Source: a virus
IMG/VR virus record: IMGVR_UViG_3300028392_000113
Coordinates: 1-43,266 of that record
DNA length: 43,266 nucleotides
Direction: 5' to 3' (one strand)
In this document: one piece after another, positions 1-43,266 of the stretch
Layout of the letters: each line of letters opens with the position of its first letter
Position numbering within the stretch: position 1 is the stretch's first letter
Translations under genes and position numbers: made by a program
The notes under the pieces: generated by a model
The model's input: only the letters and a program-made list of their open reading frames with translations
Databases searched by the model: none
Told to the model about the DNA's origin: nothing

Positions 1-65
1 AAAGTAGCAAGAGACGCTAACTTCCCAGTATCAATACCCGTATTTTCTACTTCAAAAATAAGCAT
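1..65 (-). CDS. Partial gene, 5' end only, unknown function
   Basis: An ATG at 63-65 opens a frame that stays open to the window edge, giving about 21 residues beginning MLIFEVENTG. Its ATG overlaps the TAA stop of the upstream gene as TAATG, which is typical of translational coupling in this genome. The rest lies outside the window, so no function can be given. It is annotated because of the overlap and the open frame. Confidence 0.55.
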   Translation of the reverse strand, partial: MLIFEVENTGIDTGKLASLAT

Positions 66-1027
66 TACTTACGTTTGGCGCGACCAAGTTCAGCATCGCC
101 GCCTTGAGGTTCTGGCATTTCTTCAGGAGCTGGCATTTCTTCGGGCTCAGCAACATCAACTGCTTGATCTTGAGTCATATCTGCGTCAGGCTGGACTGTT
201 TCTCCTTCTTGCCCAGGAACTACGGCAGGTGTAGCCTCTTGACCAGTTAATACACTTAATGCTTGATACAGTTGACCTTTAGCATTTAATATGTTTTGAG
301 TTAATGATGATAGCGCAGCATTGGCATCATTACTAAACTGCGTCATACCCTCTAACCCCAACTGATTTTTGATCTGATCCATCAACGCTGGTAAATCTTT
401 GTACTGCATAGAAGTCACATCTTCTAGCATCTTTTGTACTTCGTCAATCATATCTTGTGCTGCTAGTACTACCTGTGCTTGTTGTACTTCGCTTTCACGT
501 AATACACGATAAAGATTGCGTCTTAAGTGGGCATCTTCAGTTTGCAGAGCAGCATTGGCTACCATCTGCGAATCTTGGGCATTAAGTGCTTGACCTTGAT
601 TAGCTTTCTGCATTGCCATTTTTAACTGAGGATCACTTATGTTATTGATTTGAGCATCACGTTTGGCTTTGGCTGCTGCTTGTCCGGCAACCACTGTGGG
701 GTTTGGCATCACCATATTCTGTTGTTGATTCTGCTGATTTTGATTAGCTCCGGCAGTTGCGCCTACAGGCACAGTGGAGGTCTCCTTGATCTTAGCAGAT
801 AAAACTTTCTCCATCATCATTAGTTTAAGATAGGCCGGATTGCGCTCGCTGTGATGGAAAGCGGATGTCTGGCGATGTTCGACTATAAGTCCACGCACTT
901 TATTCAACATGTAGCGTGCCTGATGACTAGACATTATGTCTACATTTATACTATCATCAAAATAACTTTCAAATACCTTAGCGGCTTGTTTTGATGGGTT
1001 GGCGGATGCCAGTTCGAACAATTTCAT
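65..1027 (-). CDS. Probable phage structural protein, Gln/Ala-rich
   Basis: A 320-residue protein beginning MKLFELASANPSK. The first ~80 residues look globular (ARYMLNKVRGLIVEHRQ). They are followed by a Gln/Asn-rich linker around residues 95-110, a long helical Ala/Gln region, and an acidic Pro/Glu tail with two EEMPAPEEMPEP-like repeats before a basic RAKRK end. Low-complexity ends and long helices suggest a virion or scaffold-type protein, as seen in other T4-like phages, but no named family is recognised. An AGGAC ribosome site precedes the ATG. The start lies inside the 3' end of the upstream gene (50 bp overlap). Confidence 0.6.
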   Translation of the reverse strand: MKLFELASANPSKQAAKVFESYFDDSINVDIMSSHQARYMLNKVRGLIVEHRQTSAFHHSERNPAYLKLMMMEKVLSAKIKETSTVPVGATAGANQNQQNQQQNMVMPNPTVVAGQAAAKAKRDAQINNISDPQLKMAMQKANQGQALNAQDSQMVANAALQTEDAHLRRNLYRVLRESEVQQAQVVLAAQDMIDEVQKMLEDVTSMQYKDLPALMDQIKNQLGLEGMTQFSNDANAALSSLTQNILNAKGQLYQALSVLTGQEATPAVVPGQEGETVQPDADMTQDQAVDVAEPEEMPAPEEMPEPQGGDAELGRAKRK

Positions 1028-1475
1028 TGTTAAGTCCTCGTTGTTGCCAGTATTTAGCCCAATTTATACATTTATCTAATTGAGTTTCTAACTGTTTTTT
1101 ATGAATAATTTTCGTTTCTAATTTTGTTTCAACTATCTCTTGAAATTTAGCATCGTTGCTACGGTCAGCTAAATTAGCGCGAGTTTTGATGTCAGCTATC
1201 AATGATACCAATTTGGCATCCATCGATAATATATCTCGAGCTAGTCTATAATTTTTATATTTATCAGCAATACACCAACTCAGTGCCGTTTTGGTACTGC
1301 TAAAAGTACCCACTTCTAAATCTTGCTGTAACACTATACAACTAGTCTTATCTTTGATGATCTTATATCTATTGAAAACTAGGTAATCACCAGCCTTGTT
1401 CTTCCAGATAATGTCGCCCAACACACTATCTAATTCTAGCTTAAATAACTTTTCTATTTCTTTCGTATCTTTCAT
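978..1475 (-). CDS. Conserved phage protein, unknown function
   Basis: A 165-residue protein beginning MKDTKEIEKL. Residues 20-70 look beta-rich (VLGDIIWKNKAGDYLVFNRY). The C-terminal half is helical and charged and ends QPIKTSR. No catalytic motif or membrane segment is visible. Its ATG overlaps the stop of the upstream coiled-coil membrane protein by 4 bp (ATGA), and its 3' end overlaps the next gene by 50 bp, so it belongs to a tightly packed operon. It looks like one of the small conserved genes of T4-like phages, but I cannot assign a role. Confidence 0.6.
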   Translation of the reverse strand: MKDTKEIEKLFKLELDSVLGDIIWKNKAGDYLVFNRYKIIKDKTSCIVLQQDLEVGTFSSTKTALSWCIADKYKNYRLARDILSMDAKLVSLIADIKTRANLADRSNDAKFQEIVETKLETKIIHKKQLETQLDKCINWAKYWQQRGLNNEIVRTGIRQPIKTSR

Positions 1476-1735
1476 TTCAATACGTAGTTCATGAGCAGAT
1501 ACCCTATGGTACTAATTAAGAATCCTACTAGTCCTGTGCCCCAGGTAAGTATCTGGTCATTATGCTTTTCCGACATCTTTTCCAAAAGACCGTGAACTTT
1601 ATTAATAGTGTCGTGTAGTTCAGCCATCTTATTGTCAACGTTAAGCAATCTACTGTCTAACGCATTATAACGCTCCGCACACAATTCAACGTGCGCCTCT
1701 AAGCTCTTTTTCTCGATATCTGTAGCCTCGACCAT
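1472..1735 (-). CDS. Small coiled-coil protein with C-terminal membrane anchor
   Basis: An 87-residue protein when started at the ATG at 1735 (MVEATDIEKK), which sits 5 nt after a GGAG ribosome site. An upstream in-frame TTG at 1747 lies inside that site and is less likely. Residues 5-60 form a charged, heptad-like helix (LDSRLLNVDNKMAELHDTI). Residues 62-85 are one hydrophobic transmembrane stretch (LVGFLISTIGYLLMNYVL). The layout of a coiled coil followed by one C-terminal TM segment resembles haemolysin XhlA-type or other phage lysis-accessory proteins. That comparison is by architecture only. A late-type promoter box lies just upstream at 1755-1762. Confidence 0.6.
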   Translation of the reverse strand: MVEATDIEKKSLEAHVELCAERYNALDSRLLNVDNKMAELHDTINKVHGLLEKMSEKHNDQILTWGTGLVGFLISTIGYLLMNYVLK

Positions 1736-1754
1736 GCTAATCTCCAATTTAATA

Positions 1755-1762
1755 TATTTATG
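1755..1762 (-). promoter_or_regulatory. T4-type late promoter box
   Basis: Minus-strand CATAAATA, one base from the T4 late consensus TATAAATA. It lies about 20 bp upstream of the coiled-coil membrane protein start and overlaps the 3' end of the preceding gene. Confidence 0.45.
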
Positions 1763-2171
1763 TTAAATAGTCAAACCATATGTTTTGATCTTCGCCATCT
1801 GTTATTAACACGGGTAAAAGGTCATACGTATTCTCCAAACCTAATAACATGGGAATGCCTTCGGCATCCAATAATAGCATCTCAACTGGATGTTCCGGTG
1901 TGCCAAACACCCCGGGGGTATCAACTTCAAATTCAAAACTCCAGATTTCATGATGTTTTTTAGGGACTTCTATTTCAAAAATCTGAGTCCGCATACTAAG
2001 CAATTGGGTTAAAGTTTCCCAATTCCTCTGCTGATTTCTAGCTTGATTCCACGTAATCTCATCAACAATATTCTTACCTGAACGATCACGAAATGGGATA
2101 CGTGACGATTTGAAATGTCCTGTGACTCCAGTTGCGGTGATATCAAACAAGGTTTTACAGAAAAATCTCAA
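1758..2171 (-). CDS. Conserved T4-like phage protein, unknown function
   Basis: A 137-residue protein beginning (M)RFFCKTLFDITATGVTG and containing RNQQRNWETLTQLLSMRTQ, an acidic middle and a C-terminus ending WFDYLT. It looks like a compact soluble protein of the kind conserved across marine T4-like phages, but the family has no function I can name. The start is a TTG directly following the TGA of the upstream gene (TGATTG). No ATG exists near the N-terminus, so translation probably depends on coupling. No clear ribosome site is seen. Confidence 0.6.
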   Translation of the reverse strand: MRFFCKTLFDITATGVTGHFKSSRIPFRDRSGKNIVDEITWNQARNQQRNWETLTQLLSMRTQIFEIEVPKKHHEIWSFEFEVDTPGVFGTPEHPVEMLLLDAEGIPMLLGLENTYDLLPVLITDGEDQNIWFDYLT

Positions 2172-2420
2172 TCAATTTTTACTCAGATGGTATATAATTT
2201 TAGCTTGTTCTAAAATGCTATGCAGAGCAGGATTTGTTTTGGCTTCTCGCCTAATCTCACCCCACATTTTATCTTCCTGCAATTGATCTTGTATACTTTT
2301 AACTTTATCGCTTTCGCTGTATAATTGTCTCATAGCACTACCAGATTCTCTCACATAGATAGTTTCACCACCATCTGGACTCTCGTATATTATTGCTTCA
2401 GTAATTTTATTAGTTATCAT
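2172..2420 (-). CDS. Small conserved phage protein
   Basis: An 82-residue protein beginning MITNKITEAIIYESPDGGETIYVRE, a probable beta hairpin, followed by a helical C-terminal half (WGEIRREAKTNPALHSILEQ). No motif gives a function. It starts with ATG. A late-type box (GTTAAATA) lies 9-16 bp upstream, making this the first gene of a short late unit with the two genes that follow it. The stop touches the TTG start of the next gene. Confidence 0.55.
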   Translation of the reverse strand: MITNKITEAIIYESPDGGETIYVRESGSAMRQLYSESDKVKSIQDQLQEDKMWGEIRREAKTNPALHSILEQAKIIYHLSKN

Positions 2421-2428
2421 TATCTATG

Positions 2429-2436
2429 TATTTAAC
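2429..2436 (-). promoter_or_regulatory. Late-type promoter box
   Basis: Minus-strand GTTAAATA, a degenerate match to the T4 late box, between the terminator of the upstream gene and the ATG at 2420. The position is sensible; the match is modest. Confidence 0.35.
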
Positions 2437-2469
2437 TACGAAAAGTCAACACAAGATATTATAGTCAAC

Positions 2470-2492
2470 AAAAAAGCGCCTTGCAGCGCTTT
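2470..2492 (-). terminator. Rho-independent terminator
   Basis: On the minus strand AAAGCGC and GCGCTTT form a 7-bp stem with a 6-nt loop, followed by a run of T. It sits 25 bp after the stop of the 2518-2967 gene and should end its transcript. Confidence 0.8.
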
Positions 2493-2517
2493 AATGTGTA
2501 ACATACTTCTAGATATA

Positions 2518-2967
2518 TTAAGAAGCAGAGGTAGCTGTTGATGCCAAACGGAAACCAACGTTTGTTACTGTAGCTGCTGCTACGTTGCAATATGTGTTAG
2601 CAGTACTGTTGTAAATATTACCTAAACCTTGAATAGCGGCTTGCAATGTTGCTGCTGTGTAAGCGCCAGTGGGGTATACCGCAACACTCATGTCAACTGT
2701 GTTATTTGTATTGTCTACTTGGTAAATTGCCACAGTAGCAGTTTGCTGAATCTGTTGTAAGATTTGCTGAACTGCGCCGTTAACGCCAGCTTGATTAAAA
2801 GCTGAATTACCTAAACCGATACCAAAAAAGTCTAACTTAGGACCTTGAAGGTTAACTGGTGTACCTGCTGGACTATATGCTGTATTTGCTGATAACTGTG
2901 GGCCGTTAAGCGTGTCAGTTGCGAATACTGGTTGTGAACCACCGTTTACTAATGGAATTGATGCCAT
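2518..2967 (-). CDS. Probable virion structural protein
   Basis: A 149-residue protein beginning MASIPLVNGGSQPVFATDT. It is rich in Ala, Thr, Asn and Gln with few charged residues, typical of beta-rich virion surface or decoration proteins. The middle has a helical stretch (VNGAVQQILQQIQQTATVAI); the rest looks like beta strands and turns. It is a single-gene transcription unit: late-type box at 3009-3016, a GAACC/GGTTC hairpin in the leader, a strong AAGGAG ribosome site, and a terminator after the stop. This isolation suggests high late expression. No named family is recognised. Confidence 0.65.
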   Translation of the reverse strand: MASIPLVNGGSQPVFATDTLNGPQLSANTAYSPAGTPVNLQGPKLDFFGIGLGNSAFNQAGVNGAVQQILQQIQQTATVAIYQVDNTNNTVDMSVAVYPTGAYTAATLQAAIQGLGNIYNSTANTYCNVAAATVTNVGFRLASTATSAS

Positions 2968-2988
2968 GTTATTTCTCCTTAAATGTAT

Positions 2989-3002
2989 GAACCTTTCGGT
3001 TC
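2989..3002 (-). other. Small leader hairpin with GAAA tetraloop
   Basis: The minus-strand leader contains GAACC, GAAA, GGTTC: a 5-bp stem closed by a GNRA-type tetraloop, between the late-type box and the AAGGAG ribosome site. It may stabilise the message. No T-run follows, so a terminator is unlikely. Confidence 0.5.
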
Positions 3003-3008
3003 TGCATT

Positions 3009-3016
3009 TATTTAGC
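3009..3016 (-). promoter_or_regulatory. Late-type promoter box
   Basis: Minus-strand GCTAAATA, resembling the T4 late box, about 40 bp upstream of the ATG at 2967. Confidence 0.4.
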
Positions 3017-3045
3017 TTGCGGGAGGAAAATCACAGGCTTGGATT

Positions 3046-4995
3046 TTATCGTGTCCGTTGCTGATTGGCACGGCTAAAATCGAATCTATTGACAAATTTA
3101 ACAGTTCCACCAGGTATGGCAACTACCCAACCCTCTTGCCCAGGATGTTGCTGATCTAATTGACGTAAAAGATCAGTTTTAATATCATGCAACAGTACAA
3201 AAGCAGCAAACGCAGCACTTATACCATCTGCGTTACTACTAGGGCTTTGTAGATATTCTGTGATATTTTTAAATTTGGGAGCTGTTACTTTGGTTTTCAA
3301 CCAATTGACAAATCCAGGAAGTAATTGATTGGCGTTAAATTCCGAAATAGTGTCATCTTTAACTAAACTGTTTATATAGTCAATGCAAAGTTTAGGAAGA
3401 TCTGTAATTTTCAATGCTCTAAGTTCAGCTGGATTAAACAACGTGTTAATATCTTTGCCATGACTGGCTACTAGAGATTTAAGCTGTTTAACTTTAGGAC
3501 TACCCATCTTTGTATCTGCGCCAGTAGGCTGTACATTCGCTGTAGGGCGTATGGGTTCTATCAATAATAGGCCAGGTACGGGATTCAGCTTAACTTTACC
3601 CAGTGCTTGTTTAGCCGCGCCAGGCTCTGAATACTGTGTATGTATAGCTATACCAACTTCGCTGTTTCCAATCTGCTGCCCTAAAGGACTTGCTGCTGGT
3701 ATAGCATATTCTATAGTATTAGGTTTGAAAATATAAGCACCTGATTTTTCAGGAGGGGTGCTAGTATACAACAAATCTCCCTGTATGAAACCTTTAAAAT
3801 TAGCGGGAGTTGCTGCTTCTAGCATGGGCCATAATTGTCTGTATATAGGATATAAATTCTCTACTCTATTAGCTTTATTGCCTTTAGCGGCTGCCTCAGC
3901 ATCGCGCTTAGCCAATTGACTTTTAATTTGCCCTGGGCTTTTAAATAATCCATCATAGCCCACTGCAGTAAATCCTGCCGTATCAGTTAGTATAAAAGTG
4001 CCGTCTGGCTGGCGACCAAATATTACAGCAGGCGATCCATCCCACTTTACACTTACACTAGACATTGTATTATCTTTCAGATGATCAATTACTGTCAGAG
4101 CATCTTTGATACCCGCTGTGCCACGTCTAAATACCAAATCTTCAATATGCTCAATACCTTTAGCCTGACCACCTTGTACTTGTGGCTCTTCATCTTCGAC
4201 TAATTTACGCATGCCCTGATTAACAATACGATCACGTAATCTCGCTAAAAAGTTAATGTCACTTTCGCCGCGCGATTCATTAAAAGGTATATTATTTTTA
4301 GCAAAATAATCTCTAGCATCTTTTAATTTTTCATTTTTCTTAGGATCACCTTGTAACGCTTGTAACATAGTTTCTACACTATATAGCGCATCGCGATCTG
4401 CTTTGTTGTTCAGCATTAGTTTTGCTATCTCATCTGGATCACGCGATCTAACTTGATTTGTGGCACGATCAACTAATCCCTTACGGGTAACAATCTTATA
4501 TCCCGACGCTTTAGCTATGCTATTAAGCATTATGTGTCTGTCAACTGCTGAATATTCACTGTTAGTAGGAGATGAGATAAAAAACTGCCCTATCTCGAGG
4601 TCATCCATGAACATAAAATCAGTCTGTACATACCCGTTTTTAGGATTGCCTGCTATAGGTGTTTTAAAATGAATCTGATCGGCACCTTTTTTGATATACT
4701 CTTGTGGCTTTAACCCATGACTAGTACACCATTGTGTTAGTTCTGCTATCAGCTGTTCGGGGGAAATTTCTTTAGAGTCTACCTGTAAGTCTAGATCCCC
4801 TGAACTAGGCTTCTTACCAGTTGAACCTAGCCATCTTCCGGGATATCCTGTTTTGTCATTATCTCCTTTGAGATCCAGATCTGTTAACTGCTCAAGCCAA
4901 TGTACTGTGGAAGGAATATCACTTTGATTGATACGCTGCGTGAGACTTTGTCCTTCAGAATTTTTAAATACGTTCCCACCTTCTTTAAGTATCAT
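3046..4995 (-). CDS. Large protein with pol-beta-type and ligase-type nucleotidyltransferase signatures
   Basis: A 649-residue protein. Residues 57-70 read GSTGKKPSSGDLDL, the GS plus DxD signature of pol-beta-fold nucleotidyltransferases, with a possible third carboxylate at D126 (QTDFMFM). Residues 317-320 read KWDG, the KxDG adenylylation motif of the ATP ligase and capping-enzyme fold. Downstream stretches fit later motifs: GFIQGDLLY (402-410) and YIFKPNTIEYAI (421-432). If both domains are active, it could add nucleotides and join or cap ends; alternatively one half may have lost activity. The ATG overlaps the upstream stop by 4 bp. Only the motifs are visible; the reaction is inference. 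It sits among virion-type genes rather than replication genes. Confidence 0.6.
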   Translation of the reverse strand: MILKEGGNVFKNSEGQSLTQRINQSDIPSTVHWLEQLTDLDLKGDNDKTGYPGRWLGSTGKKPSSGDLDLQVDSKEISPEQLIAELTQWCTSHGLKPQEYIKKGADQIHFKTPIAGNPKNGYVQTDFMFMDDLEIGQFFISSPTNSEYSAVDRHIMLNSIAKASGYKIVTRKGLVDRATNQVRSRDPDEIAKLMLNNKADRDALYSVETMLQALQGDPKKNEKLKDARDYFAKNNIPFNESRGESDINFLARLRDRIVNQGMRKLVEDEEPQVQGGQAKGIEHIEDLVFRRGTAGIKDALTVIDHLKDNTMSSVSVKWDGSPAVIFGRQPDGTFILTDTAGFTAVGYDGLFKSPGQIKSQLAKRDAEAAAKGNKANRVENLYPIYRQLWPMLEAATPANFKGFIQGDLLYTSTPPEKSGAYIFKPNTIEYAIPAASPLGQQIGNSEVGIAIHTQYSEPGAAKQALGKVKLNPVPGLLLIEPIRPTANVQPTGADTKMGSPKVKQLKSLVASHGKDINTLFNPAELRALKITDLPKLCIDYINSLVKDDTISEFNANQLLPGFVNWLKTKVTAPKFKNITEYLQSPSSNADGISAAFAAFVLLHDIKTDLLRQLDQQHPGQEGWVVAIPGGTVKFVNRFDFSRANQQRTR

Positions 4996-5375
4996 GACAT
5001 CAATCCAAGTGATTTCAACCAGGTATCTACAGCAACGGACCCAGTAGTCTTTACTGTGACTCGCTCGCCTTTTAATAACATTTGTTGTTTTATCTTTGCC
5101 AACTCATTCGCACCGACAGTTCTTTTGTTAGCAGAAGCTCTGCTACCGGCAGCAGAATTGCCAGTTTTGTCTGCAATATACTGAGCGGCCGCCACAGCCA
5201 CTTTGAAGTATTCATTCACCGTAGCATTTAATGTCTGCGGATTCTGTTGACTAGCTTCAACCTTTGTTAGTAATTGTGCTAATGGTTTACTAGCGATCGG
5301 ATCAGTTAGCACTTTATCGAAACTAGGTATTTTACTTTTAGCAAAAGCCACTAATTTATTACTTATTTCTGACAT
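4992..5375 (-). CDS. Small phage protein, unknown function
   Basis: A 127-residue protein beginning MSEISNKLVAFAKSKIPSF. It is mainly helical, Ala-rich and slightly basic, with a conserved-looking end DTWLKSLGLMS. There is no metal site or membrane segment. It overlaps the gene before it by 13 bp and the large nucleotidyltransferase-like gene after it by 4 bp, so the three are probably translated together. It could be a partner of the large protein, but there is no direct evidence. Confidence 0.55.
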   Translation of the reverse strand: MSEISNKLVAFAKSKIPSFDKVLTDPIASKPLAQLLTKVEASQQNPQTLNATVNEYFKVAVAAAQYIADKTGNSAAGSRASANKRTVGANELAKIKQQMLLKGERVTVKTTGSVAVDTWLKSLGLMS

Positions 5376-6118
5376 GTTGTATGCCCTTTACTAAATTGTT
5401 TGAATGCCTGAATCAATCTAGTTTCTATTAAATCAAAATAGTGATCTTCTAAAATACCATCCCGTCTAGCAAGGTTCAAAGTACCGCGTTCATCTGGGGT
5501 AATTAGTTGTCCGGCAGCTTGTTTGGCTTTTATCGCATCCACTGCTGCCCTTCTTTGATTATCTTTCTGTGCTATAGCAGTATTGGCAGCTTGAGTTTGT
5601 TTTATTTGAGCAAGAGCACTGGCGCCTTGTTGCTGTTTTCTTTCAGCATCGGAAGGTAATGTGCCCAAATCCACACTTTGAGCAGTGACTTTCGGAGAGG
5701 AGTTTGCATTGGTTACGGTGCTAGCGACCGGCAAACGTCTTCTTCCTTGATATGGAGCTCTAGATTTCTTAGATGCTTGAGAAATAAATTCTTGAGACAA
5801 TTTCTGCACTTCGGCTGTATCTATATTTTTTAAATAATATTGTAGCGGCGCTAACATAGATTGGTTCGCTGCTTGTGCGATATTGATAGGAGAGGTCGGT
5901 TGTCCCGCGGTGACATTATATCCCTTCTTGGCCAATTTTGCTGCTGCTTTGGCGGCGATGGCATTATTTTGTTTTGCTCTAGCCATGGCAAGTTGCGTCG
6001 GAGAGCCTAATCCTAACCCAATCTTCAAATTAGTTCCCATTGAAGAGATACTGTCTTTGACACCAGACAACAGACCTTCCTCGACTTTTATTTTTTTAGT
6101 TAGCTCATGTATTTGCAT
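5363..6118 (-). CDS. Phage structural or internal protein, unknown
   Basis: A 251-residue protein beginning MQIHELTKKIKVEEGLLSG. The body is rich in Ala, Gln and Lys with low-complexity helices (AIAAKAAAKLAKKGY) and a basic patch GRRRL near residue 125. The N-terminus (MxxHEL, then KVEEG) resembles the leader of several other proteins in this window that start MRAxEF and reach an E-G pair, which could be a prohead-protease site. That is inference. It overlaps both neighbours by about 14 bp. Confidence 0.55.
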   Translation of the reverse strand: MQIHELTKKIKVEEGLLSGVKDSISSMGTNLKIGLGLGSPTQLAMARAKQNNAIAAKAAAKLAKKGYNVTAGQPTSPINIAQAANQSMLAPLQYYLKNIDTAEVQKLSQEFISQASKKSRAPYQGRRRLPVASTVTNANSSPKVTAQSVDLGTLPSDAERKQQQGASALAQIKQTQAANTAIAQKDNQRRAAVDAIKAKQAAGQLITPDERGTLNLARRDGILEDHYFDLIETRLIQAFKQFSKGHTTCQK

Positions 6119-6353
6119 CAGTTTTCCTTACCGTGCGAGTAAACTTTCCCGGATCTCTTAGTTTAATAGCATTTAACAATTTGCGTGTAAGATTCTCAGC
6201 ATGCTCGGGAGCGTAGGCCGTATCAATCTCTTCCAATAGTCTAATAGCACTTGAAATAACGTTCATAGCACGATTTTCGATAACATGTTTTTTGTCTCGT
6301 TCTATGTATAAACTTTCTAGTTCTTCTAAAATACTACGTGTCTTTTTTTGCAT
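6105..6353 (-). CDS. Small helical phage protein
   Basis: An 82-residue, all-helical, charged protein beginning MQKKTRSILEELESLY, with RAMNVISSAIRLLEEID in the middle. No functional motif is visible. It is the first gene of a new unit: a late-type box (AATAAATA, 6373-6380) lies about 20 bp upstream and a weak AAAGG ribosome site is present. It runs on into the following gene with a 14-bp overlap. Confidence 0.55.
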   Translation of the reverse strand: MQKKTRSILEELESLYIERDKKHVIENRAMNVISSAIRLLEEIDTAYAPEHAENLTRKLLNAIKLRDPGKFTRTVRKTDANT

Positions 6354-6372
6354 TGGGCAGGAACCTTTAAAG

Positions 6373-6380
6373 TATTTATT
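6373..6380 (-). promoter_or_regulatory. T4-type late promoter box
   Basis: Minus-strand AATAAATA followed by CTTT, close to the T4 late consensus. It lies between the helicase C-terminal gene and the small helical gene it should drive. Confidence 0.45.
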
Positions 6381-6404
6381 GAATAATGGCTTATAAATTT
6401 CAAA

Positions 6405-7730
6405 TCATCCCTGTTTTATTTGTCCCAATAGCTGTTTTAATTTATTACTCTGTACTTCAGCAGTGATCTTGCCCGACTCTTCTTGTGAATCATCTACTAC
6501 TTTGCTCTGAGTTTTAATACTGTTAAAAATATTAGGTTTATTATAAGCAGATACAGCACCAGCATCTTCTGGTAAATCAGTAATTCGCATGGTTTCGATG
6601 TTATATTCTAACTCAACTTTTTGCCCAGTACCGTTACTGGTACGTGTTTTCATACATTGTAACTGATATCTTCCTCGCTCTTTCATAGCGCGGCTAGTAA
6701 AGATGCCGAACACGTTATCAGCTGTGTTTATCTTACTGATTCCGCCAGATATATGACTATGATCGTATTCAATTTCTTCCACGCTGCTGCGATTTAACTG
6801 ACTAGCTGTAACCAATAATACATTAAGCTCTTTGGCTAAATTCCTCAATTCTTCACTGACATATTTGTCTTTGATAAACAAGTCATTTGGACTCACCTTA
6901 GTAGATACCGGCATCAATAAATCTAGATAATCCATCATCACAAAGTCAATCTTCATGCCTGTCTGTACTTGAACTTCTTTGATATAACTTCGCACATCAT
7001 TAATATTACTCTGTGCCGGCAATGCTTTCATACGATATTTGCCGGCTTTTTTACCAAACATCTTAACTTTTAATTCTGCGGTTTCCAGATCTTTTCTGAT
7101 GTCTTTTGTGGACATTCCGGATAGCATGGCATCAGTTCTTAATCCACATAATTCTTCACTAAGCTCTAAACTTATATAAACTCCGCTTAATCCTTGTTCT
7201 AGCCAGCTCAATGCTATATTCATCATCACGAGACTTTTACCCGAATTATGACTACATATACCATTAGTATAGTATCTATGATTATCATGATTAACCGAAA
7301 GATCATATACTTTAGTTTGTTTACTTTGCGGAAGAATATTGATTACAGTATCTACACCGTTTTCCGAAAGCAAAGTACTTCCAATCGGAATATCACGAGC
7401 ATAATGCCATTGCTGATCGGGAGATTGATATAAATGATCATGACTCGCAACAATCTTTTTACCTGAAGCAAACTCAAAGGTATATAAATCCTTTTTAACT
7501 TTTTCAATACAATCCAACACAGGAACCCAACCATCTGGACTAGATACAAGTATATTGTTTTCATGTACTTTTCCCATTAAGCTACCTATTGGTACCTGCT
7601 TAGGCTGTGTGAGATTGTACAATTTAACAACTTTTTCGGGCTTGCCTTTTGCGTATGTATCAATTTGAGCATAGGTATAAAACTGTTTTAAATAAGCAAG
7701 CTCAGTTGATAAATTTTCATAGTAGTTCAT
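6405..7730 (-). CDS. 41: Split intein C-fragment fused to C-terminal half of gp41 replicative helicase
   Basis: A 441-residue precursor. Residues 1-162 are an intein C-fragment: block B with H around VASHDHLYQS (94-103), block F at VYDLSVNHDNHRYYTNG, and the terminal block G ICSHN. Residue 163 is Ser, the +1 nucleophile, beginning SGKSLVMM, the second half of Walker A. The C-extein (279 residues) carries the DnaB/gp41 Walker B region FVMMDYLDLLM and the TASQLNRS sensor. Joined to the 183-residue N-extein at 8913-9461 it gives 462 residues; T4 gp41 has 475. Its ATG lies inside the 3' end of the endonuclease gene (14-bp overlap), so its translation is probably coupled to that gene. Without trans-splicing this half lacks a complete P-loop. 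Confidence 0.92.
   Translation of the reverse strand: MNYYENLSTELAYLKQFYTYAQIDTYAKGKPEKVVKLYNLTQPKQVPIGSLMGKVHENNILVSSPDGWVPVLDCIEKVKKDLYTFEFASGKKIVASHDHLYQSPDQQWHYARDIPIGSTLLSENGVDTVINILPQSKQTKVYDLSVNHDNHRYYTNGICSHNSGKSLVMMNIALSWLEQGLSGVYISLELSEELCGLRTDAMLSGMSTKDIRKDLETAELKVKMFGKKAGKYRMKALPAQSNINDVRSYIKEVQVQTGMKIDFVMMDYLDLLMPVSTKVSPNDLFIKDKYVSEELRNLAKELNVLLVTASQLNRSSVEEIEYDHSHISGGISKINTADNVFGIFTSRAMKERGRYQLQCMKTRTSNGTGQKVELEYNIETMRITDLPEDAGAVSAYNKPNIFNSIKTQSKVVDDSQEESGKITAEVQSNKLKQLLGQIKQG
7245..7730 (-). other. gp41 intein C-fragment (162 residues)
   Basis: The intein part of the precursor, ending in His-Asn before Ser+1. It is longer than the other three C-fragments: the first ~50 residues are an extra helical, Tyr-rich segment before the first clear intein strand. 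The block F/G end (NHRYYTNGICSHN) closely matches the UvsX C-fragment end (NHRYWGDGISSHN), so the two inteins are related. Confidence 0.88.
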
Positions 7731-8814
7731 TGATCGTAAACCTTTTGTTAAATAAATCGTCGCACCACATTACTACATACATTACGTCTGGATATTTTTC
7801 TAAAATATGATTTCGTTTTGCTAAATCATTTTTATAAGACTCGCCATATGTACCCAAATGTGTTAAAGTTCTTTGGCCTATTGTAATTGGAACATGTTCT
7901 AATTCATCTCGGTAATCTGAAAAGTTGATATGCCCTGGGCCGTGGAATTCAAAAATAAGTTTTAACTTTTTGTGTGTCTCGTCTTCGTATACTGCCAAAT
8001 CATATCGTCTATAACCAACATTGGAAATATTCTGCCAAAATTGTTCACTCGGAGCTCCAAATCTACAACATAATATATTAATATCATTTGCAGCAATAAA
8101 TCCGCGTATTGCTTGCATTTCCTTGCCATTTGGATTGAATGACATTGGCAAGGTAACCATGGCATGCTGGTATCTGTCTTTAGTTTTCCATGTTTCTTTA
8201 CGTTTATCAATAGATTGCTGATGTCGTAATGTGCCTTCTTCTATACCGTATCTATCAATGAAAAATGCAAGATCACGTTTTTGAAAATTAGAAACTATAT
8301 CAATTGCCTCGTCTTCTGAGTAGCCATTACGAATCCAATAGTCTTTCGACCTCACAGAATATAGCCCGGTTCCTTTACTCATTGCTCCAAATTTTCTACC
8401 TCTTTCTTGCTGTACTTTTTTAATCTTTTGAGTTATTTCCTCTTCGCTTAACCCAGAATCAGCCCAGCCTTCTCTAGTATTCTTTAACTGTTTTTTAAGT
8501 CGATCTACCATCGAGGTATGAGTTGTTTTCCAGTTGTCGCCGTACATTAATTTATGCCATTCAAGGCCATTGGCTTGACATTTAGACAAAGCCTCTCTCC
8601 TAGCTACCCAGTCTCCCAACGAATTAACTATCCAAATAGCTATATTTTTTCTCCATACCCCTGATCTATCTTCGTCGGGATATTCATTAAAAAACTCAGC
8701 TAACATCGCTTCTTCCTCGGCACTAGGAACATATCCAATTGGCAATATATTCCTTACTTGTTTTAATCCCATAAAAAAATCTACTGTACTTTTTTTGTTT
8801 CCATGCGGTTTCAT
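7717..8814 (-). CDS. Free-standing Vsr-like homing endonuclease inside fractured gp41
   Basis: A 365-residue protein between the two helicase halves. Residues 110-180 hold two copies of a helical repeat, the second SVRSKDYWIRNGYSEDEA; the same module occurs in the UvsW and UvsX endonucleases. The C-terminal third carries a Vsr/PD-(D/E)XK-like core: YDLAVYED (D272), then FEFHGPGHINF (E289, H291, H295), then a YVVMWCDD strand equivalent to WE.DY in the sisters. The core is more divergent than theirs (GPGH instead of GDYWH). Families of this kind (EDxHD/Vsr-like) accompany split inteins in metagenomic phage DNA. The likely role is cleavage of intein-free helicase alleles. AGGAG ribosome site; late-type box within a hairpin just upstream. 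Confidence 0.82.
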   Translation of the reverse strand: MKPHGNKKSTVDFFMGLKQVRNILPIGYVPSAEEEAMLAEFFNEYPDEDRSGVWRKNIAIWIVNSLGDWVARREALSKCQANGLEWHKLMYGDNWKTTHTSMVDRLKKQLKNTREGWADSGLSEEEITQKIKKVQQERGRKFGAMSKGTGLYSVRSKDYWIRNGYSEDEAIDIVSNFQKRDLAFFIDRYGIEEGTLRHQQSIDKRKETWKTKDRYQHAMVTLPMSFNPNGKEMQAIRGFIAANDINILCCRFGAPSEQFWQNISNVGYRRYDLAVYEDETHKKLKLIFEFHGPGHINFSDYRDELEHVPITIGQRTLTHLGTYGESYKNDLAKRNHILEKYPDVMYVVMWCDDLFNKRFTINELL

Positions 8815-8825
8815 CGTTCTCTCCT

Positions 8826-8849
8826 GTAAGCATATTTATTTATGCTTAC
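8826..8849 (-). promoter_or_regulatory. Hairpin containing a late-type promoter box before the gp41 endonuclease
   Basis: On the minus strand GTAAGCATA and TATGCTTAC form a 9-bp stem around a 6-nt loop. The left arm and loop contain CATAAATA (8837-8844), a T4 late-type box. The AGGAG ribosome site follows directly. In T4, I-TevI is controlled by a late promoter lying inside an mRNA hairpin, so early read-through and late transcripts would fold differently here too. It could also attenuate read-through from the helicase N-half. Confidence 0.6.
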
Positions 8850-8852
8850 GGT

Positions 8853-9461
8853 TTAGGAATAGGGTATAATTGGTAATTCAACGATAGTAACCATAGTATC
8901 AGCAGTTACACACCCACTGCCACCGGCAAACACGTTTAATTCGCCACGGCTAAATCCACCATATAGTATCTTATCGAGACTTGGCCATCCTGTGCTGACC
9001 TGTCCGCCGCTGTTAAAATATCTATTATTTCGTTCAGAAGGACTATCAAAATAGTCAGTGCCCATGTCTTTCTGTAGGCTTATCTGTACAGCATCTTTGA
9101 TGAGTTTTTCCACTGGGCCAAAATCACCTTTTTCCAATAGATCATACGATTTGAGGATAGCCCTCGATAATTCTTCACGTTTTGTAAATCCCTCAAATTC
9201 TTCCATGAACCATTCGATAGTTCCGTCTGGTAGTTCGGATAGCTTAGAGAGACTGACCCCTGTAGCCGCAGATACTTGTTCAAATATCGGCAATGCTCCA
9301 TGCTCATCATAATGTGTTTTAACAAATTTTGCTGCCGACTGTAAACCTTTGTCAAAGTTAGCGGGATTATAGATATTTTGTACCCGAACAAATGACTCAG
9401 CATCATTTAAGAGTATTTCCAAGAATAATTTCTGAACTTCAAGCCCGTAATCGTTTAACAA
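8853..9461 (-). CDS. 41: N-terminal half of gp41 replicative helicase fused to split intein N-fragment
   Basis: Begins LLNDYGLEVQKLFLE and includes VQNIYNPANFD, typical of the gp41 N-terminal domain, then the RecA-fold start FSRGELNVFAGGSG. At that point Walker A is broken and the frame continues CVTADTMVTIVELPIIPYS before TAA. Those 19 residues contain only intein block A with Cys1. The start is taken as TTG at 9461, 6 nt after an AAAGGA site; an upstream TTG at 9482 lacks such a site. The N-extein is 183 residues. The start overlaps the 3' end of the primase gene, as expected for the coupled gp61-gp41 primosome. Confidence 0.9.
   Translation of the reverse strand: MLNDYGLEVQKLFLEILLNDAESFVRVQNIYNPANFDKGLQSAAKFVKTHYDEHGALPIFEQVSAATGVSLSKLSELPDGTIEWFMEEFEGFTKREELSRAILKSYDLLEKGDFGPVEKLIKDAVQISLQKDMGTDYFDSPSERNNRYFNSGGQVSTGWPSLDKILYGGFSRGELNVFAGGSGCVTADTMVTIVELPIIPYS
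8856..8912 (-). other. gp41 intein N-fragment (19 residues)
   Basis: Cys1 follows GGSG of the interrupted P-loop. Block A (CVTADTMV) is canonical; nothing of the usual ~90-residue N-part follows, so this is an atypically split intein whose missing strands are supplied by the C-fragment. Confidence 0.85.
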
Positions 9462-10422
9462 GTTTTTTCCTTTGTATCTCAATTTTATATTTGTTTGTTT
9501 CTCTGGACTGCAATATAATTAGTATAGTTGCTAACCTGCCCATAGTAATTACCGCATCATTGACATCCTTTATTCCATTAGGCCAATCTGGCATACTTAC
9601 AGCCCAGCCCAATTCTATCGCTCGTTCTACTAATTTCATACCCGCCAGATCTTGATCGGGTATTACGGTTACTGTTTTTCCCAGATTTTTAATCAACTGT
9701 ATCTGTTTAGAATTTATATCATTATGTAGTACGGCTACAGCATCGATAGATAACGCATCGAAAATGCCTTCTACTACGAAAAGATGATGCCACGACTCTC
9801 GTTGCAGATCTGCCCCAAATACATAGCCCTGTTGCATATCTGAAATATATTTCGGGGTGCGAGTATCTAAAAATCTCGCGGTATTACCCACTAGCATGCC
9901 TTGATGTGTAAACGGTATCACGATGCGATTGGCCAATCTACCGTCGGCATCAGGCGATACCATATAAGGATAGGCAGTGTGATCTAGACTTCTAGATGAC
10001 AAATACTCTATATAAACAGTATGTCGGGAATTGGCGTCGTCAATTAATTCTAATCCAACTGGCAAATCTCGTTCTGCAAATTCCACATTAGGCACTGTTT
10101 GCTTAGTAGTTTCCAATAGGCCATGTATAGTTCGATGCCGTAAACTTTCCAGATTGATTTCTTCGATCAATTTAAAATCAACGCCCATCCATGTGAGGAA
10201 TTGTCGTGCTTTAAATGTGAGACTACGTCCTAGTACAAAACTGGCAGTATATCCGCAATTAAAACAAGCATAATACCAGCCTTCATCGGAGCTTTTGAAA
10301 CCTCCTCGCTGCTTACGGTCTTGATTTTCCCCGCGATGATGACAACAGACAGCGTTGAATGTAATCCAACCTGAACTATTACGTTTATGCTTAACGGGTA
10401 ATAAAGAAATTACATCAACCAT
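9439..10422 (-). CDS. 61: DNA primase (gp61-like)
   Basis: A 327-residue bacterial-type primase. The N-terminal zinc site uses CCHHRGE near residue 25 and CFNCGY near 54. The TOPRIM domain shows LFVVEGIFDALSID (Glu motif), VIPDQDLAGMKL (DxD motif) and DVNDAV. It makes RNA primers for lagging-strand synthesis and acts with the gp41 helicase, whose gene overlaps its 3' end. Length fits T4 gp61 (342). A sigma-70-like promoter lies immediately upstream with the -10 hexamer only a few bases from the ATG, and no ribosome site is present, so a leaderless message is possible. Confidence 0.9.
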   Translation of the reverse strand: MVDVISLLPVKHKRNSSGWITFNAVCCHHRGENQDRKQRGGFKSSDEGWYYACFNCGYTASFVLGRSLTFKARQFLTWMGVDFKLIEEINLESLRHRTIHGLLETTKQTVPNVEFAERDLPVGLELIDDANSRHTVYIEYLSSRSLDHTAYPYMVSPDADGRLANRIVIPFTHQGMLVGNTARFLDTRTPKYISDMQQGYVFGADLQRESWHHLFVVEGIFDALSIDAVAVLHNDINSKQIQLIKNLGKTVTVIPDQDLAGMKLVERAIELGWAVSMPDWPNGIKDVNDAVITMGRLATILIILQSRETNKYKIEIQRKKLVKRLRA

Positions 10423-10427
10423 GCTAA

Positions 10428-10456
10428 ATTATAGCAGATTATACAGGGTAATTCAA
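10428..10456 (-). promoter_or_regulatory. Candidate early (sigma-70-like) promoter of primase-helicase
   Basis: On the minus strand TTGAAT, a 17-bp spacer and TATAAT precede the primase. The -10 box ends only 5 bp before the ATG, so the transcript would start at or near the start codon. A second TATAAT lies 10 bp further upstream but without a good -35 box. Confidence 0.5.
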
Positions 10457-10468
10457 GTACTTTGACTA

Positions 10469-11626
10469 TCAACGATATACGAGATTGACTACATATCCAG
10501 TTGATATCAAAACAAAAGCTCCTTGATGAGCCGGGGGTACCGGAAGTGCGCCTGGATTGATACCGCCTGCAGGAATAGGCCAATATCCCGATCCACCATT
10601 TATCACATTGATGCCAGTTACAGTACCATCACCGCCTATTGTAGCTTCTACTACCGCGCCTGATCCATTGCCAATTATATCTACTTTTGGTGGAGCTAGG
10701 TATCCAGATCCGCCGTTTGATACTATGATCTGTGTGACAACCCCTTCATTACAGACAGCATAAGCTATAGCTGGGACACCCGGTGGATTTGGTGTGGCAA
10801 AAATACTGTTGTTAAACGCTAGCCGTAATAGAGGATACCAACCTATTATATTCATATGTATGGTTCTAGTTTCGTTATAAAACGTCGTGCTTTCTGTCGC
10901 ATTAAACCAAACACTCTGATAATTCTCAGCCCATTGTGCTTTGATAGTGCCTGTGTACCCGATCAAATCCATCTGTACTGTAGTGATATAATCCCTAGGG
11001 TATATGAAGCTAGAATAATATTCAGTATTTTGCCAGGTATTATAATACCATGATCCATCTCCGTTCGCCCCCCAGTAGTAAGGATTAGCCCAGGTCGGGA
11101 AGTTAGCCCATGCTGCCCCGTCATACTGTATGCCTTGATTGGTCATCTGTGTCGTAGGAATAGTAAGCTGACTGCTGGGCACAAACTGTGGAAAAATTGA
11201 ATTAACTAAATCGATCGGGGCTCTTGCTCCAGACTGCGCATTGGTAAAAACTGCTTGATTTAAATTGCCACTCTGTACTGATATCGAGTACGACGCAGGT
11301 TGTGCTATTAGTTCTAATGTATCGGCAGCAGGGATAAAAACTTTTACTTGTCCTGTCGGAGCATTTAAAATGATCATGGGCTCTTGTAGCAGCATCATCA
11401 CACCAGCGGTGTCCGTCACTCTAAATGTGAAGGTGCATCCAGTTACATTTACTGGCTTTTCGTCTTGATTAACGAACGAAAACAATAGTACATTATCGAC
11501 CCCAAGATTAATTGTCAACCGTTTGGCATACACTGGATTATATCTCGCTGTAAAAAATTGACCGCTGGAATCTATTAACAATACCTGAGTTCGTTGTTGG
11601 TACAAATATAGGGTGGAAGAATACAT
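10469..11626 (-). CDS. Probable tail or baseplate fibre protein
   Basis: A 385-residue beta-rich protein. Residues ~30-120 (VDNVLLFSFVNQDEKPVNVTG onward) resemble the Ig-like N-terminal domain of BppU-type baseplate upper proteins. The middle is rich in Trp/Tyr (WANPYYWGANGDGSWYYNTW). The C-terminal part carries a duplicated module IIVSNGGSGYLAPPKV and INVINGGSGYWP, found in tail and surface proteins. It may contribute to host recognition. It is an isolated gene with late-type boxes upstream, the nearest ending 6 bp from the ATG. Confidence 0.6.
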   Translation of the reverse strand: MYSSTLYLYQQRTQVLLIDSSGQFFTARYNPVYAKRLTINLGVDNVLLFSFVNQDEKPVNVTGCTFTFRVTDTAGVMMLLQEPMIILNAPTGQVKVFIPAADTLELIAQPASYSISVQSGNLNQAVFTNAQSGARAPIDLVNSIFPQFVPSSQLTIPTTQMTNQGIQYDGAAWANFPTWANPYYWGANGDGSWYYNTWQNTEYYSSFIYPRDYITTVQMDLIGYTGTIKAQWAENYQSVWFNATESTTFYNETRTIHMNIIGWYPLLRLAFNNSIFATPNPPGVPAIAYAVCNEGVVTQIIVSNGGSGYLAPPKVDIIGNGSGAVVEATIGGDGTVTGINVINGGSGYWPIPAGGINPGALPVPPAHQGAFVLISTGYVVNLVYR

Positions 11627-11632
11627 ACATAT

Positions 11633-11640
11633 TATTTAGT
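11633..11640 (-). promoter_or_regulatory. Late-type promoter box for tail protein
   Basis: Minus-strand ACTAAATA, 6 bp upstream of the ATG at 11626. A second box, GCTAAATA, lies at 11667-11674. With a box on the + strand at 11690 this makes a divergent late promoter region of under 100 bp. Confidence 0.4.
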
Positions 11641-11689
11641 GGATATTAAAGTTCCTGTTGTAATGATATTTAGCCATGAATTTTGAACA

Positions 11690-11697
11690 ACTAAATA
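11690..11697 (+). promoter_or_regulatory. Late-type promoter box (+ strand)
   Basis: ACTAAATA on the + strand, 22 bp before the ATG of the 11720-12097 gene, one of the two + strand genes. Confidence 0.4.
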
Positions 11698-11719
11698 TCG
11701 TAAATGCTTTTAACAATCT

Positions 11720-12097
11720 ATGACCAACGAAATCTTCACTAAATTAACCGATAAATATCCCTTCATAACTCTGTGCTTGTATGCTAGTCAAGAATACGTT
11801 GGTATAATACAAAATCAAGATAATAGCATAACCACCATCTATGATTTTGGTAGCATAACCGACCTCGAAACTAAGAAAAAGTTTTTAGAATTAGCTAACA
11901 TATGGTGGTGGGAAAGCAACAGAACAGTACCCATCAATATATTTCTAAAACATGAGTGGCAGCCGTTTAGAACTTATCTGCGTACTTTCATGAATAAAGA
12001 CTTAGAAATTTTACATGGGCCAGTATGTAGTTTAAGTGAAATTGCTCGCAAGAAAAGTAAAAGAAAATCTATTACTTTAGTTAGACGTATCGAGTAA
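11720..12097 (+). CDS. Conserved phage protein on + strand, unknown function
   Basis: A 125-residue protein beginning MTNEIFTKLTDKYPFITLCLY. It has a beta-rich first half (YVGIIQNQDNSITTIYDFG), a Trp cluster (ANIWWWESNRTVPINIFL) and a basic C-terminus RKKSKRKSITLVRRIE. No enzyme motif is visible. The basic end suggests nucleic-acid or virion contact. It is transcribed opposite to its neighbours from a divergent promoter region and overlaps the convergent 12077-12646 gene by 21 bp. The coding signal is good, so it is not an antisense shadow: nothing occupies the opposite strand over most of its length. Confidence 0.65.
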   Translation: MTNEIFTKLTDKYPFITLCLYASQEYVGIIQNQDNSITTIYDFGSITDLETKKKFLELANIWWWESNRTVPINIFLKHEWQPFRTYLRTFMNKDLEILHGPVCSLSEIARKKSKRKSITLVRRIE

Positions 12098-12646
12098 GTT
12101 CATGTGTAGTGCTACTAACATTGAATAACTAAGCGAGTGCGCTTTCTTAAATACGAACCCCCGACTAGCATCACCATCCCAAACACTATCAAATATCTCA
12201 CTCCAAGGTTTATTCTGTAAATGTGCCTTTCCTGGACGTATAACAGCTATAAAAGCAGCCATGCGGGGTATCGAATCAGGGCGCATAGTCTTCAATAACT
12301 CTGTATAATTCCCTATATGTACTAACTGTTTAGCCCATTCGGCGTCTTCCCACAGCCTATTCCAAGTTGGCTCTTTTGCCAACATTTCTTCATAGTGATC
12401 TGGGTCTTTTATTAATTGATATACCGACATATTCAAAAGATCAATCTTAAAATAACCTCTAATCCCGGCATCTTCGTAGTCTATGGCAGCACAATTATTG
12501 ACAGGATCATAGGGAATATCCGTCACGTAAATACCGCTGTTATGTTTTCGAACTGGAGTTTGACCACGCAGTCTCGCAGGCGTATGTTTAATAAGATGTA
12601 AAACTTGTTCGCGATCTGCTAAATCTATATCGATATCTGCGCTCAT
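12077..12646 (-). CDS. Miniature DNA polymerase III alpha (DnaE)-like protein
   Basis: A 189-residue protein aligning by eye with scattered active-site blocks of bacterial DnaE. ADIDIDLADREQVL matches PDFDVDF...RDQVI (catalytic D401/D403; here D6/D8). RKHNSGIYV matches GKHAGGVVI. GYFKIDLLN matches LVKFDFLG (K553/D555; here K67/D69). LLKTMRPDSIPRMAAFIAV then IRPG matches the DnaE QPD...FRPG block. FKKAHSLSYSM matches FNKSHSAAYAL. All three metal-binding Asp are kept although the protein is one sixth of DnaE's length and lacks PHP, most finger and C-terminal regions. Whether it polymerises, binds DNA or acts as a decoy is unknown. The ATG at 12646 overlaps the upstream stop (TGATG); two upstream GTG codons are less likely. 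Confidence 0.72.
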   Translation of the reverse strand: MSADIDIDLADREQVLHLIKHTPARLRGQTPVRKHNSGIYVTDIPYDPVNNCAAIDYEDAGIRGYFKIDLLNMSVYQLIKDPDHYEEMLAKEPTWNRLWEDAEWAKQLVHIGNYTELLKTMRPDSIPRMAAFIAVIRPGKAHLQNKPWSEIFDSVWDGDASRGFVFKKAHSLSYSMLVALHMNLLDTSN

Positions 12647-13320
12647 CACCACCCTGCCTTTATTAAGATTTCCTGCGCTTCGGCTCGATTAGCCGGATCT
12701 TCGCGTAATTTTTTCGTCCATACATCAGCATCAATATACGGCCAGATGATGCTACGTTGTTCTTCATTTAATTCAGATAAAAATCTCTGCCCAGATTCAG
12801 ATGTATACAATACCCATGCGCTAATACGACCACTTATGATGGCGTGTATTATGGTATTGGGATTACCATATCTTAAAAAATCATGTGGGGGAGCATCTTT
12901 ATCTTCGGACCATGTAATAGAATATTCAATAGCCCGAGCTAACGCATCTTCCATGCGCTCTAATTTAAGATATTGAAGAAGATATTCTTCATAAAGTTTA
13001 TCACTACACCAATAGTCTAACTTTTTATTCTGTTTAAGTACCCACTCGGTAAATCTTGCAGGATTGATCACCTTGGTATCGACGCAATATCTTCCAAATT
13101 TTACAAATGCTTTATAATACGGACTTTCAGCAAAATCCTCATAAGTTTTTAACTTTGCTGAGCCTTGTGTAAGCTCATAGAATTTTAAATAAGCATTAAA
13201 ACCCATACGTACACCTACTTCATCTCGCTCAGTATGCCTACGTCTTGGCTCGCAACTATGTACAGTGAGACTAGACTCTTTTATAAAATCTCGTTTACAA
13301 TACTGACACGTATACTTCAT
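12646..13320 (-). CDS. Zinc-finger protein, unknown function
   Basis: A 224-residue protein with an N-terminal zinc finger CQYCKRDFIKESSLTVHSC (C5, C8, H and C ligands), followed by a helical domain (NAYLKFYELTQGSAKLKTYE). The region after residue 90 (RFTEWVLKQNKKLDYWCSDK) is rich in aromatic residues. It ends directly on the start of the DnaE-like gene (TGATG), so the two are translationally coupled and may act together on DNA. Zinc fingers of this kind are common in T4-like phage accessory proteins. The exact role is not recognised. Confidence 0.65.
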   Translation of the reverse strand: MKYTCQYCKRDFIKESSLTVHSCEPRRRHTERDEVGVRMGFNAYLKFYELTQGSAKLKTYEDFAESPYYKAFVKFGRYCVDTKVINPARFTEWVLKQNKKLDYWCSDKLYEEYLLQYLKLERMEDALARAIEYSITWSEDKDAPPHDFLRYGNPNTIIHAIISGRISAWVLYTSESGQRFLSELNEEQRSIIWPYIDADVWTKKLREDPANRAEAQEILIKAGW

Positions 13321-13757
13321 TTTTCGATAACATGATCATGCAGATATTTGTCGATGTCTTTCTTGTTGTTGATCTCAGCCAATAATTCTAAATCATCACG
13401 TTTCATATTGGGAAACAGCTCCTCTAATATTTTTTTACTTTTATTGGCACCGGCTTCTTTTTTCTTTGGCGAGATCCAATTGTGTCGTTGCGGACCCAAA
13501 TCTGGACTTACAGTAGTAGCGCATAACCATTGTAACTGCGGGTGCCGATTGATGGCAAAAAAGTGTTTATTAAAACGCTCGTTACAACTAATAAGATAAA
13601 ACTCTTGTAAATCTCTGCTACCCTGAACCGAACTACCCCATCTTATCATCAGATAGTTACTGAACTTTTTACGTTCTTCGTCGGTTAGCTCTCGATAAAA
13701 GTTTCGATCTTTACAATCAAAACGGTTCATCTCATTACTAATGTGCAATTTATCCAC
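13317..13757 (-). CDS. Conserved phage protein, possibly clamp-loader small subunit-like
   Basis: A 146-residue protein starting at GTG (GTG GAT AAA) that overlaps the upstream stop by 8 bp; a later ATG (MNRFDCKD) is an alternative. Blocks include YRELTDEERKKFSNYLMIRW, FYLISCNERFNKHFFAI and NMKRDDLELLAEINNKKD. The layout of a helical core followed by an acidic/basic helix about 40 residues from the end is loosely like gp62 clamp-loader subunits of T4-like marine phages, but the match is weak and no gp44 gene is in the window. It is best treated as unknown. Confidence 0.5.
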   Translation of the reverse strand: MDKLHISNEMNRFDCKDRNFYRELTDEERKKFSNYLMIRWGSSVQGSRDLQEFYLISCNERFNKHFFAINRHPQLQWLCATTVSPDLGPQRHNWISPKKKEAGANKSKKILEELFPNMKRDDLELLAEINNKKDIDKYLHDHVIEK

Positions 13758-13962
13758 GTTGCAATTTCCCCGCTATCTGACTAATCTGATCTTTTAAACG
13801 TACTACATCACGCTGGAGCTTTTTAATATATCTATCTTGTTCTAAGATTCTCAATTCGAGACTACTGATCTTTGAATCAACATTGGGCGGTGTTTTATCC
13901 ATCACCTCTCTGGGTTTTATAACTGTCGATGATGTATATTGATTTTTATTTTCAGTAGTCAT
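13750..13962 (-). CDS. Small coiled-coil protein
   Basis: A 70-residue protein with a disordered polar N-terminus (MTTENKNQYTSSTVIKPRE) and a C-terminal heptad helix (ISSLELRILEQDRYIKKLQR onward). It overlaps or touches both neighbours and is part of the operon that starts at 14465. A likely role is as a small adaptor or oligomerisation protein; there is no direct evidence. Confidence 0.55.
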   Translation of the reverse strand: MTTENKNQYTSSTVIKPREVMDKTPPNVDSKISSLELRILEQDRYIKKLQRDVVRLKDQISQIAGKLQRG

Positions 13963-14465
13963 TAAAAAACTTGCCTATAATCTACTATCTCACAATTACG
14001 ACTTATATCTTTTACAAAATATACACATTCTGGTTCTTTGTCATCACTTAACGGTACACATAGCAACTGCCCATTCTTTAATTTGGGAGCGTACCAAGTT
14101 AAATCTTGATAGACATCTAGTATTTCAACATCTAAAAAACTAGGCCTAAAACTAGACAACGGATTAAACTGAAATGCTTTAAATCCCCGGTCATTTAATG
14201 CTGATAGCGGGATCACTTCAAGATCGCCAAAGTCTGGTTCACCAATTAGTAATTGCCAGTCAACTGGCATACGCACACGGTGAGCACCGATTCGCAATAC
14301 CAATGCCGGAGCAGTAAAACTCTCTAAAAATATCAACGGTATATAATGGTAGTCAACTTCATGTGGGTTTGAATTATCTAAGATAGCAAACCGCATATCA
14401 TCTATCTCTTCAGGTAAATGATCAAGTTCGTAGTATTTGTTTTCATCAAGGGTTAAGATTCTCAT
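13962..14465 (-). CDS. Conserved phage protein, unknown function
   Basis: A 167-residue protein when started at ATG 14465 (MRILTLDENKYYELDHLPEE); an in-frame start 48 bp upstream would lie inside the promoter. It is beta-rich with DWQLLIGEPDFGDLEVIPLS and FKAFQFNPLSSFRPSFLDVE. No catalytic motif. It begins the unit that runs through the zinc finger and DnaE-like genes. A near-consensus sigma-70-type promoter abuts the ATG (6 bp from the -10 box), with no ribosome site in between, so translation may start on a leaderless transcript. Confidence 0.6.
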   Translation of the reverse strand: MRILTLDENKYYELDHLPEEIDDMRFAILDNSNPHEVDYHYIPLIFLESFTAPALVLRIGAHRVRMPVDWQLLIGEPDFGDLEVIPLSALNDRGFKAFQFNPLSSFRPSFLDVEILDVYQDLTWYAPKLKNGQLLCVPLSDDKEPECVYFVKDISRNCEIVDYRQVF

Positions 14466-14471
14466 AGTCTT

Positions 14472-14500
14472 ATTATAGCAGATGCTCCGGGTAAGGTCAA
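14472..14500 (-). promoter_or_regulatory. Strong sigma-70-like (early) promoter
   Basis: On the minus strand TTGACC, a 17-bp spacer and TATAAT, preceded by TGC. This is the best host-type promoter in the window, between UvsW and the 14465 gene. The -10 box is 6 bp from the ATG. Confidence 0.75.
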
Positions 14501-14503
14501 CCT

Positions 14504-15925
14504 TTATTTCCACTCTAATTTCTCTTGAGTAAATGGATAGTTTGCATCTTTATAAAATGCCTTTCTCTTTTGTAGATGTCTTTTAGCGAAACGACATGTT
14601 GATGTAACATCCCAGATTTCAACATGATCTTTATCTTCTGCTTTGCGTATACCACGACCAATTGATTGTATGACGCGCACAAAGCTCTTGCCAGGTTCCA
14701 CCAATACCAAATTAAAAATTCTAGGAATGTTTATACCGACAGCAGCGACCCCGTAAGTTGCTACAATGATTTTGTCAGTACTGGTAGCAACTTCATTGTA
14801 TTCTTCATCACGTTGTGTTCCTTTGGTGGCACCGCTGACAAAGACTGCCCTCTCTCCTAGCATTTCAACTAATGCATGCCCTGCTGCTACTCTATCTACT
14901 AAGACTAAGGTATTTCCTGTCGCATTTACTTTTGTTACCAAATCTGCAATAACCTTAAGTCTATCCGTGTCTTCGAGTAGAAATTTTAATTCATTTTGAT
15001 ATGTGGGAAAATCAGCATGATCTACTAATTGTACGATGTTTACGTGACACTGTGCTAATACACCTCGATCTTGTAATTCGCTAGCAGATAGTCGATTAAT
15101 AACTGGCCCAAGACTTATATTCAGTGCCTGTGCTTCGGAAATTTCTTTAGGCACTGTGCCTGTTAAGCCCCATCGAATTGGTATTTTAGACATCACACCA
15201 GTTAAGAGTGTCTTTAACGCATCAGCTTTAGCCATATGTACTTCATCAACCATCACACAAACAACATCTTCTAAAAAATCTTGTATAGTATAGTCACCAA
15301 CAGCATTTTTAGTATTTTTCATTAAAATATTAAGGCTTTGCCAAGTACATATGGTATGTGTTTTACCAAACTCTTTTCTATCACCAAAAAATACGCCTAC
15401 ATCTAACCCCAATCCGCGATAATCCTTTTCAGTTTGTGTAACCAGAGATTTGTTTGGGACAATCACTATAGTGCGTCCGTGCGCTTCGCATCGCTGACTT
15501 AATGCCGCGGTCATGATGGTATTATGATGTATCAGTCCGTTGGCATCATAATATAAATGCGGAGCATCAATCCCAACATCAAAACAATCTTCGTCAACTT
15601 CGTTAGTTATTTTTGTTATGGCAACGCTTCCCAACAAATGATCTACAGTAGACCCAACATCTAGATATTTTACAAAAATATCATTATCGTTTTGACGCAA
15701 TATATGATTCTTGGCAACTTTAATAGAATACCCGTTATTAAAATGTAGTTTGACCATTGGTAAATTACATTTTTTAATAAACCAATTAACTTTTGCTTTT
15801 TTATCTAAAGCAGGGACATATATATCTAAATCAGAGGTAGAGATTTCTACATTATCGTCTAACTTAGTGTTGGTAAACTCTTCAATATATTCTGCTAATT
15901 TTCCAATTGATAAATCTAATATCAC
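14504..15925 (-). CDS. uvsW: Split intein C-fragment fused to C-terminal half of UvsW helicase
   Basis: A 473-residue precursor. Residues 1-135 are an intein C-fragment with block B at VAKNHIL, block F at CFDVGIDAPHLYYDANG and the end LIHHN. The +1 residue is Thr, the hydroxyl residue completing Walker A (GAGK|T). The 338-residue C-extein carries superfamily 2 helicase motifs: VDEVHM (DEVH box), GLTGTVPK and QSIGRGIRK (motif VI). Spliced length is 486; T4 UvsW has 503. UvsW unwinds branched DNA and R-loops. The start is GTG at 15925, overlapping the endonuclease stop as GTGA; no other start exists near the N-terminus, so translation is coupled. Confidence 0.9.
   Translation of the reverse strand: MILDLSIGKLAEYIEEFTNTKLDDNVEISTSDLDIYVPALDKKAKVNWFIKKCNLPMVKLHFNNGYSIKVAKNHILRQNDNDIFVKYLDVGSTVDHLLGSVAITKITNEVDEDCFDVGIDAPHLYYDANGLIHHNTIMTAALSQRCEAHGRTIVIVPNKSLVTQTEKDYRGLGLDVGVFFGDRKEFGKTHTICTWQSLNILMKNTKNAVGDYTIQDFLEDVVCVMVDEVHMAKADALKTLLTGVMSKIPIRWGLTGTVPKEISEAQALNISLGPVINRLSASELQDRGVLAQCHVNIVQLVDHADFPTYQNELKFLLEDTDRLKVIADLVTKVNATGNTLVLVDRVAAGHALVEMLGERAVFVSGATKGTQRDEEYNEVATSTDKIIVATYGVAAVGINIPRIFNLVLVEPGKSFVRVIQSIGRGIRKAEDKDHVEIWDVTSTCRFAKRHLQKRKAFYKDANYPFTQEKLEWK
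15521..15925 (-). other. UvsW intein C-fragment (135 residues)
   Basis: Ends in His-His-Asn before Thr+1. Block B has the A-x-N-H form (VAKNH) also seen in the UvsX intein. The first residues (LSIGKLAEYIEEF) look like the strand-helix that usually follows block A, some of which is also present in the 41-residue N-fragment. Confidence 0.85.
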
Positions 15926-16929
15926 TTAATAAAATCCTTACATTGTTGTATAATTGCAGCGGGGTCGTTAATGTAGTCATTCTCCCAAATTATCAGTACA
16001 CTATATCCATTATTTTTCAAATCTTGTATTTTACGTTGATCGTGATCCCAGACATCTTTAACTTTCTTTTTCCGTATTATGTCTTCGGGTTTGTAAATTT
16101 TAGGATTTCCATGCCAATAATCGCCATAGTATTCTATAATTTTGTTATTATGCAAATAATCAACCCGATGCACTTTTTGTTTTCCGCGTATTGTTTTTTC
16201 ATTAGGGCCATACAATCCAACTTCTAAATGTTCAAATAATTCTTGAGATTTTTTACTTCTGTTAGCTGTCATAGCTTTATTACCTGGAGCATTTAGCCAT
16301 TGTTCGATGCGCTTTTTAAATAATTCTTCCCCGGCAGATCCGTACTTGTTGATATAAAATTTTAATCCATTTGTAGTTTGTACTAGTTTAATTTTAGATT
16401 CAGACTCTTCGAAAGTATATCCCTTTTTCATCCAATATTCAATCGTTCTAACTGAATAACCACGAACTCCTTTCTTACTAACAGGAGATTTTGCTGAGCG
16501 TTCTTTTTGTATGCTAGATACCTTTTCCTTCGCTTGCTCTATGGTATATCCTTTATCACACCAATATTCTATAGTATTACTAAGTCCTTTACATTTTTCT
16601 CGATTAACTGATTGTATTGCCTTAGTTGCTTGATCATCAGTTAATATACAATTTAATTTATCTTTTGTCATTAAATGAGTGCCATCGTTCGCGCAATCAC
16701 AATTGGTACAAGCTATAAAATTTCCTTTATACATAGTGAGATTTAATCTAGTTCCACATTTCAGACAATTTCTAGTTGCGATTTTGAACTCAGATCGCAT
16801 AAAATAACGACTACTATAAACAGGTTCATTTATATAGTCTATTAAATCCCACTTGCTAATACCGTTAAGGGTACACAATCTTAACCAACTTTTCTTTTCA
16901 TAATTTTCTATTATTTGTTGTAACGTCAT
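15922..16929 (-). CDS. Free-standing Vsr-like homing endonuclease inside fractured uvsW
   Basis: A 335-residue protein. A zinc ribbon CLKCG...CTNCDC lies at about residues 54-78. Two helical repeats follow: TIEYWCDKGYTIEQAKEKV and TIEYWMKKGYTFEESESKI. Next comes the catalytic core HRVDYLHNNKIIEYYGDYWH, with GNP following, which resembles the Vsr core (D...F.DG.FWHG), then WDHDQRKIQDLK and VLIIWENDY. It is the most canonical of the three related enzymes here. Its ATG lies inside the intein N-fragment coding sequence of uvsW (32-bp overlap), and its stop overlaps the start of the C-half. The likely target is the P-loop region of intein-less uvsW. Confidence 0.83.
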   Translation of the reverse strand: MTLQQIIENYEKKSWLRLCTLNGISKWDLIDYINEPVYSSRYFMRSEFKIATRNCLKCGTRLNLTMYKGNFIACTNCDCANDGTHLMTKDKLNCILTDDQATKAIQSVNREKCKGLSNTIEYWCDKGYTIEQAKEKVSSIQKERSAKSPVSKKGVRGYSVRTIEYWMKKGYTFEESESKIKLVQTTNGLKFYINKYGSAGEELFKKRIEQWLNAPGNKAMTANRSKKSQELFEHLEVGLYGPNEKTIRGKQKVHRVDYLHNNKIIEYYGDYWHGNPKIYKPEDIIRKKKVKDVWDHDQRKIQDLKNNGYSVLIIWENDYINDPAAIIQQCKDFIK

Positions 16930-17467
16930 TTCCCTGCCCCTGTTGTAACTTATTTACTATAAATTTACCAAAAGGAGTATTTTCATCTATATCTATAGAT
17001 AATAACGTATCACCTGACAAACATTTACCAGCCCCAGTTGCTACCTCCTGTACACACTGAGGATTAGACAAAAAATTATTGATGATGTCTACTTGGTAGT
17101 CACGAAGAATGATTGGCTTACCTGCTGCGGGATGCCCTTCGCCCCAATTAAGGTGATTAAATGTTGACTCAGTCACCTTAGTAAATTCATAAACTGTAGA
17201 ATAATCACGCTGATCATCTAAATCGATATCATAATTAAATTTGTCTAAGATAGGTACGATATCAGGGAGTAAATTTAAGAAAGTACTGCCGCCTAATTGA
17301 AAAAATGAGACTTTTCCGTCCCATCGTCCCAATCTCACGGCGGGCAGATATCTCGCCCCCGGAACATCATATTTGAATGCGTTTACAAGAGCACGTCGGG
17401 CATCGGGTTCTAGCCCAACTAATTTGCAATTGACTTCGTCTTTGATTTCTATTATACACTTTTTCAT
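16898..17467 (-). CDS. uvsW: N-terminal half of UvsW helicase fused to split intein N-fragment
   Basis: Begins MKKCIIEIKDEVNCKLVG. It includes the N-terminal UvsW domain (RLGRWDGKVSFFQ), the RDYQVDII Q-motif region and the start of motif I, QEVATGAGK. There the frame enters intein block A (CLSGDTLLSI) and continues 41 residues to the stop. The N-extein is 148 residues. The ATG is preceded by the terminator of the AAA ATPase gene and a TTGACT element that could be part of a promoter, though no good -10 box is seen at the right distance. Confidence 0.9.
   Translation of the reverse strand: MKKCIIEIKDEVNCKLVGLEPDARRALVNAFKYDVPGARYLPAVRLGRWDGKVSFFQLGGSTFLNLLPDIVPILDKFNYDIDLDDQRDYSTVYEFTKVTESTFNHLNWGEGHPAAGKPIILRDYQVDIINNFLSNPQCVQEVATGAGKCLSGDTLLSIDIDENTPFGKFIVNKLQQGQGNDVTTNNRKL
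16901..17023 (-). other. UvsW intein N-fragment (41 residues)
   Basis: Cys1 follows GAGK of Walker A. Block A is CLSGDTLL. It is the longest of the four N-fragments; its last ~10 residues are encoded in sequence that also encodes the endonuclease start in another frame, so this tail may be a by-product of the overlap. Confidence 0.82.
16951..16958 (-). promoter_or_regulatory. Weak late-type box before uvsW endonuclease
   Basis: Minus-strand AGTAAATA, 22 bp upstream of the endonuclease ATG and within the intein N-fragment coding sequence. It is a degenerate match, noted because the other three endonuclease genes have a better box in the same place. Confidence 0.25.
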
Positions 17468-17500
17468 ATAAACAGTTTAACATAATTGTGTATATATAGT

Positions 17501-17531
17501 CAAAAAAATAGGTACATTATCTGTACCTATT
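17501..17531 (-). terminator. Rho-independent terminator after AAA ATPase gene
   Basis: On the minus strand AATAGGTAC and GTACCTATT form a 9-bp stem with a 7-nt loop, followed by TTTTT. It separates the AAA ATPase unit from uvsW. Confidence 0.85.
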
Positions 17532-17573
17532 ATCAATGACTAGGAGCTACTTTAATAGTTATTATATTTTAAC

Positions 17574-18374
17574 TCATCGAGTATGTTTCATACATGTAGA
17601 AATCGCTAAGATTTTCCAATTACCTTCGCTGACTTTAGTTAAGTCAGCCAGCTTCAATGCCATACGTAAACTAATCTCACGCAACCGATCTTGATGTTCC
17701 TTCATAAACTCTATAATTTCTTCACCAACTCTAGCATCAAATTCATAGTCTTTGAACAACTGTCCCTGGCGAAAAATCTGTTTAATGCGCATCAATTTAT
17801 CACGTACAGTATCTAGTGTAAGATCTAAAAAGTGACAGCGCGATTGTAATGCCTCAAGATGATCTAGCATCTTTTTAGATTTAAGATTTTCAAACTTTAA
17901 ATTAGTAATAAAGATGACTGACCCTTTAAAGTCAAAACTTTCAGGAACACCTTCTCTACGTAACATAGCACTGTCACTGTTCCAATAGATTTTACGTTTT
18001 TTACCGCTATCTAATGCTGCCTTGAGAATGTTCAGTGCCAACTCATCTTGAAATACACTATCACAATCATCAAATACCAAAACATTTTGCGGATCGCTCA
18101 TGCGATATAATGTACAATACAATCCGATGGGAGTCATCGCCCCTTTAATGATTTCATATTTGATGCGTCTACTGGCAATTTTATCAAAAATGCCTGATTT
18201 TTCTAATTCATATTCCACGCCATAGCTTTTTCCCACGCCTGGGGGACCAACTACGATCATGGCGCGTACATCCCCTGAAATAGTGGCACGAGTCATTTGT
18301 TGTAGAATATCAAATCGCTGTTCAATACGATCCATGATTTCTTCATCAGTTTCTTGAGCAACTACTAATGTCAT
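17574..18374 (-). CDS. AAA-family ATPase of T4-like phages
   Basis: 266 residues from the ATG at 18374, chosen because GGAG lies 9 nt upstream; the longer frame would read through the promoter. Walker A is VVGPPGVGKSYG, Walker B is LVFDDCDSVF, sensor 1 is FITNLKFEN and an arginine finger is in ALQSRCHFLDL. A C-terminal helical domain follows (LREISLRMALKLADLTK). It differs from the gp44 clamp loader in its Walker B and lacks the DEXD box. The family is common in marine T4-like phages, placed near UvsW/UvsX as here; the role is probably remodelling of a DNA or protein complex. It has its own promoter and terminator. Confidence 0.8.
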   Translation of the reverse strand: MTLVVAQETDEEIMDRIEQRFDILQQMTRATISGDVRAMIVVGPPGVGKSYGVEYELEKSGIFDKIASRRIKYEIIKGAMTPIGLYCTLYRMSDPQNVLVFDDCDSVFQDELALNILKAALDSGKKRKIYWNSDSAMLRREGVPESFDFKGSVIFITNLKFENLKSKKMLDHLEALQSRCHFLDLTLDTVRDKLMRIKQIFRQGQLFKDYEFDARVGEEIIEFMKEHQDRLREISLRMALKLADLTKVSEGNWKILAISTCMKHTR

Positions 18375-18406
18375 TATATAGCTCCAGTGCGTTAGTGTAA
18401 GTGTAT

Positions 18407-18435
18407 ATAATACACTCAACCAACCCAAAAGTCAA
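18407..18435 (-). promoter_or_regulatory. Sigma-70-like (early) promoter of AAA ATPase
   Basis: On the minus strand TTGACT, a 17-bp spacer and TATTAT, about 33 bp upstream of the ATG at 18374. It overlaps the last bases of the methyltransferase gene. Confidence 0.65.
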
Positions 18436-19181
18436 CCTATATAGTTTAAACTCTTGTTTAACCAGGGCAAAAATAACTCTTTTTGCTGTAAAAACCCAAT
18501 GGAATTAACTATTTGCGTAGCTGAATCAGGTAATAATCCGGCGTCAGCAAGATCATACCAGCGTGTAGACTTTGGATCTCGCGGTTCTTGCTCACTGTTA
18601 TAAACTATGGCATGTATAAAATTGTCACTGGGAGTTTTTTTGAAGAATCCTGAACGACAATCCCAACCTGTAAGTGCCAACATATGAATGAGGCTGACCA
18701 TAGTGTAATGATGATAACATCCATCACGCTGTGCGAAATCAAAATATCGTTGGTGTATATTAGTAGTCTGTGGCACTATGATGGCTAACATCGCACCTGC
18801 CGAGCTTATCTCTCGCCACTTTATTAATGTTTGAATAGGATTTACAGCATATTGAAAAGAATCATGACACCACAAAATATCAAACTTTTCATCGCCGAGA
18901 GGCTGTATTTTGCCTTCAAAATCAACTTTTTGATATGTTAGATTACTATATTGTCGAGCAACGGGAAGAGAATCTAAAATATCAATACCCTGGCATTTGA
19001 TATCTAAAGGCGTGGCTCGCTCATCCCTAGTGGTACGCGTGGCCCACCATTCGATATCTTTTCCTATTCCGCATCCGAGATCGGCAACTGACTTGATTGA
19101 CAGCATGAAGTCATCATACTCATACAATAAATTTAAAGTTTCTAAACTGTGTTTATGCGATTCTTCTATATTTTTAAACAT
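18432..19181 (-). CDS. SAM-dependent methyltransferase, class I
   Basis: A 249-residue protein. Motif I is VADLGCGIGKDIEWW (residues ~33-47), the acidic residue after strand 2 is in IKCQGIDILDS, and motif IV is FDILWCHDSFQY. The fold is that of small-molecule or nucleic-acid methyltransferases; the DSFQY motif is not a DNA amino-methyltransferase DPPY/NPPY, so base methylation at adenine is unlikely. The second half is longer than a minimal domain (YDLADAGLLPDSATQ). The substrate is unknown. It sits between UvsY and the AAA ATPase, probably co-transcribed with UvsY. Confidence 0.75.
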   Translation of the reverse strand: MFKNIEESHKHSLETLNLLYEYDDFMLSIKSVADLGCGIGKDIEWWATRTTRDERATPLDIKCQGIDILDSLPVARQYSNLTYQKVDFEGKIQPLGDEKFDILWCHDSFQYAVNPIQTLIKWREISSAGAMLAIIVPQTTNIHQRYFDFAQRDGCYHHYTMVSLIHMLALTGWDCRSGFFKKTPSDNFIHAIVYNSEQEPRDPKSTRWYDLADAGLLPDSATQIVNSIGFLQQKELFLPWLNKSLNYIG

Positions 19182-19182
19182 A

Positions 19183-19635
19183 TTATACCTGAATATCTTC
19201 CATCCCTGCTGCGCGGAGTCGAACTACATGGCCTAACATAAAGTTTTTACTATCTAAACCTTTCATGATGGCAAGATACTTGTTACGTAGCAATGCTACT
19301 TCGTTTATGAGGGTTTCCATATCTATGACTTCTGCTTCGCCGTCGACATATTTTTCCGCATCTCTGGATGTCAATGCTCTAGCATAGCCTTCTAGGTATT
19401 TCTGAAAATGTTTACGTCGTATTTTTCTCAACTGTATATTGAGAAAGTTTAATACTGCTTCGACTTCTTGCAATTGATTAAATCTGTGCTCAGTGATGCC
19501 GGGTAAAGCCGTGATGTTTTTTTCTACAACACCGCCTACCCTACATTCCTTTTTGGCAGATTCGAGTTCACCTTCATAATAACCGATAAACTCTGGCAAC
19601 TGACTTAAGTCAGATGTTACACGACTATACCACAT
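19183..19635 (-). CDS. uvsY: UvsY-like recombination mediator
   Basis: 150 residues from the ATG at 19635, which overlaps the upstream stop (TGATG). The protein is helical and charged, with blocks NFLNIQLRKIRRKHFQKYLE, ALTSRDAEKYVDGEAEV and a C-terminal block from INEVALLRNKYL to RLRAAGMED. These fit UvsY-type mediators of T4-like marine phages, which load UvsX onto gp32-covered ssDNA. Size is close to T4 UvsY (137). The place is right: gp32, uvsX, acidic protein, uvsY in sequence. Assignment rests on the block pattern and neighbourhood rather than strict T4 similarity. Confidence 0.65.
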   Translation of the reverse strand: MWYSRVTSDLSQLPEFIGYYEGELESAKKECRVGGVVEKNITALPGITEHRFNQLQEVEAVLNFLNIQLRKIRRKHFQKYLEGYARALTSRDAEKYVDGEAEVIDMETLINEVALLRNKYLAIMKGLDSKNFMLGHVVRLRAAGMEDIQV

Positions 19636-19910
19636 CAATAATCTTCTTCGTCTTCATCCGAATCATCGTAATCGTCATCTTCATCATCTTCGTAATCATC
19701 GTCATTGGCATCAGCAGGATGATCTTTGAGGTAACTGGTGAGAGCTCGCTTTACTTCTGTATCTGATTTAAACGATGATTTGATATCATCTGCGTCAACA
19801 TCATTATCGATCAATACCGAAACCAAAGTCTCAGCAGCTTCTTGACGATCAACTACGTTGATATGACGCTTTAATTCGTTCCAAATTTCATAATACAAAT
19901 CTACCGACAT
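19635..19910 (-). CDS. Small highly acidic protein next to UvsY
   Basis: A 91-residue protein. The first ~65 residues form a helical domain (VDRQEAAETLVSVLIDNDVD). The last ~25 are almost entirely Asp, Glu, Tyr and Ser. An acidic tail of this kind could mimic DNA or bind gp32/UvsX. Strong GGAG ribosome site 10 nt upstream of the ATG. The stop overlaps the UvsY start. Such a protein next to UvsY is a common arrangement in marine T4-like phages, but its function is not known to me. Confidence 0.65.
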   Translation of the reverse strand: MSVDLYYEIWNELKRHINVVDRQEAAETLVSVLIDNDVDADDIKSSFKSDTEVKRALTSYLKDHPADANDDDYEDDEDDDYDDSDEDEEDY

Positions 19911-19965
19911 CCGTTTATATCTCCTATATTCAGTACTTACCAGTTTTCAAGATTAATTATACAAA

Positions 19966-21219
19966 TTATTCTGCAGCATCGATACCATCAACATCAGCTT
20001 CGTCGACAGGGACACTAACTTGAGTTTTTTGAGAAAACTCTTGCATTACTAGATCAAAAATGCCGTTTTCGTTACGGTTCCATTCTTTGCGGAAATACTT
20101 ATGTATCTCACCATTCAAATCAACATAGGTATAACGATTGCCATCTTTAGCGATGAGATTTTTCTTTTCCAGTAGATCAAACATACCTGAATAAGGACTC
20201 ATCCCAGTATCGTAAGGAATACGCACTTCAATGTCTTCAAAAGGTTTGGCATATCGTGTTTTCATTATCTTACAACCTGCGCGAATGCCATTTACTGTGG
20301 AAGTTTTATTGCCATCTTCATCTTCCTTGAGCTTGAGTTTTTTCATCGCTACTACAATACTACTAGCATATACGAAACCTTGCCCACCACTGATATTGGG
20401 ATCTGGATTATAAGGATCTTGGCTAGCATACGTGTGATTAGTCGCAACCAACCCTACATTGTAACTACCAAACATATTAACACAATTACGTACCAATGCT
20501 GTCAATGCTTTGGGTTTACGCCCCATGTCACCTTTCATATCACCACTATCAAACTGATTGACATCGGTGGGAGTAAGTAGCATGCCTAGACTATCGATAA
20601 CAAACAATATCTTGGGACGTTCGCCTTCTGCTAATGTCTTATAATCTGACATAAAAGCAGAAATAGTTTTTGCTACATCGTCGATCATAGCCATACTTAA
20701 TTTAAGCAATTTACTTTCACTAGTATCCACGCCTAGCGCATGTAACCAAGTTTCATCAAGAGCATTTTCTGTGTCGATTAGAACTACGTAAATGCCCTGC
20801 TCTTGAGCATTTTTAACGATATTTCCTGCGCAAATATAACTTTTGCCGCTATTGTGACTAGAAATTCCATCTCCCCAATATCTATGATTTGGATGTAAAA
20901 TTTCAAAGTCATAACACTCTTCATTTTTAGATGATTTAATATCTAATACTGGTTCAGCACCAGACTCAGTTATAATCACATCACCGACCGAAAGTTCTAC
21001 AGCCAAAACCCACTTTCCATCTTCTAGTTGGATCATATGATTTTCGGCACAAGTAGTAGAATGGGATTTAGTCGTTACTAATACCATTGGCAAAGATCCT
21101 TTATCAAACCATTGCCCAATAGGTTGATAGCCGTCCGGAGTATCCAATTCGATATTGTACAATCCAGAATCATACAAAATTTTAAGCTCGCCTACACTTA
21201 TTTGTTTTTCTTCAATCAT
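19966..21219 (-). CDS. uvsX: Split intein C-fragment fused to C-terminal half of UvsX recombinase
   Basis: A 417-residue precursor. Residues 1-123 are an intein C-fragment: block B at CAENHMIQL, block F at CYDFEILHPNHRYWGDG, the end ISSHN, then Ser+1 in SGKSYICAG. The 294-residue C-extein is the RecA-type core: YVVLIDTENALDETW, ILFVIDSLGMLLTP (Walker B), VGLVATNHTY and NISGGQGFVYAS (loop 2), with an acidic tail DEADVDGIDAAE. Spliced length is 359; T4 UvsX has 391. UvsX performs strand exchange in recombination-dependent replication. The ATG overlaps the endonuclease stop by 8 bp. Confidence 0.93.
   Translation of the reverse strand: MIEEKQISVGELKILYDSGLYNIELDTPDGYQPIGQWFDKGSLPMVLVTTKSHSTTCAENHMIQLEDGKWVLAVELSVGDVIITESGAEPVLDIKSSKNEECYDFEILHPNHRYWGDGISSHNSGKSYICAGNIVKNAQEQGIYVVLIDTENALDETWLHALGVDTSESKLLKLSMAMIDDVAKTISAFMSDYKTLAEGERPKILFVIDSLGMLLTPTDVNQFDSGDMKGDMGRKPKALTALVRNCVNMFGSYNVGLVATNHTYASQDPYNPDPNISGGQGFVYASSIVVAMKKLKLKEDEDGNKTSTVNGIRAGCKIMKTRYAKPFEDIEVRIPYDTGMSPYSGMFDLLEKKNLIAKDGNRYTYVDLNGEIHKYFRKEWNRNENGIFDLVMQEFSQKTQVSVPVDEADVDGIDAAE
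20851..21219 (-). other. UvsX intein C-fragment (123 residues)
   Basis: Ends His-Asn before Ser+1. Together with the 15-residue N-fragment this makes a mini-intein of 138 residues with no internal endonuclease, a compact and typical splicing-domain size. Confidence 0.88.
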
Positions 21220-22348
21220 TTGATTTTCCTAATATATTATCCGCTAAATTGTTTATAACCATAGTTGGATTACGTCTATAGTCACTTTCCCAAACTACTA
21301 TCAATTGCCTTACATTTTTTGACTTTTTAATTTTATCTACCCTAAAATTGTCAGTATTCCATTTTTCAGTCGACGAATACCCAAACATAGTAAAATCAGC
21401 TTCATACAGAAGTGGGTTTCTGTGAAAGAAATCGCCGTAAAATTCTATAACTGTACCAGACTCTTTATGGAAGAAATCTACTCGATATCCGTATATTAGA
21501 TACTCGTAATTTTTAGTCTGATAGTATGTTGTACCTTGAATTTTTGAATCTAACTTAGTAAATAAATCTTGCGATATAATCGACCAGGTTTGATTAGGTT
21601 TGGCTCGCATTCTGTCACGATATTCTTGATTTTTCGCTAAAGCGTCTTCTAAAGTATTACCTCGGGCTATGAATCCGCTTACGCTATGAGATTTTTTCTT
21701 GTTGATCAAATCTTTTTCTTTTTCTGTCTTACTATTTAAGGTACTAAGCCATTGCTTTATTCGAACATCATATCTTGCTCTACCTTCCGCTTCGCCATAT
21801 TTCTTCACATAAAAGTCTAACCCATTCGTAGATTGAATTTCCTTAACTTTTTCTTTAGCCTGACTCTCAGTTAATCCCCGATTAATCCAAAAACTTAAAG
21901 ACCTGCAAGAATATATACTAACGCCTCTTGTTTTTTCGGCAGAAATATTGCTTCGTTTAGCTTGAATGTGCGATACTTGTTTTTCAGCCTCTTCTTTAGT
22001 ATATCCAAGATTTATCCAATAACTATCAATGTTCTTAAAGTGTGCTGTTCGCTTTCTATTCTGAAGATCTACTATGGATTGAAAATTCCGCTTGCCATAT
22101 CTTATCAATTGAGTATAATTGCTTGTTCCGTTTATTCCTTTTAGTCTCCGCAACCTTCCTTCATAATTGTTGAGATCGTAAAGTACGAAATAGGCTATTG
22201 TAGCATGCATATTTTCAAGTGCCTTACATGTTGATTTTGCAAATAATTTATTCAATCTAATAACATGCTCATTAGTTAATGTTTTATCTTTTAAAATTTC
22301 TTTCACAGCTTTGCGTTTCAAAAATTTTTTTGCTTGTTCTACCAGCAT
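21212..22348 (-). CDS. Free-standing Vsr-like homing endonuclease inside fractured uvsX
   Basis: A 378-residue protein. It starts with a Lys-rich helical region, then helical repeats: NIDSYWINLGYTKEEAEKQV and SLSFWINRGLTESQAKEKV, then FYVKKYGEAEGRARYDVRIK, which has a direct counterpart in the uvsW enzyme. A third divergent repeat (SVSGFIARGNTLEDALAKNQ) follows. The catalytic core is YRVDFFHKESGTVIEFYGDF, then FHRNP, with the late strand LIVVWESDY. AAGGAT ribosome site 9 nt upstream. A perfect late box (TATAAATA) lies at 22376-22383 in the 65-bp gap after the uvsX 5' half. Likely cuts intein-less uvsX genes. Confidence 0.83.
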   Translation of the reverse strand: MLVEQAKKFLKRKAVKEILKDKTLTNEHVIRLNKLFAKSTCKALENMHATIAYFVLYDLNNYEGRLRRLKGINGTSNYTQLIRYGKRNFQSIVDLQNRKRTAHFKNIDSYWINLGYTKEEAEKQVSHIQAKRSNISAEKTRGVSIYSCRSLSFWINRGLTESQAKEKVKEIQSTNGLDFYVKKYGEAEGRARYDVRIKQWLSTLNSKTEKEKDLINKKKSHSVSGFIARGNTLEDALAKNQEYRDRMRAKPNQTWSIISQDLFTKLDSKIQGTTYYQTKNYEYLIYGYRVDFFHKESGTVIEFYGDFFHRNPLLYEADFTMFGYSSTEKWNTDNFRVDKIKKSKNVRQLIVVWESDYRRNPTMVINNLADNILGKSND

Positions 22349-22375
22349 TTATATTATCCTTATATTAACACAAAG

Positions 22376-22383
22376 TATTTATA
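22376..22383 (-). promoter_or_regulatory. Consensus T4 late promoter box before uvsX endonuclease
   Basis: Minus-strand TATAAATA followed by CTTTG, an exact T4 late box, 28 bp upstream of the endonuclease ATG and inside the fractured uvsX gene. Confidence 0.7.
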
Positions 22384-22413
22384 TAAACGCTGGGGAAAGT
22401 GGGCAAATATAAG

Positions 22414-22656
22414 TTATTTTTTAGTTAAACGTACATTCACCTTCGCAGATTTAGGCAAACAGCCACTTTCTCCCGCGAAGACCGTAACTTTTCCCAGCGG
22501 AATACCACGGGTAAAGGATCCGCTGATCAAATAATTAAGAGCATAATTACCTGTACTAATCCAATCAGTTGGATCATTAAATCCAACACTAAGCCCGTCA
22601 ATTGACTTTGTGATGTCGCGACGGAACTTGCTAATGTCAAAAGGCTTCATAGCCAT
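22414..22656 (-). CDS. uvsX: N-terminal part of UvsX recombinase fused to split intein N-fragment
   Basis: An 80-residue protein. Residues 1-65 are the start of UvsX (STGNYALNYLISGSFTRGIP, then KVTVFAGESG), ending in the middle of Walker A. They are followed by CLPKSAKVNVRLTKK and a stop. This 65-residue N-extein has no activity alone: it lacks both nucleotide and DNA binding, so splicing is required for any recombinase. AAGGA ribosome site. A strong hairpin between gp32 and this gene may limit read-through. Confidence 0.9.
   Translation of the reverse strand: MAMKPFDISKFRRDITKSIDGLSVGFNDPTDWISTGNYALNYLISGSFTRGIPLGKVTVFAGESGCLPKSAKVNVRLTKK
22417..22461 (-). other. UvsX intein N-fragment (15 residues)
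   Basis: CLPKSAKVNVRLTKK. Cys1 is present but the usual Asp-Thr of block A is replaced by Ser-Ala, and the fragment is shorter than the other three. It is assigned because the C-fragment has all its motifs and the P-loop is restored exactly on removal. Confidence 0.78.
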
Positions 22657-22684
22657 AATATATTCCTTTCTTTAACGTGTATTA

Positions 22685-22715
22685 TTGTAACACGATGTTG
22701 GACATCGTGTTACAA
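22685..22715. other. Long perfect hairpin between gp32 and uvsX
   Basis: TTGTAACACGATGT and its exact reverse complement form a 14-bp stem with a 3-nt loop. No T-run follows on the minus strand, where TAATAC is next; on the + strand TTTTGG follows. It may attenuate transcription, protect the gp32 mRNA 3' end or bind a regulator. Confidence 0.7.
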
Positions 22716-22729
22716 TTTTGGCTAATTGC

Positions 22730-23725
22730 TTATTGCTTTTGACGCGCACGAATCAACGCAAGGATGTCTTGTGCGTTCTGTTTTGGTTCGGCAGTTTTCA
22801 CAGGAGATTGCGCTACTGGCATATCTTCTTCGTCATCATCAAAGTCTGAAACTACAGCAGGTTTAGCAACTGGAGCCGGCTTGGATACGGGCACGTCACT
22901 ATCATCAGCGGAAGATGAACCTGAATTACCGCTAGGAGCAGCCACACCTGCGGGTCGGAAGTAAGCACTCCAACGTTCGGCATCATAGCTCTGTCCATCG
23001 ACACTAGCCTCAAACATTTCTTTGATGACTTTCAACTCGACATCACCGGGCTTCTTGGGCAAGAAAGTACTGAGATCAACTAATCCATACTGTTCAATTG
23101 CTGCTTGCTCTGCTTCGGAAAGTGCTGACTCTTTACGCGCCCATTTACTACCACTGTAATCAGCAAAGCCACCTTTGCTGCCTTTGCTTACACGGAAATC
23201 TAAGCCACGCAGATAATCAGTTGGCAATTCTTCCAGCTCCGGATCCATCAGCGCGCCTTTAATCAATGTAAAGATCTGGGGTCCGATGATGAATCTGCGA
23301 ATGGGATTTTCCGGAGCTTTGTCTTCTTGCAAAGGATTGTCACGTACGAAACCTTGGAAAATGTAATCGCGTTTTTTCCAATACTTGCGACCCATCTCTT
23401 CAAGAGATTTATCTTTAAACCATGTACGTACTTCTGTCAATACTGGACAAGTCTCATTCCACATTTCCATACAAGGAATACGTACTTGTACTGGCTTAGA
23501 TTCTAGTTCACCTTTGATGCCATTAAATGGCAAGCGTATCATAGCACGCTCTTGCCAAAAGAATGTGTTTTTAGAATTACCGTCTGGGAGGAATCGCAAT
23601 GTTACTGCTGAATTGTCGGGAATATTCCAATGAGGATAGATGGCGGAATCGCCTTGTTGTTGATTGCCACTTTGTTTGTTTTCTGCTGCTGCCAGTCTTG
23701 ATCGAATTTCTGCTAGAGATGCCAT
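22730..23725 (-). CDS. 32: Single-stranded DNA-binding protein gp32
   Basis: A 331-residue protein starting MASLAEIRSRLAAAENKQ, the N-terminal helix used for cooperative binding. The core has FLPDGNSKNTFFWQERAMIR and IPCMEMWNETCPV, where two Cys could bind zinc, then GFVRDNPL and FIIGPQIF typical of gp32. The C-terminal ~70 residues are acidic and flexible (DDSDVP, DFDDDEEDMPVA), the partner-binding tail. T4 gp32 has 301 residues. It coats ssDNA and organises UvsX/UvsY. AAGGAAGG ribosome site. A possible host-type -10 box lies 75 bp upstream. Confidence 0.92.
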   Translation of the reverse strand: MASLAEIRSRLAAAENKQSGNQQQGDSAIYPHWNIPDNSAVTLRFLPDGNSKNTFFWQERAMIRLPFNGIKGELESKPVQVRIPCMEMWNETCPVLTEVRTWFKDKSLEEMGRKYWKKRDYIFQGFVRDNPLQEDKAPENPIRRFIIGPQIFTLIKGALMDPELEELPTDYLRGLDFRVSKGSKGGFADYSGSKWARKESALSEAEQAAIEQYGLVDLSTFLPKKPGDVELKVIKEMFEASVDGQSYDAERWSAYFRPAGVAAPSGNSGSSSADDSDVPVSKPAPVAKPAVVSDFDDDEEDMPVAQSPVKTAEPKQNAQDILALIRARQKQ

Positions 23726-23798
23726 AATATGTTGCCTTCCTTTTAAATTAAAATATGCTGCCTATCTAAATATATAGATTTTATGTGCTTGCCTAGCA

Positions 23799-23804
23799 AT
23801 TATA
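23799..23804 (-). promoter_or_regulatory. Candidate -10 box upstream of gp32
   Basis: Minus-strand TATAAT after GATGTG, 74 bp upstream of the gp32 ATG and just after the hairpin that ends the previous gene. No clear -35 box at 17 bp. Confidence 0.35.
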
Positions 23805-23830
23805 CACATCTAGGTCTGTGTTTACTACTT

Positions 23831-23864
23831 ATATGGAATATAATATCATCTTTATATTCCATAT
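23831..23864 (-). terminator. Terminator-like hairpin after the 766-residue structural gene
   Basis: ATATGGAATATAA and its reverse complement form a 13-bp stem with an 8-nt loop, 8 bp after the TAA stop. No long T-run follows. It separates a late virion gene from gp32 and probably terminates or processes the transcript. Confidence 0.6.
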
Positions 23865-23871
23865 TCTATAT

Positions 23872-26172
23872 TTATGGTCGAATCAAAATTCCTGCCAAAG
23901 ATCTCATTTTCATTAAATCCATACTATCTGTTTCAGTAGGCACGTCTGTTGAACGTATTCCTGCTAAGGCACGCAAACGATCGACCATATCTTGGTCATG
24001 CGGCACTACTGGTTGCATTTTTCCAGAATGTCCATACTGACCTTGTAAAGTTATACTTTCATTTGCCATCTCGCTATCAGTATCCTCTAGCCAATTGCCG
24101 CCGCCGGAAGTTTCACTCATTTTGTCTTGCAGTTCACTGCCCAGTGCTCCGCCAATGGCGCCGCTACCAGGTATTTCTGGCGCTAAGGCAGTTCCTGCTA
24201 TAGTGCCAGCTATACGCCCCAATTCTCCCTCGTCTACATCATTTATAGATAGTTTTTCAGTCTCACGACGTGCTCGATCACTTAAGTTATACATTTTTCC
24301 TTCAGGATCTTTGTTGGGATTTATGGGATGCCAGTCGCTGTCATCGCGCCAACTTTTAACCTTACCAGTTTCTTCATCTCTTGTCTCAGAACGATCTTCT
24401 GCTGCAAAGGGAATACCTTTTTTAAGTTCTCGTGCTTTTGGAGTCATGCTTGATATAAATCTTATTTTTGCTGCCGGGACAACAGCTTCTCCGTTAGACC
24501 CTTCCCATTTAACTTTATACTTAGGACCTGTAATACCTTGAAACTTAGATGATGTCCCAAAATCATTACGTACATCAGTGGCTACAATCACGCCTTTGCC
24601 AAATCCTTCTACGTTGACATAGTTACCTTTTTCAAAATTCCTAATATTATATTCGTTTAATTCTTCTTCGTCACCTGCTAACTCTATTCCACGCTTGCGG
24701 CGATCAATCATTCTCTGTGCGATATCACCGTATTCACTATCAACATCTTGTTCTAAATCTGCTATATCTTTATTGGCGGCAGTGCGATATTTTTGCTTGA
24801 GCTCATCTGAGATTTCATTAAGAGCCGCGTCAATGGGCTCTTCGACTTGTTGTTCTGGTTCAGTTTGATCTTGATGATCAGCACCAACCTTCAACTGTCC
24901 GATGACTTGCGCTACGTCAGGGTTATCCTTTAATTCTTCTAAACGGTCGATGATGATAGTGCGGGCATCGGCATCAGGATTTTCTTTCGCTAATTTATAT
25001 AATTCACCGAATAATTTATGATCGCTTAGTAAGTCAAATAATTCGCCAGTTGCGTTAGCGGCATCGGGCCCAACTGGCAATTCTTTGCTCAGTAAATCTA
25101 CTAATTTGGCTTGCTTTTCTTTAGTATCAGGTAATTCTTGTGTTCCCTCAGCCAGCAGATTGATCCAACTTTCAAATATATTAGCTTCTTTCATATCAGT
25201 ATCCTGTTTTTTTAATTTTGCCAGTAATGGTAAAGCGTCTTCGATACGGCTATCGATATTGGTTTCTACAAACATGTGTCGCAGATCTTCGATGATTACA
25301 TCTTCATCTGTGATTGCAGCAGGATCCCACGTCTCAAAGTACTTTTTGTAACCTGCTGTGGTACTGATTGATCTGAGATTATGCTGTAATTTCTCGTGAT
25401 AAACTTTTGCTTCGGTAACCAATTCTGCCGTATCGCCTTCAAAAATCTTATGCTGACTGGCACGGCGAAAACGACTCAACAAATTCATCTCATTTACTAT
25501 ATTAGCAATATGCTGTCCACGGAAATCATATGGTTTACCACCCTGACGCACATGTTCAACCATAGCCCGCCCGCCTGATAAATTGGCAAATGGTAATTTA
25601 TATCTCTCACCTTCGGCAGTTTCTACAAATAAACTTTCGATATAGCGAAAACGCGCATCGTTTTCGCCTATGGTCTTTTTGTGTTTGATCATCAATCGCG
25701 CGTCTGTCGCTACACCATTCCAACTAGCCGTTTTAGTGCCATGCCACGATTCCATCAAACCTTCTTTAATCATGGACTGACCTTGTAAACTGTACTTTAA
25801 TCTGTTTATATCTTGTAAGCTATATGTGAATCTATTTCTCTGAGCTAGCTGACGTAGTTGATATAAGAAATCAAACCAAGGCTGTTTATCTTCTGACTCC
25901 ATGCCTTTAGCGAGATTATCCCCGTACATAACCGTCATCACATTTTGCTGTCTGTCATCACCGGGTTTGGCGTACGCTAACATTATACACATCGTACCAT
26001 AATCAGTGCCCGACTTGCCTTTATAATTAAACTTAAAAGACTGATCATTTTGTGATACTTGCTTGCCGTTAGTCAAAGCTCCGGTTACCGGGTTTAAATC
26101 TAAAATTTCTGGATCAAGATTTTTAGTAACCAGTAGATTATGTAGCTCAGTATTAATATTAGTTGTGGACAT
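23872..26172 (-). CDS. Large phage structural protein
   Basis: A 766-residue protein. The N-terminal ~250 residues look globular (DFLYQLRQLAQRNRFTYSL). The middle is highly charged and helical. A KOW/SH3-like beta stretch at about residues 510-570 (NYVNVEGFGKGVIVATDV, YKVKWEGSNGEAVVPAAKI) follows. Next is a glycine-rich hydrophobic segment (GTIAGTALAPEIPGSGAIGG) similar to one in the 32254-34485 gene. The end carries two related motifs, RLRALAGI and KMRSLAGI, seen in virion proteins of marine T4-like phages. Probably an internal or capsid-associated protein. Late box CATAAATA only 4 bp before the ATG. Confidence 0.6.
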   Translation of the reverse strand: MSTTNINTELHNLLVTKNLDPEILDLNPVTGALTNGKQVSQNDQSFKFNYKGKSGTDYGTMCIMLAYAKPGDDRQQNVMTVMYGDNLAKGMESEDKQPWFDFLYQLRQLAQRNRFTYSLQDINRLKYSLQGQSMIKEGLMESWHGTKTASWNGVATDARLMIKHKKTIGENDARFRYIESLFVETAEGERYKLPFANLSGGRAMVEHVRQGGKPYDFRGQHIANIVNEMNLLSRFRRASQHKIFEGDTAELVTEAKVYHEKLQHNLRSISTTAGYKKYFETWDPAAITDEDVIIEDLRHMFVETNIDSRIEDALPLLAKLKKQDTDMKEANIFESWINLLAEGTQELPDTKEKQAKLVDLLSKELPVGPDAANATGELFDLLSDHKLFGELYKLAKENPDADARTIIIDRLEELKDNPDVAQVIGQLKVGADHQDQTEPEQQVEEPIDAALNEISDELKQKYRTAANKDIADLEQDVDSEYGDIAQRMIDRRKRGIELAGDEEELNEYNIRNFEKGNYVNVEGFGKGVIVATDVRNDFGTSSKFQGITGPKYKVKWEGSNGEAVVPAAKIRFISSMTPKARELKKGIPFAAEDRSETRDEETGKVKSWRDDSDWHPINPNKDPEGKMYNLSDRARRETEKLSINDVDEGELGRIAGTIAGTALAPEIPGSGAIGGALGSELQDKMSETSGGGNWLEDTDSEMANESITLQGQYGHSGKMQPVVPHDQDMVDRLRALAGIRSTDVPTETDSMDLMKMRSLAGILIRP

Positions 26173-26176
26173 AGTG

Positions 26177-26184
26177 TATTTATG
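26177..26184 (-). promoter_or_regulatory. T4-type late promoter box, 4 bp from ATG
   Basis: Minus-strand CATAAATA, then CACT, then the ATG at 26172. The transcript would begin at or next to the start codon. Confidence 0.5.
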
Positions 26185-26185
26185 G

Positions 26186-27259
26186 TTAATACATAGAGGC
26201 TATAAATGGCAAAGGCGGAGTCATGGTCTCCCCGAAGTCACGCATCTGTGTATCCATCTCAGGGTGATAAGTTTGCAACAATACCATCATTCTAGTTACC
26301 AAGATAGTGGCCATCACCAAATCATCAGTTTGGCCAGGTTTGGCGGCATAGCTTAGTCCGTGTGCTACAAATGTCTTAAGTTCTGATATTAACGGTTTAC
26401 TGTTTAACTTCATCTTACCTGACTCTATTAGTGTCTTTAATTTAGCACAGGCTGTGAGTTTATTTTTAGGACTAGTGTTAAAACCTTTACGATATCTACC
26501 TGGCCCACGATGAGGATCAGATAAGAAATATCCTTTTATGTTTTCTTCTCCGTATTGATCTATGGAAATTAATGCCGCCTCTCCGATAGTATTATTTTCC
26601 ACACTATAATAAACACTTTGTTCATCACCCACAATATTGTATATGTACTGTACAATATCGGCCAATATTCTAACTTGTTCAGGAATAGTAGTGCGATTGT
26701 GTTTCCACTCGCCTATCTGCTCAGTCGAATTCGCTTCAAATATCTGTATAGCAGAAGGATCGCCACCTGTACCTAGACTAGGGTCTAATCCCACACAATA
26801 CATTTTTCCTTTCTCGGGAGTTTTATACCATCGCACCTGTGATGTTTTATGTGTGGGCTCCGTGCCTTCTAAATCGATTAATTTTGCCGGAGCGATCAAT
26901 GTTTCATCGGCTATAATAAATTCGCAGTTTGAAACTAAAATATTATTGGCAAAAAATCTATAATTATTTTTTACATTTAGTAAATCATATACTTGTTCTT
27001 TGTCAGCAAGTTTAATACTGACTACTCGTTGAATGCCTATTCTAGTGTGAATCTTCATGCCTGGTCTTAAATTTTTCACTGCTATTTTGTCAAGTTGCTC
27101 AGTGAATATGGCGTGATCAAGTGTTGCTCGAATATTACTAGATGACAGTTGTAATTCTGCTGTTTGTTGTATACCTTTTAGAGATAATCCGTCAAAATTA
27201 CTCCATCCAGTATCTGTTAAAACTTGTAACCCTAAATTATTTTTTAGAAATACGTCCAC
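26186..27259 (-). CDS. 17: Split intein C-fragment fused to C-terminal half of large terminase gp17
   Basis: A 357-residue precursor. Residues 1-111 are an intein C-fragment: block B RATLDHAIFT, block F VYDLLNVKNNYRFFANN, and an end ILVSN that lacks the usual penultimate His. Cys+1 begins CEFIIADETLIAP. The 246-residue C-extein has the RNase H-like nuclease domain of TerL: MYCVGLDPSLGTGGDPSAI, VYYSVENNTIGEAAL and GQTDDLVMATIL hold the acidic residues. Spliced gp17 would be 519 residues. The start is GTG at 27259, about 10 nt after an AAGGA site inside the endonuclease gene (23-bp overlap). Confidence 0.9.
   Translation of the reverse strand: MDVFLKNNLGLQVLTDTGWSNFDGLSLKGIQQTAELQLSSSNIRATLDHAIFTEQLDKIAVKNLRPGMKIHTRIGIQRVVSIKLADKEQVYDLLNVKNNYRFFANNILVSNCEFIIADETLIAPAKLIDLEGTEPTHKTSQVRWYKTPEKGKMYCVGLDPSLGTGGDPSAIQIFEANSTEQIGEWKHNRTTIPEQVRILADIVQYIYNIVGDEQSVYYSVENNTIGEAALISIDQYGEENIKGYFLSDPHRGPGRYRKGFNTSPKNKLTACAKLKTLIESGKMKLNSKPLISELKTFVAHGLSYAAKPGQTDDLVMATILVTRMMVLLQTYHPEMDTQMRDFGETMTPPLPFIASMY
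26927..27259 (-). other. Terminase intein C-fragment (111 residues)
   Basis: Ends Val-Ser-Asn before Cys+1. Penultimate His is replaced by Ser, a variation known in some inteins that still splice. Block B keeps T-x-x-H (TLDH). Confidence 0.85.
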
Positions 27260-28061
27260 GCACGAATCCTTCTGGCTGAGAATTTAATTTATATTGTCTA
27301 TTTACAGTGCCATTGTTAAACCACAATAATCCTTGCTTTGTACTTTTTCTAGGTTTTCGACCTTTGACAAATCCCTCTGGACATGTAAAACTATACTGCT
27401 CAATCTCTCCGTTATTAAACCAAGTTTTTCCAGTGGCTATTCCTGTACGACCTTTATTAGCATCACTAATTTTCTTGCAGCGTTCAGGATCCCTCAAATA
27501 ATCGTAGTAACCAGGAACAGATCGCGCAGATTCATAGGATTTCCTATCTGCGTCAGACCATTTAAATCCTTTTTTACGACCGCCTATACCTGGACGTTTA
27601 ATCCCTCTATTTGGAGCAGGTTTTCCAAACATTGGATTTTTTTCTCCCTTCTTAGATTCCGACAACCGAGCTGACGTTTCTTCGGTAACAGGAGGTACTA
27701 TTCTGCCAGTATTCATTTGAGAGACCCTAATTGCTATTTGTTCTCTTAACTTAGCATATACCTTGCTAGTTATTTTAATCGTACGCCCATCTTTATCGCG
27801 GGTGGTGGCTAAACGCCAAAAGGCGAATAGCATTTTAGTTTGATATATGCCTTCGGTACATTTAGTTAACAAATGATGACAAACATAATGTTCATTGGCA
27901 GTCAGCAGTACTAAATTTTCTTTGTTATTTGTGCCACCAAAAGATTTAGGAATAATATGATGATTTTCAAATCGAGTTTCATTTGTTTTTACTCGAGGTA
28001 AACTTTGTGCTTTTTTAATAATTGCTAGATATTTGTAATAATACTTATTATGTATAAACAT
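27237..28061 (-). CDS. Free-standing HNH homing endonuclease inside fractured terminase gene
   Basis: A 274-residue protein unrelated to the other three endonucleases. The HNH domain is near the N-terminus: RFENHHIIPKSFGG, NKENLVLLTANEHYVCHHLL (residues ~31-65). A NUMOD3-like DNA-binding motif follows (KKGEKNPMFGKPAPNRG), then two C-terminal repeats: TWFNNGEIEQYSFTCPEGFV with KGRKP after it, and LWFNNGTVNRQYKLNSQPEG. These modules are typical of phage HNH homing enzymes. The late box CATAAATA ends 5 bp before the ATG and no ribosome site is visible, so a very short leader is likely. Confidence 0.85.
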   Translation of the reverse strand: MFIHNKYYYKYLAIIKKAQSLPRVKTNETRFENHHIIPKSFGGTNNKENLVLLTANEHYVCHHLLTKCTEGIYQTKMLFAFWRLATTRDKDGRTIKITSKVYAKLREQIAIRVSQMNTGRIVPPVTEETSARLSESKKGEKNPMFGKPAPNRGIKRPGIGGRKKGFKWSDADRKSYESARSVPGYYDYLRDPERCKKISDANKGRTGIATGKTWFNNGEIEQYSFTCPEGFVKGRKPRKSTKQGLLWFNNGTVNRQYKLNSQPEGFVRGRISKK

Positions 28062-28066
28062 AAGGA

Positions 28067-28074
28067 TATTTATG
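28067..28074 (-). promoter_or_regulatory. T4-type late promoter box before terminase endonuclease
   Basis: Minus-strand CATAAATA in the 25-bp gap between the terminase 5' half and the HNH gene, 5 bp from its ATG. Confidence 0.5.
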
Positions 28075-28086
28075 TATTTGCCCAGT

Positions 28087-29001
28087 TTACAATCGTAACA
28101 TTTGTTCTAATTGATTAATTGATATACGTCTAATCTCACCAGTGGTAAACTTAATATCAACTAAAGAATTTCCAGCTAAACAACAAATTTCACGTAAAAA
28201 CCGATCTTCCCCGAGCTGTGCTTTCATATCTGCTGCCCAGGCGTCATCTCTGTCGGGGTGTTCGTTCCAGTAACTACGGTAAGGTCTAAATCCGTTTATT
28301 CCAACTTCTTGCGGATTGCCGTGGCTATCCTCCAGCTTGTTTGCGCCCTTCCATAATAGCGCGAATTGATCTTCATCGCTATTGGGAGTGCTTGTAATAA
28401 TAGCTTTACCACCAGTTGCTAATGTTGGTGCGATAGAAGTCCAGAATTCCGATGCGATTGTAGGTCGGACGAAGGCAAACTCGTCACAGTAAAGTAAAGA
28501 TATACTCATACCGCGACCAGTATTTTCAGTAGTGGTGGCAGATACTATGCGTGATCCATTTTCAAATTCTATCGAACCTTTATTGTAATTCGTTGCCCCG
28601 GCTCGTATATGATCAGGGCATAATTCATATGCATATCTTACGCGAGTCATAATTTCTTGTGCGCCATCAAATTTATGAGCTGCAATCAACACCGTGCTAT
28701 CAGGCACAAACATAGCATACCACAGTAAGTAGCCGGCTGCCGACGTACTTTTTCCCGACTGTCTGGGCATCATGGCAATAGAAAATCTATAATTGTGATA
28801 AGTGTCGATTAATTTTTTCTGATATTCAAAAGGTTGATACAGCATCTTACCCTGTGTAGAGTGCTGAATATAGAAAAAGTTGCTCATGAAGTACTGCGGC
28901 CCTGTGTCAGGATCAACACACAGGGCAAATTCAGTCAGCTGCTCTGCTGTCCAATTTTCTTTTTTGTATGGAGTTTTTGCTAGGCTCGAGGCATCAAACA
29001 T
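28087..29001 (-). CDS. 17: N-terminal half of large terminase gp17 fused to split intein N-fragment
   Basis: A 304-residue protein carrying the whole packaging ATPase: FEYQKKLIDTYHNYRFSIAM adenine-binding region, MMPRQSGKSTSAAGY (Walker A), SLLYCDEFAFV (Walker B) and AIITSTPNS (coupling motif). The N-extein of 273 residues ends DRFLREIC. It is followed by CLAGNSLVDIKFTTGEIRRI and 11 more residues to the stop. Alignment with T4 gp17 around the break places the junction after the first of the two Cys. Here the intein separates motor and nuclease domains instead of cutting the P-loop. Consensus late promoter 4 bp before the ATG. Confidence 0.92.
   Translation of the reverse strand: MFDASSLAKTPYKKENWTAEQLTEFALCVDPDTGPQYFMSNFFYIQHSTQGKMLYQPFEYQKKLIDTYHNYRFSIAMMPRQSGKSTSAAGYLLWYAMFVPDSTVLIAAHKFDGAQEIMTRVRYAYELCPDHIRAGATNYNKGSIEFENGSRIVSATTTENTGRGMSISLLYCDEFAFVRPTIASEFWTSIAPTLATGGKAIITSTPNSDEDQFALLWKGANKLEDSHGNPQEVGINGFRPYRSYWNEHPDRDDAWAADMKAQLGEDRFLREICCLAGNSLVDIKFTTGEIRRISINQLEQMLRL
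28090..28182 (-). other. Terminase intein N-fragment (31 residues)
   Basis: Block A CLAGNSLV with Cys1 at 28180-28182. A second Cys directly before it belongs to the N-extein by alignment with the T4 terminase, although the alternative junction one residue earlier cannot be fully excluded. Confidence 0.83.
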
Positions 29002-29005
29002 AAAG

Positions 29006-29013
29006 TATTTATA
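29006..29013 (-). promoter_or_regulatory. Consensus T4 late promoter of terminase
   Basis: Minus-strand TATAAATA followed by CTTT and then the ATG at 29001. Exact match to the T4 late box; almost no room for a leader. Confidence 0.65.
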
Positions 29014-29020
29014 TGATGCT

Positions 29021-29737
29021 TTATTGGCCTAGCCCAAATCGCATACCAGTAGCTTGCTCTATAGCAGTCATGGTTGTTTGATATTTAGGCAAATCTGCTA
29101 CAGGTAAGGCAGCGTTGGGCATTAAATATGGGGTTATTCGTTTGGTATTTTTCTCTATAATAATCTTATATAAACGAGTTGGGACGCCCAATCCATTGCC
29201 GGTCACGGGATGACCGGGGTCAAATATTCCACCTGATATGACATAATAGTCAGTATTAGGTGTATGTGCTAACCTACGCTCATATTCCTCTAGCTGATCC
29301 CATATGCCCCGATTATTATTAGAAACTTGAGGAACCATGTTACTTAAATTAAAACTTTCCGACATGATCTGATCATTTTGTGTGTTGTTGCCAGCGGGTG
29401 ACATATGCCCACGATCATGCGTTTTACTTACAGTGGCGTAGTCAGCTAGTGATGCTGAACATTGAGGCAGCACTGCTGTGTCAGGGTGAAAATTATCACG
29501 ACGTTTTGCCGGTCCCGATATTGCCGCCAATGTCAAATGCTCAAATACCGCAACAGGAGCTTTTACATCGCAACGATAGATTACAGCATAGTTCATATGG
29601 CAAATTTCTTGATCATTGGGGTGAGCTGTGTACTGCGGAGTGCCATTAACTGTAAATTGCGGACACTGATGATTAATATCAGCATGAGCAAAATTAAAGA
29701 AGTATAGACCAAATATGGTTAAAATTATTTTTTTCAT
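29021..29737 (-). CDS. Secreted DNA/RNA non-specific endonuclease
   Basis: A 238-residue protein. A signal peptide occupies residues 1-19 (MKKIILTIFGLYFFNFAHA), with cleavage expected after AHA. The catalytic motif is DRGHMSPAGN (108-117), the DRGH signature of the Serratia nuclease/NucA family, with H111 as general base. N142 and E150 in NNNRGIWDQLE sit at the spacing of the metal Asn and Glu of NucA. The mature enzyme has four or five Cys, suggesting a periplasmic or extracellular place. It degrades both strands of DNA and RNA. In a lytic phage this could clear viscous DNA after lysis, feed nucleotide salvage or destroy incoming DNA. No obvious promoter. Confidence 0.88.
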   Translation of the reverse strand: MKKIILTIFGLYFFNFAHADINHQCPQFTVNGTPQYTAHPNDQEICHMNYAVIYRCDVKAPVAVFEHLTLAAISGPAKRRDNFHPDTAVLPQCSASLADYATVSKTHDRGHMSPAGNNTQNDQIMSESFNLSNMVPQVSNNNRGIWDQLEEYERRLAHTPNTDYYVISGGIFDPGHPVTGNGLGVPTRLYKIIIEKNTKRITPYLMPNAALPVADLPKYQTTMTAIEQATGMRFGLGQ

Positions 29738-29742
29738 GTAAA

Positions 29743-30621
29743 TTACTCGGTTGTATGACGGATTTTCATTCCAGAAAATGGTGGATCACCCATTTGTTGC
29801 TTTTGATATAATGCTCGATTACTTAGTATCTCAACCCATGTGCCAGCTTTGGGATCATTTAATTTCCAAAAGTCAAATGTTATATGACTAGAAACTGGTC
29901 GACAATACAATGTATGTTCTTCGGGTATAATCATTATCTGTGCTGTTGTGCGCATTTTTTTACTTTCTGTACTGGTACGCATAACATTTAGTTGCGGATC
30001 TTCTATGTAAATCTGGCATAATCCATCAATCATTTCTTCGGGATCTTTTGCTTGATTAACTACATATTGAGCCTGAGCTAGCCTAGCTTCTGAACTGATG
30101 CGACTTAATGCCTGACTTTTATTTACACCACGCTGATATCCTGCCCAATCAAGCCATACGCCATGATTTGATCTAGCCACTGTCTGATCTTTGGGAATCT
30201 GCTTCAATTTAAATTTATACTCGCCATTCATCAAACATCCTTCGAGTAAAAAACAATTTTCACGATCTATCACCAAAGTATTACCAGTTAATTTGTACTC
30301 AGCAGCAGCACGTACCGCATCATACGCACTGCCGTTTTCTAAGGCTTTTTTAATCGCTAACCCGTGCGGAGATCTTTCTTTAGCGGATTTGCTTATTTCT
30401 TTTTCATCATTTACAACCATTAGACTAGCACTAAGTATACCTACTCCGTTACTGTTCAAACCTTCCATGTATTTCGTGACATCATCTTCGAATAACAAAC
30501 GTTCTATTCCGTTCTTTTCTTTGTGTCTGTGAAAACTAATTTCGGGAACATAATTGCGATCACGATTTTTTACAGCTACCCAGCCATGATCGTCAAAATA
30601 TTTGGCGATTACTACACACAT
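29743..30621 (-). CDS. Ntn-hydrolase-like protein (NRDE/C45-type)
   Basis: A 292-residue protein beginning MCVVIAKYFDDHGWVAVKNRD. Cys2 would become the N-terminal nucleophile after Met removal, followed by a beta strand and the NRD motif at residues 19-21; this is the start seen in penicillin acylase-like C45 and NRDE-type Ntn-hydrolases. Later blocks are GLNSNGVGILSASLMV, FLLEGCLMNG and VARSNHGVWLDW. The substrate cannot be inferred. It is located among virion genes and its ATG overlaps the TAA of the upstream gene. A role in virion maturation or host amide chemistry is possible. Confidence 0.7.
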   Translation of the reverse strand: MCVVIAKYFDDHGWVAVKNRDRNYVPEISFHRHKEKNGIERLLFEDDVTKYMEGLNSNGVGILSASLMVVNDEKEISKSAKERSPHGLAIKKALENGSAYDAVRAAAEYKLTGNTLVIDRENCFLLEGCLMNGEYKFKLKQIPKDQTVARSNHGVWLDWAGYQRGVNKSQALSRISSEARLAQAQYVVNQAKDPEEMIDGLCQIYIEDPQLNVMRTSTESKKMRTTAQIMIIPEEHTLYCRPVSSHITFDFWKLNDPKAGTWVEILSNRALYQKQQMGDPPFSGMKIRHTTE

Positions 30622-30986
30622 TATCTATATCCCTTAAATCCAGTCACTGGGCTAGTTTTATGTACATCGGGAGGTTCACGGCTACCTTGATAGGCTTGAT
30701 GTTTGACCGTGTGGCCCATCTTCTTCATTGCTCGGGTTATTTTTTCATGCTCTTCGGGCGTATAACTGGCGTATAGAGGCATATTGCTGGCCCAGCTATG
30801 TATATCTGATTTTTCTAGATCGTCCGGATGCATTCCAGTCATCATACCCAATCGGTAACTGTCGTAAAGACGATTATCATAGAAGTTATCTTTATTGCCC
30901 GATGTGACGGCACCCGGACTCACATGTTCGTAACTATGGTCTATGACAGATCTACGCCCTTCTTTGATGAATTCTCTAGCTCTCAT
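30621..30986 (-). CDS. Tandem paralogue 3 of a small virion-type protein
   Basis: A 121-residue protein beginning MRAREFIKEGRRS and ending VHKTSPVTGFKGYR. The start and end match the next two genes upstream. The middle has DSYRLGMMTGMHPDDLEKSD and YTPEEHEKITRAMKKMGH. The sequence FIKE|G fits the (L/I)xE cleavage pattern of T4 prohead protease, so the leader may target the protein into the prohead; this is inference. The ATG overlaps the stop of the preceding paralogue by 4 bp. Confidence 0.6.
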   Translation of the reverse strand: MRAREFIKEGRRSVIDHSYEHVSPGAVTSGNKDNFYDNRLYDSYRLGMMTGMHPDDLEKSDIHSWASNMPLYASYTPEEHEKITRAMKKMGHTVKHQAYQGSREPPDVHKTSPVTGFKGYR

Positions 30987-31375
30987 CTAGCATAACCTTT
31001 AAATGCTATGACTGGACTAGTCTTATCTACGTCAGGCATCTCTTCGCTGGCTAGTGAGCCAATTTGTACGGCATCACTTGGAGGCATGCCCATCGCTTTA
31101 AGCGCATCATGTATATAATCTATAACATGCGGATCATAGCTAACAACAATTTCATTTTCGCCGAATACAGACTCTTTGCCGTCAAAAGGTGGAACTCCGT
31201 CCATAGCTCTTTGTTTGGCACCTTTGGCTCCGGCTATGGCCACTCCAAATCTGTATTGCAGATATGGATCTTGATTTTTCAAAGCAGGGATTTTGTATGC
31301 TCCTGGTAGAGATCTGCCAACATCTTGTGTGATCGATCCAGTTCTGCCTTCAGTGACAAACTCACTAGCTCTCAT
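30983..31375 (-). CDS. Tandem paralogue 2 of a small virion-type protein
   Basis: A 130-residue protein beginning MRASEFVTEGRTG and ending VDKTSPVIAFKGYAR. The internal block QYRFGVAIAGAKGAK corresponds to YRLGMMTGM and MNRMGMAMAMADGKSK in the sisters. It is the most divergent in the middle. Likely arose by tandem duplication; three copies with conserved ends and variable middles suggest a packaged or capsid-bound family. Confidence 0.6.
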   Translation of the reverse strand: MRASEFVTEGRTGSITQDVGRSLPGAYKIPALKNQDPYLQYRFGVAIAGAKGAKQRAMDGVPPFDGKESVFGENEIVVSYDPHVIDYIHDALKAMGMPPSDAVQIGSLASEEMPDVDKTSPVIAFKGYAR

Positions 31376-31746
31376 CTGCCATAGCCTTTGAAGGCAGTCA
31401 CTGGACTGACTTTATGTACACTGTCAGATTCTAAACTGCGATGATCTGACACAGGATGTTTATGGGTGGTGGGTAAGGTAGCAAGGGCTTGATATACCAT
31501 GTTATGTTCTTCTTCAGTATAGGGATGGATAGTGTTATACTTTTCAGCCCAACTTGAAGTGTCCATCTCAACAGGTTTTTTGCTTTTACCGTCAGCCATG
31601 GCCATAGCCATACCCATGCGATTCATGTGATATAGTCTGTCAACTGTATTAGGATCGCGCGCCAAATGTGCGCCAGGCATGGCTTTGGCATGGTCCTTTC
31701 GTATTTTAACTGTAACTTCTTCAGTTACAAATTCTGTGGCTCGCAC
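31372..31746 (-). CDS. Tandem paralogue 1 of a small virion-type protein
   Basis: A 124-residue protein beginning MRATEFVTEEVTV and ending VHKVSPVTAFKGYGR. It shares YTEEEHNMVYQALATLP with the YTPEEHEKITRAMKKMG block of paralogue 3, so copies 1 and 3 are closest. First in the three-gene overlapping row, 2 bp after the stop of the structural gene at 31749. Confidence 0.6.
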   Translation of the reverse strand: MRATEFVTEEVTVKIRKDHAKAMPGAHLARDPNTVDRLYHMNRMGMAMAMADGKSKKPVEMDTSSWAEKYNTIHPYTEEEHNMVYQALATLPTTHKHPVSDHRSLESDSVHKVSPVTAFKGYGR

Positions 31747-31748
31747 AA

Positions 31749-32237
31749 TTATGCTTGTCCAAATACACTTGACTGTGCCGAACTAGCTGTTCCAATTTCT
31801 CTTGCTGTAAAATTATTACCTGTTATCGTCAGATAATTGCCCGCACCAACAAATATCTGTTGGCGGCTATTGGCAGCTATCTGTACAGCACTTGAGTAAA
31901 TATTTCCCGGGTTACCTGCATAGAGTTTAAATGTTCCTGATGTATTTCCCGTAGCATTAGCACTCAAAGTTAAAGTTGATCCCACTGAAAATCCAGTAAC
32001 CGTAGTATTAGCAGGAATATTAGTTCCTATAATAACGGAATTTACCAAACTAGCTCTAGCAGCAGTTGTAGTCAATATATTACTAGAATTTGTTGTAGAG
32101 CCACCAATAGTTAAAGGCTGTGTAGTTGACAATTGATACACATTATATGTAACGGCAGAACTGCCCGTTACAACTTCTGCCTTATCAGTGTACCATACAA
32201 TATTACCTGCGCTTGTTACTACATTAGCCTGACTCAT
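31749..32237 (-). CDS. Probable beta-rich virion surface protein
   Basis: A 162-residue protein rich in Thr, Ser, Ala and Asn with few charges, beginning MSQANVVTSAGNIVWYTDKA. Strand-turn patterns such as TVTGFSVGSTLTLSANATGN resemble fibre, head-decoration or Ig-like surface proteins. AAAAGGG ribosome site. It sits between the large structural gene and the tandem paralogues. No named family. Confidence 0.6.
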   Translation of the reverse strand: MSQANVVTSAGNIVWYTDKAEVVTGSSAVTYNVYQLSTTQPLTIGGSTTNSSNILTTTAARASLVNSVIIGTNIPANTTVTGFSVGSTLTLSANATGNTSGTFKLYAGNPGNIYSSAVQIAANSRQQIFVGAGNYLTITGNNFTAREIGTASSAQSSVFGQA

Positions 32238-32253
32238 AATAATTCTATCCCTT

Positions 32254-34485
32254 TTAAGTTCTGTCTGCTATTGCTTTATACAAATCAAATAAGCTGCGCT
32301 CTTCTGAAACTTGTACTGCTGTCACGGGAACCGTTGTTTGTCCATCACCAGCTACTGTACGCTTAGGCTTATTCAATCCACCGCTATACTGTAATGAATC
32401 ATCTGAAAATTCATTATTTGTAGGCCAATCAGGTTCATTCATACTAACCGTGACATCCGCCTCATTAGTTAATTCATCTCCGCCTACCGCCCCAACTGCG
32501 GCACCAAGCGGGCCTCCTAAGGCAGCTCCTAAGGCAGCTCCGCCCAATGTTCCCAATGTACCTTCATCGCATTGGCATAACCGATGTCCACAATCGCTAC
32601 AAATTTCTTCTTGTTCATAATCTTGAGACATATCAGTTCTATGAACGTCAATTCCGGCATTCTTCAAGAGATCTTTCAGCATGTCAGCTTCTGCGCCTGA
32701 GGCATTTATAGTGATGTGACTTGCTTCCTCGCCTTCATCAGTAAAACGCTTACTCATGTCAATATCAAAAGATTCACTGATCATATCTTCAACTTGACGA
32801 TTGATACTGTCATAAATGCCTTTTCCAACTGTTGCTGATGATTTACCAGACTTCACTGCGGTAGGTGCTACAGACCCTGCTGTAATTGTTTCTTTTACTT
32901 TTTTAGCTTTTTTCTTGTCATCGTACTCGATGTCTTTGGCTACATGCTTACCAGCACGTTCAGCTTTATCATCTTCGCTGTCACGCTTCTTGCCGTGTAT
33001 TGCATCTTTGACTTTTTCATCATACTCAATATCTTTAGCAACACGTTTACCAGCACGTTCGGCTTTGTCATCTTTCTTGACATCTTCTTTAGTAGATTTC
33101 TCAGGATGCATGCCATAATAAGCACCTAGTGCTTGCGTTTTACGTTCTGCTTTGCTTTTTCCAGCAAATTTAGGATTTTTACTTTTTTCAAAGTCACTAA
33201 TGATTTCGCCAGCGGTAGACTTTTTAGTGATCTTTTCATCTAATTCAGATGTAACACCTTCTCTGCCAGTCATACGCTCAACACTACGCTCCATAGCACT
33301 TTCAAGATAATCTCTCACAGTCTTTAAGTAATCATTAGCGATAGTGATCTTACTTTTTACCCATTCTGGTACTTCTTCATCAGCACGAACAATACTTTCT
33401 AATGCGCGAGCTGCCCGACGAATAGTATGAATTTGATTCTTAGTCATATCATCATCTTCAGCTAATTTACTTTTGCGGACATAAACAGGCTTTGCTGACT
33501 CGTACATTTCACATTCTTCGACATCTTTACCCTGACGTTTTTCAGCACGTTTTTGAGCATCTATCAACCACTGTGGCTTGCCATGTGGACCATCTTCTTC
33601 AAACTCAATACCAGCATGTGCTGGGTTTTTGCCATTAACAGCTACCATATGAGCATTTTCTCGTTGAGCTTTACGCTTGAGATATTCCATCATCTGCTGG
33701 TCTTCATCCATTTGACCCCCAGCATTTTCCCAGAATTCTTTGACCCATGCTTCATTGCCGTATTTTTCACAAAACTGTTGTAGGCTCATACGCTCAGCAT
33801 CTGCCATCATCTGATGCTTCATAGAGCTTTCTAAAGTCATAGGAATAGCTTCATCTAACTCATCCATCGCTGCATCGTCAGCATGGTTAAAAGTTACTGG
33901 TCTAACACTGGCAGCAGGATGCTTTGGCTTTGAATCAAAGTCAAAATCGTAGTCAAATTCACGTTCAGCGTCTTTTTCAGCTTGGCGATCACGCAATGCC
34001 TGAAGTTTAATAGGATTGGTTTTGATTTTCCCTAATTTCTTTGGCAATTCAAAATCTAATTCTTCGCTGTCATCGGTAACATCAAAACTCTCTTCAACAT
34101 CTTTCTTCCAGCCACTTTTAGCACGAATAGCAAAATTTAACTCTTGCTGCTTGGTATACTCAGGTGTGCCTTTCTTATGTGGTCCAGACTTATGTAAGTT
34201 AGCCAATTGTTTTTCTAAATCAGCTTTAGTTTTACCAGCAAACATTCCTTTCTTAGCAGGATTAAGTTTTGTGTCACCTCCCCATTTTTCTTCAAGTGAT
34301 CCTGATCCGCTGAAATTTGCCCCGCCTGTACCATCTTCCCATAATTTTTTAAAGTCTTGAGCTAGTGTAGTCTCGAGAGCTTCACGCACTGGTGTTTTTT
34401 TAGCAACTTGTTTAGTTTCTTCAAGTTTTGCTGCTTCTTTACCAATATTGTTTAATTTGGCATTAAGGTCGTAAAAAAATGTCAT
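32254..34485 (-). CDS. Large charged virion protein with zinc site and internal repeat
   Basis: 743 residues from the ATG at 34485 (MTFFYDLNAKLNNIGKEA), with AAGGAT 7 nt upstream; an upstream in-frame GTG is unlikely. It is very rich in Lys, Glu and Asp. A 33-residue period repeats DDKAERAGKRVAKDIEYD and DDKAERAGKHVAKDIEYD. Near the C-terminus CSDCGHRLCQC could bind zinc, followed by a Gly/Ala hydrophobic stretch (GGAALGAALGGPLGAAVGAV) that might insert in a membrane or pack tightly. The latter resembles the segment in the 766-residue protein. Probably an internal head protein; the function is unknown. Confidence 0.6.
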   Translation of the reverse strand: MTFFYDLNAKLNNIGKEAAKLEETKQVAKKTPVREALETTLAQDFKKLWEDGTGGANFSGSGSLEEKWGGDTKLNPAKKGMFAGKTKADLEKQLANLHKSGPHKKGTPEYTKQQELNFAIRAKSGWKKDVEESFDVTDDSEELDFELPKKLGKIKTNPIKLQALRDRQAEKDAEREFDYDFDFDSKPKHPAASVRPVTFNHADDAAMDELDEAIPMTLESSMKHQMMADAERMSLQQFCEKYGNEAWVKEFWENAGGQMDEDQQMMEYLKRKAQRENAHMVAVNGKNPAHAGIEFEEDGPHGKPQWLIDAQKRAEKRQGKDVEECEMYESAKPVYVRKSKLAEDDDMTKNQIHTIRRAARALESIVRADEEVPEWVKSKITIANDYLKTVRDYLESAMERSVERMTGREGVTSELDEKITKKSTAGEIISDFEKSKNPKFAGKSKAERKTQALGAYYGMHPEKSTKEDVKKDDKAERAGKRVAKDIEYDEKVKDAIHGKKRDSEDDKAERAGKHVAKDIEYDDKKKAKKVKETITAGSVAPTAVKSGKSSATVGKGIYDSINRQVEDMISESFDIDMSKRFTDEGEEASHITINASGAEADMLKDLLKNAGIDVHRTDMSQDYEQEEICSDCGHRLCQCDEGTLGTLGGAALGAALGGPLGAAVGAVGGDELTNEADVTVSMNEPDWPTNNEFSDDSLQYSGGLNKPKRTVAGDGQTTVPVTAVQVSEERSLFDLYKAIADRT
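32918..33072. repeat. Two 56-bp near-identical direct repeats, 99-bp period
   Basis: Copies at 32918-32973 and 33017-33072 encode the DDKAERAGK.VAKDIEYD motif twice within the large virion gene. The period is 33 codons, so copy number could change without a frameshift. Confidence 0.75.
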
Positions 34486-34489
34486 TATA

Positions 34490-35101
34490 TCATCCTTGTG
34501 GCTGGGCACCCGTCGCTGGGCGACGTGGACGCTTTTCAGCGTGGGTCATGGGGCTATCTTTGCCCATAGGTAGATCGTTAGTGGTTTTGGCCTTGGGTGG
34601 GCTGCCACCTGCGATCTTAAAACTACTGCGATATGCGTTCTTTAAAACAGCATGCTCGTAAGGATCAGCACTATAATCCTTGCTTAATTCTTTCTGAAGT
34701 TTATCAGGAGCAGGATAGTCAGTATCAGTCAATAAATCTTTATTTTCTGTCTCAACTTTATGTTTTTCTATATCCATGACATCATCAAAGTAAGCATTTT
34801 GCATAATAATCTTGTTAGGATCTAAGCCCAACAACTGTGCCATCTGTTTGATCTGTGGTTCGATAGCAGGATAGCGGAATACTACGTCAAAGTGATTAAC
34901 CTTTTCATTTTCAAACGCTGGAAAATCTGCTGGTTTCACTTGTATTGGTGTTGATTTTACTGCTGCTATAGATACTGGATCAAACTGTGCGAGTTTATCT
35001 TTGAGTCTGTCGTAAAACTCTGCTGGCAAATCACCTACTATCTTGATGCGATAATTGTAGGTTCTTTGGCTTTCCGTGAGATAGTCTCTGAAATTCTTCA
35101 T
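34490..35101 (-). CDS. Conserved T4-like virion protein
   Basis: A 203-residue protein beginning MKNFRDYLTESQRTYNYRIK. YLTE|S fits the prohead-protease cleavage pattern. A ferredoxin-like alpha/beta domain follows (YRIKIVGDLPAEFYDRLKDK and VNHFDVVFRYP). The C-terminus is disordered and Pro-rich (PRRPATGAQPQG). Proteins of this type occur beside terminase and tail genes of cyanophage-like T4 phages and are virion-associated; the exact role is unknown. Late box CATAAATA at 35119-35126 and an AGGAAAA ribosome site. Confidence 0.65.
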   Translation of the reverse strand: MKNFRDYLTESQRTYNYRIKIVGDLPAEFYDRLKDKLAQFDPVSIAAVKSTPIQVKPADFPAFENEKVNHFDVVFRYPAIEPQIKQMAQLLGLDPNKIIMQNAYFDDVMDIEKHKVETENKDLLTDTDYPAPDKLQKELSKDYSADPYEHAVLKNAYRSSFKIAGGSPPKAKTTNDLPMGKDSPMTHAEKRPRRPATGAQPQG

Positions 35102-35118
35102 ATTATTTTCCTATATTA

Positions 35119-35126
35119 TATTTATG
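35119..35126 (-). promoter_or_regulatory. T4-type late promoter box
   Basis: Minus-strand CATAAATA, 17 bp before the ATG at 35101 and directly after the stop of the small terminase gene. Confidence 0.5.
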
Positions 35127-35627
35127 TTAATTGTCTTTTTGTTGCTTGGCGCTGAGTATTCGATCTAATAGATCGTTACGTGTTAATATCTGCCCTTCGG
35201 CAGTCTGCATATTACTTGTAGAATCCTCGCCACGATTTTTAGCAGCATCTTGATCTAGCTTTAATTTTTTAAGCTGTAGATCAATAACTTTTAATTTTTT
35301 ATTCAATTTGGTTGTTTTTGCTGTGAGAGCATGGCCTAACATAGTACTGGCTACAGCAAAAAGCTCTCCGGAAAATCTGCTATCTACATTAAATCCCAGA
35401 TCAGTAAGATCTTGAAAGCTCTGTTTGGCCAGATCTGCTATCTCATCCAATTCTCTATCGCTAGTTTCTAGATCTCGTACACCAGGTAATGCCTCATCGA
35501 TTTTATCTATGGTAGCATCGATGGTCATTATCGCTGTTTGAGTTTCTTCTCGAGTCAAATCTTGAGATACGCTAGCAGGGGATTCTAATTTGTCAAACCC
35601 AAAAATCTCTTCTAATTTAGTCGTCAT
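35127..35627 (-). CDS. 16: Small terminase subunit gp16-like
   Basis: A 166-residue, mostly helical acidic protein. The central segment from LFAVASTMLGHALTAKTTKL to LQLKKLKLD matches the coiled-coil core of gp16 proteins in marine T4-like phages, and the N-terminus (LEEIFGFDK) resembles the peptide thought to contact the large subunit. It recognises DNA and regulates gp17. T4 gp16 has 164 residues. A late-type box GGTAAATA ends 4 bp before the ATG. It lies near gp4 and tail genes, far from gp17. Confidence 0.7.
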   Translation of the reverse strand: MTTKLEEIFGFDKLESPASVSQDLTREETQTAIMTIDATIDKIDEALPGVRDLETSDRELDEIADLAKQSFQDLTDLGFNVDSRFSGELFAVASTMLGHALTAKTTKLNKKLKVIDLQLKKLKLDQDAAKNRGEDSTSNMQTAEGQILTRNDLLDRILSAKQQKDN

Positions 35628-35631
35628 ATGG

Positions 35632-35639
35632 TATTTACC
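35632..35639 (-). promoter_or_regulatory. Late-type box, 4 bp from gp16 ATG
   Basis: Minus-strand GGTAAATA then CCAT and ATG. A weaker match than at the terminase, but with the same close spacing. Confidence 0.35.
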
Positions 35640-35655
35640 ATATTTTATTCAACGA

Positions 35656-36093
35656 CTACTTCTTTCTGCCGCCCTGATGAAAGATCTGATCTTCAGTCAA
35701 TACTCTAAAAAATAGACCATATTGTTTGGCCCATTTTTGCGCCTGATCCCACTTGGCATAATTGATAGCTATAGCAGCTTTATCATTATTGCTGGTCTTA
35801 CTCTCTAGCACACTTTGTTTTTTAGGCTTTATTTCTATCAATTCAGCACGTACTGTATCTTTTGGTCCTCGATAAGTTACAATGAAATCAGGAACATACA
35901 CTGTCATTTTGCCGGTCAAAGGATGACGATAAGGTATTTTAACCGGCTCGCTGGCCCACTGTAAAATATTATCGTTATTGTCACAAAACATCATAAACGA
36001 CATTTCCCACGAACTACGATAGTAAGGAGTACCCGCACCAGCATACTTGTGAGTGTTTTTTACTTTGTATTCGCCGCGATGGAATTTATTCAT
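35656..36093 (-). CDS. 4: Head completion protein gp4 (nuclease-fold)
   Basis: A 145-residue protein beginning MNKFHRGEYKVKNTHKYAG. Conserved blocks are YYRSSWEMSFMMFCDNN, ILQWASEPVKIPYRHPLTGK, YVPDFIVTY and AELIEIKPKKQ. PDF and EIKPKK are the catalytic acid and E-x-K of a PD-(D/E)XK nuclease fold, as in T4 gp4, which acts in head completion after packaging. Size matches T4 gp4 (~150). High confidence from full-length block agreement. Confidence 0.88.
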   Translation of the reverse strand: MNKFHRGEYKVKNTHKYAGAGTPYYRSSWEMSFMMFCDNNDNILQWASEPVKIPYRHPLTGKMTVYVPDFIVTYRGPKDTVRAELIEIKPKKQSVLESKTSNNDKAAIAINYAKWDQAQKWAKQYGLFFRVLTEDQIFHQGGRKK

Positions 36094-36095
36094 GA

Positions 36096-36455
36096 TTATT
36101 GTTTAACATTCCTGGCTACATAATAGTTTGGGGTAACAGGCACTTGTATACCCATCATCGTACTAGGGCTTTGCAATGTATTTAAATAATAAGCAAAATT
36201 TAATGTGACCTGCGGGGCTGTCAATCCCTTCATCGACTCTAACAATGTCATAGCAGGAATATTAGACAAACTAGCTATACGAAACAAAGTGACTGTAAAA
36301 TTGCCAGCTTGAGCAGGGGTATTAAATACCAATCGAAAATAACTATGAACTACATCATACTCGGTGGCGCTGACATTCTGTTGATAATTATAAAATCTAT
36401 CAAATATCTGAACCGTAGAATCTATAGAGGGATTTAGAGCATTAACAGTACTCAC
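36096..36455 (-). CDS. Conserved T4-like virion protein
   Basis: A 119-residue protein starting at GTG 36455, 6 nt after AAGGA; the neighbouring ATG is out of frame. Blocks are VQIFDRFYNYQQNVSATEYD, FTVTLFRIASLSNIPAMTLL and FAYYLNTLQSPSTMMG. It resembles a small conserved structural protein next to tail genes in T4-like marine phages. Its role is unknown. Confidence 0.65.
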   Translation of the reverse strand: MSTVNALNPSIDSTVQIFDRFYNYQQNVSATEYDVVHSYFRLVFNTPAQAGNFTVTLFRIASLSNIPAMTLLESMKGLTAPQVTLNFAYYLNTLQSPSTMMGIQVPVTPNYYVARNVKQ

Positions 36456-36464
36456 ATCGTATCC

Positions 36465-37682
36465 TTAAAAGCCTGGTGGAGGAAGTCCCACTCCAGGCTG
36501 AGCAAATCCATTACCATGTAGTGAAATCCTATTGTTATTGAGATTAGCCGTTGGGAATATCATCCCATTTGGTGAATTAGCTGTGGGTTGTAAAGCTCCT
36601 TGCAGCACGTTTAGTGCCGCCTGAGGTAGAGCATTACGCACTGCCGGCCCTAATGCCTGTGTAGCATTTGCATTTTGAAATGTGTTATATACCGTACTAG
36701 CTTGCTGTACCGCCCCTATTACTTGCGGTAGTCCGCCTTGGCCCGAAGCAACTGCCTGAAGATCTTGAATAGTTCCAGCTACGGCATTGACTAATCCGCC
36801 TTGAGAGAATACCGTATTTCTACCAATCTTTGTAGATATAGGAGAAGGATAAGTGTCGTAATGCGGGGGATCAGAAAATCCGGATGCCGTAGCCGACGGA
36901 TGCTCGCCACCGATGGCACCAGAATAAAATTTCACAGTCTCATATTCTATCGTCACGGTGTTAGATAATGTGCTACCACCTTCCCCATAATCGTAACTAT
37001 CGCTATCCCAAGTTGATATCATAGGATTTATGAGAGTCCAGGCCGAGTATTTCTTCTGACTCAACCCATATATTGTAATATCTCGGAAGAAAGCAGGTTT
37101 ACCATTTGAGTTCGTTGATATCGAAGTGCCATCTGTTGGACTCTCGCCGATGTAGCCCCAATCAGTGGTCAATAATGATGGACTATAGATATCACTAGTA
37201 TTGTAATTGAATCCATTGCTTACTGTGGCAAGTGTTCCTATACTACCCGATGTTGCCGATACGTTGTTATAGGGTTCGCTCGGATCTTTATAATAATAGG
37301 AAAAATAGTTATACCACAATCTACGTATCAAGTCGCCTTGATCATCATGAAAAACTATGCGAGCAGGTTCATAATGTATTTTTGACTGTGTTACTCTCTT
37401 ACGATTATATTGATTTAAAACTTGTGTATCTATCTTAAACTTTGGCAATTCAATAGTCTTGACCATCAATCCTATTGAATTAATATTACCTGATCCGTAT
37501 GCCGCTGCTAACTGAGGTATCTCAGATGTATTGAGATTAAAATATACATGGAATAGAAACTTGTATCGCGGAACTAGTTGATATCCGTTGGATAAAAAAG
37601 TCCTGCTGGCATGTGCCCAATCCTTCAGCGATGTTGCGCCTGGCGGCTGAAGAGATTGGTTACCTAACCCGAAAAAAGACAT
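36465..37682 (-). CDS. Tail tube-related protein (gp54/gp19-like tube initiator)
   Basis: A 405-residue protein. The N-terminal domain YKFLFHVYFNLN, SIGLMVKTIELPKFKIDTQ, KIHYEPARIVFHDDQGDLI, then RRLWYNYFSYYYKDP has the gp19/gp54 tube fold. The first ~260 residues are interrupted by a Ser/Thr-rich region, and VTIEYETVKFYSGAIG closes the fold. The C-terminal ~130 residues are Gln/Ala/Asn-rich (LPQVIGAVQQASTVYNTF) and end in GVGLPPPGF. It may be the tube initiator or a baseplate tube protein; gp19 itself is next door. No promoter; transcribed with gp19. Confidence 0.6.
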   Translation of the reverse strand: MSFFGLGNQSLQPPGATSLKDWAHASRTFLSNGYQLVPRYKFLFHVYFNLNTSEIPQLAAAYGSGNINSIGLMVKTIELPKFKIDTQVLNQYNRKRVTQSKIHYEPARIVFHDDQGDLIRRLWYNYFSYYYKDPSEPYNNVSATSGSIGTLATVSNGFNYNTSDIYSPSLLTTDWGYIGESPTDGTSISTNSNGKPAFFRDITIYGLSQKKYSAWTLINPMISTWDSDSYDYGEGGSTLSNTVTIEYETVKFYSGAIGGEHPSATASGFSDPPHYDTYPSPISTKIGRNTVFSQGGLVNAVAGTIQDLQAVASGQGGLPQVIGAVQQASTVYNTFQNANATQALGPAVRNALPQAALNVLQGALQPTANSPNGMIFPTANLNNNRISLHGNGFAQPGVGLPPPGF

Positions 37683-37687
37683 AAGAA

Positions 37688-38338
37688 TTAAAGAGTAACA
37701 AAGCTAGCTGCGCCAGTTGCTACATTATTAATTGTATGGGTTATTGCTTCGCCAACTCCAACTGGGGTACCCGCACTGTTGACTTGGATAGCGTTATCAA
37801 AGTTTATAGTCATAGAAATTTTTACTGCTTCGCTGGTATTATAGTCCATTTTGTTATAGTTAACATCAGACAAATAACAGCCAAGTATTTGCCATTCTTC
37901 TAAAACTATAACTTGATTCGCGCCATTACCGCCATCTAATACTTGGAATTGTGTGGTGAACTTATAATCAATTCCGGAGCTAGCTGAACTTTGTTCCATG
38001 AAGTCTAATTGTTTCTGTAATTGTTCGCCTACTAACTTACTAACATTACCTTGAGCGTCATCGCGCAATTCACACACGACATTTTGCCATGTATGTTTTC
38101 CAGCTACTTTTACAGTACTATTATAAATTGGCAGTAATATTTCAGCAAACTGTACATGTGGGCGATCAAATGACATAACTTGTTTTGTTAATTCAGTTGT
38201 TGGTTTACTCACGCCAAAATTGCTAAAATAAACTCTAAAACGATACGACAATTTAGGCATGAGCAAACCTTGGGTGTTTGGACTCTGTCCATCTGATCCC
38301 AAAGGTACGGTCATGTTACTTAATGATGATGTTGCCAT
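37688..38338 (-). CDS. 19: Tail tube protein gp19
   Basis: A 216-residue protein with LSYRFRVYFSNFG, VMSFDRPHVQFAEILLPIYN, TVKVAGKHTWQNVVCELRDD, then YNTSEAVKISMTINFDNAIQ, the characteristic order of the tube monomer. It polymerises in hexameric rings under the sheath. T4 gp19 has 163 residues; this one has extra loops. GGAG ribosome site and late box ACTAAATA at 38360-38367. Directly downstream of the sheath gene. Confidence 0.85.
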   Translation of the reverse strand: MATSSLSNMTVPLGSDGQSPNTQGLLMPKLSYRFRVYFSNFGVSKPTTELTKQVMSFDRPHVQFAEILLPIYNSTVKVAGKHTWQNVVCELRDDAQGNVSKLVGEQLQKQLDFMEQSSASSGIDYKFTTQFQVLDGGNGANQVIVLEEWQILGCYLSDVNYNKMDYNTSEAVKISMTINFDNAIQVNSAGTPVGVGEAITHTINNVATGAASFVTL

Positions 38339-38359
38339 TTTTTAATCTCCAATATACTT

Positions 38360-38367
38360 TATTTAGT
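38360..38367 (-). promoter_or_regulatory. Late-type promoter of gp19
   Basis: Minus-strand ACTAAATA, 22 bp before the ATG at 38338, in the 61-bp gap after the sheath gene. Confidence 0.45.
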
Positions 38368-38399
38368 TAACATTTTTTGAGTAATTTGCCCAAATTTTG

Positions 38400-41300
38400 T
38401 TATGCCACTGCCTGAGCAGCTATCGTTCCTGTATTTTGTATTCGTAATGGAATGTAGATAAATTCCACTGCTTTTACTGGCTCTATAGCAATATCCACCC
38501 ATAATTGATTCGCATCAATCGTAGTTGGTGTATTATTTGAACCATCACACACAACCAAATAATCATATATGCCGCGCTTTGCCACCAAGTCAATCATCAA
38601 ACTAGTAATGGAGTTACTGATCTCTGTACGAGTAATCGCATCGTTTGGCTCAAACAAATATTGTTTACCAATAGTGTTAAGGCGTGAGCGTATGTATGCT
38701 ACTAATCGTGCTACGTTAATTCTATCTAGTGCTGTGGCAGTGCCTTGTAAAGTCTTATTACCAAAATTAGTTATGCCAACACCAGGAATAAACGTAATTG
38801 GATTTACTTGGTGTTGATATAATACATCGCGTAATCCTTGCCCAACACTTAATGTCACAAAAGCGCCGGTCACGGCATCGATATAACCAAGCTGAAGAGC
38901 GTTATCTACCAATCCGCGTCGAGTTCCAGCAGGTGCTAACCAAGGATAAGATATCTCATCACTACGGATAATAGTACGAATCATCATGTGACTTGGGGCA
39001 GTCACTGCTAAATTGCCACTAAGATCAGTAGTCTGGCAGCTAGGATAGAACGCACCGGAATAACTACTGTTAGTCTGAAGACCATCGCCAGTGGGCAATC
39101 CTAAGCCATTATTGTTGGTTGACCAGGCAACGATCTCATCAGGAGTCAATCTCATTGGCGTATCTACCACAGAGAAGGCAACGTCACCGATTTCATCGTT
39201 CAATTCGGCCATATTAAGTGCCAATTCTGGATATCCAGGGACAGCAATTAAGTTGTACACTGTCTGTTCTTCACGTATTTTGGCATTGGTATCTATAGCT
39301 GACTTCAATGCTTTTACAATCAATTCTCTCTGCGATTGGCGACCCATATATGGGCTGCCATCAGGGCGACTGCCAGTCGCTGATAGCCAAGTATTGGTGT
39401 ACTCTTGTAATGACCAGTACATAGGACTAATATCAGGTTCTTCGTTTGAATTATTTTCAATACAAACGTAGTTATTACCAGCATACATCACATATTGTCC
39501 AACAGTATAAGATGTAGAACTTATCCAATCGTATGTGGGGAAACTGTTATTATTAAAATAATAAGATTGATAAGTTTTGACATTAAACCCTGACCGACGT
39601 GTATTCCACAATAAAATACCATTTGGATATAATTCTGCGTTAGGCGCATCAGGGTCTAAGTAGTTACTGGTCAGCAAACTTTCAATAGTTGGCAATGGAT
39701 CATTTACTGGATCAGTTGTACCATTTGGTGCCCAACGCGCATCTTGGAAAACAATACCATTACTGGTACTGGCATCAGTATTGGCTATTTCTACCCACTG
39801 ATCTACGCCATTTACATTTTGCCAACGATATAACATGGGATAGTTTTCTAAATCATTTGTATCAACCCACAGATCGCCGTATTGTAATGGGCTTTGTGCT
39901 GTATCTGTCTGCGTAGTGGGAGCAGTGGCTGAGATAATTGGACCAGTCGCATTACATAAACTTAAATTATAGCCACGAGCATCTACAGTAACATTTTGAT
40001 AACCTTGCCATACTCCATTATTTGATATCAAGATATCAACTTGTGTAGGATCGCTATAATACCAATAAGTTCCGCTAGCAGGATCTAAATAAGGAGCCGA
40101 GTGTGCTGCGGTATAGGTAAACAATGGACTGCTGATCCAATTAGATAATATCAATCCGTCAGCACTTCCTTCAACATAATTTTGTCTAACCAAAGAAGTA
40201 CTAGTTGTAAATCCAGCAGCCGTTACAGGAGTGCCAGATACGTTTGTTAAGATGATATCGCCACCTGTACTGTGTGTAAACACAATAGCACCAGTACTGG
40301 CTATGCCGGCACTGACATAAGGAATCCCAGCTGAACTAACAGCAGCGATAAAGTCGCTAGGAGTTGTTCCCGATAATACTACCGTCACCGAAGTTAATAC
40401 TGCTGTGCCTGGCTGCGTAGCACTGATGGTGAAGCTGTTACCACTTATAAAGGTTTGCGTTGTATTGCTGCCGGTTACAACAGTAGCACCAGCGGTATAA
40501 CGTGATAATATCAATAATCCTGCTAGAGAATTGTTATAAGGAGTGCTCTGCGCATAGGTAGTTCCTGTCGGGATATTGGCACCGCCACCAGATGGATCAA
40601 GTGTATATAATGCAGCAGAATCCGAAGAATATACTAGACAACTCTGTGGCACAAATGTACCCAATGTTGAACTGTATTTTTTAATAACAATATTTGTTCC
40701 GAGATTGACATTAGATGTCTTTTGCCATATAGAACCTGTCGGAGCTCCGCCTTCCGGATTCATACTAAATGTATTCCACTGAGGGACTGTATAACTTGGT
40801 GTTGCTTGATATTGAGGAACATAATATGTCCCAATAGTTAGACCTAGATCTGAAATAACGGTTCCACTGCCAGCAGCTATTTCAATAGTGCCTGTACTTA
40901 AGGCTGCCGTATAATCACCGTATATATTCAACGCCCCGCCAACATTGGCAGCATAAACACCAGTGATTGATGCGCTTGTTATTACATCTACTACCCCAGT
41001 TACCGTATTATTGGGAGAGGTAGGAACCGTAATCGGTGTCCCATTAATCTGAAATGTATCTCCGGGACTCAATGATGTAGGCGTCATTGTACCTTGTACT
41101 GTGGCCCATGATGTTTGCCAGCTTGCACTGCCGACCTGTACCCATGTATTATATAACTGACTGAGGGCGGCATCAGGTGTTTGAGTACTGGTAGGACCAC
41201 CACGTTTAAAATAGACTGGATTAGTTGTATAAGTGGCAGTTACGGCATAGTTGCCGATGCTGCCGTATGTTTGTAATGGTACTGAAGAACTGGTAACCAA

Positions 41301-41813
41301 GTATTGACTGTCAGTTATAACCAACGGTACTTCATTTGTAAACTGCCCAGTAACTTGATTCCACTGGAAAATTCCCCAAGCAGTATTGGTAGTATCTAAC
41401 CAGAAACTTCCGTTTGCTGGGTTGCCTGTTGGGCGATTCAATGTAGCTGATAAAGCGGCCAAATCAATATTAGCACGTAATACATAGCACTGATTTGTAA
41501 CTCCTAACGCAGAATACGCTGCTAGTAATCCATATTCGTTTAATTCGTAACCATTTATGGGAGTGCCATTAGTTGTTTGATAAAAGAATGGTACACCATA
41601 ATTAGCCGATAACGCACGTTGGCTAGTGGCCAAAAATAATTTGTCAGCATTCACAGCCAATGTACCGGGAGCAACGCCTGTGCCATCACCGGATATTTTG
41701 TTCGATGCCGTCGCTATTACTACTAACGGAACAGAGTTGGTGGCAGCGGGTAAATAATTACTCTGATCAACTACTGTAACTTGTACGCCTGGGGAAACTA
41801 ATGTGCTAGTCAT
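38400..41813 (-). CDS. 18: Tail sheath protein gp18, greatly enlarged
   Basis: A 1137-residue protein. The N-terminus MTSTLVSPGVQVTVVDQSNY and the C-terminal ~300 residues (GRQSQRELIVKALKSAIDTN, YPWLAPAGTRRGLVDNALQ, YLFEPNDAITRTEISNSI, ending LRIQNTGTIAAQAVA) are conserved sheath parts. T4 gp18 has 659 residues. The excess lies between about residues 120 and 800. It holds repeated W-rich modules, such as NGSFWLDTTNTAWGIFQWN, GDLWVDTNDLENYPMLYRW and SGTYWYYSDPTQVD, and Ser/Thr-rich beta domains, which would face outward on the tail. They may bind glycans or thicken the sheath. AAGGA ribosome site; late boxes upstream. Confidence 0.9.
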   Translation of the reverse strand: MTSTLVSPGVQVTVVDQSNYLPAATNSVPLVVIATASNKISGDGTGVAPGTLAVNADKLFLATSQRALSANYGVPFFYQTTNGTPINGYELNEYGLLAAYSALGVTNQCYVLRANIDLAALSATLNRPTGNPANGSFWLDTTNTAWGIFQWNQVTGQFTNEVPLVITDSQYLVTSSSVPLQTYGSIGNYAVTATYTTNPVYFKRGGPTSTQTPDAALSQLYNTWVQVGSASWQTSWATVQGTMTPTSLSPGDTFQINGTPITVPTSPNNTVTGVVDVITSASITGVYAANVGGALNIYGDYTAALSTGTIEIAAGSGTVISDLGLTIGTYYVPQYQATPSYTVPQWNTFSMNPEGGAPTGSIWQKTSNVNLGTNIVIKKYSSTLGTFVPQSCLVYSSDSAALYTLDPSGGGANIPTGTTYAQSTPYNNSLAGLLILSRYTAGATVVTGSNTTQTFISGNSFTISATQPGTAVLTSVTVVLSGTTPSDFIAAVSSAGIPYVSAGIASTGAIVFTHSTGGDIILTNVSGTPVTAAGFTTSTSLVRQNYVEGSADGLILSNWISSPLFTYTAAHSAPYLDPASGTYWYYSDPTQVDILISNNGVWQGYQNVTVDARGYNLSLCNATGPIISATAPTTQTDTAQSPLQYGDLWVDTNDLENYPMLYRWQNVNGVDQWVEIANTDASTSNGIVFQDARWAPNGTTDPVNDPLPTIESLLTSNYLDPDAPNAELYPNGILLWNTRRSGFNVKTYQSYYFNNNSFPTYDWISSTSYTVGQYVMYAGNNYVCIENNSNEEPDISPMYWSLQEYTNTWLSATGSRPDGSPYMGRQSQRELIVKALKSAIDTNAKIREEQTVYNLIAVPGYPELALNMAELNDEIGDVAFSVVDTPMRLTPDEIVAWSTNNNGLGLPTGDGLQTNSSYSGAFYPSCQTTDLSGNLAVTAPSHMMIRTIIRSDEISYPWLAPAGTRRGLVDNALQLGYIDAVTGAFVTLSVGQGLRDVLYQHQVNPITFIPGVGITNFGNKTLQGTATALDRINVARLVAYIRSRLNTIGKQYLFEPNDAITRTEISNSITSLMIDLVAKRGIYDYLVVCDGSNNTPTTIDANQLWVDIAIEPVKAVEFIYIPLRIQNTGTIAAQAVA

Positions 41814-41839
41814 GGTTTAATCCTTTTTCCTATTTAATA

Positions 41840-41847
41840 TATTTAGT
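41840..41847 (-). promoter_or_regulatory. Late-type promoter of sheath gene
   Basis: Minus-strand ACTAAATA, with a second box ATTAAATA at 41831-41838, about 20-30 bp upstream of the sheath ATG. Confidence 0.45.
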
Positions 41848-41908
41848 CTCTTCACCAAAAAACTCTGATTACGACACACCTTACAGTAAGGTTTAGTATC
41901 AAATCAAT

Positions 41909-41916
41909 GATAAATA
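41909..41916 (+). promoter_or_regulatory. Late-type box (+ strand)
   Basis: GATAAATA on the + strand, 22 bp before the GTG of the HNH-like gene. With the sheath boxes it makes a second divergent late promoter region. Confidence 0.4.
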
Positions 41917-41938
41917 ACTATATTATAAAGGATAAATT

Positions 41939-42286
41939 GTGAATAGACCACTATGCCTAACATGCAATCAAAATTTCCGAGCTATCAACTGTTATCGAAA
42001 TGGCAAGATTTATTATCGAAAACAGTGTACCGCATGTCTTAAACGTGGTAAAAAATTGCCAGTACCAAAACCAAGATGGCAAGAAGGCGGATATCAAAAA
42101 AAAGCAGCGTGTGATCGCTGCGGGTTCAGGGGAATATACTCACGCCAACTGTTAGTATACCACATAGACGGTAATCTACACAACTCAAATCCTAAAAATC
42201 TTAAAACTATATGCCAAAATTGTGTAATAGCTGTTATGAAAGCTGATCTACCTTGGCTCGCCGGAGATCTCGAACCAGATCGCTAA
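41939..42286 (+). CDS. Zinc-ribbon HNH endonuclease-like protein
   Basis: A 115-residue protein starting at GTG 41939 after an AAGGATAAATT ribosome region. It has four Cys pairs: CLTCN and CTACLK near the N-terminus, then CDRCGFRG and CQNC. Between the last two is YHIDGNLHNSNPKNLKTICQ, the H...N...N-L...C.NC pattern of HNH nucleases. It is small and on the + strand, like many free-standing HNH genes in T4-like phages. It could be a mobile endonuclease or a packaging-associated nuclease. Its 3' end overlaps the convergent kinase gene by 53 bp. Confidence 0.7.
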   Translation: MNRPLCLTCNQNFRAINCYRNGKIYYRKQCTACLKRGKKLPVPKPRWQEGGYQKKAACDRCGFRGIYSRQLLVYHIDGNLHNSNPKNLKTICQNCVIAVMKADLPWLAGDLEPDR

Positions 42287-42884
42287 TCTGTAGGTATAAC
42301 TGATCAAGACCGTCTGCGCTATTATCTATAACTCTATCAAAGTTACTGCCTATCCAAGCTGTTTCCGATATGTGTATGTTGTATCTCGCTAATTGTTCTT
42401 GAAATGTGGGTATACCCTGATTGGCATGTCCCGCTATATCATACCATTCGGGATCTGGACCGCGCTTGACCCGAACCACAACACCGCCAGCATTTGTTAT
42501 AGCTTTGATTTCATTGGGAAACCTTACATCTGAAATTACTATGTCATCCTGTGTCTTACGTAACTTATTTTCTAGACTAGCGATCCAGATATCGTCATGA
42601 AAAGCACGTCGACACACCTCTGTACCCCAGTACTGTAGTACCCATCTAGGAGTTAAATTAGGCATATTTAAGCGTTCTGACCACCAAGTATCGACTTGTT
42701 CTCTCCACTCCCTACTCTCGCGAGTCCTGCCCTCTAACATATCTCTTGGCCATCCGAACACCATTGCTACCGCATCTTTTAGACTATTGGCAAAACTCTC
42801 TCTGCGAAACTGATGTATATTCTGCAGATAATCTGCTATAGTGTCTTTGCCGCTGCCTATTAGTCCGGAAATACCGATAATCAT
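42234..42884 (-). CDS. 1: Deoxynucleoside monophosphate kinase, gp1-like
   Basis: 216 residues from ATG 42884 (MIIGISGLIGSGKDTIADYL), 9 nt after AAAGGA and overlapping the upstream stop as ATGA; the longer frame starts before the ribosome site. The P-loop is GLIGSGKD. RRESFANSLKDAVAMVFGWP and LEGRTRESREWREQVDTWW are typical of T4 gp1, as is LQYWGTEVCRRAFHDDIWI. It converts dNMPs to dNDPs for phage DNA synthesis. Confidence 0.88.
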   Translation of the reverse strand: MIIGISGLIGSGKDTIADYLQNIHQFRRESFANSLKDAVAMVFGWPRDMLEGRTRESREWREQVDTWWSERLNMPNLTPRWVLQYWGTEVCRRAFHDDIWIASLENKLRKTQDDIVISDVRFPNEIKAITNAGGVVVRVKRGPDPEWYDIAGHANQGIPTFQEQLARYNIHISETAWIGSNFDRVIDNSADGLDQLYLQISDLVRDLRRAKVDQLS

Positions 42885-43261
42885 ATGTTGTGTCCTTTTG
42901 TCGTAGCCATCAAATACCAACCTGGTCTGTACTCGACACAGGTTTTAAAATCTAAATCTGTATAAAATTTTGGTTGATCGGTTGATATAATCAGACTTCT
43001 ATCTCTAGATTCACTAAATCTTATAGCTTCCTTTACTATCCTATTTCCTATGCCTTGTTTCCTATAAGGTACATCGACACAAACCCAGGATAAATCATAA
43101 AAATACTGTAGGGTTGACTCACTCAAAATAGCGAAGCCTACCAATATATCTACACTATGGACTAGTATATAATATCTAGGTGATCCTATCAAACCGATGA
43201 TATATTTAATTTTCTCAATTTCAATTGTATGTTGTAGTGTAGGCGTCATTAACTCTGGCAT
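42881..43261 (-). CDS. GNAT-family acetyltransferase
   Basis: A 126-residue protein with the GNAT acetyl-CoA motif VDVPYRKQGIGNRIVKEAI (residues ~64-82; pyrophosphate loop KQGIGN) and the C-terminal strand KFYTDLDFK. The substrate is unknown. The ATG at 43261 is 6 bp from the window edge, so a start further upstream cannot be excluded. It overlaps the kinase start by 4 bp. Confidence 0.75.
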   Translation of the reverse strand: MPELMTPTLQHTIEIEKIKYIIGLIGSPRYYILVHSVDILVGFAILSESTLQYFYDLSWVCVDVPYRKQGIGNRIVKEAIRFSESRDRSLIISTDQPKFYTDLDFKTCVEYRPGWYLMATTKGHNI

Positions 43262-43266
43262 CTTAC

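Follow-up and report, generated by a model that had tools for sequence, protein, structure and literature searches.

Predicted split inteins and free-standing endonuclease genes in four genes of one phage genome fragment

Introduction

In the viral record IMGVR_UViG_3300028392_000113, the genes for the replicative helicase gp41, the UvsW helicase, the UvsX recombinase and the terminase large subunit (TerL, gp17) are all found in pieces. The window analyzed here is the entire record of 43,266 bases, which is itself a genome fragment, and intact second copies of the genes may lie elsewhere. In the phage collection, the closest annotated relatives are the jumbo phages MIJ3/PA5oct, Atu_ph07, Phosso and SCTP-2; a megablast search of the whole segment against phage records gave no match. 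All four genes lie on the minus strand, and their order is that of MIJ3.

The original prediction held that four essential genes are each broken by a split intein, that trans-splicing rejoins the exteins, and that an endonuclease gene occupies each gap. This core reading, which is still one from sequence, was backed by all tests run. The word "essential" fits only two of the genes: T4 requires gp41 and gp17, but can do without uvsX or uvsW, whose mutants are impaired yet viable.

Layout of the four genes

Each gene consists of a reading frame for the N-extein plus the intein N-fragment (IntN) and a stop codon, then an endonuclease frame, then a frame for the intein C-fragment (IntC) plus the C-extein. 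All four triplets are present in place on the minus strand, and the extein lengths are those originally given.

The gp41 N-extein (8913 to 9461; PHROG 19, E 5e-16) has 183 residues and ends in FAGGSG. Its frame is open from a TTG at 9482 (190 residues), but relatives have a stop at the second codon of this longer frame, and the TTG at 9461 is therefore the better start. It is followed by an IntN of 19 residues (8856 to 8912; CVTADTMVTIVELPIIPYS), the last 4 of which are absent from a contiguous allele described below. The endonuclease gene (7717 to 8814; 365 residues, of a divergent, tentatively Vsr-like/EDxHD type) overlaps by 14 nt the IntC (7245 to 7730; 162 residues; NCBIfam intein_Cterm, E 2.4e-6), whose first 22 or so residues are likewise missing from the contiguous allele. 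The C-extein (6408 to 7244; 279 residues; PHROG 19, E 9e-45) starts with SGKS.

For UvsW, an N-extein of 148 residues ending in GAGK (17024 to 17467; Pfam UvsW_N, E 1.9e-4, short of the curated cut-off; PHROG DNA helicase, E 3e-15) precedes an IntN of 41 residues (16901 to 17023). The endonuclease gene (15922 to 16929; 335 residues, tentatively Vsr-like/EDxHD, with a weak Pfam MTES_1575 match, E 4.7e-4) ends in a TGA that overlaps the GTG start of the IntC as GTGA. This IntC (15521 to 15925; 135 residues; Pfam Intein_splicing, E 7e-5, below cut-off) is joined to a C-extein of 338 residues starting TIMT (14507 to 15520; PHROG 16, E 4e-61).

The UvsX N-extein has only 65 residues and ends in FAGESG (22462 to 22656; PHROG 97, E 5e-13); its IntN, of the VidaL-like split kind, has 15 (22417 to 22461; CLPKSAKVNVRLTKK). 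The stop of the endonuclease gene (21212 to 22348; 378 residues, tentatively Vsr-like/EDxHD) overlaps by 8 nt the start of the IntC (20851 to 21219; 123 residues; VidaL 6vgv, E 1.7e-46), and the C-extein again starts with SGKS (19969 to 20850; 294 residues; PHROG 97, E 5e-51; Pfam RecA, E 1.4e-9).

In TerL, the N-extein (28183 to 29001; 273 residues, ending FLREIC; Pfam Terminase_6N, E 1.5e-16) is followed by an IntN of 31 residues (28090 to 28182) and by an endonuclease gene with HNH and NUMOD3 motifs (27237 to 28061; 274 residues; PHROG 655 homing endonuclease, E 6e-39; Pfam NUMOD3 and HNH). The IntC (26927 to 27259; 111 residues, ending VSN; Pfam Intein_splicing, E 0.007, below cut-off) has a GTG start within the 3' end of the endonuclease gene, a 23-nt out-of-frame overlap. 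The C-extein starts with CEF (26189 to 26926; 246 residues; PHROG 36964, E 4e-43; Pfam Terminase_6C). In all four genes, then, the end of the endonuclease gene and the start of the IntC share nucleotides, which suggests coupled translation.

The proposal that the exteins join correctly once the fragments are removed was borne out, in that homologues read straight through all four junctions, beyond chance.

Intein residues, type and fold

Complementary intein parts lie on two separate reading frames in each gene. Cys1, the block-B His, the block-F Asp, the terminal Asn and a Ser, Thr or Cys at +1 are present in all four inteins, and the penultimate His in three; TerL has Ser instead, as do its TerL relatives. 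The missing His of the TerL intein was counted against the overall explanation given below. A search with intein profiles, one of the checks originally suggested, gave Pfam or NCBIfam intein/HINT matches to all four C-fragments, mostly below curated cut-offs, with the gp41 match to intein_Cterm above.

Atypical, N-terminally split inteins are broken after strand 2 (S1; VidaL, PolB16) or helix 1 (S2; AceL-TerL, GOS-TerL) (PMC13014065). IntN lengths of 15, 19 and 31 residues lie within the 15-37 of known cases, with UvsW (41) slightly longer, and by their sequences the four window inteins are of this known type. A profile of contiguous relatives matches VidaL (E 1.9e-51), and an AF2 model of a contiguous gp41 allele (contig L007; pLDDT 90.9) has VidaL as its best PDB match (TM 0.80/0.85); the HINT fold is thus predicted from both the model and the profile. 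Residues 11-30, the least certain part of the model (block means 75 and 57), correspond to the position of the window's split.

VidaL (PDB 6VGV/6VGW) is of the same family as the window UvsX intein, and both have an N-terminal split with a very short IntN. Its IntC is near-identical to that of the UvsX intein of contig L140, which is 63% identical to the window UvsX IntC; the endonuclease is kept in the window but gone in L140. The TerL intein can be likened, by description, to AceL-TerL and GOS-TerL, natural TerL inteins split after the first helix with an IntN of 25-37 residues; it is unlike them, as described, in its SN end and its HNH/NUMOD3 endonuclease. UvsX and gp41 share one junction, FAG(G/E)SG followed by SGKS, which makes cross-splicing between their halves conceivable; the low identity of their two IntC (28%) speaks against it.

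Endonucleases

The gp41, UvsW and UvsX endonucleases share the E, D, H and D residues of Vsr-like nucleases. D291, E302, D306 and D333 are invariant and H309 nearly so, and the gp41 enzyme is the most divergent. Vsr itself gives a weak sequence match (E 0.6) and a partial fold match (probability 0.98, TMt 0.53-0.59, E 0.3-0.4), and a PDB search with the first endonuclease profile gave no match; these weak matches and the conserved residues together hint at a Vsr-like class. The TerL enzyme, with both HNH and NUMOD3 motifs, is of the HNH/NUMOD3 homing type. At the TerL site of other phages, reading frames with GIY-YIG-like and other nuclease-like sequences occur (judged by eye), and nucleases therefore appear to be swapped at one split site.

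Empty sites and mobility

Many relatives read through the junctions with no insert: 70 of 79 loci at gp41, 102 of 107 at UvsW, 128 of 134 at UvsX and 91 of 103 at TerL, counts of loci rather than of independent genomes. Contigs were searched with site-specific profiles; a profile of all IntC was too divergent for this use. With an endonuclease gene between the halves in the window and empty sites in relatives, the four genes have the form of fractured genes. Such genes were described, according to papers that cite it, by Dassa et al. 2009 (NAR 37:2560): a split intein interrupts a conserved gene, and its two halves flank a free-standing endonuclease gene, as in the window; a new endonuclease family is also reported.

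Evidence that such a unit has spread into other alleles comes from gp41 only. Between the window and contig L012, the element (IntN, endonuclease and IntC) is identical at 1659 of 1668 nt (99.5%), but the exteins at only 411 of 570 (ExtN) and 637 of 837 (ExtC), or 72-76%. Identity drops no more than about 20 bases from either splice junction. A nearly identical element with its edges at the splice sites, in such divergent flanks, argues for recent homing of the whole split element.

Split, decayed and re-fused alleles

Not all interrupted alleles are split. In L007 the gp41 intein is in one open frame, and 461 of 462 nt match the window outside a 1,206-nt cassette that is flanked on both sides by AATT; a second contig (L059) has the same contiguous junction. 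Deletion between the AATT repeats, and thus a change from split to contiguous, is favored. A cassette insertion that duplicated 4 nt of target is the less likely alternative, because no transposase lies in the cassette.

At the TerL site, distinct signatures comprise 48 split inteins with a reading frame of at least 150 residues, 7 split without one, and 4 contiguous. In the TerL tree, three contiguous lineages lie apart among split ones, implying three changes, two of them forced by starred branches. Read in another frame, the inteins of all three still contain the endonuclease C-terminus (21, 19 and 11 residues; E 4e-13, 1.6e-9 and 7e-7; next best match in the set, E 0.008), and each remnant ends at the enzyme's last residue. 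The normal IntC overlap, about 8 codons long, accounts for part of this, but the remnants of L434 and L444 reach well upstream of it. The simplest reading is therefore that the three inteins descend from split ones with an endonuclease.

Alleles at the UvsX site range from split with an endonuclease, through split with a remnant of it (L226) and split with none (L140), to contiguous. Distinct signatures number 20 split with a frame of at least 150 residues, 7 split lacking one, and 16 contiguous. In the UvsX tree, only one change is forced by starred branches. A search of the other frames of contiguous UvsX inteins found no remains of the endonuclease, and the change at this site may therefore have run either way.

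In the usual one-way account, a contiguous intein becomes split when an endonuclease enters it. The alleles described here point in the opposite direction: the fractured state is probably a reversible stage, natural split inteins having been re-fused repeatedly into contiguous mini-inteins through in-frame loss of the endonuclease. Reversibility is best supported at TerL. It is the new part of these results, which we have not seen described; fractured genes with split inteins are of an already known kind.

Other phages

The original prediction stressed that four split inteins occur together, but this is not exceptional in this phage group. Matches to the IntC profile number four in the window, six each in G003 (65.7 kb) and G037 (57.9 kb), seven in G041 (327 kb) and five each in G043, G046 and vB_VmeM-32; of the first 40 records surveyed, 23 had no match. 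Some matches may be contiguous inteins, and a single intein can yield two. The 5-7 matches in these six other records rule out that four in one phage is unique. In G037, TerL is spread over four reading frames with three split inteins, and in G003 UvsW comes in three pieces, and NrdA, UvsX and gp41 (the last at another site) are split. The window is thus a rich example of a recurring pattern rather than a unique one.

Isolated phages belong to this pattern. A VidaL-like IntC occurs in ten PA5oct-like isolates and in SCTP-2; where examined (MIJ3) or annotated, it lies in UvsX. In the PA5oct/MIJ3 group (Arenbergviridae), UvsX is fractured at the same residue as in the window, with homologous IntN, endonuclease and IntC, but gp41, UvsW and TerL are intact, unlike those of the window; a split PolB intein is the only one reported in the MIJ3 paper. 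The Vibrio isolate vB_VmeM-32 has gp41 split at the window's site, and inteins interrupt its UvsX, gp43 and TerL. Its UvsX has a canonical split with a SegG-like gene, unlike the window UvsX, and its genome paper does not mention inteins. A partial search of the literature found no report of a phage with several fractured genes.

Mechanism and alternative explanations

The explanation that all four genes harbor mobile split inteins, acting through trans-splicing and homing, is very probably correct as a whole. The N-extein/IntN and IntC/C-extein polypeptides would be made separately, and the intein halves would associate and splice in trans through attack by Cys1, a branch at the Ser, Thr or Cys at +1, and cyclization of the Asn, giving whole gp41, UvsW, UvsX and TerL. 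When another phage infects the same cell, the free-standing endonuclease would cut that phage's intact (empty) allele close to the extein junction, and repair on the fractured allele would copy IntN, endonuclease and IntC together. The endonuclease could later decay, leaving a split intein without it or, through in-frame deletion, a contiguous mini-intein. We infer splicing, the endonuclease target and coupled translation alike; by homology to VidaL, trans-splicing of the window pairs is very likely.

Both halves of every one of the four genes are under purifying selection: pN/pS against relatives is 0.02-0.24, rough values since synonymous sites are near saturation. This bears on the reading that only some of the inteins are active, TerL with its VSN end perhaps splicing poorly, and that intact copies elsewhere supply the function. 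The genome is incomplete and the TerL intein does lack the penultimate His, but an SN ending is kept in all five aligned TerL inteins and both TerL halves are under selection, and we consider this reading very unlikely.

It is very unlikely that the halves simply join non-covalently, with the intein pieces as leftovers. There is a precedent: one ribonucleotide reductase, broken by a homing endonuclease, functions as two chains (cited in PMC10448857). However, the breaks in UvsX and gp41 fall within the ATP-binding P-loop, which makes such joining implausible, intein catalytic residues are kept over deep divergence even in split alleles without an endonuclease, and VidaL, a split intein of solved structure, reportedly splices with a half-life near 1 min (PMC13014065).

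A metagenomic contig invites suspicion of an assembly or sequencing artefact, or of pseudogenes in a dying lineage, but the chance of this is negligible: nearly identical contigs recovered from other metagenomes show three of the window's four fractures again (L006, 99.9% identical over 15.5 kb including the gp41 locus; L060, 99.5% over UvsW), L308/L465 have UvsX and UvsW split, relatives are intact at every site, the isolates MIJ3 and PA5oct have the same UvsX fracture, and pN/pS is low in all halves.

Implications

If the trans-splicing explanation is true, the phage would depend on this reaction for gp41, UvsW, UvsX and TerL, and replication, recombination and packaging of one phage would all run through it. 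Four split inteins would have to pair correctly in one cell, and they would form a natural set with short IntN, useful for protein labelling. PA5oct-like phages grow on the laboratory strain P. aeruginosa PAO1, and trans-splicing of a phage recombinase can therefore be sought now. The relatives provide a natural series, from empty sites through split inteins with an intact, decaying or lost endonuclease to contiguous inteins, in which the origin and fate of split inteins are testable.

Intein arrangements in TerL and UvsW

In the terminase large subunit (TerL) gene of the window, the free-standing endonuclease gene and the IntC fragment share coding sequence: at positions 27237-27259, the same bases encode, in different frames, the C-terminus of the endonuclease (RGRISKK-stop) and the N-terminus of IntC. 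This out-of-frame overlap is common to several relatives. Fragmentation of TerL goes further in surveyed record G037, where the gene (locus L470, record positions 19246-23481) is spread over four ORFs and interrupted by three split inteins; between the pieces lie two or more genes resembling endonucleases. UvsW and UvsX are also split on this contig. A TerL gene in three pieces, with two inteins at the sites SLLYC and FRRExxC, was seen in the loci L221 and L228.

UvsW has a second intein site at the DECH box, found at four loci (L012, 1000-1720; L140, 14350-15120; L237, 17170-18860; L143, 8060-9700). The intein at this site is contiguous in some contigs and accompanied by an endonuclease-like ORF in others.

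Other ORFs of the window

The ORF at 12077-12652 matches phrog_11778, a PHROG named DNA polymerase (E = 1.9e-52); its 191 residues are far below polymerase length. The tail sheath protein (38400-41813) has 1137 residues, versus 915 positions in the matching family profile.

Annotation of split genes in phage genomes

In the record of Vibrio phage vB_VmeM-32, the gp41 ORF consisting of IntC and C-extein (KU160494.1, about 65620-66757) has no annotated CDS, and the remaining split genes are labelled as hypothetical or separate proteins. The genome paper of the PA5oct-like phage MIJ3 mentions a PolB intein as the sole intein; PA5oct-like phages carry a UvsX gene with a VidaL-type split intein (L004 of MIJ3, 25084-28090), which is annotated as separate ORFs.

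What the first reader, a model, noticed from the sequence alone, without database searches (positions are those of the whole stretch)
12077..12646. A 189-residue DNA polymerase III alpha miniature
Five separate DnaE active-site blocks occur in the right order, including all three catalytic Asp (D6, D8, D69), the KHxxG block, the QPD...RPG block and the KxHSxxY block, in a protein one sixth of DnaE size. This is not a broken gene: it is compact, coupled to a zinc-finger gene and has intact motifs. It could be a minimal C-family nucleotidyltransferase, a primer-extending enzyme or a mimic of host Pol III.
Basis: partly seen in the sequence, partly recalled or inferred. Interest (0 to 1): 0.75.

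Follow-up and report, generated by a model that had tools for sequence, protein, structure and literature searches.

The report
Half of a split mini DNA polymerase
This small phage gene encodes the metal-binding half of a miniature bacterial-type DNA polymerase whose other half is a separate gene far away in related giant phages; such a split enzyme was predicted in print in 2021, and I found no report of a laboratory test.

Summary
It is a DnaE-derived protein (phrog_11778). A family profile finds DNA polymerase III alpha chains first in the PDB; the AlphaFold2 model (pLDDT 92) aligns over its whole length to E. coli DnaE 399-780. Catalytic Asps are invariant in 71 aligned sequences.

It is not a self-sufficient miniature. 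It lacks the first half of the palm with the GxGRGS motif. Relatives encode that part as a second ~170-aa protein ('A', phrog_11127), whose model aligns to DnaE 279-393 and which stops just before the Asp motif in 103 of 103 loci. All 11 tested records over 340 kb carry both halves. A tends to lie near a clamp-loader gene, B near helicase/primase genes. A family-B polymerase is also present in 16 of 20 relatives tested.

Most likely A and B assemble, unligated, into a thumbless C-family polymerase assisting the family-B replicase. Iyer et al. 2021 (PMC7824862) already predicted such a split minimal Pol III alpha. Activity is untested.

The parts
12077..12646 (-). Fragment B: 189-aa C-terminal (metal-binding) half of a split minimal Pol III alpha, phrog_11778
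12623..12637 (-). DIDID motif, residues 4-8: counterparts of E. coli DnaE D401, D403 (catalytic) and D405
   Evidence: coordinates computed from the ATG at 12646
12533..12547 (-). KHNSG block, residues 34-38: counterpart of GKHAGG (K510-H511) of E. coli DnaE
12440..12448 (-). KID, residues 67-69: counterparts of K553 and catalytic D555
12230..12283 (-). RPD...RPG block, residues 122-139; its two prolines are 15 residues apart, as in E. coli DnaE
12125..12148 (-). KKAHSLSY, residues 167-174: counterpart of NKSHSAAY (757-764)
12646..13320 (-). Conserved upstream neighbour, phrog_11058, with an apparent C2H2-like zinc finger (below Pfam cut-off); its stop overlaps the start of B by one base
11720..12097 (+). 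Conserved convergent neighbour of unknown function, phrog_11637; overlaps the 3' end of B by 21 bases
9439..10422 (-). Toprim primase, downstream in the same replication cluster
14504..17467 (-). UvsW-type helicase, apparently cut into two genes by a split intein with a nuclease-like ORF between, upstream in the cluster
   Evidence: UvsW_N and intein hits are below the Pfam cut-offs; helicase hits are above

Best explanation
The gene encodes subunit B of a two-protein, minimal C-family (Pol III alpha type) polymerase. Subunit A (about 170 aa, encoded 11 kb to over 200 kb away in the genomes examined) gives the first half of the palm with the GxGRGS motif that binds the nucleotide triphosphate. 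Subunit B gives the second half, with the three metal-binding Asps, and a shortened finger region. A ends where B begins, so the halves are inferred to associate without covalent joining and rebuild one nucleotidyltransferase active site at their interface. Thumb, PHP, clamp-binding and C-terminal domains are missing. The enzyme is therefore inferred to be poorly processive alone and to act inside the phage replisome, beside the family-B replicase, for short synthesis such as primer extension, gap filling or lesion repair. Shown here: homology, complementarity of the halves, conservation, co-occurrence, genome context. Inferred: binding of A to B, catalysis, biological role.
For: B model: 13 C-family entries at Z 6.4-10.1, e.g. 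E. coli 2hnh 399-780 (Z 8.5, 185 residues, rmsd 4.3); first unrelated row Z 3.5. A model (from the 352,754-base record, pLDDT 87): 16 C-family entries at Z 7.7-11.9, e.g. E. coli 4jom 279-393 (Z 10.9, 97 residues, rmsd 2.6); first unrelated row Z 2.5. PDB profile searches give complementary ranges: A 321-392 of E. coli (9 of 9 hits DnaE, E 0.018-0.04); B 413-424, 567-664, 773-788 of 5lew. Pfam PF07733 hits A at E 1e-7 to 5e-12 (4 of 4). 103 of 103 A ORFs stop 35-44 residues after the motif. Invariant in the 71-sequence B alignment: D4 D6 D8 H35 G38 K67 D69 R137 P138 K140 H170 among others; in the 68-sequence A alignment: W139 G140 G142 R143 G144 S145 S146 among others. Co-occurrence: A in 13 of 16 B-bearing records; six of these were already known to hold A, and of the other ten it rang in seven, the misses being records of 148-222 kb; 11 of 11 of 340 kb or more have both. 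57 of the 60 listed isolate records with B are among the 60 best A records. Purifying selection: median dN/dS 0.11 in 28 B pairs (0.01-0.19) and 0.11 in 44 A pairs (0.05-0.26). Context: a clamp-loader-like ORF in 60 of 103 A loci and 0 of 160 B loci by a crude motif test, annotated as clamp loader in GAP32 and Paride and AAA-ATPase in Phosso; B lies between a helicase and primase/replicative helicase.
Against: No contact between A and B was tested; no two-chain prediction was possible. The window's record is a 43-kb fragment with no A and no family-B polymerase in it, so for this very phage the partner is inferred from relatives. The thumb is gone (26 residues against 105 between the D405 and K510 counterparts), and most of the finger segment between RPG and HS is gone (32 against 120), so DNA grip and dNTP selection would have to be done differently or by a partner. 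The first ~74 residues of A match no polymerase in the structure search. A DnaQ-like exonuclease is over the cut-off in only 5 of 12 records, so a mini alpha-epsilon core is not general. Foldseek E-values are modest (8e-4 for B, 0.045 for A). In Slicko01 the two neighbour proteins tested matched neither neighbour family. The conservation counts are biased: scan patterns contained the motifs.
Confidence: 0.8

Rival explanations
1. B alone is a self-sufficient miniature C-family nucleotidyltransferase or polymerase.
For: All three catalytic Asps, K67, the RPG and KxHSxxY blocks are in one chain with a confident predicted fold.
Against: The GxGRGS half of the palm is missing from B and is found as a separate, co-occurring gene that ends where B begins.
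Confidence: 0.05
2. A+B form a nucleotidyltransferase, but not a template-directed DNA polymerase: for instance an end-adding or protein- or RNA-modifying enzyme.
For: Active-site residues are kept while the thumb and much of the fingers, which hold DNA, are lost.
Against: The RPD...RPG block keeps its exact internal spacing (15 residues) and KxHSxxY is kept; both genes sit among replication genes.
Confidence: 0.1
3. A+B are a catalytically idle decoy or scaffold that mimics host Pol III alpha or regulates the phage family-B polymerase.
For: The phages have a family-B polymerase (16 of 20 relatives tested), so a second polymerase is not strictly needed.
Against: Invariant catalytic Asps and GxGRGS (pattern bias noted) are not expected of a decoy. 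The domains by which alpha contacts clamp, tau and epsilon are the missing ones (domain roles recalled).
Confidence: 0.04
4. A decaying relic of a horizontally acquired dnaE gene.
For: Small size compared with full DnaE; earlier authors called what appears to be the A half 'truncated' (PMC5259590, passages).
Confidence: 0.01

Closest known systems
Split minimal DNA polymerase III alpha of group 2.2 jumbo phages (Iyer et al. 2021, PMC7824862, section 3.4.1 read in full)
   Different: Nothing essential. I did not see the figure or supplement, so which accessions they meant is inferred. Added here: residue-level boundary, models of both halves, conservation and co-occurrence counts, clamp-loader and helicase contexts, and a 141-kb phage (Slicko01) outside the jumbo size class.
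Bacterial DnaE / PolC (C-family replicases)
   Same: Homologous palm, catalytic Asps, RPG and KxHSxxY blocks.
   Different: Full enzymes are single long chains (E. coli 1160 residues) with PHP, thumb, complete fingers and clamp-binding parts; here about 360 residues in two chains.
Cyanobacterial split DnaE with trans-splicing intein (recalled)
   Same: DnaE encoded by two distant genes.
   Different: Different break point (recalled). No intein-like extension was seen: A stops within 44 residues of its motif in 103 of 103 loci, and at most 53 open residues precede the Asp motif of B in 159 of 160 loci, the last being a chance match in another gene. So no covalent joining is expected.
ASFV Pol X (recalled)
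   Same: Precedent for a ~20-kDa polymerase with a Pol beta-type palm and lost domains.
   Different: Single chain, X family, different remaining domains.

Membership tests
Split minimal Pol III alpha of jumbo phages (Iyer et al. 2021) | Separate C-terminal Mg-binding subdomain protein | tested here: met
   Window B:
Split minimal Pol III alpha of jumbo phages (Iyer et al. 2021) | Separate N-terminal NTP-binding subdomain protein from a distant gene | tested here: inconclusive
   Not in the 43-kb window; present in relatives: 13 of 16 records, 11 of 11 of 340 kb or more
Split minimal Pol III alpha of jumbo phages (Iyer et al. 2021) | Accompanies a family-B DNA polymerase | tested here: inconclusive
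   None in the 43-kb fragment; relatives: 5 of 9 (misses are records of 62-149 kb) and 11 of 11
C-family DNA polymerase (DnaE/PolC) | Homologous Pol beta-like palm with three catalytic Asp | tested here: met
   Second part of the palm and the Asps in B:
C-family DNA polymerase (DnaE/PolC) | GxGRGS nucleotide-binding motif in the same chain | tested here: not met
   Absent from B; carried by A
C-family DNA polymerase (DnaE/PolC) | Thumb domain between the DxD and KHxxG blocks | tested here: not met
   26 residues against 105 in E. coli
C-family DNA polymerase (DnaE/PolC) | Complete finger domain between RPG and KxHSxxY | tested here: not met
   32 residues against 120 in E. coli
C-family DNA polymerase (DnaE/PolC) | PHP domain | tested here: not met
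   B starts at the DxD motif; A has only about 75 residues before the palm, and no Pfam PHP hit at E<=0.1 in 4 proteins
C-family DNA polymerase (DnaE/PolC) | Template-directed DNA synthesis | not testable with these tools
   needs biochemistry

The most novel reading that the evidence does not exclude
A and B form an active, thumbless C-family DNA polymerase of about 40 kDa whose active site is assembled in trans from two ~20-kDa proteins made from distant genes, working as a second, dedicated polymerase (priming hand-off, lagging-strand gap filling or repair) beside the family-B replicase in T4-related giant phages. The break may descend from a split-intein gene fracture of the kind apparently present in four other genes of this window, the intein having been lost once the halves could pair by themselves.
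Probability: 0.45. Interest if true: 0.78.

Novelty: new member of a known kind. Interest (0 to 1): 0.5.

Why it matters
If active, this would be a very small C-family polymerase and a natural case of a polymerase active site shared between two separately encoded proteins. It would show how little of Pol III alpha is needed for nucleotide transfer and why T4-related giant phages keep a second polymerase. Many records list the halves as 'hypothetical' or 'putative membrane' proteins, so recognising the pair corrects annotations and makes a direct biochemical test simple.

Tried and rejected
Single-sequence PDB search of B found nothing; Pfam gave only a chance NIPSNAP match (E 0.2); NCBIfam gave sub-threshold Pol III alpha matches (0.031 and 0.2). 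The window was searched for A and for a family-B polymerase without success; it is a fragment. A family-A polymerase was not found in the 9 records tested, some of them fragments. I looked for A and B close together: of 285 sequences three rang; in L240 and L273 no B-like ORF is listed and the B pattern falls within a clamp-loader-like ORF, and the third is Slicko01, about 11 kb apart. Fringe hits of A in other phages were single ORFs of 959-1241 residues holding both motifs, i.e. ordinary DnaE genes (L280, L281, L283, L284). Thomasclavelia phage TR-TP1 has an adjacent two-gene polymerase with an HNH gene between, a different arrangement not followed up. A general alpha-epsilon pairing was rejected: DnaQ-type exonuclease at E<=0.01 in 7 of 12, over the cut-off in 5 of 12. 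The search of predicted viral structures gave 10 matches to B at E<=0.001; those with names are DNA polymerases.

Biases: scans that supplied B and A used patterns containing the Asp motif or the GxGRGS motif, and the script patterns were written after seeing the families, so the 71-sequence, 68-sequence and 160 of 160 conservation counts lean towards conservation; the A stop position is not subject to this. Slicko01, found by tblastn from a match starting only at residue 35, also has the Asp motif. The B pattern also has a chance match in L143. The clamp-loader test is crude, on loci with unequal flanks. The dN/dS pairs share sequences and were limited to equal-length pairs with dS 0.1-1.0. 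Alignment A3 used the window protein plus 70 of 71 cluster representatives (the one left out, L002, is the same protein); A4 used 68 of 88 representatives, 20 being left out by hand, mostly odd lengths, doubtful starts or look-alikes. Of the 63 isolate records three were not listed; I did not check which they are.

Full report
What is there. The gene lies on the minus strand, start ATG at 12646, stop ending at 12077, 189 aa. The plus strand of the same stretch is not open in that frame. It belongs to phrog_11778, 'DNA polymerase' (E 2e-52). tblastn finds it in 63 of 50,697 phage records at E<=1e-3, 61 of them over at least 80% of the query, all under 60% identity. Of the 60 listed, 55 are giant phages of 284-490 kb (RaK2, 121Q, GAP32, PA5oct, Atu_ph07, SCTP-2 and others), three are short records of 86-110 kb, and two are 141-kb Alishewanella phages.

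Is it DnaE-like? Yes. A profile of 71 sequences finds DNA polymerase III alpha subunits in the PDB (nine of the ten sequences at E<=1, best E 2e-4), with the blocks in DnaE order, although no single stretch is significant alone in those nine. The AlphaFold2 model has mean pLDDT 92 and aligns over residues 1-189 to E. coli DnaE 399-780 (2hnh: Z 8.5, 185 residues, rmsd 4.3); the 13 C-family entries have Z 6.4-10.1 and the best unrelated row 3.5. Catalytic counterparts are D4, D6 and D69 (E. coli D401, D403, D555); D8 matches D405. That D401, D403 and D555 are the catalytic ones is recalled from the literature. D4, D6, D8, H35, G38, K67, D69, R137, P138, K140 and H170 are among the columns invariant in the 71 sequences (the scan patterns bias this).

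Why it is only half. In DnaE the palm begins more than 100 residues before the Asp motif and includes RGSGAG (362-367 in E. coli). B has none of this; the gene starts close to the Asp motif, and in 32 of 160 loci Met-Pro stands directly before its first Asp. Searching whole records for Pfam PF07733 rang a different small gene in 6 of 9 records, 5 over the cut-off; the three without are of 62-145 kb. That protein, A, is phrog_11127, ends ...WGVGRGSSVASY...EFLK/R in most sequences, and stops there. In 103 of 103 A loci the stop is 35-44 residues after the motif. Its model (pLDDT 87) aligns from about residue 75 on to DnaE 279-393 (4jom: Z 10.9, 97 residues, rmsd 2.6; 16 C-family entries at Z 7.7-11.9, best unrelated row 2.5). 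A and B therefore tile DnaE 279-393 and 399-780 with no overlap. What is lost is the thumb (105 residues reduced to 26), most of the fingers between RPG and HS (120 to 32), and the parts outside palm and fingers.

Do the halves go together? A profile of A rang in 13 of 16 records. Six of the 16 were already known to hold A; of the other ten it rang in seven. The three without are records of 148, 151 and 222 kb; all 11 of 340 kb or more have both, and so does the 141-kb Slicko01. In the other direction B rang in 8 of 12 records; of the seven chosen because they hold A it rang in three, all of 348 kb or more, and the four misses are 78-110 kb. Among isolates, 57 of the 60 listed B records are among the 60 best A rows; of the other three, one is a 109-kb record, one (Slicko01) has A by profile, and one was not tested.

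Context. B sits in a conserved order, with varying numbers of genes between: helicase (UvsW-type), a protein of phrog_11058 (window, GAP32, Paride, Phosso; an apparent zinc finger in the window), B, a convergent gene of phrog_11637 (the same four), primase, replicative helicase. The two Slicko01 neighbours tested matched no family. A sits upstream of a clamp loader gene: annotated so in GAP32 and Paride, an AAA-ATPase in Phosso; by a crude motif test a clamp-loader-like ORF lies in 60 of 103 A loci and 0 of 160 B loci. A family-B polymerase rang in 5 of 9 records (misses 62-149 kb) and in 11 of 11 others; no family-A polymerase in the first 9. A DnaQ-type exonuclease was over the cut-off in 5 of 12. 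Both halves are under purifying selection (median dN/dS 0.11 in 28 B pairs and in 44 A pairs).

How it most likely works. The two ~20-kDa proteins pair and rebuild one Pol beta-type active site at their interface: A holds the incoming triphosphate, B the two metals and part of the fingers (assignment from DnaE/PolC, established knowledge). With no thumb or clamp-binding part it should be weakly processive, fitting short synthesis inside the phage replisome next to the family-B enzyme. Binding, catalysis and role are inferences.

What is known. After reaching the split model from the sequences I found it in print: Iyer et al. 2021 (PMC7824862; section 3.4.1 read in full; other passages; [quoted passage not shown] In the passages I saw, earlier papers name one piece only: CBB_328, 172 aa, 'truncated' (PMC5259590) and Atu_ph07 gp316 (PMC6102473); that these are A is my inference (in the CBB record A is labelled DNA polymerase III alpha and B a putative membrane protein). 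PMC11348598 (passages) surveys phage PolC; the passages shown do not mention this form. My searches returned no experimental test among the listings and passages I saw; the library lacks most subscription papers. Novelty is therefore low for the idea, moderate for the documentation.

Verdict. An intact, conserved and unusual gene, but of a known (predicted) kind; half an enzyme rather than a miniature whole. Interest 0.5.

Noticed in passing
6405-9482 (-): Replicative helicase (gp41/DnaB-like) apparently cut into two genes: the upstream half ends in an intein-like N-part, the downstream half begins with an intein-like C-part (sub-threshold HINT hit), with a separate ORF (7717-8814) between: resembles a 'fractured gene' with split intein (the Dassa 2009 title seen only in a reference list).
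   Followed up: partly
14504-17467 (-): UvsW-type helicase apparently cut in the same way, with a nuclease-like ORF (15922-16929, weak REase_MTES_1575 hit) between the halves.
   Followed up: partly
19966-22348 (-) and 26186-29001 (-): UvsX (RecA hit in the downstream half) and, by eye, the large terminase also look fractured by split inteins with an endonuclease-like ORF beside them, which would make four such genes in 43 kb.
   Followed up: no
11720-12097 (+): Small convergent gene overlapping the end of B, phrog_11637 of unknown function, at the same place in GAP32, Paride and Phosso; no Pfam hit at E<=0.001.
   Followed up: partly
L282 (Thomasclavelia phage TR-TP1), 4047-8672: A different two-gene polymerase with an HNH endonuclease gene between the parts; may be an intron or intein split.
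   Followed up: no
L278, L279: Relatives of B (44-46% identical) in contigs binned as archaeal MAGs (Natrialbaceae, Pacearchaeota); probably phage contigs placed in the wrong bin.
   Followed up: no
L114 (Slicko01), 524-1036 and 11875-12486: A diverged A/B pair about 11 kb apart in a 141-kb phage, the smallest complete genome in which I found both halves; it too has a family-B polymerase.
   Followed up: partly
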